DNA of 64,000 bases from Phytohabitans maris (lineage in GTDB: Bacteria > Actinomycetota > Actinomycetes > Mycobacteriales > Micromonosporaceae), in assembly GCF_031085175.1 (NCBI RefSeq), contig NZ_JAVHUY010000011.1, forward strand, positions 124,001 to 188,000, in the 5' to 3' direction. Made by a program: the position numbers and the translations under genes. This document shows positions 1-64,000 of this stretch, in pieces. A model generated the notes under the pieces. It was not told the origin of the DNA and did no database searches. It worked only from the letters and a program-made list of their open reading frames with translations. Within the stretch, counting starts at the first letter, position 1; every line of letters starts with the position of its first letter.

Positions 1-70
1 TCATTGGATAGCGGGTCGGTGTGGCGACCCGGGGGTACGCCGGGGGTCTTCCGGGGGTTAGGAGGCTTGA

Positions 71-1624
71 GTGAGTTGGCTCGACCGGGTCACCGATCAG
101 GCCGAAACGCTCCAAAAGGCCCGTAAGCTGCAGGAAAGCAGCCGCTCGGCGGAGGCGTGCGTCCTGCTCGACCAGATCCTGGCCACGACCGACGACCCGT
201 TCACCCGGGCGGACGCCCTCGTGCAGCGCGTCGCCGCCTTGATAAACCTCGGCCGCACCGCGGAGTACAACGTGGCGGTCCAGATGGCCTTCGACGCGAT
301 CCGCGACCTCGCCGAGCCACTCCTGCTCGGCAACCTGCACGCCCTCGCCGCGCTCGCCGCCCAGCACCAGGGTGCGCTGGAGCGGTGCGTGACCCACCTG
401 GTGCACAGCGCCCGCGCCATGGCCACCGTCGAAGACCTCGACTGGGACACCGCCGTCGCGTGGAACGACCTGGCGATGGCGTACTCGTACCTCGGCTTCC
501 ACGGCCACGCCCTGGGCGCGATCGAAAAGGCGCGCCAGGTGGCGGCGGCCGCGGAGGTGACGCCCGAGACGTTCGCCGCGCCCGGCATCCGGCTGCGCAA
601 CGCGGTGGCGCTCGACCACAACGGCGACACCGACGGCTGCCTGCGGGTCCTGCGTGACATCACCGCCGACGCGGAGCGCTTTCTCGACGACAACGGCGGG
701 GCCAAGCTCCGGCCGAGCGGCCGCGCGGCGTACGGGTACGCGATCGCCCGCCGCGCCGCGCTGGGCGAGCCGCCCGAGTCCTCCCGACAGGCCGCCCGAC
801 TGCTGGCCGACGGCGGCGACGGGGCCCGCGCCCGCGACCTGCGCATGCTCGGCGAGGTCTGCCTCGCGATGGCGTCGGGGCGGCCGATCGAGGCACTCAC
901 CCGGCTGGAGACGGTGGCCGTGTCGAGCGAGACGCTGGGCGCGGCCGAGCACGCCCGGCTGCGCAGCCTCACGTACGCGCGGGCCGGCGACCACGCGGCC
1001 GCGCACCGGGCCGACCGGCACGCGTTCCGGCTGGCCGCGCAGCGCAGCGACCGCCTCCGCGACGTGTACGTCGAGGGCATCGCCGCCCGGCTCGACCACG
1101 AAGACATGCGCCGCTCGGTCTCCCGCTACCAGGACGAGGCGCTCACCGACCCGCTCACCGGCCTGGCCAACCGCCGCCACCTGGAGCGGTACGTCGCGGC
1201 GATGGTGGCCCGGGGCGAGCGGGCCACGGTCGGCGTCTGCGACCTCGACGGCTTCAAGGCGGTCAACACCGCGCACGGCCACCTCTCCGGCGACCTGGTG
1301 CTCCAGCGCATCGCCGGCGTGATCAACAGGGTCATGCGCCGCGGTGACTTCGTCGCGCGGTACGGCGGCGACGAGTTCGTGGTCGTGCTGCCCGGCGCCG
1401 GCATGGCCGAGGCGGCCGAGGTGGGCCGCCGGATCGGCACGGCCGTCGAGGCGGAAGACTGGGAGTCGCTCGTGCCCGGCACGCCGGTGGGCGTCAGCGT
1501 CGGGTTCGCCGAGGTCAGCGCCGCAGCCAACCTGCGCGAGGCGCTCGGCACCGCGTTCGAGCTCGCCGACCGCGCGATGCTCCGCGCCAAGCCCGGCGCC
1601 CGCCCCCAGCCCGTCGCTTCCTGA
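71..1624 (+). CDS. TPR-like / GGDEF diguanylate cyclase
   Basis: Cytoplasmic diguanylate cyclase expected to make cyclic di-GMP from two GTP. The C-terminal third (about residues 350-510) is a GGDEF domain. The GGDEF signature lies at residues 432-436, and an RRGD inhibitory site (423-426) sits exactly five residues upstream, so both catalysis and product feedback look intact. Residues 1-340 are Ala/Leu-rich helical pairs of TPR type, a likely partner- or ligand-binding half. I see no signal peptide, membrane segment or EAL domain. The GTG start is set by GGAGG at 61-65. It converges on prfA. The input signal cannot be told from sequence. Confidence 0.9.
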   Translation: MSWLDRVTDQAETLQKARKLQESSRSAEACVLLDQILATTDDPFTRADALVQRVAALINLGRTAEYNVAVQMAFDAIRDLAEPLLLGNLHALAALAAQHQGALERCVTHLVHSARAMATVEDLDWDTAVAWNDLAMAYSYLGFHGHALGAIEKARQVAAAAEVTPETFAAPGIRLRNAVALDHNGDTDGCLRVLRDITADAERFLDDNGGAKLRPSGRAAYGYAIARRAALGEPPESSRQAARLLADGGDGARARDLRMLGEVCLAMASGRPIEALTRLETVAVSSETLGAAEHARLRSLTYARAGDHAAAHRADRHAFRLAAQRSDRLRDVYVEGIAARLDHEDMRRSVSRYQDEALTDPLTGLANRRHLERYVAAMVARGERATVGVCDLDGFKAVNTAHGHLSGDLVLQRIAGVINRVMRRGDFVARYGGDEFVVVLPGAGMAEAAEVGRRIGTAVEAEDWESLVPGTPVGVSVGFAEVSAAANLREALGTAFELADRAMLRAKPGARPQPVAS

Positions 1625-1650
1625 GCCGTGATCGGCGCTCACCCGCGGCA

Positions 1651-2739
1651 TCAGCTCCGCTTCAGCTCCGTGTCTCCCGCCAGGCGGGCCTGCCGGTCGG
1701 CCTCGGTGAGCGCCTCCAGGACGCCGTCCATGTCGCCGGCCAGCACCAGGTCCAGGTTGTACGCGGTGTAGCCGATCCGGTGGTCGGTGATCCGGTTCTG
1801 CGGGAAGTTGTACGTGCGGATCCGCTCCGACCGGTCGACGGTGCGCACCTGCGAGCGGCGCGCGTCCGAGGCGGCCGCGTCGGCCTCCTCCTGGGCGGCG
1901 GCGAGCAGCCGGGCCCGCAGGATCCGCATCGCCTGCTCGCGGTTTTGCAGCTGGCTCTTCTCGTTCTGGCAGGAGACCACGATGCCGGTGGGCAGGTGGG
2001 TGATCCGGACGGCGGAGTCGGTGGTGTTGACCGACTGCCCACCCGGGCCGGACGAGCGGAAGACGTCGATCCGCAGGTCGTTGGGGTCGATCGAGACGTC
2101 GACCTCCTCGGCCTCGGGGAGTACCAGCACGCCGGCCGCGCTGGTGTGGATCCGCCCCTGCGACTCGGTGACCGGTACCCGCTGCACGCGGTGGACGCCA
2201 CCCTCCCACTTCAGCCGCGACCAGACGCCGTTGCCGCCCTCGGGCACCCCCTTGGTCTTGACCGCCAGCGACACGTCCTTGACGCCGCCGAGGTCCGAGT
2301 CCTGAGCCTCGATCACCTCGGTGACCCAGCCGCGCCGCTCCGCGTACCGCTGGTACATGCGGAGCAGGTCGCCGGCGAACAGGGCGGACTCCTCGCCGCC
2401 CTCCCCCGCCTTGATCTCCAGGATCACGTCCTTGGCGTCGTGCGGGTCGCGCGGGATGAGCAGCTCGGCGAGCCGCTCCTCCAGGACCGGCAGCCGGGCC
2501 GCGATCGCGTCGGCCTCGGTCGCGAACGAGGGGTCTTCGGCCACCAGCTCGCGGGCCGCCGAAAGGTCGGCACGCGCCTGCTCCAGCTCGCCGGCCGCCT
2601 TGTGCAGCGGGGCGAGCTCGGCGAAGCGCCGGCCCACCCGACGGGCCGTGGCCTGGTCGGCGTGGATGGACGGGTCGGCGAGCCGCTTCTCCAGCTCGGC
2701 GTACTCGTCCAGCAGTCCGCTCAGGCGATCGGTGCTCAT
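1651..2739 (-). CDS. prfA: Peptide chain release factor 1
   Basis: Class I release factor that reads UAA/UAG and triggers peptidyl-tRNA hydrolysis in the ribosome. The GPGGQSVN catalytic loop lies near residue 230. The codon-reading loop carries PVT (in [14 protein letters not shown]), the PxT signature that separates RF1 from RF2. At 362 aa it has the normal family length. The ATG at 2739 is preferred over an in-frame ATG 33 bases upstream because GGGGTAGG lies just ahead of it. It follows rpmE in the usual actinobacterial rho-rpmE-prfA order. The methyltransferase gene prmC, which normally follows prfA, is absent; a convergent GGDEF gene lies there instead. Confidence 0.97.
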
Positions 2740-2776
2740 CAGATGCCTACCCCTCGGGATCGGTGAGTACATGCGA

Positions 2777-2813
2777 ACGGCGCCCGCCCTCGCGAACGAG
2801 GGACGGGCGCCGT
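2777..2813 (-). terminator. Hairpin between rpmE and prfA
   Basis: Perfect 10-bp arms ACGGCGCCCG and CGGGCGCCGT enclose a second small stem (CCTCG/CGAGG). The hairpin lies just downstream of the rpmE stop and just upstream of the prfA ribosome-binding site. There is no U-tract, as is common in actinomycetes. It could terminate or attenuate transcription between the two genes. Confidence 0.7.
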
Positions 2814-2821
2814 CGGGGTAG

Positions 2822-3046
2822 CTACTTGGCCTTCTTGGCGGCGGCCTTCGCGTACTTCTGCTGGAACTTCGCGACCCGGCCGGCGGTGTCGAGCACGCGC
2901 TGCTTGCCCGTGTAGAACGGGTGGCAGGCGCTGCAGGTCTCGACGTGGATCTGACCGTTCTTCGCCGTGCTGCGGGTGGTGAAGGTGTTGCCGCAGGAAC
3001 AGGTGACCTCGGTCACCACGTACTGCGGGTGGATGTCGGGCTTCAT
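2822..3046 (-). CDS. rpmE: 50S ribosomal protein L31 (zinc-binding form)
   Basis: 74-aa ribosomal protein L31 of the large subunit. It has the four-cysteine zinc-binding set, C16 and C18 (CSC) plus C37 and C40 (CSAC), so it is the C+ paralogue used in zinc-replete cells, not the zinc-free form induced by starvation. The Lys/Ala-rich tail is typical. It lies between rho and prfA in the order seen in many actinobacteria. The 214-bp gap upstream (3047-3260) carries its promoter and that of the divergent kinase-phosphatase gene; I recognise no sharper site in it. Confidence 0.97.
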
Positions 3047-3260
3047 GTCGCCTCGGTCCTTTCGTAAATGGTCGCCGGGTCGCCATCGTCACGGACCGCC
3101 GCCTGAGGGCGGCCCGCTCCGGCGTGAACCGGAACCTTGGCCGATTGACCAGTGTGCCATGCCTGGCCGATCGGTTGAACGCGGGGATGCCGGGTGTCAT
3201 TCCCGGGCCGGTGTCGCGGCGCCGGCCCGGGAGACGGCCGGGCTGGCATGCTTGTAGACG

Positions 3261-4157
3261 ATGCCGCGTTTGATCATCACGCGAGGCCTGCCCGCGTCCG
3301 GTAAGACCACGTTCGCCCGAAAACTCCAGCCGGGCGTGGTCCGGGTCAACCGTGACGACCTGCGGCGCATGCTCCACGGCGACCGGCTCTACACCACCTG
3401 GGCCGAGGGGCAGGTCACGGTCGTACAGCGGGCGCAGGTCGAGGCGCTGCTCCGGATCCGCGCCGACGTCTGCGTCGACGACACCAACCTCTCCTCCCGC
3501 CTGGTACGCGAGTGGGCGCAGCTGGCGGCGCGGCACGGTGCGACGTTCGAGGTGCATGACTTCACCGACGTACCGGTCGACGAGTGCGTACGCCGCGACG
3601 CCGACCGCCCCGAGTCCGAGCGGGTCGGCGAGGACGCGATCCGAAGCATGTACGAGCGCTACCTCGCCGGCCGCACGCTGCCCCTCCCGGTGCCGGACGT
3701 CGCTCCCGGCCACCCCGCCGTCGTGTACGACCCGCCACCGGGCGCGCCGAAGATCGTCCTGGTCGACATCGACGGCACGGTGGCGCTGATGGGCGACCGC
3801 AGCCCGTACGACATGCGCCGGGTCGGCGAGGACCAGCCGCACCGCGCGGTGATCGCCGCGGTCCGCGCCATGCACGCGGCCGGCCACGCCATCGTGTACT
3901 GCACCGGGCGCGACGAGTCCGCCCGCGCGGCGACCGAGGAGTGGCTCGACCGCCACGTCGGCGTCCCGTACGAGGCGCTCTACATGCGCGACATCTACGA
4001 CTCCCGCCGCGACGCCGTCGTCAAGCGCGAGATCTTCGAACGCGAGGTCCGCGACCGCTACCACGTCGTCGGCGTCTTCGACGACCGCATGCAGGTGGTC
4101 AGGATGTGGCGCGAGCTGGGCCTGACCGTCTTCCAGGTCGCCGAAGGCGACTTCTGA
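3261..4157 (+). CDS. T4-type polynucleotide 5'-kinase / 3'-phosphatase
   Basis: 298-aa protein with the architecture and length of phage T4 polynucleotide kinase (301 aa). The N-terminal P-loop kinase half carries GLPASGKTT (residues 9-17) and a downstream NRDDLRR segment resembling the Asp/Arg active-site helix. The C-terminal half is a HAD phosphatase starting at DIDGT (about residue 170), with the DDRM loop near the end. Such enzymes repair RNA or DNA ends with 5'-OH and 3'-phosphate. No RNA ligase or Hen1 gene is adjacent, so the partner is unknown. The ATG at 3261 lacks a clear Shine-Dalgarno and may be leaderless. Confidence 0.85.
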   Translation: MPRLIITRGLPASGKTTFARKLQPGVVRVNRDDLRRMLHGDRLYTTWAEGQVTVVQRAQVEALLRIRADVCVDDTNLSSRLVREWAQLAARHGATFEVHDFTDVPVDECVRRDADRPESERVGEDAIRSMYERYLAGRTLPLPVPDVAPGHPAVVYDPPPGAPKIVLVDIDGTVALMGDRSPYDMRRVGEDQPHRAVIAAVRAMHAAGHAIVYCTGRDESARAATEEWLDRHVGVPYEALYMRDIYDSRRDAVVKREIFEREVRDRYHVVGVFDDRMQVVRMWRELGLTVFQVAEGDF

Positions 4158-4170
4158 GCACCCCCACGTC

Positions 4171-4226
4171 CGTGATCGAAGCTCCCCTCATGCCGGTCTA
4201 GCGACGAGGGGGGGGCGTGGATCACG
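4171..4226. terminator. Dispersed hairpin (GTGATCGAAGCTCC family), copy at convergent junction
   Basis: Inverted repeat with outer arms CGTGATC/GATCACG and inner arms CCCCTC/GAGGGG. It lies between the kinase-phosphatase and the convergent secreted hydrolase, whose stop codon (4188-4190) falls inside it. A near-identical left arm recurs at 12624, 30735 and, degenerate, at about 1628. It probably acts as a bidirectional terminator. Confidence 0.7.
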
Positions 4227-7200
4227 GCGGGGGGGGGCGGGGCGGGGGGCGGTCGCGCGGGCGGTGACGCCGTTCACCGTCACGGCCAGCACCACCGAGC
4301 CACCCGAACGCAGGGCGACCAGCTTGCCCGTCGACGGGTCGAACCAGGCCACGTGCCACGGACGCAGCCCCGCCGCGGATCCGATGTGGACCGACGGGGA
4401 CGCGCTCCAGTCGGCGCTCACCGGCGGCGCCACCGGCACCTCCCGGCCGCTCTGGGTCAGCACCGCCGTCACCTCGACCGGCGTGCCGCGCGGTGCCGTG
4501 GCCGGGGCGGTGACCGCGAGCGAGTCCACGTGTGCCTGGGTCTCCGCCACGATCTCGCCGCGCGGGTCGACGCCGAAGTGGGTCCAGCCGGTGAAGCCAC
4601 CCAGGTGCGGGGCGGACGACGGGGCCTTGCCGGAGTTGCCGTTGACGACGTACGGGACGCCGTCGACCCGGTCGGCGTGGAACGTGCCCACGTGCGCGCC
4701 GACGAAGAGCGCGCTCTTGCCGGACCGGCGCTCGAAGTCGCCCAGCCACTGCTCCACCAGCGCGGCCTCCTTGCGGTCGCCGAGCTGGCTCGCCTTGGCC
4801 GGCGTGGGATCGCGGGGCGGGTGGTGGTGGAGGACGACGACCGACCTCACGCGCCGGTCGGTCCGCGCCGAGTCCAGCGCCTGCCGCAGCAGCTTGACCT
4901 GCTCGAAGCCGCCGCCGCGCAGGGTGCCGGTGGAGGAGTCGAGCGTGACGAACCGTACGCCCCGGTGGTCGAAGACGCGGGACGTGGCGCCGAACACCGC
5001 CTGGAAGTTGGCGATCGGCGCGCCCATGATCTCGTGGTTGCCGGGCACGTAGTAGTACGGCAGCTCGCCGCCGAGCTCCTCGTCCAGGATCCGCTTGGCG
5101 AGCGCGAAGTCCGCCTCGGTGGCGGTGTCGACCAGGTCGCCGTTGACGACCAGGAAGTCCGGCCGGGCCGCCTTGACCTCGCGGAGCGTACGGCGGGCCT
5201 GGGCGACCAGGTCGCTGTCCGGCGCGGCGGCGACGAACTGCGCGTCCGACAGCACCGCGAACCGCCACTGTGCACCGTCCACTGTGCCATCCCTGACGAC
5301 GACGCGGTCGGTGCGGAGGGGTACCGCTGGTTGGGCCACGCTGGGCGGGACTTTGGCGACGATGTCGTCCACCAGGATCTCGCTGGTGTACTGGGCGTCG
5401 GGGCGGGTCTCGGCCACGTAGAAGCGGCGCACCCGCACCGGGTACTGGACGCCGGCGGGCACGGCCATCTCCACGTACCGCCAGCCGGTCCAGGTGACCA
5501 GCGGGCCGCTCAGCACGTGCTGCTGGTCGAGGGCGTCGTGCAGGTGCAGGCGGGCCCACTCGCCCTTGCCGTTGCCGTATATCCACATGCCGAACGCCTG
5601 CGGCTGCCCCGCCACGGGGATCCAGGCCGGCGGGTCGGCGTACGCGGCGCGGGTGCCCGTGGAGAGGCTGAAGTCGTACGAGAGCCTGAGGCCGGTGCCG
5701 GTGTGCCCGGGCGCCGGGGCGACCGAACCGGCGGCGCGGGCGTGGCTGAACTTCCAGCTCGCCGCGTCCTCTTCGAACATCGCGACCGGCACGTCCTCCA
5801 GCCCCACCGTCACCGGTACGGCCACAGTGGAGCGTCCGACGTGGAACGTGACGAGCCCGGCGCCGACGTCCTTCTTGGCGCGTACGGCGAACGAGCCGTC
5901 ACCGGTGGCCGAGACGTCGAGCAGCGAGCGGTCGTAGTCGAGGCGCACGTCGGCCGGCTCGATCGGAGCGCTGTTGCCCTCCGCGTCGTACCCGACCACG
6001 CCGAGCGTGCCGGAGCCGAGCGCCGCCAGCCCGAGCCGCGCGGAGGTCGCGTCGATCCGCTCCAGCGGGCCGAGCACCCGCAACGCGATGTCGCCGGAGG
6101 CGCGGCCCTTCGCGGCGGTGACGGTCGCCGTGCCGGGCGGCCCCGCACGGAAGACACCGTCGCGGCTCACGGACCCACGACTGGCGCGCCACGACGGCGT
6201 ACCCGATGCGGGTCCATAGGTCTCGTCGTAGCCGGCCGCCGTCAGGCGGCGGGTGAGTCCCGGGAAGACCCGGTCCGGGTGACCGCCGCGGACCGGGTCG
6301 GTGCCCGGGGCCGCGACGGGTTCGGCGGCCGTCTCCACCCAGAAGCCGGCGAGCCGGCCGGAGCCGGGGGCGGCGTAGAGGGCGAGGCCGTTGGGCACGG
6401 GGCGTTCGGAGCCGTCGGACGGGCTGTTTTCCACCCGCACGGCGGCCTGCCCCGGCTCGCGAGCGAGCAAAGTGGACGATCCGCCGCCGTCGAGGTTGAG
6501 CGCGTTGTGCGCGCCCAGCTCCGCCATGAGGCGGCCGAGCTCGGTGAGCGTGACGCCGCGGCTGTCCGCCTGGCGGCCGTCGACGGTCAGCAGGTACATG
6601 CGGCGGCCGTCCCGGGAGAAGCCGACGGCGGTGCGCGGCTCGGGCGTGACGTCGCCGATGTCCTGCGGCACACCGTCTTTGACGAGCACCTGGCGCCCAC
6701 CCACGGCCGCCTTGAGCGGGCCGCCATCGGACGAGCGGGGCGCGTACGACACGTCGACCGCGTCCCCCGGCTGGAGCCCGGCGAGCGCGTCGGCACCGGC
6801 GTCCCGGCCGAGCAGCACCGTCGTGCCGGCCGGGATCGGGCCGCTGCCGGGCCCGCCGGACACCGATACCACTGAGCCGCCGCTCAGCGTGACCTCGGTG
6901 ACCCGGGCCGCGCCCTCGACCGCCCGCCGCCGGTCGTACGAGCCCCAGAGCGCCGTGAACACGCCCACGCCGCCCGGCTGCACCAGGTTGTTGAACTGGG
7001 TCAGCGCCACCCGCGTGCCACCAGGCAGCGCGGCCGTACCGTCGAAGTGGACCTCGACCACCTTGCCGACGCCGCCCGGCGTGATGCCCACGGCGTTGAC
7101 GCTCCCCTGCACCGGCGACTGGATCAGCCGTCCACTCTGGATGCCGATGCCCTGCGCGGCGCCGGAGGCGTTGATGTCGAAGAAGTCACCGTTGACCGCG

Positions 7201-7676
7201 GCCACCGCGCGCGTGCGGTCGGCGGCCGCGCGCAGCGGCTCGGTCCTGGCGACCGCGCCGGAGTTGACGTAGTCGACGCTCAGCTTGCCGGAGAGGTCGG
7301 CGGTGAGCGCGTCGGCGCGCAGCCAGCCGGCGGCGTGGTAGCGGTCGAATGAGGTCAGCGTCAGCCCGGGCGCGACCGGGCGGGTGCGCTTGCCGGTCTC
7401 GATGTCGTCGAAGGCGTCGACCTGCGCCCCACCCAGGGAGGCCGGCCCCGCGGCCGAGGCGGCCTGCACCGCACCCAAGGCGGCTTGCGTCGCATCCAAG
7501 GCGGCCGGCGCCGCGCGCAGGGAGGCCAAGGAGGCCGGCGCCCCACCCGAGGCGGCCGGCGCCGCGCCCAACGAGGCCAAGGCGACCGGGGGCGCCGGGG
7601 CGGCCACGGGAGCGGCCACCGCCGGCGCCGGCAGACCCAGGATCGAGACCAGGACGAGAACGGCTGCGCTCCGCAT
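4188..7676 (-). CDS. Secreted phosphodiester glycosidase + metallophosphoesterase multidomain protein
   Basis: 1162-aa exported protein. A signal peptide (residues 1-22, ending AVAA) is followed by an Ala-rich repeat linker (about 25-90, units like ASLGAAPAA). Next is a phosphodiester glycosidase (NAGPA/uncovering-enzyme-like) domain, with NGDFFD near 160 and NLDGGGSSTLL near 390. Ig-like/Big and carbohydrate-binding-like segments span roughly 440-780. A calcineurin-type metallophosphoesterase occupies about 800-1030, with GDLVD, GNHE near 877, LHHHPP and GAHVGTFH. The first metal motif reads SDAQF where SDxH is usual. It probably removes phosphodiester-linked sugars and phosphate from wall polymers or nucleotides outside the cell. 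The natural substrate is not known from sequence. Confidence 0.88.
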   Translation of the reverse strand: MRSAAVLVLVSILGLPAPAVAAPVAAPAPPVALASLGAAPAASGGAPASLASLRAAPAALDATQAALGAVQAASAAGPASLGGAQVDAFDDIETGKRTRPVAPGLTLTSFDRYHAAGWLRADALTADLSGKLSVDYVNSGAVARTEPLRAAADRTRAVAAVNGDFFDINASGAAQGIGIQSGRLIQSPVQGSVNAVGITPGGVGKVVEVHFDGTAALPGGTRVALTQFNNLVQPGGVGVFTALWGSYDRRRAVEGAARVTEVTLSGGSVVSVSGGPGSGPIPAGTTVLLGRDAGADALAGLQPGDAVDVSYAPRSSDGGPLKAAVGGRQVLVKDGVPQDIGDVTPEPRTAVGFSRDGRRMYLLTVDGRQADSRGVTLTELGRLMAELGAHNALNLDGGGSSTLLAREPGQAAVRVENSPSDGSERPVPNGLALYAAPGSGRLAGFWVETAAEPVAAPGTDPVRGGHPDRVFPGLTRRLTAAGYDETYGPASGTPSWRASRGSVSRDGVFRAGPPGTATVTAAKGRASGDIALRVLGPLERIDATSARLGLAALGSGTLGVVGYDAEGNSAPIEPADVRLDYDRSLLDVSATGDGSFAVRAKKDVGAGLVTFHVGRSTVAVPVTVGLEDVPVAMFEEDAASWKFSHARAAGSVAPAPGHTGTGLRLSYDFSLSTGTRAAYADPPAWIPVAGQPQAFGMWIYGNGKGEWARLHLHDALDQQHVLSGPLVTWTGWRYVEMAVPAGVQYPVRVRRFYVAETRPDAQYTSEILVDDIVAKVPPSVAQPAVPLRTDRVVVRDGTVDGAQWRFAVLSDAQFVAAAPDSDLVAQARRTLREVKAARPDFLVVNGDLVDTATEADFALAKRILDEELGGELPYYYVPGNHEIMGAPIANFQAVFGATSRVFDHRGVRFVTLDSSTGTLRGGGFEQVKLLRQALDSARTDRRVRSVVVLHHHPPRDPTPAKASQLGDRKEAALVEQWLGDFERRSGKSALFVGAHVGTFHADRVDGVPYVVNGNSGKAPSSAPHLGGFTGWTHFGVDPRGEIVAETQAHVDSLAVTAPATAPRGTPVEVTAVLTQSGREVPVAPPVSADWSASPSVHIGSAAGLRPWHVAWFDPSTGKLVALRSGGSVVLAVTVNGVTARATAPRPAPPRRDPRPPLVARPA

Positions 7677-7741
7677 GTCGCGTAGTCAACCCGATCTCGC
7701 ATGGAACTTTCAATAGCTCGATGTCTAACTGAAAGAAAACT

Positions 7742-8932
7742 TCAGGCAGCCGGTACCAGGGGCGTGGCTTCCAGGGCGGGACGCACACCCGCTCCCTTGG
7801 CCAGCGCCATCGCCTCGGCGTCGAGGTAGAAGTTCGGGCGCTGGTCGGCCTCGTGGTAGTACCGGTGGAAGACCGGCGTGGCGCCGCCGGACATCGGCGG
7901 CACGATCCAGGTCCAGTCCGCCGGCACCGGCCGCCCGGCCCGCTCCTCGTTGCGCATGTGCGCGAGGAAGCGCTCGGACTCGGTGTGGTGGTCGGTGATC
8001 TTCATGCCGGCCCGGTCGAACGACCAGAGCACCGCCCGGTTGAGCTCCACCAGGGCGCGGTCCCGCCACAGCGTCGCCTCGCGCGACGTGTCCAGGCCGA
8101 GCCCGCGAGCCACCACGGGCAGGAGGTTGTACCGGTCCGGGTCGGCGAGGTTGCGGGCGCCGATCTCGGTGCCCATGTACCAGCCGTTGAACGGGGCGAG
8201 CGGGTAGTCGACGCCGCCGATCCGCAGCCGCATGTTGGAGATGGCCGGGATGGCGTGCCACCGCAGCCCGAGCCGCTCGAACCAGCCCAGCTCGGGGTGC
8301 CCGATCGGCACCTCGACCACGGCCTGTTCGGGCAGCTCGAAGAGGCGTGGGCCCTCGCCCGGCGCCTCCACGACGACGGGCAGGACGTCGAACTGGCCAC
8401 CCCGACCGCGCCACCCCATCGCGCGCATGGCGTCGGTGAAGGGGACGTACCGGGGGTCGCCGACGACGCCGTCCTCGGTGCGGTAGCCGGCGTAGCGGAT
8501 GAGCTGTTCGTTCCACACCCGGGCGTACGGGCGCCCCGGCTTGGCCGGCGCGAAGATCGAGATGACCGGGCGGATGGCGCTCCCGCCGCCGGCGACGTGC
8601 AGGTGCCGGACCAGGAGCGAGAAGATTTCCTTGGCGCTGTGGGCACGGCGCCGGTCGAGCACGGTGAGACTGCGCCAGTACAGGCGCCCGATGCACCGGC
8701 TCGCGTTGCGCCAGGCGACCTTCGCGCCCCAGACGAGCTCGTCGGTCGTGTGAACGTACGTCCCCGTGGCGGCGATCTGTGCGCGGACGACAGCGAGCCG
8801 GGGCTCCACCGGGCCGAGCCTGGACACTTCGCTATAGCAGAGCCGGAGAAACTCCTCGGCTTCCGCGGGATCCGCCGGCGCGGCCGGATCCCATTCTTCG
8901 GCGGGCACGTTTCGGTAGCCCGGCACCGTCAT
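7742..8932 (-). CDS. nos: Bacterial nitric oxide synthase oxygenase
   Basis: 396-aa haem-thiolate oxygenase that converts L-arginine to citrulline and nitric oxide using tetrahydrobiopterin or tetrahydrofolate. WRNASRCIGR supplies the haem ligand C80, and GWYMGTEIGARN holds the substrate-binding Glu. The whole length matches the oxygenase domain only; no reductase domain is fused or adjacent, so a host flavodoxin or ferredoxin reductase must donate electrons. The ATG at 8932 is chosen because AGGAGG lies five bases upstream; an in-frame start 84 bases earlier lacks one. No thaxtomin-like nitration cluster is nearby, so roles in stress protection or signalling are more likely. Confidence 0.95.
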   Translation of the reverse strand: MTVPGYRNVPAEEWDPAAPADPAEAEEFLRLCYSEVSRLGPVEPRLAVVRAQIAATGTYVHTTDELVWGAKVAWRNASRCIGRLYWRSLTVLDRRRAHSAKEIFSLLVRHLHVAGGGSAIRPVISIFAPAKPGRPYARVWNEQLIRYAGYRTEDGVVGDPRYVPFTDAMRAMGWRGRGGQFDVLPVVVEAPGEGPRLFELPEQAVVEVPIGHPELGWFERLGLRWHAIPAISNMRLRIGGVDYPLAPFNGWYMGTEIGARNLADPDRYNLLPVVARGLGLDTSREATLWRDRALVELNRAVLWSFDRAGMKITDHHTESERFLAHMRNEERAGRPVPADWTWIVPPMSGGATPVFHRYYHEADQRPNFYLDAEAMALAKGAGVRPALEATPLVPAA

Positions 8933-9087
8933 CTGCGCCTCCTCAGCTGACGTCCGTTTCCGCTCCGCGCGCCACCAGAGGACGTGGTGACGCGCGAAGT
9001 GTGAGGACCGTTTCACGTGGAGTCACTCAGACATCGCACAGCGCGTGCGATCGGGTCATCTGATGTCGGACCGCCGACAAAACGGTT

Positions 9088-9121
9088 GCGGCCCCGGCCG
9101 GAGTGATCCAGCCGGGGCCGC
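9088..9121. terminator. GC-rich hairpin between nos and rho
   Basis: Arms GCGGCCCCGGC and GCCGGGGCCGC close over a short loop in the gap upstream of nos and downstream of rho. There is no U-tract. It may end rho transcription before nos. Confidence 0.65.
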
Positions 9122-9141
9122 GCATGCAGACAGGGTGATCA

Positions 9142-9176
9142 GGCGGGGTCCGGCGCGGAACGCACCGCACCCCGCC
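9142..9176 (-). terminator. Second hairpin downstream of rho
   Basis: Arms GGCGGGGT and ACCCCGCC lie 13 bases past the rho stop. Together with the hairpin at 9088-9121 this makes a tandem terminator for rho. Confidence 0.6.
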
Positions 9177-9188
9177 CCCGAAGGGTCT

Positions 9189-11060
9189 CTACTCGCCCGG
9201 AGTCGACTTTGCGATCTGCATCAGGAACTCGATGTTGGTCCGGGTCTGCTTGAGCCGGTCGAGCAGCAGGTCGAGCGCGGCCTGCGTCTCCAGCGAGCTG
9301 AGCACCTTGCGCAGCTTGTGCGAGATGGCCAGCTCCTCCGGCGCGAGCAGGATCTCTTCCTTACGGGTGCCGGACGCGTTCAGGTCGACGGCCGGGAAGA
9401 CCCGCTTGTCAGCGATCTTGCGGTCGAGCTTGAGCTCGGCGTTGCCGGTGCCCTTGAACTCCTCGAAGATGACCGTGTCCATCATGGACCCGGTCTCCAC
9501 CAGCGCGGTGGCGAGGATGGTCAGCGAGCCGCCGTTTTCGATGTTGCGCGCGGCGCCGAGGAAGCGCTTTGGCGGGTAGAGCGCGGTCGAGTCGATACCA
9601 CCCGACATGATCCGGCCACTCGCCGGAGCCGCCAGGTTGTACGACCGGCCGAGCCGGGTCACCGAGTCGAGCAGCACGACGACGTCGTGGCCCAGCTCGA
9701 CGAGGCGCTTGGCCCGCTCGATCGCGAGCTCGGCGACCGTCGTGTGGTCCTGCGGCGGGCGGTCGAACGTGGCCGCGATGACCTCGCCCTTGACCGAGCG
9801 CTGCATGTCGGTGACCTCTTCGGGCCGCTCGTCCACGAGCACCACCATGAGGTGGACCTCGGGGTTGTTACGCGTGATCGCGTTTGCGAGCGCCTGGAGC
9901 ACCATCGTCTTACCGGCCTTGGGCGGGGAGACGATCAGTGCCCGCTGACCCTTGCCGATCGGCATGATCAGATCGATGATCCGGGTCGTCAGGATGTGCG
10001 GCTCGGTCTCCAGCCGCAGGCGCTCCTGCGGGTAGAGCGGAGTCAGCTTGTAGAACTCCGGGCGCCGGCGCGCCTCGTCCGGGTCCATGCCGTTGATGGT
10101 GTCCAGCCGGACCAGCGGGTTGTACTTGTCGCGGCGCTGCTCACCCTCGCGGGTGGCACGCACCGCGCCGGTCACCGCGTCGCCCCGGCGCAGGCCGTAC
10201 TTCTTCACCTGCGACATGGAGACGTAGACGTCGTTGGGACCGGACAGGTAGCCGGTCGTGCGGACGAACGCGTAGTTGTCGAGGACGTCGACGATGCCGG
10301 CGACCGGCACGAGCACGTCGTCATCGGTCACCTGCGGCTCGTTGCCCCCGCCGCCGCCCTCGGCACGCTCGCCGCGGCCGCGCCGGCGGTCCCGGAAGCG
10401 GCTGCGCCGGCTCCGCCGGCCACCGCCCTCCTCGCCGTCGTCGTCTCCGTCGCGGTCGCGCTCGTTGCGCTGCTCACCGCGGTCGCCGCGGTCCCCCCGC
10501 TGGCCGCGCTCGTTGCGGTCGCGGCCGTTGCGCGACTCGCGGTCACCCCGGTCGTTGCGGTCGCCGCGGTCACCGCGGTCGCCCCGCTCGGCGCGCTCCG
10601 CCTCGTCGGGAGCACCGTCGCCGCGGGACTCCGGCGGGCCGGCCGGCCGGCTGGCCCGGCGCGAACGCGGCTCGCGCTCCTCGCCGTCGGACGGCGGCTC
10701 GGAAGACGTCACGGTCACGGGCGCGTCGCCGCCACGACGCTCGGTCTCGGTGGTGTCGGGCACCTCGGCGCGCACCTCTTCGCGAACCGGCGCGACCGCG
10801 GCCGCTACCTCGGCCCGCTGGCGCGGGGTGCCGGCGGTGCCGTCGGCCCCGCCACCCTGGCGCTCGGAAATCGCGGCGATCAGCTCGCCCTTTCGCATCC
10901 GGGCCGTACCCGAGATGCCGAGCGACGCGGCCAGGCTCTGCAGCTCCGGCAACAGCATCGCCGACAGCCCGGTGCCTCGGCGCGCGCGACGCGCGGTGCC
11001 GGCGGCGGCCTGGTCAGCGACGTTGGTGACATCCGACGTCACGTCGGTGGTGTCGCTCAA
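9189..11060 (-). CDS. rho: Transcription termination factor Rho
   Basis: 623-aa hexameric RNA-dependent ATPase that ends transcription. A Rho_N helical domain (about 35-66) precedes a long disordered insert (about 67-235) of Arg/Asp/Gly/Glu runs such as RGDRGDRGE. The cold-shock-type RNA-binding domain and ATPase follow, with Walker A PPKAGKTM. Large basic inserts are known in actinobacterial Rho and change RNA preference. The start codon is TTG at 11060, with AAGGAA five bases upstream. It sits between thrB and rpmE as in related genomes. The 222-bp gap upstream (11061-11282) should hold its promoter; I see no recognisable operator. Confidence 0.97.
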
Positions 11061-11282
11061 TGGATTCCTTCCCTCGATAGGCCGGGGCTGCCCGGATCGA
11101 AGATCCTAGGTGGCCGGGCGGCCTCGGTGCACCCGCCTCACGTACCAGGGCGGGAGTTTGTAACACAGCAGCGGTGGGCCTAAGCAGCGGATAAGACGAA
11201 CTGACCGCCGAAAGCTTCGGGGTGCGCCGCCACGCAGAGATCTATTGCCTCGCGACTGTGCTAGGGCCAGAGCGTAATCAAC

Positions 11283-12221
11283 TCATCGGACCTGCGGCAA
11301 CAGTGGTCCGCTCGGCGTGTCCCAGTGTACCCCCTCGACGCGGGCCCCGGTGACATCTACTCCCAACCGTTGTGCGAGCCAACCCATTCCCGGTGCGAAA
11401 TCTTCCGGTACCGGCGACAGCGCGAGCACGGAGGGTCCCGCCCCGCTGACCACGGCCGCCACACCCGCCTCTCGCAACGCGGTGACCAGGGCGAACGTGG
11501 CCGGCATGCCGGGCGCGCGGTACTGCTGGTGGAGCCGGTCCTCGGTCGCCGGGAGCAGCAATGCCGGCTCTTCGGTGATCGCGTGGACCAGCAGCGCGGC
11601 CCGGCCCGCCGAACGCGCGGCGTCCGCGTGCGGCACGGTCGCCGGCAGCGCCGCCCGGGCCTCCGCGGTCAACCCGCGGTCCGCGGGCACGAAAACCGTC
11701 GGTTGTACGGATTTGGCGGGTTGCCGCGTCACGGCGATCGCGCCCGATTCCTCCGTCCACGCGATCGTGAACCCGCCGAGGAGGCAAGGCGCGACGTTGT
11801 CGGGGTGCCCCTCGATGCGGGCCGCGAGGCGCAGCGCGGCCGCGGCGTCCATCCGCCACTGCCCGTCGACGGCGAGAGCGCGGGCGAGCTGGATGCCGGC
11901 CACGATGGCGGCGGACGAGGAGCCGAGGCCGCGCGCCTGCGGGATGCGGTTGACGCAGGTGACCGATACCCCGGGCGGGCGGCCACCCAGCTCGTCGAAG
12001 GCCGCGAACATCGCGCGTACCACCAGGTGGGACGCGTCGGCCGGCAGGTCGCCGGCGCCCTCGCCGGACACCTCGACCGCGACGCCGCCCGCCGTCACCC
12101 GCGCCGAGACGTCGTCGTAGAGCGCCAGCGCCAGCCCGAGCGTGTCGTAGCCCGGGCCCAGGTTGGCGCTGGTCGCCGGGGCGCGTACGCGCACGTCGCC
12201 GGGGACGAAGGAGGGGGCCAC
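11283..12221 (-). CDS. thrB: Homoserine kinase
   Basis: GHMP-family kinase that phosphorylates homoserine, the step before threonine synthase. The ATP loop GLGSSSAAIVAG lies about 95 residues in, and PATSANLGPGYD near the N-terminus is the family substrate motif. Its 312 aa is normal length. It uses a GTG start at 12221; an ATG eight bases upstream is out of frame. It is next to rho as usual, but hom and thrC, normally immediately upstream, are more than 6 kb away. Confidence 0.96.
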   Translation of the reverse strand: MAPSFVPGDVRVRAPATSANLGPGYDTLGLALALYDDVSARVTAGGVAVEVSGEGAGDLPADASHLVVRAMFAAFDELGGRPPGVSVTCVNRIPQARGLGSSSAAIVAGIQLARALAVDGQWRMDAAAALRLAARIEGHPDNVAPCLLGGFTIAWTEESGAIAVTRQPAKSVQPTVFVPADRGLTAEARAALPATVPHADAARSAGRAALLVHAITEEPALLLPATEDRLHQQYRAPGMPATFALVTALREAGVAAVVSGAGPSVLALSPVPEDFAPGMGWLAQRLGVDVTGARVEGVHWDTPSGPLLPQVR

Positions 12222-12265
12222 GGGCTCATGGTAGGTCCCTTGATCGGCCTGCCTAGGGTGGCCCC

Positions 12266-12628
12266 GTGGACGAGTTCGGATACGTCGCCATCCAGTTCGC
12301 CGCCCAGCTCCCGGCGCTGATCGTGCTGGTGGTCGGGCTGGCGCTGCTGGCCGCCCGCCGGCGTACCCTCACCGGCCGTGCCGGCGCGCTGGCCGTCTCC
12401 GGGTGCGCGGTGCTGCTCGCCGGCGTCCTCCTCAGCATCGCCTGGACCAGCAGCTACATCTGGATCTACAGCGGCGGCGACTTCGACGTCACCGAGTTCG
12501 GCCTGATCGCCTCCGGGGTGGGCCTGGTGCTCACGCTGGTCCACGCGACCGGACTGGCCCTGGTCATCGCCGCCGTCCTGGCCGGCGCCCGCCCCGCCGC
12601 GCCGCCCTCGTTTCCCATCCCTCCGTGA
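12266..12628 (+). CDS. Small three-helix membrane protein, unknown
   Basis: 120-aa protein with three hydrophobic segments (about 10-30, 40-60 and 80-107) and a short proline-rich tail. I recognise no family motif. It is divergent from thrB. The GTG start has no Shine-Dalgarno, so it may be translated leaderless. Its TGA stop lies inside the left arm of the dispersed hairpin that follows. Function unknown. Confidence 0.7.
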   Translation: MDEFGYVAIQFAAQLPALIVLVVGLALLAARRRTLTGRAGALAVSGCAVLLAGVLLSIAWTSSYIWIYSGGDFDVTEFGLIASGVGLVLTLVHATGLALVIAAVLAGARPAAPPSFPIPP

Positions 12629-12679
12629 TCGAAGCTCCCGTCAAGTCGCTAGAACGACGTGGGGGGAGCTTCGATCACG
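12624..12679. terminator. Dispersed hairpin, best-formed copy
   Basis: Perfect 16-bp arms CGTGATCGAAGCTCCC and GGGAGCTTCGATCACG around a 24-base loop, between two convergent genes. This is the most intact member of the family also seen at 4171 and, as half-copies, near 1628 and 30735. A strong bidirectional terminator is the natural reading. Confidence 0.8.
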
Positions 12680-12685
12680 CTGGAG

Positions 12686-12856
12686 TTAGGAATCCGCGGG
12701 TGGGCGGCGGGGTGAGCGGCCGGCCTGCTTGAGCGCCAAGCGGAGCGCGAACTCGATCTGCGCGTTGACGCTGCGCAGGTCGTCGGCGGCCCACTTGGCG
12801 ACCGCGTCGTAGACGTCGGGGTCGAGCCGGAGCAGGAGCTTCTTGCGCTCGGGCAT
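12686..12856 (-). CDS. Small ribbon-helix-helix (Arc-like) protein
   Basis: 56-aa protein starting MPERKKLLLRLDPDVYDAVAKWAAD, which fits the short beta strand then two helices of Arc/HicB-type ribbon-helix-helix DNA-binding proteins. It starts 13 bases after the SPFH gene with GGAAG ahead of the ATG, so the two form one operon. It is a plausible autoregulator acting at the palindrome upstream of the SPFH gene (13761-13790). Confidence 0.75.
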   Translation of the reverse strand: MPERKKLLLRLDPDVYDAVAKWAADDLRSVNAQIEFALRLALKQAGRSPRRPPADS

Positions 12857-12869
12857 GAGCTTCCTCGGG

Positions 12870-13742
12870 TCAGGCGTACAAGGAGCCCGTGTTGACCACC
12901 GGCTGGACGGCCCGGTCGCCGCAGAGGACCACGAGCAGGTTGGCCACCATCTGCGCCTTGCGCTCCTCGTCCAGGTCGACGACGTGCTCGTCGCGGAGCC
13001 GGTCCAGCGCGTTGGAGACCATGCCCACCGCGCCCTCCACGATCTTGAACCGGGCACTCACGATCGCGCTCGCCTGCTGCCGGGCCAGCATCGCCTGGGC
13101 GATCTCCGGCGCGTACGCCAGGTGGGTCGTGCGCGACTCGAGCACCTCCACGCCGGCGAGCTCGACCCGCTCGCGCAGCTCCTGGGTCAGCTCCTCGCTC
13201 ACCACCGAGCCGTCCCGCAGGCTGGCCCGCCCGCTGTCGTGCGCCTCGTACGGATAGCTGGTCGCCAGGTGCCGCACGGCCGCCTCGGACTGCACCGCCA
13301 CGTACTCGACGTGGTCGTCCACGGCGAACGCGGCCTTGGCCGAGTCGACCACCCGCCACACGACGACGGCCGCGATCTCCACCGGGTTGCCGTCGGCGTC
13401 GGAGACCTTGAGCCGCGCGGTCTCGAAGTTGCGCACGCGGAGCGTGACCCGGCGCTTGGCGGTCAGTGGCCAGGTCCAGTGGAAGCCGGCCACGCGGATG
13501 CTCCCCACGTAGCGCCCGAAGAACTGCACCACCTGGGCATCGTTGGGATTGACGACCGTAAAGCCGGTGGCGACCACGCCGACCACCAGCGCCCACGCCG
13601 AAGCGGTGATCGAGATGCTCAGCGCGGTCGCGGTCTCGGAACCGCCCGCCGTGGCGAGGATCACCACCAGGCCGACCACGGCCAGCACGAACAGGCCCGC
13701 GACGGCGACGAACCCGGACACCCGGAAAGCCTGTCTCTCCAT
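12870..13742 (-). CDS. SPFH (stomatin/prohibitin) domain membrane protein
   Basis: 290-aa membrane protein with two N-terminal hydrophobic segments (about 8-30 and 40-64). An SPFH/Band 7 domain follows (about 65-240), with the typical [14 protein letters not shown] entry and FHWTWPL. SPFH proteins scaffold membrane microdomains and often control proteases or transporters. GGGAG precedes the ATG at 13742. It leads a two-gene operon with the ribbon-helix-helix protein. The target it organises is not apparent from sequence. Confidence 0.88.
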
Positions 13743-13760
13743 GACGACTCCCGACAGCCT

Positions 13761-13790
13761 CGATAGCGAAGTGATATCACTACGATAGCG
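13761..13790 (-). promoter_or_regulatory. Palindromic operator with flanking direct repeats upstream of SPFH gene
   Basis: The perfect 12-bp palindrome AGTGATATCACT (13770-13781) is flanked by two identical CGATAGCG octamers (13761-13768 and 13783-13790), starting 18 bases upstream of the SPFH start. Repeats arranged around a dyad suit a ribbon-helix-helix tetramer. The stop of the MFS gene is immediately adjacent (13791). Binding is inferred. Confidence 0.65.
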
Positions 13791-15020
13791 TCACGGGGTC
13801 TCCTCCGCCACCACCGCCGTACCGAGGCCGCGGGTCGCGATCCGCCAGCCGACCGCGTAGACGAGCGTGACCAGCGCGCATCCGGCGATCAGCGCCCGGC
13901 TGTCCACGTGGTCGACGAGCGCGGCGGCCACGAGCTGGCTGACCGAGATGGAGAGCGTGGCGAGCATGAGGTCGGCGGCGAAGACTCGACCCCGCAGGCG
14001 GTCCGGCACCTCGCCCTGGAGCGCGAAGTTGGAGAGGATCCAGTTGGTACCGCCGGCGAAGTGCGCGGCGAAGACCAGCGCCAGCACCAGCGGAAACCAG
14101 GGCGAGACGGCGACGCCGAGGTAGGCGAGGCCGTACGCGATCATCGAGATCGCCAGCCCGGGCAGCAGCCACGAGCGGTGGCCGAGCACCCTGCGCATCG
14201 CGATCGGGCCGACCAGCGCGCCCGCGCCGCGTACGCCGAAGAGCAGCCCCGCCCCGATCGCGCCCACGCCGAAGCGGCCGGCGAGCAGCGGGAAGACGGT
14301 CAGCACGCCGTTGCCGAGCCCGACCGCGGACTTCACCGTGACGAGCGCGAGCACCCGCGGGCGGTGCGCGATGTAGGCGAGCGACTCGCGGATCGCGGTC
14401 CAGGTGCCCGGCCGGACCTCGTCGCCGTTGCGCGGCGCCTGCAAGGGCCGGCGGATCCGCCACTCCAGGCCCGCGGCCACGGCCAGCGCCGCCGAGGCGA
14501 TCCAGAAGCAGGTGTACGGGCTGAAGGCCGCGCTCAGCACGCCGCCGAGCGAGGCGCCGACGACGGCCATCGTGCCCCACGCCGAGCCGGCGACCGCGTT
14601 GGCGGCGGCGAGGTCCTCGATGTCCACCACGTTGGGGAGGGCGGCCTGGGCGGCCGGCGAGTAGAACGCCTTGGCCACGGCGAGCGCCCCGATCGCGACG
14701 AGCGCCAGGGCGGCCGCGCCGGCACCCCGTACCGCCTGCAGGAGCACCACGGCGAGCAGCGCGGCGACGTTCGAGAGGACGAGGAGCTTCTTGCGGTCGA
14801 GCCGGTCGGCGATGGTACCGGTGACCGGGAGCAGCAGCGCGACCAGCCCGGTGTCGACGGCGAGGACCAGCCCGCCCCAGACGCCGCTGCCGGTCAGCTC
14901 CGGCAGGAGGACCAGCAGCGGCACCATGACGAACCAGTCCGCGCCGAAGACGACGAGCTCGGCCGCGAAGAGGTTACGGAAGTCGCGGTTGTGCGTAAGG
15001 ACCGATAGGGGAGACGCCAC
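13791..15020 (-). CDS. MFS transporter (EntS/MFS_3-like)
   Basis: 409-aa major facilitator with about 12 hydrophobic segments. Its loop motif GTIADRLDRKK after helix 2 is the MFS motif A (GxxADRxxRK). It resembles siderophore/multidrug exporters of the EntS group. The GTG start has no good Shine-Dalgarno. It ends 16 bases after the start region of the RND gene's neighbour and is read in the same direction, so the two exporters may be co-transcribed. Substrate not predictable. Confidence 0.88.
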   Translation of the reverse strand: MASPLSVLTHNRDFRNLFAAELVVFGADWFVMVPLLVLLPELTGSGVWGGLVLAVDTGLVALLLPVTGTIADRLDRKKLLVLSNVAALLAVVLLQAVRGAGAAALALVAIGALAVAKAFYSPAAQAALPNVVDIEDLAAANAVAGSAWGTMAVVGASLGGVLSAAFSPYTCFWIASAALAVAAGLEWRIRRPLQAPRNGDEVRPGTWTAIRESLAYIAHRPRVLALVTVKSAVGLGNGVLTVFPLLAGRFGVGAIGAGLLFGVRGAGALVGPIAMRRVLGHRSWLLPGLAISMIAYGLAYLGVAVSPWFPLVLALVFAAHFAGGTNWILSNFALQGEVPDRLRGRVFAADLMLATLSISVSQLVAAALVDHVDSRALIAGCALVTLVYAVGWRIATRGLGTAVVAEETP

Positions 15021-15036
15021 GTACCAAGACGTTACG

Positions 15037-18000
15037 TCACTGCATTGGTTTCTTGATCTTTGGCAGGCGGAGCACCTCGAACTGGTCGGTCCCCTCGATC
15101 AGCGCGGCCGAGGGCTTGGCCGGCGGCGGGGCGACGAGCGGCTCGTGGCCGTTGCTCGGCCGCGGCCCGGCGAAGACCAGGTCGGGCTCGCGGCGGAACC
15201 GCTCCTTGAAGCTCTCCACCATCGTGTAGAGCGTCGGCACGAGCACCAGCGTCAGCAGCGTGGAGCTGATCAGGCCGCCGATCACCACGATCGCGAGCGG
15301 CTGCGAGATGAAGCCGCCCTCGCCGGTCAGGCCGAGCGCCATCGGCAGCAGCGCGAAGATCGTGGCGATCGCGGTCATCAGGATCGGCCGCAGCCGGCGC
15401 CGCCCGCCCTCGACGACCGCCTCCAGCACCGGCATGCCCTGCTGCCGGTACTGGTTGACGAGGTCCATCAGCACGATCGCGTTGGTGACCACGATGCCGA
15501 CGAGCATCAGGATGCCGATCAGCGCCGGTACGCCGAGCGGGGTGCCGGTGACCAGCAGCAGCGTGATCGCGCCGGTCGCCGCGAACGGGATCGACACGAG
15601 CAGGATCACCGGCTGCACCAGGCTGCGGAACGTCGCCACCATGATCACGAAGACGATCGCGATCGCGGCGAGCACGGCCAGCCCGAGGTCCGCGAACGCC
15701 TCGGCCTGGTCGGCGCTGACGCCCCCGATCTCGTACGTGGCACCCGGCGGCAGGTCGAGCCCTTCGAGGCGCTCGGTCAGCGCGGCGCTCACGGCACCGA
15801 CGTTGGAGCCGGTCGCGGTGCCGGTGACGGTGGCACTCCGCTCGCCGTCGATGCGGGTGATCTCGACCGGGCCGGCGACCTCGTCGATGTCGGCGACGTC
15901 GTCGAGGCGGAAGGTGCCGATCCGGTGCGCCCGCAGTGCCTCCACTGTGGCCGGTGAGCCGGCCGGGGTCACCACCACGTCCTGCTGTACGCCATCGATG
16001 CTCACCCGCCCCACCGGGCCACCCCGCATGATCTGCGCGACGATCTGGCCGATCGCCTGCTCGGTGAGGCCCACGCGGGTGGCCGTGGCCCGGTCGACCA
16101 CCACGTCGAGCCGCGGCACGTCCGCCGACAGGCTGGTGCTGACCTGGTCGACGTCGGGTGTCTCGGTCATCGCCTGGCGTACCTGGTCGGTCGCCTGGGC
16201 CAGCGCGTCCGGGTCGGCGGCCTGGACGATCACCTCGAGCTCGTCGGTGGAACCGCCGTCCGGCCCGCCGCCACCGCCGACCGTGATCTCACCGGCGCCG
16301 TTGATGCCGCCCAACTGCTGGCGCAGCTCGTCCTGTACCTCGCCGGAGTCGACGCCCTCCTTGACCGTCACCGAGAAGCTGGCCGCGGTGACCCCGCCGC
16401 CGTCCCACGGCGCGCCGCCGCCACCGGCGGTCACCTGGTACGACTCGATGTCGTCGCGGCCGGCCAGCACGCCCTCCACCCGGCGGGCGGCCGCGTCGGT
16501 GGCGTCGAGGCTGGTGCCGGGCGGCAGCTCCTGGCTGATCACGAACGTGTCCTGCCCGGAGTCGTCCAGGAAGTTGGTCTTCAGCTGCGTGGAGAGCCCG
16601 AAGGTGCCGAGCAGCACCGCGAGCCCGATGCCCACCGTGGCCCACCGGCGCCGGGTGGCGAAGCCGATCACCGGCAGGTACGCGAGCTGGAGGAAGCTGT
16701 GCCGCTCCCGCTCCTCGGCCGCCCGCCGCACGGACGCCTCGTCGCCGGCACCGGTCGCCGGGCGCAGGAACCAGTACGCCAGCACCGGGATGACGGTCAG
16801 CGAGACCAGCAGCGACGCGAGCAGGGCCACCGTCACCGTGATCGCGAAGGGCGCGAAGAGCTGCCCCACGAACCCGCCGACGAGCGCGATCGGGGCGAAC
16901 ACCGCGACCGTGGTGAGCGTCGACGCGGTCACCGCGCCGGCCACCTCCTTGACGCCGTCGAGGATCGCCCGGCGCTTGTCCTCGCCGTACCCGAGATGGC
17001 GTTTGATGTTTTCCAGTACGACGATCGAGTCGTCGACGACGCGTCCGACCGCGATCGTGAGCGCGCCGAGCGTGAGCAGGTTGAGCGAGTAGTCGCCGAT
17101 CCACAGGGCGATCAGCGCGACCAGCACCGACAGCGGGATCGACACGGCGGTGACGAGGGTCGAGCGGACGGAGAGCAGGAAGACCAGGATCACGAGTACG
17201 GCCATCAGCAGGCCGAGCAGCCCCTCGGTGGTGAGGCTGTCGATCGACTTCTCCACGAACGGCGCCTGGTCGAAGATCACGGTCAGCGTGGCCCCGCTGC
17301 TCTCGCCCAGGTCGGCGAGGCGGTCGCGGATCTCGTGCGAGATCTCCACCGCGTTGCCGTCGGGCGCGGCGGTCACCGCGATGCCGATGCTGTCCTGCCC
17401 GTTGGTGCGGGTGAACCCGGTCGGCGGCGCCAGCCCCGGCTCGACGGTCGCCACCGCGCCGAGCTGCACCGGGTTGGCCCCCGGGCCGGGCGCCAGCCAC
17501 AGCTCGCGCAGCTGGTCGATGGTCGTGATCGGCGTACCCACCTGGATCGTGCGGGTCTTGTCGTCGGCGGTGAGCGCGCCGGCCGGGATCGCCACCCCGT
17601 TGGCCTGCAACGCCGTGCTGATGGAGCGGACGTCGAGGCCGGCGGCGGCCATCTTCGCCGGGTCCGGCGTGACCGCCACGACCGGGTCGCGAGCACCCTC
17701 GATGTCGACCGTGCGGACCCCGTCGATCTCCTCGAGGTCGGGCACGACCGTGCTCTCCAGCCGGTCCACGAGCTCCTTCGGGTCGCCTCCCTCGCCGTTC
17801 GACGCGAACAGCACGACCGCCGGCAGGTCGTCGGTGCTCCCCGCGAAGACCTGCGGCTCCACCCCGTCCGGCAGTTGCGGGCCGACCCGGCTGAGCGCGG
17901 TCTGCAGCTTGTTCGTCGCGTCGTCGAGGTCGGTGCCGAACTCGAACTCGACCTGGATGCTCGCCGACCCCTCGCGCGACGTGGAGGTCACCTTGCTGAG

Positions 18001-18243
18001 GCCGGCGATGCCCCGCACGGAGTTCTCTATCGGCTCGGTCACGCGCTGCTCGACGATCTCCGGCGCGGCACCCGGGTAGGGCGCCACGACGAACGCCGCG
18101 GGGAACTCCAGCGAAGGCAGCAGCTGCTGCTTCAGCGAGGGGATCGCGAACGCCCCGAACGCGGTGACGACCACCGCGACGAGCGCGACCAGACCGCGGT
18201 TGGCAAGGCTGAGTCTGGCGAACAACGACATGTCGGAGCTCAC
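15037..18243 (-). CDS. AcrB-type RND efflux permease
   Basis: 1068-aa inner-membrane proton-driven pump of the HAE1/AcrB type. It shows the two-fold repeat of one helix, a large periplasm-type domain and five to six helices. The proton-relay pair lies in GRVVDDSIVVLENIKRH at about residue 400, matching AcrB D407/D408. No adaptor or outer-membrane partner is nearby, as for Bacillus SwrC-like pumps in Gram-positives. The start is ambiguous: GTG 18243 directly follows GGAG, while ATG 18231 is spaced 11-12 bases from the same GGAG. It is divergent from thrC across a gap holding an ACGAA-n2-TTCGT dyad. Confidence 0.92.
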   Translation of the reverse strand: MSSDMSLFARLSLANRGLVALVAVVVTAFGAFAIPSLKQQLLPSLEFPAAFVVAPYPGAAPEIVEQRVTEPIENSVRGIAGLSKVTSTSREGSASIQVEFEFGTDLDDATNKLQTALSRVGPQLPDGVEPQVFAGSTDDLPAVVLFASNGEGGDPKELVDRLESTVVPDLEEIDGVRTVDIEGARDPVVAVTPDPAKMAAAGLDVRSISTALQANGVAIPAGALTADDKTRTIQVGTPITTIDQLRELWLAPGPGANPVQLGAVATVEPGLAPPTGFTRTNGQDSIGIAVTAAPDGNAVEISHEIRDRLADLGESSGATLTVIFDQAPFVEKSIDSLTTEGLLGLLMAVLVILVFLLSVRSTLVTAVSIPLSVLVALIALWIGDYSLNLLTLGALTIAVGRVVDDSIVVLENIKRHLGYGEDKRRAILDGVKEVAGAVTASTLTTVAVFAPIALVGGFVGQLFAPFAITVTVALLASLLVSLTVIPVLAYWFLRPATGAGDEASVRRAAEERERHSFLQLAYLPVIGFATRRRWATVGIGLAVLLGTFGLSTQLKTNFLDDSGQDTFVISQELPPGTSLDATDAAARRVEGVLAGRDDIESYQVTAGGGGAPWDGGGVTAASFSVTVKEGVDSGEVQDELRQQLGGINGAGEITVGGGGGPDGGSTDELEVIVQAADPDALAQATDQVRQAMTETPDVDQVSTSLSADVPRLDVVVDRATATRVGLTEQAIGQIVAQIMRGGPVGRVSIDGVQQDVVVTPAGSPATVEALRAHRIGTFRLDDVADIDEVAGPVEITRIDGERSATVTGTATGSNVGAVSAALTERLEGLDLPPGATYEIGGVSADQAEAFADLGLAVLAAIAIVFVIMVATFRSLVQPVILLVSIPFAATGAITLLLVTGTPLGVPALIGILMLVGIVVTNAIVLMDLVNQYRQQGMPVLEAVVEGGRRRLRPILMTAIATIFALLPMALGLTGEGGFISQPLAIVVIGGLISSTLLTLVLVPTLYTMVESFKERFRREPDLVFAGPRPSNGHEPLVAPPPAKPSAALIEGTDQFEVLRLPKIKKPMQ

Positions 18244-18364
18244 TCCAAGGGGGATGGGAAACGCACGAGGGATGCGGCGCTCACCTTAGCGGTCGCCACT
18301 CTGGTGCGGTGTAGGACATCCGGCCTCACCTGCCCCAGCCGTACCGACTTTCACTCTTTTTGTT

Positions 18365-18376
18365 ACGAAGATTCGT
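18365..18376. promoter_or_regulatory. Small dyad in RND/thrC divergent promoter region
   Basis: ACGAA-GA-TTCGT dyad in an unusually T-rich stretch between the divergent RND pump and thrC. It could bind a TetR-like repressor of the pump, but no regulator gene is adjacent, so the assignment is weak. Confidence 0.35.
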
Positions 18377-18466
18377 CCCGGCAGGTGGTTATCGGTCGGG
18401 TGGCGAACACTCGATCGCGGCAGAGTGGGGCATCCTGGAGCTGCGACGCGAGACAGGAGAGACGCC

Positions 18467-19516
18467 ATGTGGCGGGGTCTTATAGAGCAGTACCGGGACC
18501 GCCTGCCGGTCACCGGTTCCACGCCGGTCGTCACGCTGTACGAGGGCAATACGCCGCTCGTGCCCGCTCCGGTGCTGTCCTCCCGGCTGGGCTGCGACGT
18601 CTACCTCAAGGTGGAGGGGGCCAACCCGACCGGCTCGTTCAAGGACCGGGGCATGACGCTGGCCGTCTCCAAGGCGGTCGAGAGCGGCTCCAAGGCGATC
18701 ATCTGCGCCTCGACCGGCAACACCTCGGCCTCCGCCGCGGCGTACGCGGCACGCGCCGGCCTCACCTGCGCGGTGCTCGTACCGCAGGGCAAGATCGCGC
18801 TCGGCAAGCTGGCCCAGGCGCTCGTGCACGGCGCGCGGCTGCTCCAGGTGAGCGGCAACTTCGACGACTGCCTGTCACTCGCCTCGAAGCTCTCCCTCGA
18901 CTACCCGGTGGCCCTGGTCAACTCGGTCAACATCGACCGCATCCACGGGCAGAAGACGGCCGCCTTCGAGATCGTCGAGGCGCTCGGCGACGCGCCCGAC
19001 ATCCACTGCCTGCCGGTCGGCAACGCCGGCAACATCACCGCGTACTGGCTGGGCTACCAGGAGGACCGCCAGGAGGGCAACGCGACCCGGACGCCGAAGA
19101 TGTACGGCTTTCAGGCCTCCGGCGCGGCCCCGATCGTCACCGGCAAGGTGGTCGCCGAGCCGTCGACCATCGCCACCGCGATCCGCATCGGCAACCCGGC
19201 GAGCTGGACCAAGGCGGTCGACGCCCGCGACGCGTCGGGCGGCCTGATCGCGGCGGTCACCGACCGGCAGATCCTCTCCGCGTACCGGCTGCTCGCCCGC
19301 GAGGTCGGCGTCTTCGTGGAGCTGGCGAGCGCGGCCAGCGTCGCCGGCCTGCTCCAGGAGGCCGAGGCCGGCCGGGTCCCGCGCGGCTCCACGGTGGTCT
19401 GCACGGTGACCGGCCACGGCCTCAAGGACCCGGAGTGGGCCATCTCCACGGCACCGTCCCCGACGACGATCCAGCTCGACGTCATCGCCGCCGCGCGAGC
19501 CCTCGACCTGGCCTAG
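18467..19516 (+). CDS. thrC: Threonine synthase
   Basis: 349-aa PLP enzyme converting O-phosphohomoserine to threonine. The Schiff-base lysine is in [11 protein letters not shown], and the phosphate loop is GNAGN. The ATG at 18467 has AGGAGA seven bases upstream; an earlier in-frame codon is weaker. It is on the opposite strand to hom and thrB, which is unusual because the three genes normally form one run. Transcription ends at a strong hairpin (19526-19587). Confidence 0.96.
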
Positions 19517-19525
19517 CCCATCCGA

Positions 19526-19587
19526 GTTGATCAGGGAGCTCGTGGGCGTGTCGGCCGGCGCTTCGCCCCACAAAGTCCCTGATCGAC
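19526..19587. terminator. Large hairpin between convergent thrC and hom
   Basis: Nested stems GATCAGGGA (19529-19537) / TCCCTGATC (19576-19584) and CGTGGGCG / CGCCCCAC lie between two convergent stop codons. A bidirectional terminator is the likely role. It resembles the GTGATC hairpins elsewhere in the window but has a different arm sequence. Confidence 0.75.
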
Positions 19588-19665
19588 CACGGCGGGGGCG
19601 CGTGAAGCGCGGAGGGTGAGGCCGCGGGAGCAACGGTCCGGACCACTGCGGACGTCGCGGTAGCT

Positions 19666-20958
19666 CTATATCGCTTCGATGCCTTCGACGCGGAGGACGC
19701 TCGCGATGGAGCGGACGATGTCGAGCTGCTGGAGCTCGCGGACGGTGGCCGTGAGCGCGGCGTCCGGGGCGGCGTGGGTGACGATCACGAGGACCGCCTC
19801 GTCGCCGCGGCCGGACTGGCGGACCGTGGCGATCGAGACGTCGTGCTTGGCGAAGACACCGGCCACCGCGGCGAGCACGCCGGCGCGGTCGGCCACGTCG
19901 AGGCTGATGTGGTAGCGGGTGACCGCCTCGCCCATCGGGCGGATCGGCAGGTCGGCGTAGCTGGACTCGCTCGCGGCGCGGACCCCGGCGAGCCGGTTGC
20001 GGCTGACCGCGACGATGTCGCCGAGGACGGCGCTCGCGGTCGGCGCGCCGCCCGCGCCCCGGCCGTAGAACATGAGCTGGCCGGCGGCGGCGGCCTCCAC
20101 GAAGACCGCGTTGAACGCGTCGCCCACGCTGGCCAGCGGGTGTGAGCGCGGGATCATCGCCGGGTGCACCCGCACGCTGACCGAGTCGTCGATCCGCGCG
20201 GCGATGCAGAGCAGCTTGATGGTGCAGCCCATCGCCTTGGCGCTGGCCACGTCGGCGGCGGTGACCTCGGTGATGCCCTCGCGGTGCACGTCGGCCGCGC
20301 TCACCCGGCTGTGGAACGCGAGCGAGGCGAGGATCGCCGCCTTGGCCGCCGCGTCGAAGCCCTCGATGTCGGCGGTCGGGTCGGCCTCCGCGTACCCGAG
20401 GGCGGTCGCCTCCTCCAGCGCCTCCTGGAAGCCGGCGCCGGTGGCGTCCATCGAGGAGAGGATGTAGTTGGTGGTGCCGTTGACGATGCCGGTGACCCGC
20501 GTGATCGTGTCGCCGTGCAGCGACTCGCGCAGCGGCCGCAGCAGCGGGATCGCGCCGGCGACGGAGGCCTCGTAGTACAGGTCGGCGGAGCCCTCGGCGG
20601 CCGCGTCGTGCAGCGTGCCGCCGTCTTCGGCCAGGAGCGCCTTGTTGGCGGTCACCACGCTCTTGCCGGCCTTCAGCGCCTCGACCAGCCAGGTGCGGGC
20701 CGGCTCGATGCCGCCGACCACCTCGACCACCACATCGACGTCGTCGCGCTTGACCAGGCCGAGCGCGTCCGTCGTGAAGAGCGCCGGGTCGACGGGCACC
20801 CCACCGCGGTCACGGCCGAGCCGGCGCACCGCGATGCCGGCGATCTCCACCGGCGTACCGATCCGGGCCGTGAGGTCGCTGGCCTGCTCGTGCAGCAGCC
20901 GGACCACCTCGGAACCGACCGTGCCGCACCCCAACAGCGCCACCCGTACAGGCTTCAT
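19666..20958 (-). CDS. hom: Homoserine dehydrogenase
   Basis: 430-aa NAD(P)H enzyme reducing aspartate semialdehyde to homoserine. N-terminal Rossmann motif GCGTVG (residues 10-15), central catalytic domain with GIVNGTTNYIL, and a C-terminal ACT domain (about 350-425) for threonine feedback. Its ATG overlaps the lysA stop (ATGA), so translation is coupled. This step also competes for the aspartate semialdehyde that the cluster at 45-60 kb is predicted to use. Confidence 0.97.
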   Translation of the reverse strand: MKPVRVALLGCGTVGSEVVRLLHEQASDLTARIGTPVEIAGIAVRRLGRDRGGVPVDPALFTTDALGLVKRDDVDVVVEVVGGIEPARTWLVEALKAGKSVVTANKALLAEDGGTLHDAAAEGSADLYYEASVAGAIPLLRPLRESLHGDTITRVTGIVNGTTNYILSSMDATGAGFQEALEEATALGYAEADPTADIEGFDAAAKAAILASLAFHSRVSAADVHREGITEVTAADVASAKAMGCTIKLLCIAARIDDSVSVRVHPAMIPRSHPLASVGDAFNAVFVEAAAAGQLMFYGRGAGGAPTASAVLGDIVAVSRNRLAGVRAASESSYADLPIRPMGEAVTRYHISLDVADRAGVLAAVAGVFAKHDVSIATVRQSGRGDEAVLVIVTHAAPDAALTATVRELQQLDIVRSIASVLRVEGIEAI

Positions 20959-22340
20959 CCCACATCCAATGCCAGCAGGTCGTCCTCGGTCTCCCGCCGG
21001 ACGATCACTCGCGCGTGCCCGTCACGCACCGCCACCACCGGAGGCCGCGGCACGTGGTTGTAGTTGCTCGCCATGCTCCGGCAGTATGCGCCGGTGCCGG
21101 GCACGGCGAGAAGATCTCCGGGCTGCACGTCGGCGGGCAGGAATTCATCCTTAACGACCACGTCACCGGACTCGCAATGTTTTCCCACCACCCGGGCGAG
21201 GATGGGGGGCGCGGCGGAGGTGCGGGAGGCGACGGTCGCCGAGTACGTGGCGCCGTAGAGCGCCGCCCGGATGTTGTCGCTCATGCCGCCGTCGACGCTC
21301 ACGTACGTGCGGATGCCGTCGACGTCCTTGACGGTGCCCACCTCGTACAGCGTGAAGACCGCCGGCCCCACGATCGCCCGCCCCGGCTCGATCGACAGGC
21401 GGGGCAGCTTCAGCCGCAGCGCCTCGCACTCGTCCGCCACGATCTTGTCGAGCCGCTTGGCGAGGTCGGCGGGGGTGGCCGGGTCGTCCTGCGTCGTGTA
21501 CGCGATGCCGAAGCCGCCGCCGAGGTCGAGCTCGGGCAGTTCGACGCCGAGCGCGTCGCGGATCTGCGCCTGCAACCCCAGCACGCGGCGGGCGGAGAGC
21601 TCGAAGCCGCTGGTGTCGAAGATCTGCGAACCGATGTGCGAGTGCAGCCCGCACAGTTCGAGCACGCCCTCCTCGACGATCTTCTGGGCGGCGGCGAAGG
21701 CCGCGCCGCCGGCCAGCGAGAAGCCGAACTTCTGGTCCTCGTGCGCGGTCGCGATGAACTCGTGCGTGTGCGCCTCCACGCCCACCGTCACCCGCAGGAG
21801 CACGGCGGGGCGCCGGCCGAGGTCGCGCGCGATCGCGGTGAGCCGGTCGATCTCGTGGAACGAGTCGACGACGATCCGCCCCACGCCCGCCTCGACCGCG
21901 CGGGTCAACTCGGCGACCGACTTGTTGTTGCCGTGAAAGCCGATCCGCTCCGGCGGCATCCCGGCCGAGAGCGCGGTGGCCAGCTCACCGCCGGTGCAGA
22001 CGTCGAGGTGCAGCCCCTCCTCGGCGACGATCCGCACCACCGCCCGGCAGAGGAACGCCTTGCCCGCGTAGTACACGTCGCAGCCGGCGAACGCGGCCAG
22101 GAACTCGCGGCAGCGCTCCCGCATGTCGTTCTCGTCCAGCACGTACGCCGGGGTGCCGAACTCCTCGGCCAGCGCCCGCACGCTGACCTCACCGACGGCG
22201 AGCGCGCCGTCGGCGGCGCGCGCCACGCCCGTGGGCCACAGTTGCGGCAGGATCGCGTTGACGTCTTCGGGGGTACGGAGCCAGGCCGGCCCGGTGCTGC
22301 CCAGCTCTCCGTGCAGCGCCCCCGCCTCGTGTGCTCGCAC
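20955..22340 (-). CDS. lysA: Diaminopimelate decarboxylase
   Basis: 461-aa PLP fold-type III decarboxylase making lysine from meso-DAP. The PLP lysine is in YYAGKAFLC, and the second-barrel motif is the CESGD segment with the final GAY tyrosine. The GTG start lies six bases after the argS stop, and the 3' end overlaps hom by four bases, giving an argS-lysA-hom operon as in other actinobacteria. Confidence 0.97.
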   Translation of the reverse strand: MRAHEAGALHGELGSTGPAWLRTPEDVNAILPQLWPTGVARAADGALAVGEVSVRALAEEFGTPAYVLDENDMRERCREFLAAFAGCDVYYAGKAFLCRAVVRIVAEEGLHLDVCTGGELATALSAGMPPERIGFHGNNKSVAELTRAVEAGVGRIVVDSFHEIDRLTAIARDLGRRPAVLLRVTVGVEAHTHEFIATAHEDQKFGFSLAGGAAFAAAQKIVEEGVLELCGLHSHIGSQIFDTSGFELSARRVLGLQAQIRDALGVELPELDLGGGFGIAYTTQDDPATPADLAKRLDKIVADECEALRLKLPRLSIEPGRAIVGPAVFTLYEVGTVKDVDGIRTYVSVDGGMSDNIRAALYGATYSATVASRTSAAPPILARVVGKHCESGDVVVKDEFLPADVQPGDLLAVPGTGAYCRSMASNYNHVPRPPVVAVRDGHARVIVRRETEDDLLALDVG

Positions 22341-22345
22341 GGGCG

Positions 22346-23989
22346 TTACATCCTCTCCGGCGCCGAGACGCCCAGCAGGTCAAGACCGTTAGCGATCACG
22401 GTACGGGTGGCGTCGTTGAGCCACAGCCGTGCGCGGTGCAGATCACCAATCGGCTCGTCACCCAGGGGGAGGATGCGGCAGTTGTCGTAGAAGCGGTGGT
22501 ACGAGCCGGCCAGCTCCTCCAGGTAGCGGGCCACCCGGTGCGGCTCGCGCAGCTCGGCGGCCGCGGCCACGATCGCCGGGTAGTCGCCGAGCGCCTTGAG
22601 CAGGTCCTGCTCCTTTTCGTGGCCGAGCAGCTCGGGCCGGAAGTCGTCGGCCTCGCCGCGGGTCAGCCCCACCTCGGCCGCGTTGCGCGCGACGCTGGCG
22701 GTGCGGGCGGCCACGTACTGCACGTAGTAGACCGGGTTGTCGCGGGTGCTGCGGGTCCACAGGTCGACGTCGATGTCGATCGGCGAGTCGCTGGAGAAGC
22801 GGGCCAGCGCGTACCGCGCGGCGTCCACCCCGATCGCCTCGACCAGGTCTTCGATCGTCACCACCGTGCCGGCGCGCTTGCTCATCCGCAGCGGCTCGCC
22901 GTCTTTGACCAGGTTGACCAGCTGGCCGATGAGGATCTCCAGCGTGCGCTCGGGCCGGTCGCCGAAGCAGGCAGCCATCGCCCGCATCCGCCCGATGTAT
23001 CCGTGGTGGTCGGCGCCGAGCAGCATCAGCAGCCGCTCGAAGCCGCGCTCGCGCTTGTCGAGGTAGTAGGCGCAGTCGGCGGCGAAGTAGGTCCACTCCC
23101 CGTCCGACTTGCGCAGCACCCGGTCCTTGTCGTCGCCGAAGTCGGTGGTGCGCAGCCAGATCGCGCCGTCCGCGTCGTACACGTGGCCCTGCTCGCGCAG
23201 CCGGGCCACGGCCAGGTCGAGCTCACCCCGGGCGTGCAGGTCGGACTCCCGGAAGAACAGGTCGAACGGCACGCCGAAGTCGGCCAGCGAGCCGCGGATC
23301 TCGCGCAGCATCCGCTCCACGCCCTCGTCCCGGAACGTCCGCTCGTCGGCGTCCGGGTGCTCCCTCTTGATCTCGGCGGCGATCTGGCCGATGTACTCCC
23401 CCGCGTACCCGTCTTCGGGCACCGGCCGCCCCTCCGCCGCCGCCTGGAGCGAGCGGGCGAAGCGGTCGATCTGCGCGCCGGCGTCGTTCACGTAGTACTC
23501 GGTGCCGACCTCCGCGCCGCTCGCGCGCAGCAGCCGGGCCAGCGCGTCGCCGAGCGCGGCCCAGCGGGCGCCGCCGATGTGCACCGGGCCGGTCGGGTTG
23601 GCCGAGACGAACTCCAGGTTGATCCGCTGGCCGGCGAGCCGGTCACTGTGCCCGTACTCGCGGCCGGTCTGGACCACCACGCGGGCGAGCTGGCCCGCGG
23701 AGGCCGTGTCGAGGCGGACGTTGAGGAAGCCCGGACCGGCGATCTCGACCGACTTGACCCCGGGTGTCCGGCCCAGGTGGTCGGCGATGCCGGCGGCCAG
23801 GTCGCGGGGCTGCGCCCCCACCTTCTTGGCCAGCTGAAGCGCGATCGTCGATGCGTAGTCGCCATGCTCGGGGTTGCGCGGGCGCTCGACCGTGGTCGAT
23901 GCTGGCAGGGCGGCAGGATCGAGCCCACGCTCGGCAAAGAGCGCGCGGGCGGCGGCGAGGACAGCCTCGGCGAGCTTGGCGGGAGTCAC
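22346..23989 (-). CDS. argS: Arginyl-tRNA synthetase
   Basis: 547-aa class I synthetase charging tRNA-Arg. It has an N-terminal Add-1 domain, the HIGH-like signature HIGG in [10 protein letters not shown], a KMSKS-like RMSKRAGT, and a C-terminal DALR anticodon-binding domain ending in a typical APERM. The GTG start heads the argS-lysA-hom run. A tRNA-Arg gene lies 3.4 kb downstream on the other strand. Confidence 0.97.
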
Positions 23990-24086
23990 CGAGCAATGCT
24001 AGCGGGGGTACAGTGGGTCCCTCGGCGGCGACCCTGTGCCCGTGCTCGATCCGCCATCCCCTGACCGACCGACCAGACGAGGCACC

Positions 24087-24965
24087 ATGAGCGTGAGTAC
24101 CCCGGCCGGCGACCAGCGCCGTCCGTCCGTGGTCAGCACAGGTAAGAAGGCGCCGGCTGGCTCCGCCAAGTCATCCACTTCCGGAAAGTCGGCGACCACC
24201 GACAAGTCAGGCTCCGGCTCCGCGCGCAAGGGCACCACGGGCGGCGGCAAGGGTGGCGGCACCGGAAAGGGCGGCGGCGGCAAGGGCCCGCGCAAGCCGA
24301 TCACGCCGGTAAAGGTCAGCCAGGGCCGTAACTGGGGCCCGATCGCGCTCTTCGTCGTGGTCGGTGTGCTGGCGGCCGGCATCGTTGGGTATGGCGCTTA
24401 CGCCGCGTTCCAGGGCTCCCGCTCCTGGGAAGACCGCGCCTCCGACATCAGCGGCATCGTCAACTACCGGGAAAAGGACCCGTCCCTGACCCAGGGCGGC
24501 CAGCACGTGCAGGGCAAAGTGCAGTACACGGTCACGCCGCCGGTCGGCGGACAGCACAACCAGGACTGGCAAAACTGCATGGGTGACGTCTACGACGCGC
24601 CGATCGCCAGCGAGCACGCGGTGCACAGCCTGGAGCACGGCGCGATCTGGATCACGTACCGGCCGGACCTGCCCAAGGAGCAGGTCGACAAGCTCGCGGC
24701 CAAGGTGCGGGGCACGGAAAAGATGCTGATGAGCCCGTTCGACGGCCTGGACAAGCCGATCTCGCTGCAGGCGTGGGGCTACCAGCTCAAGGTCGACAAC
24801 GCCGACGACAGCCGGATCGACCAGTTCATCAAGACGCTGCGGGTCAACGCCTCGGTCGAGGGCCCGACCGCCCTCTGCGCCCAGGGCATCACCGCCACCG
24901 GCACCGAGCCGCGCAACCTCCAGCAGCCGAGCACCGAGCAGCCGATGCAGCAGCAGGGCGGCTGA
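24087..24965 (+). CDS. DUF3105 membrane-anchored protein
   Basis: 292-aa protein. Residues 1-75 are Ser/Gly/Lys-rich and disordered. A single membrane span (about 88-110) precedes an extracytoplasmic DUF3105 domain with the conserved HNQDWQNCMGDVYD and HSLEHGAIWITY segments, and then a Gln-rich tail. The function of DUF3105 is unknown; its conserved Cys and His residues suggest metal or redox chemistry. The ATG at 24087 follows GACGAGG. The next gene starts four bases after its stop, and DUF3105-DUF305 pairs are common in actinobacteria. Confidence 0.88.
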   Translation: MSVSTPAGDQRRPSVVSTGKKAPAGSAKSSTSGKSATTDKSGSGSARKGTTGGGKGGGTGKGGGGKGPRKPITPVKVSQGRNWGPIALFVVVGVLAAGIVGYGAYAAFQGSRSWEDRASDISGIVNYREKDPSLTQGGQHVQGKVQYTVTPPVGGQHNQDWQNCMGDVYDAPIASEHAVHSLEHGAIWITYRPDLPKEQVDKLAAKVRGTEKMLMSPFDGLDKPISLQAWGYQLKVDNADDSRIDQFIKTLRVNASVEGPTALCAQGITATGTEPRNLQQPSTEQPMQQQGG

Positions 24966-24969
24966 GCTC

Positions 24970-25635
24970 GTGGTGGCCACCGCCACGTCTCCCGACGAAG
25001 CGACGTCAGCCTCGCCCGGCGGCCCCACCCGGGCCGCCGGGCGGCGCTGGGGCACCGTCGCCCTGGCACTCGCCGTCGCGGTCGGCCTCCTGCTCGGGTA
25101 CGCGGGGGGTTGGCTCACGCCCCGCCTCACCCGCCCGGGCGACACCTCGGCCGAAGCGGGCTTCGCCCGTGACATGACCACGCACCACACGCAGGCCGTG
25201 CAGATGGCGCTGGTCGCGTTCAAGTACGGGCAGGATCCCGCGGTCACCCAGCTCGGGGTCGACATCGCGACCGGCCAGCAGGGCGAGATCGGCATCATGC
25301 AGACCTGGCTGCGCCAGTGGCAGCTCGACCCGACCGGCTCGGAGCCGCCGATGGCCTGGATGCCGGATGGCGAGCAGTTGATGCGCGAGGGCGGCCTGAT
25401 GCCCGGCATGGCCACCAAGGAGGAGATGGACAAGCTGGAGGCCGCGCGCGGCCACGAGCTGGACGTCCTCTTCGTCACCCTGATGATCAATCACCACCTG
25501 GGCGGCATCCACATGGTCGACGCCATCCTCGACCGGTCCGGCAACGACCAGGTCACCGAGGCCGCCCAGCGCATGAAGAACACCCAGCAGGGCGAGATCG
25601 CCAACATGCGGAGCATCCTCAGTCGCATTCAGTAG
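24970..25635 (+). CDS. DUF305 membrane-anchored protein
   Basis: 221-aa protein with one N-terminal membrane span (about 28-48) and an external ferritin-like DUF305 domain. Both His/Met motifs are present: DMTTHHTQAVQMA and LMINHHLGGIHM. Some DUF305 proteins bind copper, so a metal-handling role alongside DUF3105 is plausible but not shown. GTG start, in an operon with the gene before it. Confidence 0.9.
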   Translation: MVATATSPDEATSASPGGPTRAAGRRWGTVALALAVAVGLLLGYAGGWLTPRLTRPGDTSAEAGFARDMTTHHTQAVQMALVAFKYGQDPAVTQLGVDIATGQQGEIGIMQTWLRQWQLDPTGSEPPMAWMPDGEQLMREGGLMPGMATKEEMDKLEAARGHELDVLFVTLMINHHLGGIHMVDAILDRSGNDQVTEAAQRMKNTQQGEIANMRSILSRIQ

Positions 25636-25685
25636 TTTTCTGACTACCCAGCGCTACCTGACCCTTTTGTCATCGTTGTCCGGGC

Positions 25686-27353
25686 GTGGGGGTTGTTGTC
25701 GCTGCATCGTCATCCCGCCGTACGCCCATGGGCAGTGCGGCCCCGGACCTGCTCTTCTCCCATCCGGCCGATCCCGAACCCCTAACGGCCGATCCCCAGC
25801 TCCCCGCGACCGGCGTCGCGGTCGCCTTCCGCGCCCCGCGCGCTACGCCGCCCTCTTCTGCCCGGGCCGAGAGCACGGCACCGACCGGCCACACCCCGAC
25901 CCGCCCGCTCGCGCCGAGACGCCCGCTCCCGACGTCGGGCATCCCCGCGACCACCCGCGGCCCGGCCCCCAGATCCGCTGGCTCCGCTCCTGCGTCAAGC
26001 CGCGCTCCGGCTTCTCGCTCTGCTTTGGCCTCTGGCCCTCGCCCTGATTCGGTCGTCAGTTCTCGGCCCGCTTCAGCCTCTAGCCCCCGGCCCGCTTCAG
26101 CCTCTGGGCCGCAGCCCCCTTCGGCCTCAAGCCCGCGGCCCCCTTCAGCTTCTGGTCCTCGGCGGGCTTCGGCTTCTGGGCCTGGCTTTGATTCCGCTGT
26201 TGGGCCTTGGTCTGACTCGGTCCCTTGGTCTGACTCGGCTATTGGCTCCCACGCGGGGCCGGCCTCTCGGCCTGCCTCGGTCTCTGGCCTTCGCTCCGAG
26301 TCGGCCGCTGGCCGTCGGCCTGACTCGTCCCCTAGCCGTCGGCCTGGCTCGGCCTCTGCCTTTCGGCCCGACTCGGCCTCTGGCCTTCCGCGTGCTGGCC
26401 TTCGGCCCGACTCGGGCGCTGGCCTTCGGCCTGAGTCGGTCCGGTCGGGTTCGACTTTGGTCCGGCCGCTGGGTGGCTGGGGTCCGGCCGACGCTGGTCC
26501 GGCCCCGACCGGGGGCTCCCCTCCCGCCCTGGTCGCCGCGACCCGCGCGGCCCTCCCCTCGGCCCCGACTCCACGAGCCCGGCCCGTCCCGCCCGCCGTC
26601 CCAAATGGGTCCAGCGCGGCGGCGCCCGCCCGAACCCCCGCCACCGCAGCCCCGACCCCCGCCACCAGCCCGACGATCGCGGCCAACGACGGGCGCCGCG
26701 GCCCACTCGGCAACCCGCGACGCCAGGCCGCCCACTGGTGCCGCCGCCACCGGTCAGGCGGCGACGGCGCGGTAGCCACCCGCCGCCGCCACGGCACCCT
26801 CACCCGCGACCAGGAACTCACCCTCGTCGAGACCATGCGCGACCGCTTCCCCGACCAACTCGACCTGAGCGGTCCCCTGTGGAGCCGCCAGACCGTGGCC
26901 ACGCTGGTGGAACGCCTCTTTGACATCCCGCTCAGCCCAGCCGCGGCCGGGCGCTACCTGCGCGCCTGGGGCGTCACCACCCGCGAACCGGTGGACCGCG
27001 CCTGCCCCCTCTGCGCCGAGTCCGTGGTCCGCTGGCAGGTGGAGACGTACCCCACCATCAGCCGCACCGCGCAGAAGCAACGCGCCGAGATCTACTGGGC
27101 CGGCAAGTCCCGCCTGCACGGCACGACACCGGCCACGGAGGTGATATCGGCCGTCTCCACCCGCGGCTGGATCCGCTTCATGGTCACCACCGATCCCGGC
27201 CTCCCCCGCGACTTCCTGTCCCGCCTGCGACCCCCGACGGGCCGCCCAGCCCACGTGGTGGTGGACGCCTCCTGGTCGTACCGCGAATGGCCGCGCCGGG
27301 CGCCCGAAGGCGTGACCCTGCACGCACTGCCCTGCTGCGAACGCGGCCGCTAG
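25686..27353 (+). CDS. Domesticated IS630-type winged-helix protein with low-complexity N-terminus
   Basis: 555-aa reading frame. Residues 1-340 are Pro/Ala/Ser low complexity with a perfect-length 8-aa repeat. Residues 345-470 match the DNA-binding half of IS630-family transposases: RRQAAHWCRRHRSGGD, then a winged helix ending REPVDRA. Residues 470-555 are a shortened DDE domain in which the first catalytic Asp position reads EIYWAGKS, only VVDAS keeps an Asp, and the terminal Glu region is missing. It should therefore bind DNA but not transpose. The true start may be well downstream of 25686. The intact frame argues for a retained host gene and not decay. Confidence 0.65.
   Translation: MGVVVAASSSRRTPMGSAAPDLLFSHPADPEPLTADPQLPATGVAVAFRAPRATPPSSARAESTAPTGHTPTRPLAPRRPLPTSGIPATTRGPAPRSAGSAPASSRAPASRSALASGPRPDSVVSSRPASASSPRPASASGPQPPSASSPRPPSASGPRRASASGPGFDSAVGPWSDSVPWSDSAIGSHAGPASRPASVSGLRSESAAGRRPDSSPSRRPGSASAFRPDSASGLPRAGLRPDSGAGLRPESVRSGSTLVRPLGGWGPADAGPAPTGGSPPALVAATRAALPSAPTPRARPVPPAVPNGSSAAAPARTPATAAPTPATSPTIAANDGRRGPLGNPRRQAAHWCRRHRSGGDGAVATRRRHGTLTRDQELTLVETMRDRFPDQLDLSGPLWSRQTVATLVERLFDIPLSPAAAGRYLRAWGVTTREPVDRACPLCAESVVRWQVETYPTISRTAQKQRAEIYWAGKSRLHGTTPATEVISAVSTRGWIRFMVTTDPGLPRDFLSRLRPPTGRPAHVVVDASWSYREWPRRAPEGVTLHALPCCERGR
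26067..26186 (+). repeat. 24-bp coding minisatellite
   Basis: Five consecutive 24-base units, each encoding eight residues of the form P-(A/P)-S-A-S-(S/G)-P-x. More degenerate copies continue to about 26450. The opposite strand is also open here, a side effect of the repeat. Confidence 0.8.
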
Positions 27354-27413
27354 CGTGGGCGGTGTCGGTTCGGCCCGCCGGCGGGGAGCCTGCTACTCTT
27401 CGTGGGTCGCTGA

Positions 27414-27488
27414 GCCCCCGTAGCTCAGGGGATAGAGCACCGCCCTCCGGAGGCGGGAGCGCAGGTTCGAATCCTGCCGGGGGCACCA
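27414..27488 (+). tRNA. tRNA-Arg (anticodon CCG)
   Basis: Acceptor arms GCCCCCG (27414-27420) and CGGGGGC pair fully. The D-arm has AGCTCAGGGG, the anticodon loop is CTCCGGA on a CCGCC/GGCGG stem, and the T-arm is GCAGG-TTCGAAT-CCTGC. The 3' CCA is encoded. Anticodon CCG reads the Arg codon CGG, one of the frequent Arg codons here. The lower-GC region starts directly after it, consistent with tRNA genes as insertion sites. Confidence 0.97.
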
Positions 27489-27789
27489 ACTACATAGACC
27501 ATGACTTTGATGCGACTTGTCCAAATAGCTAGAAATGCACCCCCTCTCGTATCTAGCGGCGCGACCCTGTCTATCTGGAAGGTCCAGGGCTGGCCGAACG
27601 TGTTCTCCTCCAGGTCGCCGGAGTGAAGACTGCGCCTTGGCGGCGGCATAAGAGTGTGATTGCCCCTCCGCGTAGCTTCACGCGCAACGGGATGCCGACG
27701 TTTTCCGCTGAGAAGTATGGCGTAGCTTCCGAAGGCAGACGGAGGAGCCTCGATAGGGTTGTGACGTCCAAGCGTCAGAAGGGAGCAGG
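27489..27789. other. Lower-GC gap between tRNA-Arg and the GHKL gene
   Basis: 301 bases clearly richer in A/T than the flanks. Short open frames on both strands lack ribosome-binding sites and recognisable content. I find no integrase remnant and no copy of the tRNA 3' end. AGGGAGCAGG at the right edge is the ribosome-binding site of the next gene. Confidence 0.6.
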
Positions 27790-29829
27790 ATGGCGCTCAC
27801 CACGTCTCTGGCGGGTCGGGTTCGGAACACGAGCCTCCCGAAGAGCCACTCCCTCCTACCGCTGCTAGAGGCGATCGTCAACGGTCTCCAAGCGATCGAC
27901 GCACGCTTCGGCTCGAACATCGGACAGGGACGCCTGCGGGTCACGATCGAACGGAGCGGCCAGGATGAACTCGACTTCGGCCCCTCTGGTCCTGGCCGTT
28001 CGGCACTGAAACCGATCATCGGCTTCGCTGTCGAGGACAACGGAGTGGGCTTCACCCCAGACAACATGGGCTCGTTCGAGACGCTGGACAGCGACTACAA
28101 GGCCGAAATGGGTTGTCGAGGAGTGGGCCGTCTCCTCTGGCTCAAGGCATTCAACAGGATTTCAATCCGCAGCGCGTACAAGAACGAGGACGGCGATCTG
28201 TGCACACGACAGTTCAGGTTCTCCGTTGACCGTGAAGTCGAGCATATTGAGCCGCCAGACGGCTTTAGTGACGCTGGAACCGTTGTTCATCTGGACGGCT
28301 TCAAAGACAGCTTCCAAAGGAGCGCGCCGAAGACCGTTGAAGCCATCGCCCGCGAAGTCTTCGAGCATTGCATCTGGTACTTCCTCCGACCCGGTGGCGC
28401 CCCTGAGGTGATGGTTGTAGATGATGAGGCAGTCTCTCTGAACAAGTTGATGGAGGACTTTGTCTTCTCCGGGCTGCCGACGACCACGGTCACGGTTAAG
28501 GGTAAGAAGTTCGACATGGTCAACCTCTGCCTCATGTCCTCGACACGTAATACCGTGCCTCGGCTGTATTGGTGCGCTGCGAGCCGGGTCGTGACCGAGG
28601 AAAACCTGACTGGCAAGATTCCCGGATTGTACGGTCGCCTGAAAGACGACACGTCAACCGAATTTACGTACGTATGCTACCTGTCGTCCGACTATCTTGA
28701 CGCCCATGTCCGCGCGGACCGCACTGCTTTCGACATTGACGAACGGGTGGACGGCACGTTACTGGATGAAGATATTTCACTGGAAGACATCCGCTCGGGC
28801 GTGCTGCAGGAGGTGGAACGAATCCTTTCCGACCCACTGGCCGCAGCCCGCAACGAGGGTAGGGCGCGAGTCAATGAGTTCGTAAGCAATCGCGCGCCTC
28901 GGTATCGACCGGTCCTTCCCCGGCTTGAGTTACTCGGCGTGACCGTGGACCCATCCATCAAGGACCCGGACCTTGAACTTCTGCTGCATCGCAACCTGCA
29001 GAAACTGGAGGCCGCGGCCATCGCTGAGGGTCAGGCGGTGTTCGCAGAGGCTGGCTCCGCTCCCTTGGAGGACTACCAGGAACGACTGAGTCGCTACCTT
29101 GACGCCGTCAAAGACATTAATCAGTCCGATCTGGCGGCATATGTCTCCCGCCGGAGGGTGATTCTCGACATCTTATTCAAGATCATCAGGACGAACGGAC
29201 AGGGCAAATACTCCCGAGAAGACGCTATTCACTCGCTTCTAATGCCGATGCGCACCGACTCGGATGAGATCGGGTCTGATGCATCGAACCTGTGGATCAT
29301 TGACGAACGACTCGCCTTCCACGACTACCTTGCCTCCGACAAGACGCTAAAGAGCATTCCTATCACCGGTTCCGAGTCGACCAAAGAGCCGGACATACTC
29401 TCAACGCGACTCGTCGACACTCCCGTGCTGACAGCAGAGGGCGAAACTTTGCCACTGCCCTCGATTGTCGTCATCGAGATCAAGAGGCCTATGCGAAATG
29501 ACGCATCGGAAGATAAGGACCCAATCCTTCAGTCGCTCGATTACGTAAAGCGAGTCCGCAGTGGTGGCGTGTTGACGGCCGCGGGGCGTCCAATCCCAGC
29601 GTCTCAGGATTCGCCGGCATTCTGCTACATCCTGGCCGATCTCACGCCGACACTAGTGAGTAGGTGCGAGTATGCAAATCTCCGACGGACTCATGATGGC
29701 CTCGGTTACTTCGGATTTAACGAGCCAGCGAAGGCGTACATCGAGGTCACGTCTTTCGACAGGCTGATAAACGCCGCCACAGAGCGCAATCGGGCATTCT
29801 TCGACAAACTGGGACTGCCGTCGAGCTAG
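27790..29829 (+). CDS. GHKL ATPase fused to PD-(D/E)XK nuclease; candidate defence protein
   Basis: 679-aa single-chain protein. The N-terminus is a GHKL (Hsp90/MutL/gyrase B-type) ATPase, with N-box E27/N31 in LLEAIVNGL, G1 box DNGVG (83-87) and lid GCRGVGR (108-114). The middle (about 200-480) is unassigned and partly coiled. The C-terminus looks like a PD-(D/E)XK nuclease: acidic E506 in WIIDERL, then P534-D535 and E563-I-K565 in VVIEIKRP, followed by a Q/Y helix (LQSLDYVKRV). ATP-driven clamp closure coupled to DNA cleavage is the inferred mechanism. Codon use and GC are much lower than the neighbours, and it sits next to a tRNA, both signs of transfer. I know no characterised member. Confidence 0.8.
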   Translation: MALTTSLAGRVRNTSLPKSHSLLPLLEAIVNGLQAIDARFGSNIGQGRLRVTIERSGQDELDFGPSGPGRSALKPIIGFAVEDNGVGFTPDNMGSFETLDSDYKAEMGCRGVGRLLWLKAFNRISIRSAYKNEDGDLCTRQFRFSVDREVEHIEPPDGFSDAGTVVHLDGFKDSFQRSAPKTVEAIAREVFEHCIWYFLRPGGAPEVMVVDDEAVSLNKLMEDFVFSGLPTTTVTVKGKKFDMVNLCLMSSTRNTVPRLYWCAASRVVTEENLTGKIPGLYGRLKDDTSTEFTYVCYLSSDYLDAHVRADRTAFDIDERVDGTLLDEDISLEDIRSGVLQEVERILSDPLAAARNEGRARVNEFVSNRAPRYRPVLPRLELLGVTVDPSIKDPDLELLLHRNLQKLEAAAIAEGQAVFAEAGSAPLEDYQERLSRYLDAVKDINQSDLAAYVSRRRVILDILFKIIRTNGQGKYSREDAIHSLLMPMRTDSDEIGSDASNLWIIDERLAFHDYLASDKTLKSIPITGSESTKEPDILSTRLVDTPVLTAEGETLPLPSIVVIEIKRPMRNDASEDKDPILQSLDYVKRVRSGGVLTAAGRPIPASQDSPAFCYILADLTPTLVSRCEYANLRRTHDGLGYFGFNEPAKAYIEVTSFDRLINAATERNRAFFDKLGLPSS

Positions 29830-29965
29830 TCCTCCAAAAGGAATGTCCGGCTCCTCCAGCCGCATCGGCTGGTACGTGATCCTTGCCCCACCGCACTCAC
29901 CAGCGCCCATACGTCGGACCTGTTACCTGATGGTTCGTATGCTGCCAGCTTGGGTGCACTCCCCG

Positions 29966-30655
29966 TCAGAACAGAGCAGATATGCGGGTCGTGGCGGTCT
30001 GATGGGCCGCGCAGCGACCGCCGCCGGTAGCCACCGCGCAGCGTTGGCCGTTCCTCATGGACGCGCCGCATTGGACGGCCGGGTCGTGGACGTGACACAG
30101 GCCAGATGGACGGGCCGCGGCCGCGCAGGGGTCGCCCGTCTTGGTGGTCGCGCGGCATTTCATCACCGGTGTGGCGAGCCGGCGGGGTGCGGGCGCTCGT
30201 GGCGCGGCGGCAGCCGATCCGGCGGCCTCGCGGAGACCCTTCGCCGCCAGCTGGTCGGCGCGCTCGTTCTCCGGGTGGCCGGCGTGGCCCTTGACCCAGA
30301 GCCACTCCACATCGTGCCGTCCCGCCGCCGCGTCCAAGCGTTGCCACAGGTCGGCGTTCTTGACCGGTTGCTTGCCGGTCGTCATCCAGCCGTTGCGCTT
30401 CCAGCGTGGCAGCCACTTCGTGATGCCGTCGCGCACGTACGTGCTGTCGGTGTGTACCCGCACCACCGCGGGCCTCGTCAGGCTCTCCAGCGCCTGGATC
30501 GGCGCCATCAGCTCCATCCGGTTGTTGGTGGTCGGGGTCGCCTCGCCGCCGCAGAGTTCCTTTTCGTGGGCGCCGTACCGCAACAGCGCGCCCCAGCCAC
30601 CCGGCCCCGGATTGCCACTGCACGCACCGTCGGTGTAAATGTCCACGACTGCCAC
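29966..30655 (-). CDS. rnhA: Ribonuclease HI with C-terminal zinc modules
   Basis: 229-aa protein. Residues 1-145 are a complete RNase HI that cuts RNA in RNA-DNA hybrids: [16 protein letters not shown] with the first Asp, NNRMEL with the Glu, HTDSTYV with the second Asp, and [13 protein letters not shown] with the last Asp. After an Ala/Pro linker, residues about 170-220 hold two copies of a Cys/His pattern ([12 protein letters not shown]...LCHVH and [12 protein letters not shown]...RCAAH) that should bind zinc. Such a tail is not part of canonical RNase HI and may aid nucleic-acid binding. GTG start. The 136 bases after its stop (29830-29965) show nothing recognisable. Confidence 0.93.
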
Positions 30656-30734
30656 ACCGGCAACCTACCGAACGCGACGGCCAGACCGGCAAACGACCGC
30701 GCACGGTCGTCCCGCGCCGCACCCTCCCCACGCC

Positions 30735-30750
30735 CGTGATCGAAGCTCTC
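30735..30750 (+). repeat. Half-copy of the GTGATCGAAGCTC repeat
   Basis: CGTGATCGAAGCTCTC matches the left arm of the hairpins at 4171 and 12624, but no matching right arm follows. It lies in the divergent gap between rnhA and the hotdog gene, unlike the convergent sites of the full copies. Confidence 0.6.
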
Positions 30751-30893
30751 TACAAGGAAAACTGCCGATCAGGGCGTTGCGGAACATCTCCCACTGGCCC
30801 CACGGCCGTGCGACCAGCGACCAGCGGCCCGGGCGCGGACGTACCGCCGTCGGCGTCAGGCGCGGGTAGGAGAATCACTGTGGAGGGACTCGG

Positions 30894-31535
30894 ATGATCA
30901 TTGAGGCGCGCTTCAACGGCCCGCCCGGCTCGGGCAACGGCGGCTACAGCGCGGGTGTTTTCGCCGGCGGCGGCGCGTGGGAGGTCACCCTCCGCGTGCC
31001 ACCCCCGCTCGACACCCCGCTCACGCCCACGGACAGCAAGATCCAAACCCCGGACGGCGCCGTCGTGGCCGAGCTGGCGCCGGCCACCCCCATCACCGTC
31101 GCGGTCCCACCGATCGGGTACGCGGACGCGGCTGATGCCGCCACCCACTACCCCGGCTTCGTCGAGCATCCGTTCCCCACTTGCTACGTCTGCGGCCCCG
31201 ACCGCCCCGACGGCCTGCGCGTCTTCCCCGGCCCGCTCGTCGACGGCACGACGGCCGCCCCGTGGACCGTTCCCGACGGCGTGGCCGAGCCGATGGTCTG
31301 GGCCGCGCTGGACTGCCCCGGCGGCTGGGCGGTCATCCAGGGCGGCCGTCCGTACGTGCTGGGTCGCATCGCGGTACGCATCGCACGCGTGCCCGACCCC
31401 GGCGAGCGGTGCGTGGTGCGCGGCGCGCTCGCCGAGGCCGAGGGGCGCAAAGCGCTGGTGCACACGACGCTGTACGGCCAGGACGGCGACGAGGTGGCGC
31501 GGTCCAGGGCCACCTGGATAGCGATCGCGCGCTGA
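30894..31535 (+). CDS. Hotdog-fold / thioesterase-like protein
   Basis: 213-aa soluble protein. The opening FNGPPGSGNGGYSAGVFA and the central FPTCYVCGPDRPDGLRVFPG are hallmarks of a conserved actinobacterial hotdog-fold family related to acyl-CoA thioesterases. The catalytic residue is uncertain, so the substrate and even activity are unproven. The ATG is preceded by GGAGG. Confidence 0.75.
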   Translation: MIIEARFNGPPGSGNGGYSAGVFAGGGAWEVTLRVPPPLDTPLTPTDSKIQTPDGAVVAELAPATPITVAVPPIGYADAADAATHYPGFVEHPFPTCYVCGPDRPDGLRVFPGPLVDGTTAAPWTVPDGVAEPMVWAALDCPGGWAVIQGGRPYVLGRIAVRIARVPDPGERCVVRGALAEAEGRKALVHTTLYGQDGDEVARSRATWIAIAR

Positions 31536-31580
31536 GCCCGGGCGGTGTTCGGCGCACCGCCCGGGCCGCTGGCGAGGCGT

Positions 31581-32657
31581 TCAGCAGGTCAGGTTGCCGC
31601 CGGGGCTGGTGCCGAGGATCTGCACGAACTGCTGGTACTTGGCGACCCGGCTCTGCACCTGCGCCGGGTTGCCGCCGTTGCACTCGATGGAGCCGTTGAT
31701 GCTCCGGATGGTCTCGCCGAAGCCGGCGCCGTTGACCATCGCGTTGTGCGGGGTCATCGTGCCCGGACCGCTCTGGGTCATCCAGTACCAGATGCCGGTG
31801 CGCCAGGCGACCGACGCGTCGTTCTGGACCAGCCACGGGTTGGTGAGCAGGGGCAGGCCCAGCGCGTCACCGGCGGCCTTGTAGTTGAAGTTCCAGCTCA
31901 GTTGGATCGGGCCGCGCCCGTAGTACGCGGCCTGGCCGGCCGGGCAGCCGTACGGCTGGCTGGCGTCGCAGTAGTGCGGGTAGTTCGCGGTGTTCTGCTC
32001 GACGATGTGCACGAGGCCGCCGGTCTCGTGGCTGACGTTGGCGAGGAAGGCGGCCGCTTCCTGGCGCCGGACCGTGTCGCTGCCGGTGCGGGCGAACGCC
32101 GGGTACGCGCTCAGCGCGGCGACCAGGCCGGAGTACGTGTAGAAGGAGTTCCGGCTCGGGAACATCTGGTTGAACTGCGCCTCGGTCACCACGAATCCGT
32201 TGCCACCCGGCGGCGGCGCGGTGGTCGGGGGCTGACCGCCACAGGTGTACGGCTCCCAGTACCAGGTGCTGATCGTCGGGTCGTAGCCCGGGTTGTCGTG
32301 CTCGGCGATGTAGTACAGGCCGTTGGTGTACCGGACGATCGAGCCGGTCGTGTACCACTGGCCGGCGACCCAGTTGGGGTGGTTGCAGGTGCCCGGGTTC
32401 GGCGGGGTGGTGCCGCCGCACGTGCCCTGGTCGGCCCAGACGCCCGAAGTGCCGGGCGGCGCCTCGCCCTGGGTCCACCACTTGGCCAGCCAGTTGTGGC
32501 CGTTGTGCGAGGCCGTCATCCCTCCTGTGTAGACGGACGACGCCTGCCACGGCGCCGCACAGGCGGCCGCGGACGCGCTGGTTATCGGCACGATCGCCGC
32601 CAGCGCACCCCCGATCACCAGTGCCGCGACCGTCGCGATCGTGCGCACCTTCAACAC
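31581..32657 (-). CDS. Secreted GH19 chitinase with two chitin-binding modules
   Basis: 358-aa exported endochitinase. A signal peptide (about 1-29, ending ASAA) is followed by two short Trp-rich chitin-binding modules: a CBM5/12-like segment with HNWLAKWWTQGE, and a second with YYIAEHDNPGYDPT. A Pro linker leads to a GH19 catalytic domain (about 155-358). The general acid is the Glu of FLANVSHETGG near residue 210, and AYYGRGPIQLSWNFNY is the family signature. The GTG at 32657 is set by GGAGGTGA. Its role is degradation of fungal or insect chitin outside the cell. Confidence 0.95.
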   Translation of the reverse strand: MLKVRTIATVAALVIGGALAAIVPITSASAAACAAPWQASSVYTGGMTASHNGHNWLAKWWTQGEAPPGTSGVWADQGTCGGTTPPNPGTCNHPNWVAGQWYTTGSIVRYTNGLYYIAEHDNPGYDPTISTWYWEPYTCGGQPPTTAPPPGGNGFVVTEAQFNQMFPSRNSFYTYSGLVAALSAYPAFARTGSDTVRRQEAAAFLANVSHETGGLVHIVEQNTANYPHYCDASQPYGCPAGQAAYYGRGPIQLSWNFNYKAAGDALGLPLLTNPWLVQNDASVAWRTGIWYWMTQSGPGTMTPHNAMVNGAGFGETIRSINGSIECNGGNPAQVQSRVAKYQQFVQILGTSPGGNLTC

Positions 32658-32764
32658 GTGGTCACCTCCTCGATGTGTGGTCGTGACGTTCGTCGATGAG
32701 ATAGTGAGCGTAACACGGTAAATAAACTTTCCTAACAATTACCGGTGGGGGGCAGGGCAGAAAG
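32658..32764 (-). promoter_or_regulatory. AT-rich chitinase promoter region
   Basis: The stretch around 32715-32745 (TAAATAAACTTTCCTAACA) is strikingly AT-rich for this genome and lies upstream of the chitinase and, divergently, of the kinase gene. Similar leaders occur before secreted hydrolases in actinomycetes. I do not see a clear DasR palindrome. Confidence 0.45.
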
Positions 32765-33769
32765 GTGGCCGATGGCCCGGGGGATCCGGTCCCGGCCGGC
32801 ACCCATCCGCGCGCCGGCCGGCGCCGAATCGCTTTCGTGACCACCGGGACCGTGATCGCCGGCCGTTACCGGCTCAGGGAGGCGATCGGAAGTGGCGGCA
32901 TGGGCCAGGTCTGGCTGGCCGCCGACGACATGCTGGGCCGCAACGTGGCGGTCAAGGAGGTGACCACGCCCGACTCGGGAGAGTTCGCCACCGTCCGACA
33001 GAGCCTGCGCGAGGCCCGCTCGGCCGCCTCGCTCAACCACCCCAACGTGGTGCAGATCCACGACATCCTGCACACCGACCGGCCGTGGATCGTGATGGAG
33101 TACGTGCCCTCCCGCTCCCTGTACGACGTGATCGTCCGCGACGGCCCGCTCAGCCCGCGCGACGCGGCCCGGGTGGGGCTCGGCATGCTCGCCGGGCTCC
33201 GGGCGGCCCACCGAGCCGGAATCATCCACCGCGACGTCAAGCCGCAGAACGTGCTGGTCGGCCACGACGGCCGGGTGGTACTCACCGACTTCGGCCTGGC
33301 GGTACGCCAGCGGGAGGGCGCGGCCGGCCGGGCGGAGGCGCTGATCGGGTCGCCGCAGTACATCGCGCCGGAACGGGTGCGCGACGGCGCCTCGACGCCA
33401 GCCACCGACATGTGGTCGCTCGGCGCGACTCTGTACGCGGCGGTGGAGGGACGAGCCCCGTACCAGAGGGAGACGACGACCGGGACGCTGCTGGCGCTGG
33501 CCAGCGAACCGCCGGACCCGCCGCGCCGGGCCGGTCCTCTCGCCCCGGCCCTGCTCCGCCTGCTGGAGCGGGACCCGGCCCGGCGCGCGGACGCCGACGC
33601 TGTGGAGCGCCTGCTGCGGCCGATCGCGGAGGGCGTGCCGCGGCCGGCGGAGCGCTCGCCGGACGAGGCCGCGCTGGCCCGGCTGACCCGCATCCAGCTC
33701 GCCGTGGCCAGCTTCGTGCTGGCCGCGACCGCCACCGTCGCGGTCATCCTGGCGACCGGCTGGTCATAA
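32765..33769 (+). CDS. Membrane-anchored Ser/Thr protein kinase
   Basis: Hanks-type kinase of 334 aa. Glycine loop GSGGMGQVW near residue 42, catalytic HRDVKPQN near 155, DFG near 174 and APERV follow in order, so it should be active. One transmembrane helix closes the protein (about 312-333), and there is no external sensor domain. The GTG at 32765 has a weak upstream purine run; a second GTG at 32837, giving a start just ahead of the kinase fold, is also possible. Substrates unknown. Confidence 0.9.
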   Translation: MADGPGDPVPAGTHPRAGRRRIAFVTTGTVIAGRYRLREAIGSGGMGQVWLAADDMLGRNVAVKEVTTPDSGEFATVRQSLREARSAASLNHPNVVQIHDILHTDRPWIVMEYVPSRSLYDVIVRDGPLSPRDAARVGLGMLAGLRAAHRAGIIHRDVKPQNVLVGHDGRVVLTDFGLAVRQREGAAGRAEALIGSPQYIAPERVRDGASTPATDMWSLGATLYAAVEGRAPYQRETTTGTLLALASEPPDPPRRAGPLAPALLRLLERDPARRADADAVERLLRPIAEGVPRPAERSPDEAALARLTRIQLAVASFVLAATATVAVILATGWS

Positions 33770-33834
33770 CCCCGACCCGAGTACCCTATTGAGCTCGCCA
33801 CCGGCACCGCGCTCACCAGCGCCTGACCCGCGGC

Positions 33835-35892
33835 TCAGGGCGGCGGGTGCAGCCCCTCGTGCCGTACCCGCCAGCCCTCGGCCGGAAAGCCGGGGGCCGG
33901 CGGGCCGCCGTCCCAACCGGCGGCCATCAGCGCCACCGCGGCGAGCAGTCCCCCGTTGCCGGGCAGGTAGATCGGGAGTGACGGGGTCTGCCGGTTGTGC
34001 CCGTTCGGCAGGTGGGTGTTCTTGGCGACCGGCATCAGCAGCGCGTCCAGCGCGGCCTCCGGCTCGCCCAGCCGGGTCGCGGTCATCGCGATCGCCGGGT
34101 AGTCCCAGCCCCACGTGCTCGGCCAGTCCCATGTGGACATGACCGCGCGGAGCGTGGCCCGCATCGTCTCCGGCTCGATCAGGCCGGTGGCCGGTACGAC
34201 GCCGAGCGCGTAGAGCATCGAGGGGTGGTCGTCCACGATCGTGTACGGCGGCATGTCGATCGCGGCGTACACGCCGTCGCGCACGCGAGGGCGGGCCATG
34301 TGCTCACCCACCTCCGTCCACAGTGGCTCCGGGGGCAGGCCCAGCCGCTCCCGCCACCGCTGGGCGACCCGCAGGCCCCACGCCCAGTACGCCAGCTCGA
34401 ACGCCGGGTTGGTGACCGTGGCGCGGATGTCGCCGTACGACTCCTGGGCCGGCACGAGCGGCGGGCCGAGCGTGTAGCCGTGCTCGCCCTTCGCCGCGTA
34501 CGTCGCCATGAACGCGGCGGACTCGAAGACGATCTCGGCGTACCGCTCCAGCGTCTCCCGCGCGCCGGTCGCCCGGTACACGAGCTCGGCGAGGTGGATC
34601 GGGTGCGGCTGCTGCCACACCAGGAACGGGCCGATCGGACTCGGGCTCTCCCGCCCGTCCGGGCCGACCTGCTTGGGCCAGCGGGCGCCGGCGCATCCCT
34701 GCCGCCGGGCGGTGGCGCGGGCGCCGGGCAGCGCGGACGTGTACCAGCCGAGGCTCCGCTCCAGCAGCTCGGGCCGGCCCCAGAGCGCGAAGTGCGCGCC
34801 GTGCCACCAGTGCATCTCCAGGTGGAAACGGCCCCGCCAGCTGTTTACCATCAGGCCCGTCTCCTGCGGCGGCAGCGAGCCGGCGCAGTGGATCCGGGTC
34901 AGGTACTGGGAGAGCACGATGCGGCGTTCAAGCTCGGCGGCACGCGGGTCGGTGCTGCCGGCGAGGTCGACCGCGCCGCCGCTCTCCCAGAAGGCGGGCC
35001 ACCCCGTCTCGGACGCCTGAACGGTCTCGTCGAAGCCCGCCGACGCGTTGAAGCCGACCGTCATTTCCAGGCGGCCTTCGGCGGAGACGAGCAGCTCGTG
35101 CGGACCGGTCTGCCGGATCGATCCCGGCGCCACTCTTATGTCCACTGTGTACCGGGTGTCGTCGAGGACCCGCGCCACCGTGCACCCGAGCCCGATCGGG
35201 TACACGATGGACGAATGCGCGCCGGGCCGGGACCAGTCGGCCGCGACGCTCCACGACTGCGACCCGTACGGGAACGCGACCCGCACCGCCAGTCCGGCGC
35301 CGAGCAGCGGGCTCTCGACCCGTACGGCGAGCACGTCGCGCTCGGGGTGGCAGGCCGTGACCACCCGCACGGGAGTGCCCCGCAGGAGGAACCGACTCTC
35401 GATGACCCCGGTCCAGAGGTCCAGGCGCTGCCGTACGGCGGTGACGTGGCCGGGCGGCACGGGCCGTCCATCCAGGACGAACCCGATCCGGGCGAGGTCG
35501 AGCCGGTGGGGGTTGTTGCGCAGCCACGCTTCGGCCGCCGAGGCTGGCGCGTCGCCGGTGCCGGTGACGTCGCCGCGCATGTCCACATAGGGCACCGGGC
35601 CGCGCGGCGTGTCGTACCACCGGTAGGTCTCGGCGAGTTCGAACCCGCCCGGGTGACTGTGCCAGCCCCACTGGGACATGGTGGCCAGCAGCGTCCCCGG
35701 CTCCGGGCCGTCCCGGTTTTCCACCGGGTACAGCTCGGGGAAGGTCTGCAATCCGGTGACGTCGACGGTGCAGCAGAACTCGCCGTTGCCCACCGACAGC
35801 GGTGACGCCGGCTCGACGCCGGTCACCTCGACGGCGTGCCGCGCGACCAGTTTCCGCCGGTCGATCGACGCCACCGGATCGCCCCCGTTCAC
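33835..35892 (-). CDS. Six-hairpin glycosidase-like protein
   Basis: 685-aa soluble protein with an N-terminal beta-rich part (PLSVGNGEFCCTVDVTGLQTF) and a C-terminal helical barrel (WWHGAHFALWGRPELL, WGWDYPAIAMTATRLG). This is the layout of the alpha/alpha-barrel glycosidases and phosphorylases of the GH65/GH95 type. The family assignment and catalytic acid are uncertain. Its GTG overlaps the stop of the binding-protein gene (GTGA), so it is the last gene of the transporter operon and probably acts on the imported oligosaccharide. There is no signal peptide. Confidence 0.75.
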   Translation of the reverse strand: MNGGDPVASIDRRKLVARHAVEVTGVEPASPLSVGNGEFCCTVDVTGLQTFPELYPVENRDGPEPGTLLATMSQWGWHSHPGGFELAETYRWYDTPRGPVPYVDMRGDVTGTGDAPASAAEAWLRNNPHRLDLARIGFVLDGRPVPPGHVTAVRQRLDLWTGVIESRFLLRGTPVRVVTACHPERDVLAVRVESPLLGAGLAVRVAFPYGSQSWSVAADWSRPGAHSSIVYPIGLGCTVARVLDDTRYTVDIRVAPGSIRQTGPHELLVSAEGRLEMTVGFNASAGFDETVQASETGWPAFWESGGAVDLAGSTDPRAAELERRIVLSQYLTRIHCAGSLPPQETGLMVNSWRGRFHLEMHWWHGAHFALWGRPELLERSLGWYTSALPGARATARRQGCAGARWPKQVGPDGRESPSPIGPFLVWQQPHPIHLAELVYRATGARETLERYAEIVFESAAFMATYAAKGEHGYTLGPPLVPAQESYGDIRATVTNPAFELAYWAWGLRVAQRWRERLGLPPEPLWTEVGEHMARPRVRDGVYAAIDMPPYTIVDDHPSMLYALGVVPATGLIEPETMRATLRAVMSTWDWPSTWGWDYPAIAMTATRLGEPEAALDALLMPVAKNTHLPNGHNRQTPSLPIYLPGNGGLLAAVALMAAGWDGGPPAPGFPAEGWRVRHEGLHPPP

Positions 35893-37178
35893 TGGATGGC
35901 GGCCTCGACCTGCTTGACGAACTCGTCCGCGGCCGCGTCCGGCGTCTTGCGGTTGAAGAGCACCTCGTCGTTCAGCCGGGTGAGGATGTCGGGCGTGTCG
36001 GTCGAGCCCTCCGGGCCGATGACGAGCGGTGGGCCCATCGTCGGCGTCGCCGCGTCGATGAACTCGGCCTGCGCCTTCTGGTCCTCGTTGAGGGACGGGA
36101 GGATCGCCTCGAGCACGTCCGGGTTGGCCGGGATGCCGCGGTCGGTGAGGATGAGCTTGCCCGCCTCCTCGCTGTTGACCAGGAAGTCGAGGAGCTTCGC
36201 CGCCTCCTTGGGGTGCTTGCTCTTCGCGTTGATCGTGTAGACCTGCGAGGCCTGCAGCCACATGCCCTTTTGCTGGGCGCTGCTCTCACCCGGGTAGCGC
36301 AGGAGCTTGAGCGGGTGGCCGGAAGCCTTGCGCAGCGCGCCGAGCTGGTTGCTCCAGTCGACCTGCATGCCGGCGAGGCCACGGCCGATGAGCGTCTGCT
36401 CCGGCGAGGGCTGGCCGGCCAGTTCGGCGGTGGTCGCGGCGGGCGGGGAGGCGCCGGCGTCGCGCAGCTTGGTGGTCAGCGTCCACCAGTCCACCAGCGT
36501 CTGCTTGCTGATGCCGAGCTTGCCGTCCGGCGTGTAGAGCCCTTCGCCGCGCTGGCGGGAGAAGACGTCGAGCGTGTCGCTCTTGGTCGGGTCGGCCACG
36601 CCGTACGTGCCCTTGGGCGACTTCTTGGCCACGTCGGTGGCGATCCGGACGAAGTCGTCCCAGGTCCAGGTGGCGTCGTCGGGGAGCGGCACGCCGGCTT
36701 TCTGGAAGACCACCGGGTCGGCGATGATGACCGGCGCGTTGACGCCCGTGGGTACGCCGAACTGCTTGTCGTCGAACTTGCCGTTGCCGAGCGCGGCCGG
36801 GTCGATCTTGTCGGTCTCCAGCTCGCCGCTGACCCGCGACAGGTCGAGCAGCGCGCCACGGCCGCCGTACTCGCGGGGGTAGGCGCCGCCGAGCGTGATG
36901 ACGTCGGGCCCGCGCCCGGAGGCGACCTCGGTGGCCAGCTTGTCGAAGTACGCGTTGAAGTCGGCGAAGTCGCCGGTGACCTTGATGCCGGGGTTCTTCG
37001 CCTCGAAGGCGGCGATGACCTTCTTGGTGGTCTCCGCCCGGTCGTTGTTGCCCCACCAGGAGAAGCGGATCTCCACCGGGCCGTCGCCGCTGCCACCACC
37101 CGAGTCGCCACCGCAGCCGGCCGCGGCCAGCAGGGCGGCGCCGGCGACGAGAGCTGCCGCGAGACGCGTGTTTCTCAT
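35889..37178 (-). CDS. ABC transporter sugar-binding lipoprotein
   Basis: 429-aa solute-binding protein of the carbohydrate uptake (CUT1) type. The signal peptide ends in the lipobox LAAAGC, so it is anchored to the outer face of the membrane. Periplasmic-binding-protein fold follows, with VEIRFSWWGNNDRAETTKKVIAAFE. AGGAGCC precedes the ATG. It lies downstream of both permease genes and is coupled to the glycosidase gene. No ATPase gene is present, so a shared MsiK-like ATPase elsewhere is expected. Confidence 0.93.
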   Translation of the reverse strand: MRNTRLAAALVAGAALLAAAGCGGDSGGGSGDGPVEIRFSWWGNNDRAETTKKVIAAFEAKNPGIKVTGDFADFNAYFDKLATEVASGRGPDVITLGGAYPREYGGRGALLDLSRVSGELETDKIDPAALGNGKFDDKQFGVPTGVNAPVIIADPVVFQKAGVPLPDDATWTWDDFVRIATDVAKKSPKGTYGVADPTKSDTLDVFSRQRGEGLYTPDGKLGISKQTLVDWWTLTTKLRDAGASPPAATTAELAGQPSPEQTLIGRGLAGMQVDWSNQLGALRKASGHPLKLLRYPGESSAQQKGMWLQASQVYTINAKSKHPKEAAKLLDFLVNSEEAGKLILTDRGIPANPDVLEAILPSLNEDQKAQAEFIDAATPTMGPPLVIGPEGSTDTPDILTRLNDEVLFNRKTPDAAADEFVKQVEAAIQ

Positions 37179-37221
37179 CTGAGGCTCCTGTTCGCTTGTA
37201 ACGATTCACAGAACGTGCGGG

Positions 37222-38124
37222 TCACTTGAGACCCGTGGTGGCGATGCCCTGGGTCAGGTAGCGCTGCCCGGCGAGGAAGAACCCGAAGATCGGCGCCAGC
37301 GCCACCACGGACATCGCGAAGAGCTGCCCCCAAGCGCTCTCCCCCTGACCGTCCAGGAAGGAGTTGAGCGCGACGGGTGCCGTGTAGGTGTTGGGATCGG
37401 TCAGGAAGATCAGCTGGCTGAAGAAGTCGTTCCAGGTCCAGATGAAGGTGAACAGCGCCGAGGTGGCCAGGGCCGGCAGGGACAGCGGCATGACGATCCG
37501 CCAGTAGATGCGGAAGTGCCCGCACCCGTCCATCCGCGCGGCCTCGTCGAGCTCGCGTGGCAGGCCCCGGATGAACTGCACCATCAGGAAGATGAAGAAC
37601 GCGTCGGTGGCGAAGAACTTCGGGACGATCAGCGGCAGGGTGGTGTTGATCCAGCCGAGCTCGGAGAAGAGCACGTATCGCGGGACGATCAGCACGTGGA
37701 TCGGGAGCATGAGGGTGGAGAGCATCATCGCGAAGAAGATCGCCCGGCCACGAAACCTCAGCCGCGCGAACGCGTACGCCGCGAGCGAGCAGGAGAGCAG
37801 GTTGCCCACCACCGAGAAGAACGCGACGACCGCGGAGTTCCACAGGTAGAAGTGGAACGGGTGGGCGAGCGCGGTCCAGCCCTCGGTGTAGTTGTCGAAG
37901 TCGACCTGCCGCGGCCAGATCGACGGGTCGCGAAAGATCGTCTCGGTGGGCTTGAACGAGCTCGACACCATCCACAGCAGCGGGTAGAGCATCGCGAGGC
38001 CGAGCACGATCAGCAGCGCGTGCTTGCCCAGCCGCCGCGACCGGCCGCCGCTCCCCGCCCCCGGCGGGCGCTCCGCCGGCGTGTCGAGCGCCGGCCCGGC
38101 CGGCAGCATCGTGTCAGTCGCCAT
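37222..38124 (-). CDS. ABC sugar permease (MalG type)
   Basis: About 300-aa inner-membrane permease with six helices and the EAA loop (ELDEAARMDGCGHFRIYWRIVMPLS split around the conserved Gly) that docks the ATPase. The ATG at 38124 overlaps the end of the MalF-type gene by 11 bases. It imports the sugar delivered by the neighbouring lipoprotein. Confidence 0.93.
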   Translation of the reverse strand: MATDTMLPAGPALDTPAERPPGAGSGGRSRRLGKHALLIVLGLAMLYPLLWMVSSSFKPTETIFRDPSIWPRQVDFDNYTEGWTALAHPFHFYLWNSAVVAFFSVVGNLLSCSLAAYAFARLRFRGRAIFFAMMLSTLMLPIHVLIVPRYVLFSELGWINTTLPLIVPKFFATDAFFIFLMVQFIRGLPRELDEAARMDGCGHFRIYWRIVMPLSLPALATSALFTFIWTWNDFFSQLIFLTDPNTYTAPVALNSFLDGQGESAWGQLFAMSVVALAPIFGFFLAGQRYLTQGIATTGLK

Positions 38125-39088
38125 AGAAGACCCACTTCTTCGCGAAGAGGAAGTTGACACCGGTCAGCACCGCGATGATGACCAGCAGGACCCAGGCCAG
38201 CGCCGAGGCGTAGCCCATCTCGAACGAGCCGAAGCCCCGGTCGTACAGGTAGAGCGTGTAGACGAGCGTCGAGTCGACCGGACCGCCCTTGCCGCCGCTC
38301 ACCACGAACGCCTGGGTGAAGTTTTGGAACGCGTCGATCATCTGGAGCACCACGTTGAAGAAGATGATCGGCGTGAGCAGCGGCAGCGTGATGCGGAAGA
38401 ACCGCGAGACGGGCCCGGCGCCGTCGACCGACGCGGCCTCGTAGTACGACGCGGGGATCTGCCGCAGGCCGGCCAGGAAAATCACCATCGGCGCGCCGAA
38501 CGTCCAGGCGTTGAGCACGACGAGCGTGCCGAGCGCGGTGTCCGGGTTGGCGATCCAGCTCGTGCCCTCGATGCCGACCACGTCGAGCAGCTGGTTGACC
38601 AGGCCGTCGCCGCCGAAGATCTGCCGCCAGAGGATCGCGATCGAGACGCTGCCGGCGAGCAGCGACGGCAGGTAGTACACGGAACGGTAGAAGGCAAGCC
38701 CGCGCACGCCCCGGTTGAGCAGCATCGCGAGCGCGAGGGCGAGGCTCAGCTGGAGCGGCACGGAGACGAAGACGTACTCGAACGTGACCACCAGCGACTT
38801 GTGCAGGCGGGTGTCGTCGAGCATGCGCTGGAAGTTGTCGAGGCCGACCCACTCGGGCGGGCTGAGCAGGGTGTAGTCGGTGAAGGAGAGGTAGAGCGAG
38901 GCGAGGATCGGCCCGAGCGTGAAGACGGCCATGCCGATGAACCACGGCAGCAGGAAGGCGTAGGCGGCACGGTCCTCCCGCCGGCTTCCTTTGCTCTTGA
39001 GCAGCTTCCGATGGCTCGGCTGCGCACGCCGCTCCGCTCCTCGGTCGCCAGCGCTCCCTGCGATGTCGCCGAGTCCAAGCTCGCTCAT
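38114..39088 (-). CDS. ABC sugar permease (MalF type)
   Basis: 324-aa partner permease with six helices and the EAA loop YYEAASVDGAGPVSRFFRI. It is the first gene of the operon, transcribed from the TTGACA promoter at 39172-39200. Its first 35 or so residues are basic and low complexity (GAERRAQPSHRKLLKSKG). The DNA there (GGAGCGGAGCGGCGTGC on the coding strand) resembles repeat sequence found between genes of this group, so the extension may be a read-in repeat and not conserved. Confidence 0.92.
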   Translation of the reverse strand: MSELGLGDIAGSAGDRGAERRAQPSHRKLLKSKGSRREDRAAYAFLLPWFIGMAVFTLGPILASLYLSFTDYTLLSPPEWVGLDNFQRMLDDTRLHKSLVVTFEYVFVSVPLQLSLALALAMLLNRGVRGLAFYRSVYYLPSLLAGSVSIAILWRQIFGGDGLVNQLLDVVGIEGTSWIANPDTALGTLVVLNAWTFGAPMVIFLAGLRQIPASYYEAASVDGAGPVSRFFRITLPLLTPIIFFNVVLQMIDAFQNFTQAFVVSGGKGGPVDSTLVYTLYLYDRGFGSFEMGYASALAWVLLVIIAVLTGVNFLFAKKWVFYGD

Positions 39089-39171
39089 CGGAGCACCCTT
39101 CGGTCGTGAACGAGTGGGGGTCGACGCCTCTCGCCGTGCCGCAGGCCCTCACTCCGGAGCTGAGTAACCAG

Positions 39172-39200
39172 TTTCTAACAGAGCCCTAATGTGCTGTCAA
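39172..39200 (-). promoter_or_regulatory. Consensus promoter of the sugar-uptake operon
   Basis: On the minus strand TTGACA (39195-39200) and TAGAAA (39172-39177) are separated by exactly 17 bases, close to the SigA/HrdB consensus. They lie about 84 bases upstream of the MalF-type gene. The surrounding stretch is AT-rich. Confidence 0.75.
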
Positions 39201-39260
39201 CGATTAGTTTTCACGTTTCAATGAAGGACAAATAGGGCGACGGTCACCGCGCGCGGCGCC

Positions 39261-39278
39261 CTGGCAACCGATTGCCAG
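39261..39278. promoter_or_regulatory. LacI-type operator
   Basis: The 18-base dyad CTGGCAACCGATTGCCAG has seven perfect arm pairs and the central CG typical of LacI-family operators. It lies 74 bases upstream of the lacI-type gene and between the two divergent units, so autoregulation and sugar-relieved repression are the likely roles. Confidence 0.7.
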
Positions 39279-39351
39279 GGCGATCGAGTAACCGGTATCT
39301 TGGCCCGGCGACGACGTTCGTGCTGGATATGGGCACCCAGGGAGCGACGGC

Positions 39352-40413
39352 ATGGGCCTTGAGATGGGCGACACCCACCGAAGTAAGCCGCGGTCCCGCC
39401 GCGGTGGCGTCCGGCGCGATCCGGCGGCCGCCACGATCAGCCGGGTCGCGGACGCGGCGGGCGTCTCCCGCGCGACCGTCTCCCGGGTGATGAACGGCAG
39501 CACCACGGTCGCTCCCGAGCTGGCCGCCCGCGTGCGCGCCGCCGCCGAGGCACTCAACTACGAGCCGAGCCTCCTGGCCCGCAGCCTCGCCCTGGGGCGC
39601 ACGAGCACCGTCTCGCTGATCGTGCCCGACCTGGCCAACCCGATGTTCCAGGACATCCTGCGGGGCCTGAGCACCGCCGCCGGGGCACACGGCCACCGCC
39701 TGATGGTCGCCGAGTCCAACGAGAACGCCGAGGCCGAGCAGATCCTCGCGGTCGAGGCGCGGCGCCGCTCCGACGGGCTCGTGCTCGCCTCGTCGCGCAT
39801 CCCCGAGCCGCAGCTACGCGCCCTGCACGAGCGGCTCGCGCCGCTCGTGCTGCTCAACCGGGAAATCCCGGGCACCGCGGTGCCGTCACTCTCCGTCGAC
39901 TACCACGCCGGCATCCGCGCGATCGTCGCCCATCTTCTCGGGTACGGGCATCGCCGCCTCGTGTACCTCGCCGGCCCGCCGGCCAGCACCTCCAACACCG
40001 ACCGGCTCGTGACACTGCGTGCGGAAGCGGCCGGCAGCCCCGGCTTCCACCTGACCGAGCTCGACTGCGGCTCCACGTTCGAGACGGGGCACGCGGCGGC
40101 CCGCGCGGTGCTCGCGACCGGCGCGACCGCGGTGGTGGCCTTCAACGACATGGTCGCCTTCGGCGCGCTGAGCGGGCTGCACGAGCTGGGCGTCTCGGTG
40201 CCGGGCCAGCTCTCCATCACCGGCTTCGACGACATCCCGTTCGCCCGCTACACCACGCCGCCGCTCACGACCGCCTCCATCCCCAAGAACGAGCTGGGCC
40301 GCCAGGCGTGGGAGCGGCTCTGGGCGCTGATGAGCGGCGCTCCCCCGGGCTACGACGCCCGCTTCCAGCCACGCCTGCTCGTCCGCGACACGACCGGCCC
40401 GGTGCGCGCGTGA
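39352..40413 (+). CDS. LacI-family transcriptional repressor
   Basis: 353-aa repressor. The N-terminal HTH is TISRVADAAGVSRATVSRVMNG with the hinge helix ARSLALG. The C-terminal sugar-sensing domain carries the usual VPDLANPMFQDILRG and GFDDIPFARY signatures. GGAG lies seven bases before the ATG. It is divergent from the ABC operon and followed directly by a GH5 gene; its TGA stop is the first part of the dispersed element at 40410. It probably controls both units in response to the imported sugar. Confidence 0.93.
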   Translation: MGLEMGDTHRSKPRSRRGGVRRDPAAATISRVADAAGVSRATVSRVMNGSTTVAPELAARVRAAAEALNYEPSLLARSLALGRTSTVSLIVPDLANPMFQDILRGLSTAAGAHGHRLMVAESNENAEAEQILAVEARRRSDGLVLASSRIPEPQLRALHERLAPLVLLNREIPGTAVPSLSVDYHAGIRAIVAHLLGYGHRRLVYLAGPPASTSNTDRLVTLRAEAAGSPGFHLTELDCGSTFETGHAAARAVLATGATAVVAFNDMVAFGALSGLHELGVSVPGQLSITGFDDIPFARYTTPPLTTASIPKNELGRQAWERLWALMSGAPPGYDARFQPRLLVRDTTGPVRA

Positions 40414-40494
40414 GCGAGCGGAGCGAGCGAATCATCGGGCTCAGCGTCATTTGCGGCTCGCGGCCGCCCGCAGCGAAGCGAGGACGGCCGTGAG
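40410..40494 (+). repeat. Dispersed SD/start-codon-bearing element, copy 1
   Basis: About 85 bases. The left part (GAGCGAGCGGAGCGAGCG...AATCATCGGG) and a 38-base right part (40457-40494) recur at 53492-53576, where the right part is identical. The element begins at the lacI-type stop and ends in GAGGACGGCCGTGAG, giving the GH5 gene its ribosome-binding site and GTG start. Confidence 0.85.
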
Positions 40495-41914
40495 TTTACA
40501 GTGGATCAGCGCCAGCGGTGAGCGCCTCGTCGACGAGGCCGGCGAGCCGGTCACGCTGGCCGGCGTCGGCCTGGGCGGCTGGCTCAACATGGAAAACTTC
40601 GTCACCGGCTATCCCGGCACCGAGTCGCAGCAGCGCAAGGCGCTGCGCCGGGCGCTCGGCGAAGAGGGGTACCAGCGATACTTCGACCGCTTCCTGACCG
40701 ACTTCTTCGACGCGGCCGACGCGCGATACCTCGCCTCGCTCGGGCTCAACTCGGTGCGGATCCCGTTCAACTACCGGCATTTCGAAGACGACGACCGGCC
40801 GTTCGCGCACAAGGCCGAGGGCTTCGCCTGGCTCGACCGGGTGATCGGGCTCTGCGCCGGCGCCGGCCTGTACGCGATCCTCGACCTGCACGCGGTGCCC
40901 GGCTACCAGAACCAGAACTGGCACAGCGACAACCCCACCCACTGGGCGTCGTTCTGGACGCACCGCCACTTTCAGGACCGGGTCGTGCACCTGTGGGAGG
41001 CGCTGGCCGACCGTTACCGCGACAACCCGACGGTCGCCGGTTACAACCCGGTCAACGAGCCGGCGGACGCCTCCGGCGAGGTGATCGGCCCGTTCTACGC
41101 GCGGCTGGAGCGGGCGATCCGCGCGGTCGATTCGCGGCACGTGCTGTTTCTGGACGGCAACAAATACTCCACGGACTTCTCCGCGTTCGCCGAGCCGTTC
41201 GCCAACACCGTGTACACCGCGCACGACTACGCGCTGCCCGGGATGGCGGCCGGCAGCGAGTACCCGGGGATGGCGCGCGGCGAGTACTTCGACCGCGAGG
41301 TGGTGGAGGAGACGTTCCTGCGGCGCACCGAGTTCATGCGGCGCACCGGTACGCCCATCTGGATCGGCGAGTTCGGCCCGGTGTACACCGGCGACCCGGC
41401 CGTGGACGCCTCCCGCCTGCGGTTGCTCCGCGACCAGCTCGACATCTACCGCGCGCACGGCGCCAGCTGGGCACTGTGGACGTACAAGGACATCGGGCTG
41501 CAGGGCCTGGTGTACGCCGACCCGCAGAGCCCGTACCTGCGCCGGATCGGCCCGGTGCTGGAAAAGAAGGCGCGGCTGGGCGTCGACTCGTGGGGCGGTG
41601 TCGACACCGGGATCCGTGACGTGATGGGCCCGATCGAGGAGCTGTTCGCCCGCGAGTTCCCGGACTTCCAGCCGTACCCGTGGGGTCGCCGCGCCTGGGT
41701 CAACCTGCTCGTACGGCACATCCTGCTGGCCGAGCCGATGGTGGGTGACTTCGAGCGCTGCTTCGCCGGCGTCACACCGGACGAGGCGGCGGAGCTGGCC
41801 GGCTCGTTCGCCTTCGACCGGTGCGTGCGGCGGACCCCGCTCGCGCTCGCCCTGCGCGAGCACCTGGGCGGCTCGGCGGCCGGCGGCGGGGTCAGCCCGG
41901 ACCGGCGCGGGTGA
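40490..41914 (+). CDS. Cytoplasmic GH5-family glycosidase
   Basis: 474-aa (beta/alpha)8 glycosidase. The acid/base is E190 in NPVNEP and the nucleophile E294 in WIGEFG, both in the GH5 positions. LAGVGLGGWLNMEN at the N-terminus and WALWTYKD late in the barrel are also typical of the exo-glucanase-like branch. It lacks a signal peptide, so it should act on oligosaccharides after uptake by the neighbouring ABC transporter. The GTG at 40490 and its GAGGACGG come from the dispersed element. It overlaps the convergent PPOX gene by 23 bases. Confidence 0.9.
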   Translation: MSLQWISASGERLVDEAGEPVTLAGVGLGGWLNMENFVTGYPGTESQQRKALRRALGEEGYQRYFDRFLTDFFDAADARYLASLGLNSVRIPFNYRHFEDDDRPFAHKAEGFAWLDRVIGLCAGAGLYAILDLHAVPGYQNQNWHSDNPTHWASFWTHRHFQDRVVHLWEALADRYRDNPTVAGYNPVNEPADASGEVIGPFYARLERAIRAVDSRHVLFLDGNKYSTDFSAFAEPFANTVYTAHDYALPGMAAGSEYPGMARGEYFDREVVEETFLRRTEFMRRTGTPIWIGEFGPVYTGDPAVDASRLRLLRDQLDIYRAHGASWALWTYKDIGLQGLVYADPQSPYLRRIGPVLEKKARLGVDSWGGVDTGIRDVMGPIEELFAREFPDFQPYPWGRRAWVNLLVRHILLAEPMVGDFERCFAGVTPDEAAELAGSFAFDRCVRRTPLALALREHLGGSAAGGGVSPDRRG

Positions 41915-42302
41915 TCGTGATGCGGAGCAGGACCCGCTGGTCGCGCTCCATCGCGACGCGGTAGTCGTCCCAGTCGGGGTGCTCGCCGGAGATGCGCCGG
42001 TAGTAGTCGACCAGCGGCTCCATCGCCTCGGGCAGGTGGACCACCTCCGCCGTGCCCTCGACATAGACCCACTCGCCGTAGAAGGCGTCGTTGAGGGCGC
42101 AGAGCACGACGCGGGGGTCGCGGATGATGTTGCGGGTCTTGACCAGGGGCTCGCGGGCGCTGATCACCACGTGGCCGGACCCGTCCACACCGGCGGTCAC
42201 CGGCGTCATCTGCGCCCGCCCGTCCGCGTGGTACGTGGTCAGGACCGCCCGGTGATTGCGCGCCACGAACTCCAGCGCTTTTTCGATCTCCACGTCAGCC
42301 AA
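41892..42302 (-). CDS. PPOX-class F420/FMN-dependent protein
   Basis: About 136-aa split-barrel protein of the pyridoxamine-phosphate-oxidase-like superfamily, with NHRAVLTTYHADGRAQMTPV at the flavin/F420 site and MEPLVDYYRRISGEHPDWDDY, typical of the actinobacterial F420-binding subgroup. The start is uncertain: TTG at 42302 or GTG at 42293, neither with a clear Shine-Dalgarno. Substrate unknown. Confidence 0.85.
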   Translation of the reverse strand: MADVEIEKALEFVARNHRAVLTTYHADGRAQMTPVTAGVDGSGHVVISAREPLVKTRNIIRDPRVVLCALNDAFYGEWVYVEGTAEVVHLPEAMEPLVDYYRRISGEHPDWDDYRVAMERDQRVLLRITITRAGPG

Positions 42303-42429
42303 GGCTACGGGGCGACGAGCTGAAACGACACGTGATCCTGCCAGCGGCCGGCGATGTCGAGCGGTGCGAGGCCGGAGCGGACGAAGCCGTTGCGCGTCAC
42401 GATGCCACATTCTCCACGGTCCCGGCATC

Positions 42430-43494
42430 ATGGATGCGATGTTTCGATGGTGGAAGCGGTGGCGGCGCCGGCGGGCGCGCCAGCCCGACGTGACGCGGCC
42501 GGCCCCCGCGCCCGAGGTGGGCATCGAAGCGTGGATTCGGGCCCGAGGGCTACGCGCGGTGCTCGACGACCCCGACCCGGCGGTGGCCGGGGCGGCCGAG
42601 GAGTACGTGCGGACCGCGACCGGCCAACGGCTGTCGACGCTGTGGCTCGCGCACGCCGGCCACCCCCGGGTGCGCGAGATCCTGCTGGACGATCCCCGCC
42701 GCGTGCCGGACGACGTGGTCGACGCGGCGTGGTCGCTCTGGCTGTCCACACCGGACCGGCGGCTGTGGGAGAAGCTCGACGGTCGCCCCGCCACCGGCGG
42801 CACCGCGCGACAGCCGAGCCGCATCCTGCTGGGCCTGGCCACCCCGGCCGAGACCTGCGCCGCGGCCCTCAGCGGCGGCTCCTCGGACCTGCTGGTCGCC
42901 CACGCGGTGGCGATCTGCCGCGACCGGGGGTACGCGCCGGACGACCCGGTGGCACGGGCGGCGCTGTTCGCGCTGACCGGGCAGGTGGCGCGATACCGCG
43001 AGGTCGACCCGGACAGCGCGCTGCTGGCGCGCGCCTACCAGCGCGCGCCGCAGCGGTTGCGGCGCCGGCTGCGGGCCGCGATGAGCGAGGTCGAGGGCAT
43101 TCACCTGGTACCGGTCGTGGGCGGTGACGGCCGGCGGGCGTTGACCGAGACGGAGCGGGAGTACCTGGTCCGCACGCTGACCAACCGCCGTGCCTGGGAG
43201 GAGCTGTGGCGTCTGGCGCTGCTGCTCCCGCTGGCGCACGCGATCGGGGTGGCCCGGCGGTTCGACGGCTGGCGCCCGGTGGAGGAGCGCGACCGCGCTC
43301 TCTTCGACCGCCTGCTCGCGGTCAAGGACCGCGACCTGCGATCGCTGCCGCCGCCGGCGCGGGCGCTCTTCGAGCGGCAGCCGCACCTGCTGCGAAAGGC
43401 GATCCCGAGGTACCTGGAACAGACCGACCCGGTCCTGGTCGACCTGCTCCGCACGCGGCTGGCCCACGGCCAGGGCGAGGGCGCGTCAGTGTGA
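42430..43494 (+). CDS. Uncharacterised helical-repeat protein
   Basis: 354-aa, Arg- and Leu-rich, almost certainly all-helical. Spacing of units such as DDPDPAVAGAAEEYVRTATGQRLSTLWL suggests HEAT-like pairs. There is a basic cluster (WWKRWRRRRARQ) at the N-terminus. I recognise no catalytic motif. Start ATG 42430, with an alternative ATG at 42439. It converges with, and overlaps by nine bases, the XRE-macro gene. Confidence 0.65.
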   Translation: MDAMFRWWKRWRRRRARQPDVTRPAPAPEVGIEAWIRARGLRAVLDDPDPAVAGAAEEYVRTATGQRLSTLWLAHAGHPRVREILLDDPRRVPDDVVDAAWSLWLSTPDRRLWEKLDGRPATGGTARQPSRILLGLATPAETCAAALSGGSSDLLVAHAVAICRDRGYAPDDPVARAALFALTGQVARYREVDPDSALLARAYQRAPQRLRRRLRAAMSEVEGIHLVPVVGGDGRRALTETEREYLVRTLTNRRAWEELWRLALLLPLAHAIGVARRFDGWRPVEERDRALFDRLLAVKDRDLRSLPPPARALFERQPHLLRKAIPRYLEQTDPVLVDLLRTRLAHGQGEGASV

Positions 43495-44514
43495 CGGCGA
43501 CGAGGCGGCGAACGGGCCGGCGCCCAGGACGGCGCGGCACACCTCGCGCTCCGGCTCGGTGCTGGCCAGCAGGTAGACCACGCGCAGGTCACCTTCGTGG
43601 TGATAGGTGAAGTGGTCGACGATGCTCTCCACCATCGTCCGCACGGTGGGCTCGAGCCGGCCGCCGGCCACGCCGGTGCCGAGCAGCGGGATCAGCACGC
43701 TGCGGACCGAGTCGACCGCGGCCAGCCGTTCCGCCTCGACAAGCACGTTGCTGACGCAGCGGCCGATGTCGGGGACCTGGCGGTAGCCCTCGCCCGGCTC
43801 GCCCCGCACGGCCGCGACGTGGATGACGTGCCGCACGCGGTTGCGCCCGGCCAGGTCACCCGGGCCGGTGGTGACGACCGAGCCGGGGGCGACCGGCACC
43901 CGGCCGGAGACCTTGCGGGCCAGTTCCTCGGCGATGCTGTCTTCGACGACCTGTCCGGCGTCGTCGTGCTTGGCACCTTCGAAGCGGATGATCGCCGAGA
44001 TCGAGTACTCCTCGAAGCGGGACATCCGCATGTCGGTGTTTTCCGAGTTGACCCAGACGTCGGCGACCCGCACCCGGCGGATGTCTCCGGTGATGACGCC
44101 GACGAAGGTGTCCGCGCGGTACTGCTCCCCGGTCAAGCGGTAGAGGAACGTCTGGCTGAGGTGGAGCAGCGCCGGCTTTCCGCCTGACTGAGCGGTCACT
44201 CGGGATGGTGGCTGCCGGGCCGGGCGCCCGTCGGCGATCCGCTCCCAGGCGTCCAGCCAGGGGCGGAGGTCGGCCACCCGGACGCCGAGCGCCCGCAGCA
44301 GGTCCTCGTACACGTCTGCGGGTGGCAGCCGGGTACCGCGCAGGTAGGCGTCGAGCGTGCTCGGCGCCTTGTTGGTCCGGGCCGAGAGGTCTCGCACGGA
44401 GAGCTGCACCTGACCCTTGCGGGCCTCGCGCCGCCGCAGCCGGGTGAACGCCTGTGCGAGGTCGTCGAGCGTGTGCAGGCGGCTCGGATCGGGTGGGCGC
44501 TCCGCGTGGGTCAT
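43486..44514 (-). CDS. XRE-type HTH fused to a macrodomain
   Basis: 342-aa protein. Residues about 15-75 are an XRE-like helix-turn-helix (QLSVRDLSARTNKAPSTLDAYLRG). Residues about 130-310 look like a macrodomain, with VWVNSENTDMRMSRF at the ADP-ribose loop, GPGDLAGRNRVRHVIHVAAV and the glycine loop IPLLGTGVAGG. A regulator whose DNA binding responds to ADP-ribose or a related nucleotide is the inference. Two TCGCGGAC repeats with an inverted partner upstream may be its own operator. The ligand and targets are not shown by sequence. Confidence 0.78.
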   Translation of the reverse strand: MTHAERPPDPSRLHTLDDLAQAFTRLRRREARKGQVQLSVRDLSARTNKAPSTLDAYLRGTRLPPADVYEDLLRALGVRVADLRPWLDAWERIADGRPARQPPSRVTAQSGGKPALLHLSQTFLYRLTGEQYRADTFVGVITGDIRRVRVADVWVNSENTDMRMSRFEEYSISAIIRFEGAKHDDAGQVVEDSIAEELARKVSGRVPVAPGSVVTTGPGDLAGRNRVRHVIHVAAVRGEPGEGYRQVPDIGRCVSNVLVEAERLAAVDSVRSVLIPLLGTGVAGGRLEPTVRTMVESIVDHFTYHHEGDLRVVYLLASTEPEREVCRAVLGAGPFAASSPSH

Positions 44515-44536
44515 GACGCCTCTCCCGTCGTCCCGT

Positions 44537-44582
44537 GTCCGCGCGCATGTGCCGTCCCGAGCCATCGCGGACGTTCGCGGAC
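44537..44582. promoter_or_regulatory. Repeated TCGCGGAC / GTCCGCG site upstream of XRE-macro gene
   Basis: TCGCGGAC occurs at 44565-44572 and again at 44575-44582, ten bases apart and so on the same helix face. The inverted form GTCCGCG lies at 44537-44543. The site sits in the divergent promoter region and may be the XRE protein's operator. Confidence 0.5.
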
Positions 44583-44704
44583 AGCCGGAATCCGGCGTCC
44601 GGAGGCACGTCGCGGCCGATGCTCTTTCCACGCGAGATTGTCGCACTGCCGGGAGTTCGGCGTCACCAGCCGGCGTCCCCGGGCAGAGGCGGGAGGTGTG
44701 GGGA

Positions 44705-44842
44705 ATGTATTCACGTCGATGGCCAAGCGACCGGCCGCACGACAGCGACCCTTTCGAGCGCGGCGAGATCGCCGTCTTGATCGTGGCCGCCGTCCGCTGG
44801 CTGGTCACCATCCTGCTGACCAGTTGGGGGTACCTCGAATGA
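44705..44842 (+). CDS. 45-aa predicted membrane peptide coupled to luxR gene
   Basis: MYSRRWPSDRPHDSDPFERG precedes a hydrophobic helix (IAVLIVAAVRWLVTILL). GGGAGG lies nine to ten bases ahead of the ATG, and its TGA overlaps the start of the LuxR gene (ATGA). The coupling argues that it is translated. It could be a leader peptide or a small membrane partner of the regulator. Confidence 0.55.
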   Translation: MYSRRWPSDRPHDSDPFERGEIAVLIVAAVRWLVTILLTSWGYLE

Positions 44843-45369
44843 GTCCGGTAGGTGAAGGCGTCAGCCCGTTTCCGGCCGGCCGGTCCGGCAGGACCCGGCT
44901 GAGCGTACGGGGGCTCACCGAGCTCCTCGTCGAACTCGTCGGCGCCGACGGGCGGGACGTCATCGTCCTCGCCATCGTGCCGCAGGAGCAGCAGCCAGCG
45001 GAGCCCGAGGGCGGCGACCGTCCCGAGGCGGGAAACCACGTGCACCGGCCGGTGGGGCTCTCCACCGCCACGGAGCGGCAGCCCGCCGACACCGAGTGGG
45101 CGAGCCTGACCGACCGCGAGCGGGCGGTGGCGTGCCTGGCCGGGCAGGCGCTGACGAACCAGCAGATCGCGCGGCGCCTGAAGATCTCGCCGCACACCGT
45201 CAACTTCCACTTGCGACGGATCTTCCAGAAGCTGGGGATCGACTCGCGGGTGAGCCTGGCCCAGATCGTCCACGCGCGACGGTCGAACATGGACCACGGG
45301 TCGCGCGCGGGCCAGCCGCCGGAGGACAGCGGGCCGCCAGAGCCGGCCGGCGGCGGCGTCAGGCGGTGA
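44839..45369 (+). CDS. LuxR-family regulator
   Basis: 176-aa protein with a C-terminal LuxR/GerE helix-turn-helix (LTDRERAVACLAGQALTNQQIARRLKISPHTV region, about 90-150). The N-terminal 80 residues show no receiver or PAS motif that I recognise. It lies at the left border of the biosynthetic cluster and converges on the aspartokinase gene with an 11-base overlap, so it is a candidate pathway regulator. Confidence 0.85.
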   Translation: MSPVGEGVSPFPAGRSGRTRLSVRGLTELLVELVGADGRDVIVLAIVPQEQQPAEPEGGDRPEAGNHVHRPVGLSTATERQPADTEWASLTDRERAVACLAGQALTNQQIARRLKISPHTVNFHLRRIFQKLGIDSRVSLAQIVHARRSNMDHGSRAGQPPEDSGPPEPAGGGVRR

Positions 45370-46585
45370 CGGGTTCCGGTCCGGGCGCAGTGGCGGGCGC
45401 CCGGTCGAGCCCGAAGGCGCGGTGCAGGACCACCGCCGCGCGCACCGTGTCGGCGGCCGGCACCACCGCCGAGACCCGCGACTGGCTGGCCCCCACCCAG
45501 CTCGGCGCGATCCCGGCGACGGCCAGCTCGGACAGCATCTGGGCGGTGAGCTGGGGGCGGCTCAGCAGCCCGGTGCCGACCAGCGAGACCTTTCCCACGG
45601 CCGCGTCGGCGACCGCCTCCCCGCCGGCGGCGGCCACCAGGCAGGCCAGCGGCTCGCGCAGCCGTGCCGCGCCGGCGGCGGTGACCGTGAAACCACAGCG
45701 CCCGGGCGCCGCAAACGCGAACAGGTCCGGCTGCACGGCCTGCTCGGCCAGCAGGTGCAGCAGGGCACCCGGCGGCACCGCGTCCGTGGTGACCAGTACC
45801 ACGTCCCGGTCGTCCGCCACCGCCACGACGCAAGAGCGCTCCTCCAGGACGTCGCGGCGGCTCTCGACCAGGGTCCCGGGCCCGTCGGACGCCGAGTCGC
45901 GCACCTCGATGTCCACTTCGGACATCTGGGCGAGCTCGACCGAGCGGGCGTGCAGCACCCGCGCTCCGGCGAACGCCAGCTCGGCCATCACGCCGGCCGG
46001 TACCACGTGCAGCAGCCGGGCCGCCGGCACGATCCGCGGGTCCGCGGTGAAGACGCCCGCGACGTCCGTGTAGATCTGGCAGGTACGCGCGCGCAGCTCG
46101 GCGGCGAGCGCCACGGCCGACGTGTCGGAGCCGCCCCGCCCCAGCGTCACCACGTCACCGGCGGCGTTCACGCCCTGAAACCCGGCGACGACCACGACGT
46201 TGCCGGCGGCGAGCAGGCTCTCCACCCGCCCGGTCCGGATCCGCTCGACCGAACCGCCGCCGTGCGGGCCGCTCACCCGGAAGCCGGCCTGGCCGCCGGT
46301 GAGGGAGACAGCGGGTACGCCCCGCTCCCGCAGCGCCATCGCCAGCAGCGCGGCGGAGGCGCACTCGCCGGTCGCCAGCAGCTGGTCGGTCTCGCGCGGG
46401 TGCGGTGCGGCGCTGACCCGGGCGGCCAGCCGCAGCAGCTCGTCGGTGGTGTCGCCGGTGGCGGAGACCACGACCACGACGGAGAGTCCGGCCGCCCGGG
46501 TGCGCGCGATCCGGTCGGCGACCATGCCGATCCGCGCCACGGTCGCCACCGAGCTGCCGCCGTACTTCTGCACCACCGTCGTCAT
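45359..46585 (-). CDS. Aspartokinase (cluster-associated)
   Basis: 408-aa kinase phosphorylating aspartate. VQKYGGSSVA opens the catalytic domain, and GRGGSDTSAVALAAEL and FTADPRIV follow. Two ACT-like regulatory domains occupy about 265-400. Placed beside a GriI/GriH pair, it should raise the flow to aspartate semialdehyde for the cluster. Whether feedback by lysine and threonine is weakened cannot be read with certainty. ATG 46585 follows GGGGGTCC. Divergent from the PhzF-like gene across a dyad at 46641-46662. Confidence 0.92.
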   Translation of the reverse strand: MTTVVQKYGGSSVATVARIGMVADRIARTRAAGLSVVVVVSATGDTTDELLRLAARVSAAPHPRETDQLLATGECASAALLAMALRERGVPAVSLTGGQAGFRVSGPHGGGSVERIRTGRVESLLAAGNVVVVAGFQGVNAAGDVVTLGRGGSDTSAVALAAELRARTCQIYTDVAGVFTADPRIVPAARLLHVVPAGVMAELAFAGARVLHARSVELAQMSEVDIEVRDSASDGPGTLVESRRDVLEERSCVVAVADDRDVVLVTTDAVPPGALLHLLAEQAVQPDLFAFAAPGRCGFTVTAAGAARLREPLACLVAAAGGEAVADAAVGKVSLVGTGLLSRPQLTAQMLSELAVAGIAPSWVGASQSRVSAVVPAADTVRAAVVLHRAFGLDRAPATAPGPEPVTA

Positions 46586-46640
46586 CTGCGGACCCCCGTT
46601 TCCGTTACGCCTCACGCTATGCGGGGCGGTGCGGCGGCGA

Positions 46641-46662
46641 CCACTACCAATGCGAGTAGTGG
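46641..46662. promoter_or_regulatory. CCACTAC-n8-GTAGTGG dyad between aspartokinase and phzF-like genes
   Basis: Seven-base perfect arms flank eight bases in the divergent promoter. The 13-mer CGAGTAGTGGCCG that ends it is repeated at 53448-53460 in the other divergent promoter of the cluster, which suggests a shared activator, probably one of the LuxR-type proteins. Confidence 0.6.
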
Positions 46663-46722
46663 CCGCGGTCCTTTGGGCTCGGCACCGTGAAAGGCATCCA
46701 CGGTCGAAGGGATGGGATCATA

Positions 46723-47493
46723 GTGAGGTTCTTCGTCGTCGACGCGTTCACCGGCAACGCGTTTTCGGGCAACCCGGCCAGCGTCGTGCTGGTCGACGGT
46801 GATTTTCCGGCGGACGGGTGGTTGCAGGCGGTGGCCGCCGAGTTCCGCCACGCGGAGACCGCGTTCGTCCGCCCGTGCGGCGAGCGCGTCTGGGACCTGC
46901 GCTGGTTTACGCCGATCGTCGAGATCGACCTGTGTGGACACGCGACGCTCGCGACCGCGCACGTGCTCGGTGGGGAGAACACGTTCCGGACCCGCGGCGG
47001 CGTGCTGCGGGCCCGGACGTCGTCGCCCGGCTGGGTGGAGCTCGACTTCCCCGCCGACCCGACCGAGCCGGTCGAGCCGAGCGCGGAGCTGCGGGCCGCG
47101 CTGGGCGGTACGGAGGTCGTGGCGGCCGGGCGGGGCCGGTACGACCTGCTCGTCCAGGTCGCCTCGGCCGAGCAGGTGCGGGAGCTCCGGCCGGACACCG
47201 AGGTGCTGGGCCGCCTGCCGTACCGGGGTGTCCTCGTCACGGCCGCCGACGGCAGCGCGAACGGTGTGGTGAGCCGCTGTTTCTACCCGGCCGTGGGCAC
47301 GCCCGAGGACCCGGCCGCCGGATCGGCGCACTGCACGATCGGCGGCTGGTGGTTCGAGCGGCTCGGCGTCGAGGAGCTCGCGGCCCGGCAGCTCTCCGCG
47401 CGCGGCGGGGCGCTGCGGGTGGCCCGGCGGGGAGACCGGATCCGCCTCAGCGGCCAGGCCGTCACGGTCATGCGCGGCGAGCTGGTCGGTTAG
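46723..47493 (+). CDS. phzF: PhzF-family isomerase
   Basis: 256-aa diaminopimelate-epimerase-fold protein. With the GTG start at 46723, the catalytic Glu falls at residue 45 (RHAETAF), exactly as in Pseudomonas PhzF. DLCGHATLATAHVL and EDPAAGSAH are the other signatures. PhzF isomerises dihydro-3-hydroxyanthranilate to an aminoketone. No PhzA/B or PhzG follows, so the product must be used differently here. GAAGGGATGG supplies the ribosome site. Confidence 0.92.
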   Translation: MRFFVVDAFTGNAFSGNPASVVLVDGDFPADGWLQAVAAEFRHAETAFVRPCGERVWDLRWFTPIVEIDLCGHATLATAHVLGGENTFRTRGGVLRARTSSPGWVELDFPADPTEPVEPSAELRAALGGTEVVAAGRGRYDLLVQVASAEQVRELRPDTEVLGRLPYRGVLVTAADGSANGVVSRCFYPAVGTPEDPAAGSAHCTIGGWWFERLGVEELAARQLSARGGALRVARRGDRIRLSGQAVTVMRGELVG

Positions 47494-48131
47494 CCGGCCT
47501 GGAGCGCGGTGACGAGATCCTGGGTGGTCGCCGTCACCGCGCACCGGCGTGCGGCGTAGTCGAGGGCCATCAAGTGGTCCTCGGCGCTGAAGTCGGCGAC
47601 CGCGTCCGCCACGAGGAACGGCTGGATGTCGTGCGAGTACGCGTCGCAGGCGGTGAGCAGGCAGCCGATGTGCGCGAATACGCCGCAGACCACGAGCTGG
47701 TCCCGCCCCATCGCGGCCAGCTCGGCGGCGAGGCGGGTGCGGTGGAACGCGCTGTACCGGTACTTGGTCACCACCAGGTCGCCGGGGCCCGGTGCGATCT
47801 CCTCGACGATCCCCCGCGCCTCGACGGCGTCCGACATCCCCTCGCCCCAGACGTCGTGGAGCAGACCGCGGTCGGCGCGCGACATCCGTCCGGGTTGGAC
47901 GGTGAAGACGACGGGGATGCCGAGCGCCGTGGCCGCCGTGCGCAGCCGGCCGACGTTGGCGAGCAGGGGCCTGATCGGCGAGCGGTCCGCCGGGAAGAAC
48001 GACACGAAGTACCGCTGCATGTCGTGGATCAGCAGCACCGCGCGGCGCGGGTCAGCACGCCACGCCGCCGGACCGGGACGCAGGTGCGCCGGCGTCGGCA
48101 TCGGGTACGGCGCGATCGTCGGGATCGGCAT
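47490..48131 (-). CDS. phzD: PhzD-like isochorismatase
   Basis: 213-aa hydrolase that cleaves 2-amino-2-deoxyisochorismate (ADIC) to dihydro-3-hydroxyanthranilate and pyruvate. It follows PhzD closely: IAPYPMPT start, catalytic D37 in VLLIHDMQRYF, GPGDLVVTKYRYSAF with the active Lys, and DIQPFLVADAVADFS. GGAG lies seven bases ahead of the ATG at 48131. It is the last gene of the six-gene minus-strand operon, overlapping the preceding monooxygenase by 80 bases and the convergent phzF by four. Confidence 0.95.
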   Translation of the reverse strand: MPIPTIAPYPMPTPAHLRPGPAAWRADPRRAVLLIHDMQRYFVSFFPADRSPIRPLLANVGRLRTAATALGIPVVFTVQPGRMSRADRGLLHDVWGEGMSDAVEARGIVEEIAPGPGDLVVTKYRYSAFHRTRLAAELAAMGRDQLVVCGVFAHIGCLLTACDAYSHDIQPFLVADAVADFSAEDHLMALDYAARRCAVTATTQDLVTALQAG

Positions 48132-49278
48132 CGAAAGGCTCCATTCGTGTGCACTGTGGACTCGGGTGGTCCCATCCGTACAGCCAGTCCTGGTCGGAGA
48201 GCCGGGCGGACGCGAGCCGGCGGTCCCGGTCGCGCTGGCGCGGCCCGTCGGGGAGGTGCAGCCAATCGGCGCCCTCCCGCACCGCCGCGAGCACGCGTTC
48301 GACGCGGGGACGGCGCAGCGCCTCGTACCGTGCCAGCCCCTCCGGGTCGCGCAGGTGCGCGGCGAGCGTCGCGGCGTCCTCGATCGCCTGCGTCGCGCCC
48401 TGCGCCAGGAACGGCAGCATCGGGTGGGCGGCGTCACCGACCAGTGCGATCCGCCCGCGCTGCCAGTGCCGCGGCGGCGGCCGGTCGAAGAGCCCGTGGT
48501 GGACCAGCGGTCCGGCGGCGAGCAGTTCGCGCACCCGCGGATGCCAGCCCTGGTAGGCCTCCGCGAGCCGCCCGGCGTCGCCGATGGCGTACCCCTCGGG
48601 CGGGCTCGTCGCCGCGACCGTGGCGACGACGTTGACCGCGTTCGAGCCGCCGACCGGATAGCTGACGCAGTGCTGCCCCGGGCCGAGCCAGACCGTGACG
48701 CGGGGCGGCCCGGCGGGCCACGGCAGCCGGTCGGCCGGTACCAGCGCGCGGTAGACGGTGTGTCCGGCGAAGCGCGGCGGATCCGTGGCGAGGGCGCGCC
48801 GCACCACCGAGTGGAGCCCGTCCGCACCCACCACGACGTCCGCGTCGTACCAGCCGCCGCCGGCAAAGCTGAGGCGCACGCCGGACGCCGACTCGTCGAC
48901 CCCGACGCACCTCTGTCCAAACCGGACCGGCCCGGCGGCGCGCAGCAACATGTGGCTCAGGTCGGTGCGGCGCAGCGTGTAGTACGGCGCCCCGTACCGC
49001 TCCCGGGCGGCCGTGCCGAGCCCGACCCGCCCGATCAGCCGGCCGTCCCGCCACCGCCGCAGTTCCCGGACGACGGGCCGGGCCGCGACGGCGCGCAGCT
49101 CGGGCTCGAGCCCGAGCCGGTGCAGGATCCGCGCGCCGTTCGGCGAGATCTGGATGCCACCGGCCACCTCGGGTGGCCCGCCGGCCCACTCGAAGACCTC
49201 GCAGCGCACGCCTTCCCGGGCGAGGCACGCGGCGGTGACCAGCCCGCCCACACCCGCACCCACCACGGCGATCCGCAT
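48052..49278 (-). CDS. FAD-dependent monooxygenase (salicylate-hydroxylase type)
   Basis: 408-aa flavoprotein hydroxylase. GAGVGGL binds FAD at the N-terminus, GADGLHSVVRRAL is the DG motif, and GDAAHPMLPFLAQGATQAIEDA the GD motif. Family members hydroxylate or oxidatively decarboxylate aromatic acids. In this operon it may act on an aminobenzoate or the condensed product. ATG 49278 uses GGAGAG; a GTG 15 bases earlier is possible. The long 80-base overlap with phzD implies strict coupling. Confidence 0.9.
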   Translation of the reverse strand: MRIAVVGAGVGGLVTAACLAREGVRCEVFEWAGGPPEVAGGIQISPNGARILHRLGLEPELRAVAARPVVRELRRWRDGRLIGRVGLGTAARERYGAPYYTLRRTDLSHMLLRAAGPVRFGQRCVGVDESASGVRLSFAGGGWYDADVVVGADGLHSVVRRALATDPPRFAGHTVYRALVPADRLPWPAGPPRVTVWLGPGQHCVSYPVGGSNAVNVVATVAATSPPEGYAIGDAGRLAEAYQGWHPRVRELLAAGPLVHHGLFDRPPPRHWQRGRIALVGDAAHPMLPFLAQGATQAIEDAATLAAHLRDPEGLARYEALRRPRVERVLAAVREGADWLHLPDGPRQRDRDRRLASARLSDQDWLYGWDHPSPQCTRMEPFDADPDDRAVPDADAGAPASRSGGVAC

Positions 49279-49302
49279 CTCCGCACTCTCCACTTCGGAC
49301 TG

Positions 49303-50595
49303 TCAGTAGTAGCTCAGCGCCTTGTCCCAGTCCTCGTCCTCGCGGAAGAGGCCGCGCGGCTTCATCACGTCGGCGCTCGCGGTCAGCAGCGAGAGCGGCA
49401 CGAGCCGGCCCGGCGGCACGCCGACCACCTCGGCGTCGATGCCGTAGGTGCGACCGACCGCCGCCACGAGCGCGGCGACGGCCGGGGCCCGGTGCGGCTC
49501 GGCCACCTCGATCTCGACGCGCAGGTGGCTGCTGGCCGCCCTGGCCCGCCAGAAGAGCACGCCGAACTCGGCCGGTAGCCCGAAGACGAGCTCCTCCAGC
49601 CCGGTCTGGGTGAGCGGTACGCCGCCGGCGCGGCTCTGAAACGCGGTGCGGCCGAGCACCCGGACGGTGGGGAGCGACCAGCCGCACCCGCAGGCGCCGT
49701 ACGCCACCTCGACCTCGTCCTCCATGTTGTACCGCAGCAGCGGCATCGCCTCGCGGAAGAGCGGCGTGACGACGAGCTGGCCCCGGCCCTCCGGCGCGGT
49801 ACGGCCGGTCAGCGGGTCGTACACCTCGAAGAGCGCGCGATCGGCCCACAGGTGCAGCCGGCCGCACGGGCACTCGCCGGCGAGGCTGCCGGTCTCCGTC
49901 GCGCCGTACTCCTCCACGACCGGCGCGCCCCACAGCGCGGCGATCCGGTCCCGGCGGGCCGGGCTGAGCGGTTCGCCGCCGACGAAGAGCGCGCGCAGCG
50001 CGGGGAAGTCCCGGTCGGGCCGGGCACCGGCGGCCGCCGCGGCAGCCGCCCAGAGCAGCGTGTCGGTCGGCAGCGACCAGGTCACCGTGACGTCCAGGTC
50101 GCGCAGCACCCGGACGACCCGGGAGTACGGCATGGCCAGCGAGCGGTTGTCCGCCGGCACGACCGTCGCGCCGCACATGCGGGCCGCGGCGTGCGCGAGA
50201 TGGCCGGTGATCATGAGGGCGTACGGCGTGCGGACCAGGAACATGTCGCTCGGCTCGATCGCGATCCGCTTGCGCGCGAACCGCTCGGCCAGGTCCAGCC
50301 AGTCCCCCGCCGTGTAGTACGACGACGTCGGCGCCCCGCTGCTCCCGCTCGACTCGTGGTACGTGGCGAGTTCGGCGCGGTCGACCGCGAGGAGCCCGAA
50401 CGGGTACGCGTCGCGCAGGTCCCGCTTCGTGGTCAGTGCCACCTGCCGCAGCTCGGCGCGGTTGGTCGGCACGTCCCCCCGCGCCCGGTAGAACGGGGAG
50501 CGCGCCGCGACCCGCAGCGCCTCCGCCAGGTGGACGTCCTGGAGCCGGGTCAGCTCCGCGTACCCGCGCCAGTCTCCGATCCGCGGCCGGTCCAT
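49303..50595 (-). CDS. PaaK-like adenylate-forming ligase
   Basis: 430-aa ANL-superfamily ligase that activates an aryl acid with ATP. Phosphate loop SSGSSGAPTSS (82-92), adenine motif EEYGATETG (about 228-236), a CPCG/CGCG cysteine set that may hold a metal, and the C-terminal catalytic Lys in DVMKPRGLF. It is close in size and style to phenylacetate-CoA ligases. Next to an amidohydrolase it matches the two-enzyme benzoxazole pair known from nataxazole and A33853. GAGGAGGAG precedes the ATG. Confidence 0.88.
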   Translation of the reverse strand: MDRPRIGDWRGYAELTRLQDVHLAEALRVAARSPFYRARGDVPTNRAELRQVALTTKRDLRDAYPFGLLAVDRAELATYHESSGSSGAPTSSYYTAGDWLDLAERFARKRIAIEPSDMFLVRTPYALMITGHLAHAAARMCGATVVPADNRSLAMPYSRVVRVLRDLDVTVTWSLPTDTLLWAAAAAAAGARPDRDFPALRALFVGGEPLSPARRDRIAALWGAPVVEEYGATETGSLAGECPCGRLHLWADRALFEVYDPLTGRTAPEGRGQLVVTPLFREAMPLLRYNMEDEVEVAYGACGCGWSLPTVRVLGRTAFQSRAGGVPLTQTGLEELVFGLPAEFGVLFWRARAASSHLRVEIEVAEPHRAPAVAALVAAVGRTYGIDAEVVGVPPGRLVPLSLLTASADVMKPRGLFREDEDWDKALSYY

Positions 50596-51344
50596 GTCTC
50601 CTCCTCTCCGAGCAGCCGGCGGGCGTTCGCCGACATCACCAGGTGCCGGTCCGCCCGGCTCATCTCGACGGCCGCGAGCTTCACGACCTCCACGCGCGGG
50701 TGCTGGAGCGGGTACTCGGTGCCGAACACCACCCGCTCCGCCCCGAGCCGCCGCAGTGCCAGCCCGGCGACCGCCGTGTAGCAGCCGGACGTCTCGGCGA
50801 CGATGTTCGGGCACGGCGCGATCTCGGCCAGGCCGCTCGCGTCGAGGCCCGTGTGTCCACAGTGTCCGTACACGAAGGACACCTGCGGGAAGCGCCGGGC
50901 GAGGGCGGCAAGGTCGCCGGCGCGCGTGCCCGGGTGGGCGAGGCAGACCACGTAGACCGGGTGCCGGGCGGCGGCCGCGATCTCGACGAGCTCGTCCACC
51001 GCCGGGTCGTCGAGGCGAAACCCGTGCACCGCGGGGGAGATCTCCAGCCCGCGGTGGCCCGGCGCAGCCGCCCGGTACGCGGCGACGTCCCGCCACGGGT
51101 CGGCGAGAAAGAACGGCAGGAGCCGCCCGGCGGTACCGCCGCAGATCGCCCGGACGCGCTCGTTGTCGGCCGCCACCTCGCTGCGACCGCCGCGGGCCAC
51201 CTGCGCGGAGAGGCGGTCGAGGTCCAGCAGGCCGCCGGCGGAGACGGCGGCCCGCTCGATGCCGGTGCGGTCCATGGCCGCGAGCAGCGCGCCCGCGGCC
51301 TCCGGACCGGGCCCCAGCCGGGCGTGGAAGTCGAACACGTTCAC
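50550..51344 (-). CDS. Amidohydrolase-2 family protein, candidate benzoxazole cyclase
   Basis: 264-aa TIM-barrel amidohydrolase of the ACMSD-like group. Visible metal/active-site segments are VYGHCGHTG and the late VVFGTEYPLQHP. The first motif reads FDFHAR where DxHxH is usual, so one N-terminal His is replaced by Arg. In benzoxazole pathways a zinc amidohydrolase runs in reverse, removing water from an ester/hemiorthoamide to close the ring. GTG overlaps the stop of the previous gene (GTGA), and its end overlaps the ligase start by 46 bases. Confidence 0.82.
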   Translation of the reverse strand: MNVFDFHARLGPGPEAAGALLAAMDRTGIERAAVSAGGLLDLDRLSAQVARGGRSEVAADNERVRAICGGTAGRLLPFFLADPWRDVAAYRAAAPGHRGLEISPAVHGFRLDDPAVDELVEIAAAARHPVYVVCLAHPGTRAGDLAALARRFPQVSFVYGHCGHTGLDASGLAEIAPCPNIVAETSGCYTAVAGLALRRLGAERVVFGTEYPLQHPRVEVVKLAAVEMSRADRHLVMSANARRLLGEEETWTGRGSETGAGTRS

Positions 51345-52543
51345 TGCTCGTGGCAGAACTCGTCGATGGGATAGCCGACGTGGCGTTCCCGCCGCGGGAG
51401 GTGGCCGAGGATCTGGTCGCCGGGCCGGAGCGCGGTCGAGTTCAGCACGGCCGCGCCCGGGCCGAGGATCCGTACGTGCCAGTCGTCCTGCACGATCACG
51501 TTGACCCGCTCGCCGTCGTCGGAGACCGCGTCGATGGAGAGCAGCGGGCGGGTCTCGATCTTCACCCGACCGACGATCGCGTGCCGGGTACGCCCGTCCG
51601 CCCCGACCGCCAGCACGGTGTCGCCCGCGCCGAGCTCGCTCAGGTACCGCGTGTGCTCCGGGTCGGCGAGGGTGTACGACATGATCGCGCCGGCGTTCAC
51701 CCGGAAGGGTCGGGTCGGCATGTACGGCAGCGGATGCGTCTCGCTGACGCAGAGCACCATCCCCTTGGCCCGCGAGCCGACCAGGATGCCCTCGTCCTTC
51801 TCCAGGTAGGTGCAGGTGTCGACGCAGGCCCGTTCCCCCATGCCGGCGTGGGTGATCGCGGTGACCGTGAGCGTGACCAGCTTGAGCGCCTCCGGCTTGC
51901 TCGTCACGACGTCCCGCAGGCGGGCCGCCTCGCCCGGCGCGGTCGGGGCCAGCATGAGCCCGCCCGGCCCGTGTTCGAGCACCCCGAGGTGCACCGGCGC
52001 GTCGGCCACCCGGTCCATCGCGGTGATGATCAGGCCGGGGGCCGCCGCGCCGGGACGGTGGGTGGCCGCCGCGGCCGCGAGCACGATCTCCAGCGGGATG
52101 TTGGTCGGGTCGCGGAAGCGGAGCACCGTGCACTCGTACCGCCGGACGCTCGCGCACGCCCGCTCCAGGCTCTCCTTGTCGGTGACTTCCACGTACACGC
52201 CGAACCGCCGGTCCGGGTGCCGCTGCGCCAGCTCCTCCGGCGTTCCGTGCACGACCGGGTCGACCACGACCAGGTCGGCCACGCCGAAGTCCGCCGGCAG
52301 GTCGGCGCCGGAGGGCAGGAGCACGCGGGTGACCGCCGGCGGCAATGGCGCCAGGTCCGCGGGATCCGCCGCGACGATCGCGTCGAACCCGTGGTGCAAC
52401 GCCTCTTGGCAGAGCGCCGCGGTGAATTCACCGGCGGATCGGATGTCGAGCCAGCACTGCTTCAACGCCTGCTCTCCTTTCATCGAGCGACCTTTCGTCA
52501 GGTCGGCTTTCGTCGGCTCGGCTTTCATCTGGTCGCTTTTCAT
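51341..52543 (-). CDS. 3-dehydroquinate synthase II (GriH-like)
   Basis: Up to 400 aa. It belongs to the archaeal-type dehydroquinate synthase II family, which includes GriH of grixazone biosynthesis, with KQCWLDIR, VLRFRDPTNIPLEI, GMGERACVDTCTYLEKDEGILVGS and ETHPLPYMPTRPFRVNAGA. Paired with the aldolase it would produce 3-amino-4-hydroxybenzoate. Two starts are possible. ATG 52543 overlaps the aldolase stop (ATGA) and adds a repeated Lys/Asp-rich stretch. TTG 52465 follows AAGGAGAG and begins MKQCWLDIR like family members. Confidence 0.93.
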   Translation of the reverse strand: MKSDQMKAEPTKADLTKGRSMKGEQALKQCWLDIRSAGEFTAALCQEALHHGFDAIVAADPADLAPLPPAVTRVLLPSGADLPADFGVADLVVVDPVVHGTPEELAQRHPDRRFGVYVEVTDKESLERACASVRRYECTVLRFRDPTNIPLEIVLAAAAATHRPGAAAPGLIITAMDRVADAPVHLGVLEHGPGGLMLAPTAPGEAARLRDVVTSKPEALKLVTLTVTAITHAGMGERACVDTCTYLEKDEGILVGSRAKGMVLCVSETHPLPYMPTRPFRVNAGAIMSYTLADPEHTRYLSELGAGDTVLAVGADGRTRHAIVGRVKIETRPLLSIDAVSDDGERVNVIVQDDWHVRILGPGAAVLNSTALRPGDQILGHLPRRERHVGYPIDEFCHEQ

Positions 52544-53343
52544 CGGGCCCCTCCCAAGACCGTGGAAGCCGTCCGGTCGTGGACGAGCGCGGCGATCCGG
52601 CGGGCCGCCGCCGCTGGATCCGCGGCGGTGAAGACGAGGCGCCCGGCGGCGATGCCGCCCGCGCCGGACCGCATCGCGTCGGCGAGGTGGCGCAGCGCGT
52701 CGTCCGGGCCGGGCGAGGGGGCGCCGCCGGCCGCGAGGACCGGCACCGGGCAGCTCGCGGTGACCGCGGCGATCCCGGCCGCCGAGGCGGGCAGGGACGA
52801 TTTGACCAGGTCCGCGCCGAGGTCGGCCGCGATGACGGCCGCGTGGGCCACGAGCTCCGGCGCGCGTCCGTCGGCGACCTGCGGTCCGCGCGGATACAGC
52901 ATCGCAAGCAGGGGTACGCCCCAGCGGTCACTCGCCTCGGCGACGGCGGCCAGGTCGGCGATCTGCCGCCCTTCAGTCTCCGATCCGACATTGACGTGCA
53001 CGCTCACCGCGTGCGCGCCGAGCCGCAGCGCTTCCTCCACAGAGGACACGAGGTACTTGGCGTCGGGATCGGGGGCCCGGCGGGTGCTCGCGCTCAGGTG
53101 GACGATCAGCGACAGCGACCGGAACCAGCGGGGGTCGAGGTGCCGGAGCGCGCCCTTGTGCAGCACGATCGCGTCCACGCCGTTCCCGGCAAGTTGCCCG
53201 ACCAGCCGGTTGAGCTGGCCGCTCCGGGTGATCGGACCGTCGGTCACGGAATGGTCGAGCGGTACGACGAAAAGGCTTGAAGAATCGTGCCGGTACAGAT
53301 GCTGTAGCCGGATGCGACTCCCGACCGTATTGTTTAGTGTCAT
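52540..53343 (-). CDS. Class I aldolase / ADH synthase (GriI-like)
   Basis: 267-aa DhnA-type aldolase. D30-H31 (PLDHS), Y150 and the Schiff-base K181 (DLVKSS) agree with the archaeal 2-amino-3,7-dideoxy-threo-hept-6-ulosonate synthase and with GriI. In the grixazone route GriI condenses aspartate semialdehyde with DHAP and GriH cyclises the product to 3-amino-4-hydroxybenzoate. It is the first gene of the minus-strand operon, so it sets the carbon entry. The promoter lies in 53344-53491. Confidence 0.93.
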   Translation of the reverse strand: MTLNNTVGSRIRLQHLYRHDSSSLFVVPLDHSVTDGPITRSGQLNRLVGQLAGNGVDAIVLHKGALRHLDPRWFRSLSLIVHLSASTRRAPDPDAKYLVSSVEEALRLGAHAVSVHVNVGSETEGRQIADLAAVAEASDRWGVPLLAMLYPRGPQVADGRAPELVAHAAVIAADLGADLVKSSLPASAAGIAAVTASCPVPVLAAGGAPSPGPDDALRHLADAMRSGAGGIAAGRLVFTAADPAAAARRIAALVHDRTASTVLGGAR

Positions 53344-53420
53344 TTCCGCTCCTCGGCGAGCGCAATTAGCGACATGCGAAAAACGTTAAGTGCTCGGCCG
53401 GCCCCCGCCCATAACGCGAA

Positions 53421-53460
53421 TGAGTAGGCGGGTAGGTACCGCGTGTTCGAGTAGTGGCCG
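53421..53460. promoter_or_regulatory. GAGTAG repeats in the aldolase/phzE divergent promoter
   Basis: GAGTAGG (53422-53428), GGGTAGG (53430-53436) and CGAGTAGTGGCCG (53448-53460) follow one another in about 40 bases. The last 13-mer is identical to part of the dyad at 46641-46662. It probably marks the binding site of a cluster regulator. Confidence 0.55.
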
Positions 53461-53491
53461 GCGTGGCGCGGGAAATGCCACCGTGAGGGCC

Positions 53492-53576
53492 ATGACCGAG
53501 CGTAGCGAGGGAATCATTGGGCACAGGGCGCTTGGAGTCTCGCGGCCGCCCGCAGCGAAGCGAGGACGGCCGTGAG
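53492..53576 (+). repeat. Dispersed SD/start-codon-bearing element, copy 2
   Basis: Second copy of the element at 40410. The last 38 bases (53539-53576) are identical to copy 1, and the left part is about 80 percent alike by eye. It again ends GAGGACGGCCGTGAG and supplies the ribosome site and GTG start of the following gene, here the phzE-like gene. Confidence 0.85.
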
Positions 53577-55449
53577 CGACTTCAGGTCCGTACTGGTGAA
53601 CGGCGCGCCGGCGTTCGCGCTGCTGTCCCGCCCCCGCTCCGGCGGTGGCGACCGGCTCGAGGTGTTCGTGGGCGACCCGGTCGAGGTCGCGACGCTGGCC
53701 GGCCTACCGGCGGCGACGGAGCGCCTGCTCGCCCTCGTGCCGTACCGGCAGATCCGGGAGCGGGGTCTGGCCTGTGTGGACGATGGCGAGCCGCTGGTGG
53801 CCATCGAGGTCCGCGCGCACGGCGAACTCCCCGTCGAAGAGGCGCTGCGGCTGCTCCCGGTGGACGGCGCGCGCCTCGACGGTGGCGCCTTCGACGTGGA
53901 CGACGCCGCGTACGAGGCGGTGATCCGGCGGGTCGTCGCCGAGGACATCGGCCGGGGCGCGGGCTCCAACTTCGTGGTCCGCCGCACCTTCCACACCGCC
54001 CTGCGGGACCCGTCGCCGCGCACCCGGCTGGCCATCTTCCGCCGCCTCCTCGCCGCGGAGACCGGTGCCTACTGGACGTTTCTCGTGCATTGGAACGGGC
54101 GCACGCTCGTCGGCGCGACGCCCGAATGCCACGCCCGCCTCGACGGTGGCGTCGCCACGATGAACCCGATCAGCGGCACCTACCGCTACCCCGAGTCCGG
54201 CCCCACGCGCGGCGGGCTGCGCCGCTTCCTGGCCGACCGCAAGGAGACCGAGGAGCTCCTGATGGTGGTCGACGAGGAACTCAAGATGATGGCCCGGGTC
54301 TGCGCCGGCGGCGGGCGGCTGCACGGGCCGTTCCTGCGGCCGATGTCCCGCCTGGCCCACACCGAGTACACCATCTCTGGACCGTCCAACCTGGACGCTC
54401 GTGAGGTGCTCCGGCTCACCATGCCGGCCCCGACGGTGACCGGCAGTCCGCTCGCCAGCGCCTGCCGCGTGGTGGCCGCACACGAGCGGTCCGGTCGCGG
54501 GTACTACGGCGGCGCGCTGGCCCTGATCGACCGGCGCGGCATGGACGCGGCGCTGCTCATCCGGACCGCCGACATCGGCGTGGAGGGCAACGTACGCATC
54601 CCTGTGGGCGCAACGCTGGTGCGCCATTCCGACCCGACGGCGGAAGCGGCCGAGACCCGGGCAAAGGCGGAGGCACTGCTGCGCGCGCTCGGCGGCCAGC
54701 CGGTCGCGCCGGCGGGCGAACCCGGGCGCGAAATCCCCGTCGGCTACCGGCTCCGCCGCGCTTTGGCCACCCGCAACCGGGGACTGTCGGGTTTCTGGCG
54801 CGGGCGGGAGCGACCCCGCCCGGCACCGTCACTGGCCGGCCGGCGGCTGCTGCTGATCGACGCCGAGGACGACTTCACCGCGATGCTCGCCACCGTCGCC
54901 GCGTCGACCGGCCTGTCCGTGGAGGTACAGCGATTTGACCGGGACCTGCCCAGCGAAGCGGACCTCGTGCTCGTCGGCCCGGGGCCCGGCGATCCCCTCG
55001 ACCGCACGGATCCCCGGATCGCACGGCTGCACGAGGTGACCCGGAGCCTCCTCGCCGCCGGTACGCCGTTCCTGGCGGTGTGCCTCGGCCACCAGGTGCT
55101 CGCGGACGAGCTCGGGCTAGCCGTACGCCGCCTGAAGACGCCCCGGCAAGGCTTGCAGCAAACGATTTCCCTGTACGGCCGGCCGGAGCGGGTGGGCTTC
55201 TACAACACGTTCGCGGCGGCGAGCGGGGCGGACCGCGTGTACTGCCCGTTCACCGGCGACCCGGTGGACGTCCGGCGCGATCCGGCCACCGGCGTCGTGC
55301 ACGCCTTGGCCAAGCCGCGGATGCGCTCGACCCAGTTCCACATGGAGTCGGTGCTGACAGAAAACGGACCAGCGATCCTCCGCCGAATGATGATCGAACT
55401 CGTGACAGAGTCCGGCAGAGTCACCACGGCCGCCGGAGTCCGCGCGTAG
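53572..55449 (+). CDS. phzE: PhzE-like ADIC synthase (fused glutamine amidotransferase)
   Basis: 625-aa chorismate-utilising enzyme. Residues about 1-400 are the anthranilate-synthase-I-like half (MNPISGTYRYPESGP, TEYTISGPSNLDAREVLRLTMPAPTVTGSP). Residues about 420-610 are a class I glutaminase with nucleophile C504 in CLGHQ and H590/E592 in QFHMES. The fused order and the PhzD partner point to 2-amino-2-deoxyisochorismate, not anthranilate. The ribosome site and GTG come from the dispersed element. Confidence 0.94.
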   Translation: MSDFRSVLVNGAPAFALLSRPRSGGGDRLEVFVGDPVEVATLAGLPAATERLLALVPYRQIRERGLACVDDGEPLVAIEVRAHGELPVEEALRLLPVDGARLDGGAFDVDDAAYEAVIRRVVAEDIGRGAGSNFVVRRTFHTALRDPSPRTRLAIFRRLLAAETGAYWTFLVHWNGRTLVGATPECHARLDGGVATMNPISGTYRYPESGPTRGGLRRFLADRKETEELLMVVDEELKMMARVCAGGGRLHGPFLRPMSRLAHTEYTISGPSNLDAREVLRLTMPAPTVTGSPLASACRVVAAHERSGRGYYGGALALIDRRGMDAALLIRTADIGVEGNVRIPVGATLVRHSDPTAEAAETRAKAEALLRALGGQPVAPAGEPGREIPVGYRLRRALATRNRGLSGFWRGRERPRPAPSLAGRRLLLIDAEDDFTAMLATVAASTGLSVEVQRFDRDLPSEADLVLVGPGPGDPLDRTDPRIARLHEVTRSLLAAGTPFLAVCLGHQVLADELGLAVRRLKTPRQGLQQTISLYGRPERVGFYNTFAAASGADRVYCPFTGDPVDVRRDPATGVVHALAKPRMRSTQFHMESVLTENGPAILRRMMIELVTESGRVTTAAGVRA

Positions 55450-55480
55450 CGCGTCTTCATCCGGTGGCGCCCCCGTTGCC

Positions 55481-55540
55481 GTTAAGCAAGTGAGCGATCT
55501 ACGGACGGCGCTGGCGAGGTCGGCCGAAAGGTTGCTTAAC
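55481..55540. promoter_or_regulatory. Inverted repeat upstream of the LAL regulator
   Basis: GTTAAGCAA (55481-55489) and TTGCTTAAC (55532-55540) are perfect nine-base arms, with AGTGA/TCACT partly extending the symmetry. The site lies between phzE and the regulator gene. It could be an operator or a terminator for phzE; the 42-base loop favours an operator pair. Confidence 0.5.
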
Positions 55541-55598
55541 TGGATCACTTCCATCTATCACAATCTGCGCTGGGTTGCCGTAACAAGATCCCCGGGGG

Positions 55599-58367
55599 GT
55601 GGATCCGCTGACGACTTTCGGTCGCGATGAAGAACAAGCGATCTTGCGAAAGGCGTTCGCTGACACGGCACGGGGGGTTGGCGGGTGTGTGGTGCTGACC
55701 GGTGCGGCCGGCATCGGCAAGTCACACCTGCTGCGTGCGGCGGTCGAAGAGGCCCGGGCCGACGGGCTGGCGGTGGCTACCCGGGCGGCGTTCGAGCTCG
55801 ATCGGGCGGCGCCGTTCATCACGCTCGCGTCGGCCTTGCAGCAGATCGAGCCGGCGACGTCCGCGTTCGACTGGATCGCCGATACGGGTGAAAGCCAGTT
55901 CCAGACGCTCGACCGGCTCGCCGGGGCGCTGGAAGACTTCGTGGCGGAGCGGCCGCTGGTCATCGCGATCGACGATGCACAGTGGACGGACGAGTTCTCC
56001 GCGCTGGCGATGCGGGAGCTGGTGACCGCGCTGGCCTCCTCGCCGGTGCGGTGGCTGTTCGCCCGCCGGCCGCGGCAGGAGGCCACACCCGGGCAGCAGC
56101 TGGTCGATCGGCTGATCCGGGAGGGTACGCCGGAGATCGTGCTGGGCCGGCTGGACGAGGGGGCGGTGGCCGGGCTCTGCTCCCAGGCCGTCGGCGCCCG
56201 GGTCGACAACACCGTGCTGGCGTTGGCGGCCGGCTGTGACGGCAGCCCGTTGCAGCTGGAGCAGCTGATGCGGGCGCTGCTGAACACGCGGCAGCTGCTG
56301 ATCCGGGACGGCGTCGCGACGGTGGTCGGTGACCAGCTGCCGTCGAGCTTCATCACGATCGTGGAGCAGACGCTGAGCAGCCTGTCGGAGCAGACGCGGC
56401 GGATGCTCGAGGCCGGCAGCGTGCTGCACGGCCGGTTCAGCGCCGACACGCTCGCGCGGCTGCTCGGCACCCGGCCGGCGGCACTGCTGCCCTCGCTCTA
56501 CGAGGCCACCTCCGCCAAGGTGCTCGTCGACGAGGGAGACGGCCTCGCGTTCGGGCACGATCTGGTCCGCAAGGCGATCTACGGCACGGTCGGCGGTGCC
56601 GCCAAGGCGCTCTACCACCGGGAGGCGGCGGTCGTCGGCCGGGAGGAGGACCGCTCGCCGGTCGAGGTGGCCGAGCACCTGCTGCGCAGCGGCCGATCCA
56701 CCCGGGAGGCGGCGACGATGCTGCGCGAGGCCGCGCTGGAGGTCGCGCCGGCGGCGCCGAGCACCGCCGCCGACCTGATGGTCCACGCCCTCGACGTGCT
56801 CGGCGCCGACGACCCGGACCGGCCCGAGCTGGCCGCCGACACCGTGGGCCTGCTCGCCCGCGCGGGCCGGCTGGAGCGGGCGCAGCGGCTCGGCGAGGCG
56901 GCGCTGTACACCGGGCTGGAGCCGCCCACCGAAGCGGCGCTGCTGCTCGGGCTGGCCGAGGCGTTCAAGCACGCGGGCCGCAACCGCTCCGCCGTGGAGT
57001 ACGCCTCGCGGGGGCTGAGCTACCCGGACGTGCCGGAGGCGGTGCGGGCCAGGCTCTGGGCGGTCCGCGCGCACGCCCTCTTCTACACCGGCGACCTGAC
57101 CGGCACCGACCGCTCCGGCACCAGCGCGTACCGGTCCGGGATGGCGGCCGAGGAGTACGGGGCGGCGGTCTTCGGGCTCACCGCCCGCACCCTGGCCGCG
57201 CAGGCCGAGGGGCGCCTGGACGACGCGCTCGCGCACGCCACCGAGGCCACCGAGATCGCCGACGGGATACGGGGCGAGGCGGCGCACTGGCACCCCCGGA
57301 TCTGGCTCGGTGACGCCCAGGCCGCGCTCGACCGGTTCGAGGAGGCCTCGGCCACGTTCCGCCGCGGGCGGGAGGAGTCCGAGCGGCTCGGCACCGCCTG
57401 GTCCACGCCGCTGTGGCACTACTACCACGCCGCCCTGCTGGCCGCCTCCGGACGGCTCGACGAAGCGGTCGCGGAGACCGACGCCGGCGTCAAGATCGCC
57501 GAAACCCACGCCGCGTACGCGCTGGCCGTACCGCTGCTGGCCGGGCAGGCCCGGCTGTCCGTCCTGCGCGACGACACGGCACAGGCCCGGGAGTACATCG
57601 GCCGGATGCGCCACTGGCTGGCCGAGGGCATCACCACCGCGCCCGAGGACGCGACCTGGGCCGAGGGGATGCTGCTGGAGGCGACCGCCGGCCCGGACGC
57701 CGCGCTGCAGACCCTCACCGTCATCTACGACGCGATGCCCCGCCGGTCGCTGCTGCTCGTCCAGGACCCCGGCGCCGCCGCCACACTGGTGCGCGTAGCG
57801 CTCCTGGCCCACTCGCCCGAACGGGCCGAGGTGGTCGCCACCACCGCCAGCGATCTCGCCGACCGCAACCCGACCGTGCAGGCCCTCACCGCGGCCGCCG
57901 CGCACGCCGAGGGCCTGCTCCGCCGCGACCTGGGCCTGCTCCGAGAGGCGATCGACGGGTACCGGGGCATCCGCCGCCCCCTCGCCCTGGCCGCCGCCCT
58001 CGAAGACGCCGCCGACGCCACCCCCGACCCGGTCCGCGCCCGCAAGCTCGCCGAGGAGGCGCTGGCGATCGCGACCGACTGCGGCGCCGAACGGGCCCGG
58101 CGCCGGCTGGAGCAGCGCCTCGGCCGTGAACGCGTCCGGCAGTCCGCGCCGCCGTCCGTGCTCGAGCGGCTCTCGCCAGCGGAACGACCCGTCGCAATCC
58201 TGGTCGCAAGGGGACGAAGTAACCGCGAAATCGCCGAAGAGCTCTTCCTCTCCCGGCATACCGTCGACAGCCACTTGCGGAAGATATTCGTGAAACTCGG
58301 CATCAACAACCGTTCCGTACTGGCCCGGCTGGTCGGAGACGAAGGCAGCAATAGCGCAAGCACGTGA
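55599..58367 (+). CDS. LAL-type (large ATP-binding LuxR) regulator
   Basis: 922-aa pathway activator. Walker A GAAGIGKS (35-42), Walker B-like LVIAIDDAQW near 115-125, a long TPR-like helical middle, and a LuxR helix-turn-helix at the C-terminus (LSPAERPVAILVARGRSNREIAEELFLSRHTV region, about 860-915). LAL proteins commonly activate their own antibiotic cluster. GTG start at 55599 after a G-run. Confidence 0.93.
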   Translation: MDPLTTFGRDEEQAILRKAFADTARGVGGCVVLTGAAGIGKSHLLRAAVEEARADGLAVATRAAFELDRAAPFITLASALQQIEPATSAFDWIADTGESQFQTLDRLAGALEDFVAERPLVIAIDDAQWTDEFSALAMRELVTALASSPVRWLFARRPRQEATPGQQLVDRLIREGTPEIVLGRLDEGAVAGLCSQAVGARVDNTVLALAAGCDGSPLQLEQLMRALLNTRQLLIRDGVATVVGDQLPSSFITIVEQTLSSLSEQTRRMLEAGSVLHGRFSADTLARLLGTRPAALLPSLYEATSAKVLVDEGDGLAFGHDLVRKAIYGTVGGAAKALYHREAAVVGREEDRSPVEVAEHLLRSGRSTREAATMLREAALEVAPAAPSTAADLMVHALDVLGADDPDRPELAADTVGLLARAGRLERAQRLGEAALYTGLEPPTEAALLLGLAEAFKHAGRNRSAVEYASRGLSYPDVPEAVRARLWAVRAHALFYTGDLTGTDRSGTSAYRSGMAAEEYGAAVFGLTARTLAAQAEGRLDDALAHATEATEIADGIRGEAAHWHPRIWLGDAQAALDRFEEASATFRRGREESERLGTAWSTPLWHYYHAALLAASGRLDEAVAETDAGVKIAETHAAYALAVPLLAGQARLSVLRDDTAQAREYIGRMRHWLAEGITTAPEDATWAEGMLLEATAGPDAALQTLTVIYDAMPRRSLLLVQDPGAAATLVRVALLAHSPERAEVVATTASDLADRNPTVQALTAAAAHAEGLLRRDLGLLREAIDGYRGIRRPLALAAALEDAADATPDPVRARKLAEEALAIATDCGAERARRRLEQRLGRERVRQSAPPSVLERLSPAERPVAILVARGRSNREIAEELFLSRHTVDSHLRKIFVKLGINNRSVLARLVGDEGSNSAST

Positions 58368-58434
58368 TGCGTAATCGGCCGCCATCCCCAAGCATTGCCA
58401 TGTGACGCCGACGTCACTGTGTCTGCGACAGGGG

Positions 58435-60018
58435 GTGGACCTCTTGGCTACGCCAGCACTACGTACCGAGGTACTCGTGGTGGGAGCCGGGGCGGTTGGT
58501 GCAATTCTCGCTTTGGAATTGGCACATCACAATGTCGCATGCATTGTGGTCGAACGGGCGGTGACCGGGCCACGCCATCCGGGCCTGGACTTCCTGGCCG
58601 GGCGCAGCATGGAGCTGCTGCGCCGGCTCGGGCTGACGGAGCTGATCCGCGAGCACGGCGTCAGCCCCGACCACCCGACCGGCCTGGAGTGGAGCCAGGG
58701 GCTCGACGACCCGCCGATCCTCGTCTCGCCCGGCGGCCCGGCCGGCGTGGAGTCCGACGACGGCGGCGGCCCGGCCGAGAGCCACCAGCTGGTGTCCGGC
58801 GCCCAGCTCGCCAAGCAGCTGCGCGACGCCGTGCGCCGGCATCCCCTGGTCGACCTCCGTGAGGGCTGGACGTTCACCGGCATGCGGGTCGAGCCGGACG
58901 GCGCGGTGGCCGAGCTGGTCGAGGTGGGCAGCGGCGACCGCCACTTCGTCGAGGCGCGCCACGTGGCCGGCTGCGACGGTGCGCACAGCACGGTGCGGCG
59001 CTGCCTGGAGGTGCCGATGGAGCAGCTGGCCGCCCCGGCGCGGCACTGCTCGGTGTACTTCCGGAACGAGGACCTCACCCGCCGCTTCGCCCGGCGCGGC
59101 CTCTCCACGGTCATCGTCGGCGGCGTGGCGCTCGTGGCGCGGGGCGACCACGACACCTGGGTCGGGCACCTCGGCCTCGCGCCCGACGAGCCGATCACCA
59201 CGGACCCGGTCGCCATGCTCCGCGCGATGCTCGGCGTACGGCTGGACGCGACCGAGGTGCTCGGCGTGACCCAGTGGGACGACTCGCTGGCGGTGGCGAC
59301 CACCTACCAGCGCGGTCCGGCCTACCTGGTCGGGGAGGCCGCCCACCGGTTCCACCCGGTGACCGACAGCGCCGACATCAGCATCGGCGACGCGATCGAC
59401 CTCGGTTGGAAGCTCGCCGCGGTGATCAACGGCTGGGGCGGTCCGGGCCTGCTCGCCAGCTACGAGCTGGAGCGGCGCCCACGCGCGTTGATCGACCGGG
59501 AGATGCTGGCCCGGTCGCTGGAGACCCGGCGCAGGTTCAGCCGGCTGGCCAAGGCCGGCGCGACCCGCGAGTTGCTCGCCGAGGTGTTGCAGCAGGAGCC
59601 GCACCTGCTCGGCACCGCGGGTGTCCAGGTCGGCGACCGGCTCGCCTCCTCGGTCATCTGGGCCGACGACCGTCCACAGTGGCCGGGGCCGGACGAGGCG
59701 CCGCCCACGATCGCGCCGGGCGGGCGGCCACCGGCGGTACGGCTGGCCGACGGCTCGCAGCTCTTCGACCGGCTGGGGCTGGAGCTGACGCTGGTCGACC
59801 TGACCGACGACGACGCCGGCCGGCCGCTCGTCGACGCCGCCCGCGAGCGCGGGATCCCGATGGCACACCTTGTCACCACGGATCCGGCCGTCCGTGCCCG
59901 GTGGGATCACCCGTTGGTGCTCGTACGGCCAGATCAGCACGTCGCGTGGCGTTCGGGAGCCGCGCCGGACGACTGGGACACCGTGCTCGATCTGGTTACG
60001 GGGCGTAAGACCACGTGA
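58435..60018 (+). CDS. FAD-dependent aromatic hydroxylase (PgaE/RdmE type)
   Basis: About 527-aa flavin hydroxylase. FAD motif GAGAVG near the start, GCDGAHSTVRR, and GEAAHRFHPVTDSADISIGDAIDLGWKLAAV, in which Glu replaces the usual Asp of GDAAH. The C-terminal 120 residues form the thioredoxin-like cap seen in polyketide hydroxylases. It is the second hydroxylase of the cluster and is downstream of the LAL gene. Start uncertain: GTG 58435, TTG 58444 behind GGGGGTGG, or GTG 58402. Confidence 0.88.
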   Translation: MDLLATPALRTEVLVVGAGAVGAILALELAHHNVACIVVERAVTGPRHPGLDFLAGRSMELLRRLGLTELIREHGVSPDHPTGLEWSQGLDDPPILVSPGGPAGVESDDGGGPAESHQLVSGAQLAKQLRDAVRRHPLVDLREGWTFTGMRVEPDGAVAELVEVGSGDRHFVEARHVAGCDGAHSTVRRCLEVPMEQLAAPARHCSVYFRNEDLTRRFARRGLSTVIVGGVALVARGDHDTWVGHLGLAPDEPITTDPVAMLRAMLGVRLDATEVLGVTQWDDSLAVATTYQRGPAYLVGEAAHRFHPVTDSADISIGDAIDLGWKLAAVINGWGGPGLLASYELERRPRALIDREMLARSLETRRRFSRLAKAGATRELLAEVLQQEPHLLGTAGVQVGDRLASSVIWADDRPQWPGPDEAPPTIAPGGRPPAVRLADGSQLFDRLGLELTLVDLTDDDAGRPLVDAARERGIPMAHLVTTDPAVRARWDHPLVLVRPDQHVAWRSGAAPDDWDTVLDLVTGRKTT

Positions 60019-60093
60019 ATACGTCATGTGTGAGACCGGACTGTCCGGACAGGCTCACTCCAACCCCTGGAGCAGCGACAGAGAGCAGGTCCG

Positions 60094-60702
60094 ATGACCC
60101 TGGCGATCTCCAACCCCGACCTCTACCACACCGTTGTCGGTGAGTGGCACCGGCGCCTCTCCACCACCGGATCCACGAAGCGCAGCCACTGGCGCACCAA
60201 GGTCATCTACTTCCGGTCCGTCGCCCGGCTCCTCGCGACCCACCCGGGGGTACGGCTCACCTGGCGGCGGATCGTCGAGATGGCCGGGCCGGACGGGAGC
60301 CGGAGCACCTTCTACGAGGTCGCCGGGGCCCACGCGCGACATCCACTCATCGACGCCTTCATCCAGGACGGCCGGCTCGACTCGATCCAGCTCGCGCTCT
60401 GCTACCGCCGCCCCGACGCGGTCACCCAGCTCGTCGACGAGACGAAGGTCTGGTCCTTCTGGCCGTACCGGGAACGCCTGCTGGCCGCGTTCGCCGCCGA
60501 GCCGGTGCCGGCCGAGGCGATGGAGGCCGCACTCTCGGAGGCGCTGACCATCTGGGCCGGGCGCAACCCGGGGCTGGCGGCCGCCCTGGACCACGCTCCG
60601 CCGGCCTGCGCGGTGGAGGATCTCATGATCATCAAGGGCCGGCAGGTGGCCGCCTTCCGCGCGACGAACGAGCTGAGCGCCATAATCCGACGCGCCACCT
60701 GA
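60094..60702 (+). CDS. TetR-like regulator
   Basis: 202-aa protein. Residues 38-75 (VARLLATHPGVRLTWRRIVEMAGPDGSRSTFYEVAG) have the helix-turn-helix spacing of TetR proteins, including the STFYEVAG recognition turn in place of the usual xLYxHF. The remaining helical part shows no known ligand pocket. It is spaced 75 bases from the hydroxylase and may mark the right border of the cluster. AGAGAGCAGG precedes the ATG. Confidence 0.65.
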   Translation: MTLAISNPDLYHTVVGEWHRRLSTTGSTKRSHWRTKVIYFRSVARLLATHPGVRLTWRRIVEMAGPDGSRSTFYEVAGAHARHPLIDAFIQDGRLDSIQLALCYRRPDAVTQLVDETKVWSFWPYRERLLAAFAAEPVPAEAMEAALSEALTIWAGRNPGLAAALDHAPPACAVEDLMIIKGRQVAAFRATNELSAIIRRAT

Positions 60703-60785
60703 GGTAAGAACTACGCGTTCACGTCATGGCAAGAGCGCGCCGCCTCCGCACACTCGATCCCCTCCCCTCGAGACGAAGGGTCGGC

Positions 60786-61388
60786 ATGAGCGACAAACGA
60801 TCAACGACCTGGACCAACCCCGCCACACCCTCGATCCGGTACGGGCCGTTCGCGCGGATCTCCGACTGGTGGTGCGGGGGGCGCGACGGCCGGAAGGGCA
60901 TCCCCTCGGTGCCCGAGGAAGCCCGGCCGGGCACGCCGCAGGCCGAGCTGAGCACGCCCCGGATGATGTTCCTCGGCCAGCTCGGCGTCGGCCGGATCGA
61001 AAAGGAATGGATCACCTTCCAGATCGAGGTGGCCGGCCTCGAAGCGAAGCTGCGCGATGCCATCGCCCGGCGGGACGCGCTCGCGCTGGAGCCCGGCGGG
61101 GCCGCCCGGCTGGCGGCCGCCCACGCCGAGATCGCCCACCTGGAGGAGCAGATCAAGATCGGCCTGCGGGTGACCCGCCGGCGCGCGTCGATGATCGAGG
61201 CGTACGTGCGGCGGCGGTGCGCGGCGTACCTCACCCGCCTCGTCCGCCGGCACCCGGACGGCGCCCGGCTCAACCACCTCATGCGCCCCCGCTGGCCGGA
61301 TCAGGTCGACTGGGCCCGGGCCAGCCTGGGGCCAGACGTTCCGGCCGCCGTGCCGCGAGCCGGCGTCCTCGGCGTACGGGGCAGCTGA
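60786..61388 (+). CDS. Uncharacterised coiled-coil protein
   Basis: 200-aa protein with a central heptad-like segment (about 85-150; VAGLEAKLRDAIARRDALAL and LAAAHAEIAHLEEQIKIGL) and a basic C-terminal helix. There is no membrane span. GAAGGG lies six bases before the ATG at 60786. It follows the TetR-like gene by 83 bases and could be co-transcribed. Function unknown. Confidence 0.6.
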   Translation: MSDKRSTTWTNPATPSIRYGPFARISDWWCGGRDGRKGIPSVPEEARPGTPQAELSTPRMMFLGQLGVGRIEKEWITFQIEVAGLEAKLRDAIARRDALALEPGGAARLAAAHAEIAHLEEQIKIGLRVTRRRASMIEAYVRRRCAAYLTRLVRRHPDGARLNHLMRPRWPDQVDWARASLGPDVPAAVPRAGVLGVRGS

Positions 61389-61427
61389 GCGGCGGGAGTG
61401 GCCGGCGCCTCATCGACCGCCAGCGAC

Positions 61428-61456
61428 TTGATACCCTAGGGGGGTATGGGTACGCT
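61428..61456 (+). promoter_or_regulatory. Copper-responsive leaderless promoter with CsoR-type operator
   Basis: TTGATA (61428-61433) and TACGCT (61451-61456) are separated by 17 bases. The dyad ATACCCTAGGGGGGTAT (61431-61447), arms ATACCC/GGGTAT, overlaps the -35 and spacer and matches the CsoR box of actinobacteria. The ATG at 61463 is about seven bases past the -10, so the transcript should begin at the start codon. Copper would release CsoR and open the operon. Confidence 0.8.
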
Positions 61457-61462
61457 GGCCGC

Positions 61463-62407
61463 ATGAACACGCCAACCAGGATGGCCGGCTACGCCCTCGG
61501 GCTGGCGGCGGTCTTCGCCGCGGCCCTGGGCGCCGGCAAGGTGGTGGGTGGCCCGGAGCCGGCGCCGCCGGTGGCCGCCCACGACGGCGGTGGACACGGG
61601 GACGGCGGCGACGGCGGTCACGACAGCGCCGCGGCCGAGATGCCCGGTGGCCTGCAGGTCGCCCAGGATGGATACCGCCTCAGCCCGGTCAGCGGTGGAC
61701 TCCCGGTGGGTGACCCGGCGCCGTTCCAGTTTCGGATCCTCGGGCCGGACGGCACGCCGGTCACCGGCTACACGCCGACCCACGAAAAGCAGCTGCACCT
61801 GATCGCGGTGCGCCGCGACCTGACCGGCTTCCAGCACGTCCACCCCACGATGGCGGCGGACGGCACGTGGTCGGTCCCGCTCGCCGCGGACGCGCCGGGG
61901 CAGTACCGGATCTTCGCGGACTTCCAGCCGGCCGCCCGCGCGCAGGCGCTCACGCTCGGCGTGGACGTACCGGCCCGGGGCGACTACCGGCCCGCTCCCC
62001 TGCCGGCCCCGGAGCGCTCGGCGACCGTCGACGGCTACACGGTGACGCTCGCCGGCGACCTCGTGCCCGGTACCGCGTCGAAGCTCACACTCACCGTCAG
62101 CCGGGGCGGCCGGCCGGTCACCGACCTCCAGCCCTACCTGGCGGCGTACGGGCACCTGGTGGCCCTGCGCGACGGCGACCTGGCCTACCTGCACGTACAC
62201 CCGGACGGCGAGCCCGGCGACGGCAGGACCGCCCCGGGACCAGAGATCACGTTCTACGCGGAGGTCCCGTCCGCCGGGGCCTACCGGCTCTTCCTGGACT
62301 TCCAGCACGCTGGGAAGGTACGTACGGCGGCCTTCACCGCGACGGCGGGCGGCGCCGAGCTCCCCGCGGCGCCGGGCCACGACGACGACGGGCACACCCA
62401 TGGCTGA
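61463..62407 (+). CDS. Membrane-anchored/secreted His-rich protein of the copper operon
   Basis: 314-aa protein. An uncleaved or signal helix (about 8-27) is followed by a His/Asp/Gly-rich stretch (38-56) and two beta-rich repeats, each with a similar motif: [17 protein letters not shown] and [20 protein letters not shown]. The end is DDDGHTHG. The doubled HxH motifs and the CsoR box suggest external copper binding or delivery. No Shine-Dalgarno, consistent with leaderless translation. CopA follows 13 bases after the stop. Confidence 0.8.
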
Positions 62408-62420
62408 GGGAGGAGGACGC

Positions 62421-64000
62421 GTGACGAACCTCGTGGAGCTGGAGATCGGCGGCATGACCTGCGCGTCCTGCGCCTCCCGGATCGAAAAGAAGCTCAACCG
62501 GATGGACGGGGTCAGCGCCACGGTCAACTACGCGACGGAGAAGGCGGCCGTGACGGTCACCGACCCGGCGGTGAGCGTGGCCGACCTGATCGCCACGGTG
62601 GAAAACACGGGGTACACCGCCGCCGTCCCCACGCCTGAGCCGGAAGCCGAGACGCCCCGGGAGGCGGACCCGCTCCGCACCCGCCTGCTCGTCTCGATCG
62701 CGCTCACCGTCCCGGTGGTGGTGCTGGCGATGGTGCCGGCCTGGCAGTTCGAGTACTGGCAGTGGCTCTCGCTCACGCTCGCCGCGCCGGTCGTCGCGTG
62801 GGGCGGGCTGCCGTTCCACCGGGCCGCCTGGGTCAACCTCCGGCACGGCGCCGCGACGATGGACACGCTGGTGTCGATGGGCACGCTGGCCGCGTTCGGC
62901 TGGTCGGTGTGGGCGCTGTTCTTCGGCACGGCCGGCGAGCCGGGCATGACCCACCCGTTCCGCTTCGCGATCGAGCGGGGTGACGGCTCGGGCAGCATCT
63001 ACCTGGAGGCCGCCGCCGGCGTGACGGTGTTCATCCTGGCCGGGCGCTACTTCGAGACCCGGGCCAAGCGCCGCGCCGGCGCCGCACTGCGCGCGCTGCT
63101 GGAGCTGGGCGCCAAGGACGTCGGGGTGCTGCGCGGCGGCGCCGAGGTGCGGATCCCGGTGGCCCAGCTCGCGGTCGGCGACCGGTTCGTGGTCCGCCCC
63201 GGCGAGAAGGTCGCCACCGACGGGGTCGTGGAGGAGGGCTCCTCGGCCGTCGACGCCAGCATGCTGACCGGTGAGTCGGTGCCGGTCGAGGTGGGCGCCG
63301 GCGACGCGGTGGTGGGCGCGACGGTCAACGCGGGCGGCCGCCTGGTCGTACGGGCCACCCGGGTCGGCGCCGACACCCAGCTGGCCCAGATGGCCACGCT
63401 CGTCGAGCGGGCGCAGACCGGCAAGGCGCAGGTGCAGCGGCTGGCCGACCGGATCTCCGGAGTCTTCGTACCCATCGTGATCGCGATCGCGGTCGGCACG
63501 CTCGGCTACTGGCTGGGCACCGGCAACGGCGCGACGGCCGCGTTCACCGCCGCGGTGGCCGTGCTGATCATCGCCTGCCCGTGCGCGCTCGGCCTGGCCA
63601 CGCCCACGGCGCTGCTGGTCGGCACCGGGCGCGGCGCCCAGCTCGGCATCCTGATCAAGGGACCCGAGGTGCTGGAGTCGACCCGCACCGTCGACACGGT
63701 CGTGCTCGACAAGACCGGCACGGTGACCACCGGCCAGATGGCGCTCGTCGACGTGACGGCCGGCGCCGGCGAAGACCGCGACGAGGTGCTGCGGCTGGCC
63801 GGCGCGGTCGAGGCCGGCTCCGAGCACCCGGTGGCACGCGCGATCGCCAGGGCCGCCGCCGAACGCGGCGCGCTGCCTCCGGTCGAGGGCTTCCGGAGCA
63901 CGCAGGGCGTCGGCGTGGAGGGCTCCGTCGAGGGGCTCGGCGTTACTGTCGGTCGCCCTGCCAGCGGGACTCGCGTACCAGATGATCTCGCGGCGGTGAT
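62421..64000 (+). CDS. copA: Copper-exporting P-type ATPase, 3' end outside window
   Basis: First 526 codons of a P1B-type Cu(I) pump. HMA domain with GMTCASC (11-17), transmembrane helices, TGES actuator loop near 284, CPC metal site in helix 6 (386-388) and phosphorylation site DKTGT from D430. The frame is open to the last base, so only the nucleotide-binding part and tail are missing. GTG start behind GGGAGGAGGA. It is the second gene of the CsoR-type operon and should pump Cu(I) out of the cytoplasm. Confidence 0.95.

Follow-up and report, generated by a model that had tools for sequence, protein, structure and literature searches.

A Phytohabitans maris gene cluster combining two amino-hydroxy acid routes shares its core with apparently diazepinomicin-like loci and may direct synthesis of a dibenzodiazepinone-type product

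Diazepinomicin (also BU-4664L, ECO-4601 and TLN-4601) is an antitumour compound that has been taken into a phase II anticancer trial (PMC3871700). In the dzm cluster, the gene for the 296-aa DzmP lies beside an HMG-CoA synthase gene, and PhzE-, PhzD- and MxcC-like genes are present; feeding established that ring A derives from 3-hydroxyanthranilate (3-HAA) (PMC3871700). Ring B has been proposed to come from 3-amino-5-hydroxybenzoate (PMC3871700, PMC6524458), and its origin was the subject of a 2008 speculation, as retold in PMC3871700. In 2020, one cluster each of P. suffuscus and P. houttuyneae was called diazepinomicin-like (PMC7692728). Related chemistry is found in the clusters for the benzoxazoles nataxazole, AJI9561, caboxamycin and microechmycin, which use a chorismate route to dihydro-3-hydroxyanthranilate (DHHA) (PMC5481532, PMC9864271); the mich (microechmycin) cluster has been proposed to use 3-HAA only (PMC9864271). 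The closoxazole clusters (clx, pfx) hold an aldolase, a 3-dehydroquinate synthase II-like enzyme (DHQS-II), an amidohydrolase and two ligases (PMC12118335). Bagremycin and ferroverdin clusters encode an aldolase, DHQS-II and ligase of the BagB, BagC and BagE types, the coupling partner being p-vinylphenol, and the word amidohydrolase is absent from the main text of the paper describing them (PMC6692506).

Here, we analyzed a stretch of 64,000 nt from Phytohabitans maris (GCF_031085175.1, NZ_JAVHUY010000011.1, positions 124,001-188,000, forward strand), hereafter the window. Every gene named in an initial annotation was found, supported by codon-position GC signal and family matches. Six lie in a row on the minus strand, overlapping or separated by short gaps: a DhnA/DeoC-type aldolase of the GriI/BagB type (52540..53343; family match 1.7e-44, BagB_FevI 1.1e-101); a DHQS-II of the GriH/BagC type, the predicted 3-amino-4-hydroxybenzoate (3,4-AHBA) synthase (51341..52543; family match 4.2e-102, BagC_FevH 2.6e-151); an Amidohydro_2-fold protein of 264 aa (50550..51344; Pfam Amidohydro_2 5.3e-24); an adenylating ligase of the NatL2/AjiA1/BagE type (49303..50595); FAD hydroxylase 1 (48052..49278; tropone 2-monooxygenase 8rqh 2.1e-76); and a PhzD-like isochorismatase predicted to convert ADIC to DHHA (47490..48131; PhzD 1nf9 1.5e-65), which retains the Asp where entry 1nf8 has Ala. 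The NCBIfam BagB_FevI and BagC_FevH scores fall below their curated cut-offs, and the GriI/GriH names are ones we presume to apply. Divergent from this run, on the plus strand, lie a PhzE-like ADIC synthase with chorismate-binding and glutamine amidotransferase parts (53572..55449; PhzE 3r74 3.1e-171, the match spanning residues 4-619 of 625), a LAL-type LuxR regulator (55599..58367; AAA_16 2.3e-21, GerE 1.6e-13) and the RebC-related FAD hydroxylase 2 (58402..60018; RebC 1.8e-45, FAD_binding_3 1.7e-47). At the other end, a PhzF-family isomerase of the general subfamily (46723..47493, plus strand; 1s7j 3.9e-38, TIGR00654 1e-29) is convergent with PhzD, and its opposite strand rules it out as an operon member. 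Beyond it, a separate minus-strand aspartokinase (45359..46585; Pfam AA_kinase 5e-48, NCBIfam aspartate kinases) would feed aspartate semialdehyde into the 3,4-AHBA route; searching the P. flavus locus (L024/L056) for it gave no match, and the gene is absent at this place there. The family matches thus bear out an annotation that placed a 3,4-AHBA route, a chorismate-to-DHHA route and a ligase joining such acids in one cluster. Its picture of mostly one overlapping operon applies to the six-gene run, with the aspartokinase, PhzF-family, PhzE, LAL and hydroxylase 2 genes lying outside, and the several LuxR/LAL regulators it listed reduce to a single LAL gene in the interval.

The ligase is 60% identical to NatL2 and 59% to AjiA1, the relationship that the annotation had anticipated; the BagE_FevW profile gave 546 bits, under its curated cut-off of 800. 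Comparison with NatL2 revealed that the zinc Cys3His site and the acceptor-carboxylate Arg are kept, residues that match an ester-forming ligase with a structural zinc site, the predicted activity. The Glu that contacts the 3-OH of the donor in NatL2 (PMC7204872) is also retained. At NatL2 position 235, Asp replaces Glu in L090, L091, L093, L094 and L109; as a donor marker this position is weak, since clusters that lost PhzE/PhzD keep Glu. The residue called Arg68 in the NatL2 paper did not align with an Arg in this numbering. Between 37 and 61 kb, the scanned ORFs included no second AMP ligase. Hydroxylase 1 also matched 8gsm ('4-hydroxybenzoate decarboxylase', 9.8e-65) and 8x38 ('decarboxylative vanillate 1-hydroxylase', 6.6e-59), and its best NCBIfam row was 3-hydroxybenzoate 6-monooxygenase, with a score under the cut-off. 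Judged from these and other distant relatives, the putative substrates and order of the two enzymes would be oxidative decarboxylation of 3,4-AHBA by hydroxylase 1 and ring hydroxylation by hydroxylase 2.

We examined 60 loci, left out L101, L103 and L104 as duplicates, and compared the remaining 57, window included; L060, L061, L063, L069, L070, L075, L076, L094, L106 and L109 extend over less than 20 kb, and a gene that seems absent there may sit beyond the sequence edge. Related loci show the core in the same order, and PhzE, PhzD, a short-chain dehydrogenase of the MxcC/EntA-like kind (SDR) and hydroxylase 1 occur together in 27 of the 57. Within a 20-kb view, which misses distant prenylation genes, an ABBA prenyltransferase was present in 3 of 56 tree relatives (L084, L086, L089); for L097 and L098 it came into view once flanks were added. 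In P. suffuscus (L097, flanks L160 and L161), the core is accompanied by a 296-aa ABBA prenyltransferase adjoining HMG-CoA synthase, and by diphosphomevalonate decarboxylase, polyprenyl synthases and a class-II DAHP synthase. L098 (flanks L162 and L163), from a genome inferred to be P. houttuyneae, carries the core and, by Pfam, a GHMP kinase as well as an ABBA prenyltransferase of 296 aa; similar ORFs outside the Pfam scan adjoin these two. These appear to be the two clusters named diazepinomicin-like in PMC7692728. Their layout matches dzm, which supports a diazepinomicin-type reading. They share the aldolase, DHQS-II, amidohydrolase, ligase and hydroxylase 1 with the window, as well as a related hydroxylase 2. 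Against the diazepinomicin-type reading, that hydroxylase 2 is only 37-38% identical to the window's, and these loci fall on a different branch of the tree. The suggestion that no described cluster combines both routes is not supported: the combination is conserved and not without precedent, the same core lying beside a DzmP-type prenyltransferase and mevalonate genes in clusters apparently already described. The annotation had also allowed that a described cluster with the same genes and a known product might overturn its reading; dzm answers to this in its core genes by inference, through the Phytohabitans loci, the link resting on gene content and layout and not on dzm sequence. The window has PhzE- and PhzD-like ring-A genes in common with dzm but lacks the ABBA prenyltransferase, mevalonate genes and SDR, and contains a PhzF-like gene. 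A search of its genome with the P. suffuscus prenyltransferase (1e-10) was empty, and HMG-CoA synthase, mevalonate, polyprenyl-synthase and DAHP-synthase queries had no match in the window and two adjoining 20-kb stretches. The diazepinomicin ion was not observed in extracts of four Phytohabitans strains (PMC7692728) and no diazepinomicin came from the S. griseoflavus cluster (PMC3871700). Both negative results weigh against the reading and leave any product of these Phytohabitans loci unproven.

We favor, with a probability of roughly 55%, a model in which the cluster product is a tricycle of the dibenzodiazepinone type, the diazepinomicin core lacking its farnesyl tail. We infer every reaction, and the product, from features read from sequence: the gene families, the conserved core, the absence of the SDR, the changed amidohydrolase site and a genome without a prenyltransferase match. 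In this model, the aldolase and DHQS-II would convert aspartate semialdehyde and triose phosphate to 3,4-AHBA; hydroxylase 1 would swap its carboxylate for a hydroxyl and hydroxylase 2 would add another, generating 2-amino-6-hydroxy-1,4-benzoquinone as ring B, chemistry that is in part our assumption. PhzE and PhzD would convert chorismate to DHHA, which the SDR of most sister clusters would oxidize to 3-HAA (ring A). The NatL2-like ligase would adenylate the ring-A acid and then join it to ring B, and the altered amidohydrolase is proposed to assist either the coupling step or the closure of the ring. Where the SDR is lacking, as in the window, ring A could be aromatized by an EntA-like SDR of siderophore type encoded at another place in the genome or by PhzF-like isomerization followed by oxidation; alternatively, it could stay partly reduced. 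By extension, ring B of diazepinomicin may come from 3,4-AHBA and not from 3-amino-5-hydroxybenzoate; we found no mention of a 3,4-AHBA origin in the diazepinomicin literature searched, mostly outside subscription papers, and one feeding experiment could test it. The model would tie a widespread actinomycete cluster family to a rare dibenzodiazepinone core.

The annotation had instead predicted a benzoxazole or a related ester or amide; we regard the benzoxazole as the less likely product and a doubtful one. Here, the ligase would form an ester of 3,4-AHBA and 3-HAA, or of two like acids, for the amidohydrolase to dehydrate, in the manner of NatL2/NatAM or the closoxazole enzymes. The ligase, with its NatL2-like zinc site, fits this idea, and the aldolase, DHQS-II, amidohydrolase and ligase together make up the closoxazole set; L090, L091, L093 and L094 contain these four with no PhzE, PhzD, SDR or hydroxylase match. 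However, the window has one ligase where the closoxazole clusters have two, it shows replaced putative metal-ligand residues in its amidohydrolase, and it adds a chorismate route and two hydroxylases; it likewise departs from the benzoxazole clusters in its 3,4-AHBA route and hydroxylases and in lacking a DHHA dehydrogenase. The simplest benzoxazole scheme has no use for two hydroxylases, and the core co-occurs with diazepinomicin-type prenylation genes. The amidohydrolase also argues against it. NatAM, of about 495 aa, binds zinc through His75, His77 and His253, and an Ala mutant of His290 is dead. By motif and strand position rather than direct alignment to NatAM, the putative metal-ligand positions of the 264-aa window protein read H7-x-R9, E101 and V133, the ligands being replaced, while H161 and E210 are kept; H161 appears to be the counterpart of His290 on strand beta-6, a point in favor of the benzoxazole. 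HxR and Val/Ala take the place of HxH and the beta-5 His in 53 of the 57 loci, including all 46 with any PhzE, PhzD or SDR gene, and the two putative metal-ligand histidines are retained in four simpler loci (the structure alignment took in 37 of 42 sequences). This coupled replacement thereby comes to light in a supposed condensing amidohydrolase. The protein had no PDB sequence match at E 0.001, and its fold search listed 50 matches, all of one superfamily; NatAM was not among the matches listed, which excludes nothing. Searched at 1e-35 with a histidine-type (H-type) amidohydrolase, 396 genomes of the phylum gave one match, the window's own, and no further H-type protein, and a plasmid collection held no relatives of the amidohydrolase or ligase. 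By its length, its sequence search and its motif positions the enzyme is not NatAM-like, which removes one of the two supports of the benzoxazole prediction. Weighing against the main model, four Actinoplanes-type loci (L065, L068, L071, L072) carry the core and both hydroxylases without PhzE, PhzD or SDR, so the core may serve for a product built solely from 3,4-AHBA.

Within the dibenzodiazepinone model, the source of ring A bears on the missing DHHA dehydrogenase. As annotated, this gene is lacking: tblastn with the SDRs of two relatives (E 1e-3) found none in the window. It is present in 37 of the 57 loci; eight loci, the window among them, retain PhzE and PhzD without it, revealing a natural loss of this step. 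On the tree, the SDR state changes 8 times and the PhzD state 11 times (short loci included), and we extend no claim of single losses beyond a nine-row clade. Possibly, although we hold this tentatively, the loss and the PhzF-like gene are both incidental: a 2,3-dihydro-2,3-dihydroxybenzoate dehydrogenase from a siderophore-type locus would make 3-HAA and PhzF would have another job, a variant that overlaps and is compatible with the main model. In the window genome, an EntA-like SDR (56%) lies at C23:20177-20932, with isochorismatase- and isochorismate-synthase-like matches next to it, and entA supports caboxamycin production once cbxG is lost (PMC5481532). PhzF relatives of 58-63% identity also occur in four genomes with no cluster gene adjoining in the stretches examined (neighbours listed for three). 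A stand-in EntA is not general, however, since P. flavus (G091), G064, G121 and G114, all with SDR-less clusters, had no genomic SDR above 44% identity among the candidates scored; the first 150 candidates were scored in 8 of 11 genomes and all 114 in G064, making the absence in G091, G121 and G114 strong but not absolute. Moreover, the PhzF-like gene occurs in exactly those three of six Phytohabitans genomes that have an SDR-less cluster, each of which carries it, but a macro-domain gene at the cluster edge follows the same pattern. We consider it unlikely, though conceivable, that DHHA, or in Phytohabitans its PhzF-made isomer, is the building block of a partly reduced dihydro-dibenzodiazepinone, whose coupling or closure would fall to an enzyme of the amidohydrolase fold with an Arg/Glu pair in place of its metal site. 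If so, one core would yield aromatic and reduced versions through loss of one dehydrogenase.

The PhzF-family protein is 91% identical to its P. flavus counterpart and 95% to that of P. suffuscus, the next best among 200 genomes being 63%. It scored 134.5 bits against E. faecalis 1s7j and 47.6 bits against phenazine PhzF 1u1v, so general family members are nearer kin than phenazine PhzF, and it is 32% identical to PhzF of a phenazine locus (L130). The Glu, His and Asp of that protein, which we take to include catalytic residues, are kept in the alignment. PhzE, PhzD and this protein would permit a phenazine or phenoxazine, with PhzF turning DHHA into an aminoketone that either dimerizes or undergoes condensation with a 3,4-AHBA-derived aminophenol; we judge this very improbable, as the protein is distant from phenazine PhzF, the ligase and amidohydrolase would be left without a role and, as annotated, PhzA/B is missing. 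The genome search for PhzA/B was empty, the positive control Streptomyces aculeolatus (G206) giving 2.5e-83 and G114 one match under the cut-off. The idea that PhzF gives DHHA a non-phenazine fate is not supported, the gene lying outside both the operon and the phenazine branch; a route for DHHA through PhzF is possible but unproven. Finally, a 202-aa all-helical protein (60094..60702, plus strand) is conserved beside hydroxylase 2. None of 15 members matched Pfam and Foldseek returned nothing significant; the top rows were TetR proteins (best E 0.15), and it is possibly a TetR-like regulator.

The cluster spans approximately 45.3-60.7 kb of the window (G000:C3:124001-188000, in a 9.87-Mb genome). 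Gene calls and family scans place an aldolase, a GriH-type synthase (DHQS-II), an amidohydrolase, a ligase, FAD hydroxylase 1 (48052-49278, minus strand) and PhzD in this order on the minus strand. Divergent from this run are PhzE, a LAL regulator, FAD hydroxylase 2 (58402-60018, plus strand) and a 202-aa protein; a plus-strand PhzF-family gene converges on PhzD. These results bear out the gene inventory of the initial annotation, and we judge correct its idea that a 3-amino-4-hydroxybenzoate (3,4-AHBA) route is combined here with a PhzE/PhzD route.

For comparison, the amidohydrolase was searched against 200 genomes of the host's family with an E-value cut-off of 0.001. Matches were present in 95 genomes; 34 matches in 33 genomes had at least 48% identity. 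We gathered 20 regions at first, 41 named loci from a contig scan and, later, 13 cluster regions. Fifteen of the first 20 coincided with named loci; the remaining five, the 41 named loci, the 13 later regions and the window made up a tree input of 60 loci, and removal of three exact duplicates left 57, including the window. In all but two of these (L074 and L088) the ligase and amidohydrolase are accompanied by the aldolase and DHQS-II, and 27 hold all of PhzE, PhzD, hydroxylase 1 and an SDR, a putative dihydro-3-hydroxyanthranilate (DHHA) dehydrogenase. The hosts include Phytohabitans, Dactylosporangium, Actinoplanes and its kin, Micromonospora, Streptomyces, Nocardiopsis, Rhodococcus and one Bdellovibrionaceae MAG. 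Four Actinoplanes-type loci (L065, L068, L071 and L072) have the core, both hydroxylases and LAL in the absence of PhzE, PhzD and SDR. Their genomes each encode one PhzE homologue (50-51%), probably the primary anthranilate synthase, and their product should use 3,4-AHBA alone. The Winogradskya clusters L061 and L062 retain the SDR, and the best PhzE match elsewhere in each genome adjoins a PhzD match (L131 and L129), a split pathway.

The initial annotation had proposed a benzoxazole or related ester or amide product, and a comparison with enzymes of the NatL2/NatAM type. The ligase has 60% identity to NatL2. It retains the structural zinc Cys3His site, the acceptor-carboxylate Arg156, Trp178, Glu235 and Lys418, roles described for NatL2 in PMC7204872; NatL2 Ala211-Ala212, which adjoin the acceptor, are Gly-Gly in the window ligase. 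An AlphaFold2 model of the amidohydrolase is a confident barrel (mean pLDDT 94.0, pTM 0.91), with aromatic-acid decarboxylases and uncharacterised amidohydrolases among its structural neighbours. The zinc ligands of NatAM are given as His75, His77 and His253 (PMC7204872). At the putative metal-ligand columns, assigned by motif pattern and strand position, H-x-H, Lys and His on beta-strands 1, 4 and 5 are kept in four of the 57 loci (L091, L093, L094 and L109), which have no PhzE, PhzD or SDR in view. In the remaining 53 these positions read H-x-R, Glu and either Val or Ala. This type occurs in all 46 loci with any PhzE, PhzD or SDR gene and in seven loci that have none, and one change on the tree suffices to separate it from the H-x-H type. 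H161 and E210 are invariant. Closoxazoles are reported to be built from 3,4-AHBA (PMC12118335) and microechmycins have 3-hydroxyanthranilate (3-HAA) as sole proposed source (PMC9864271); we found no literature on mixed benzoxazoles from the two acids. We regard the proposed benzoxazole as weakened, as is the claim that the cluster has no precedent, since its core is apparently found in diazepinomicin-type loci.

Diazepinomicin is counted among the products of the chorismate/DHHA pathway (PMC5958127). As described in PMC3871700, feeding showed that its ring A derives from 3-HAA, its cluster holds PhzE-, PhzD- and MxcC-like genes, and a 296-aa prenyltransferase adjoins an HMG-CoA synthase. A diazepinomicin-like cluster is reported in P. 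houttuyneae and P. suffuscus, and the diazepinomicin ion was not observed in the extracts of that study (PMC7692728). From species and position we infer that L097 (P. suffuscus) and L098 (in G103, putatively P. houttuyneae) are these clusters. L097 is flanked by an ABBA prenyltransferase (PF11468, 2.5e-62), an HMG-CoA synthase, a diphosphomevalonate decarboxylase, polyprenyl synthases and a class-II DAHP synthase; among the ORFs scanned around L098, one encodes a prenyltransferase (8.5e-60) and another a GHMP kinase. Of 16 flank or cluster ORFs scanned around L097 and L098, none encodes an AHBA-synthase-type aminotransferase. The prenyltransferase query matched in four of 11 genomes searched (G057, G103, G031 and G206) and had no match at 1e-10 in the other seven (G000, G091, G106, G064, G095, G114 and G121). 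Unlike the diazepinomicin-type loci with which it apparently shares its core, the window cluster has neither prenylation genes nor a DHHA dehydrogenase and appears to be a new variant. For ring B, an origin from 3-amino-5-hydroxybenzoate is presented as speculation (PMC3871700) and would require C4 hydroxylation. Oxidative decarboxylation of 3,4-AHBA at C1 with hydroxylation at C5 would give 2-amino-6-hydroxybenzoquinone. From the genes present we infer that 3,4-AHBA is a more probable source of ring B than 3-amino-5-hydroxybenzoate.

In many relatives the SDR, present in 37 of the 57 loci, sits between hydroxylase 1 and PhzD. All five examples scanned are short-chain dehydrogenases, and their position and ending suggest EntA/DHHA dehydrogenases. 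PhzE and PhzD occur without it in the window, P. flavus, P. suffuscus and five Dactylosporangium loci (L058, L060, L063, L064 and L067). These eight and the SDR-holding L066 form a nine-row clade (SH-aLRT support 94, by a quick method). In whole-genome searches of the eight hosts, SDR matches reach 56% identity in G000, 67% in G095 and 68% in G106, each adjoining isochorismatase- and isochorismate-synthase-like matches in the fashion of a siderophore locus; G106 has a further 58% match adjoining PhzD- and PhzE-like matches. Among the matches listed from these searches, those in G091 (P. flavus), G064, G121 and G114 reach only 41-44%. P. suffuscus (G057) holds a second, SDR-bearing cluster, L097. 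In caboxamycin biosynthesis, entA is reported to be able to stand in for the dedicated enzyme (PMC5481532).

General members of the family are closer relatives of the PhzF-family protein than phenazine PhzF is, and the gene occurs in three of six Phytohabitans genomes, those with the SDR-less cluster. A helix-turn-helix and macro-domain protein adjoining the cluster (43486-44487, minus strand) occurs in the same three, and the presence of PhzF alone is therefore no proof of a role. At the syntenic place in G103 (L156 and L157; G103:C4:370000-409999), the 202-aa gene is kept along with hydroxylase 2 and LAL, and the stretch that starts at PhzE, contains PhzF and ends with the macro-domain gene shows no match at 1e-10. 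The locus is either a deletion of natural origin or a site filled only in part. Since none of the stretch is matched there, PhzF lies inside a block that was gained or lost together.

Elsewhere in the window, a 679-aa ORF (27790-29829, plus strand), directly downstream of a tRNA gene (27414-27485), has no Pfam or PADLOC match and coincides with a GC dip (57% vs ~72%); the region looks like recently acquired DNA. An L31-Actinobacteria ribosomal-protein leader RNA (3070-3138, minus strand) scores above its gathering score.
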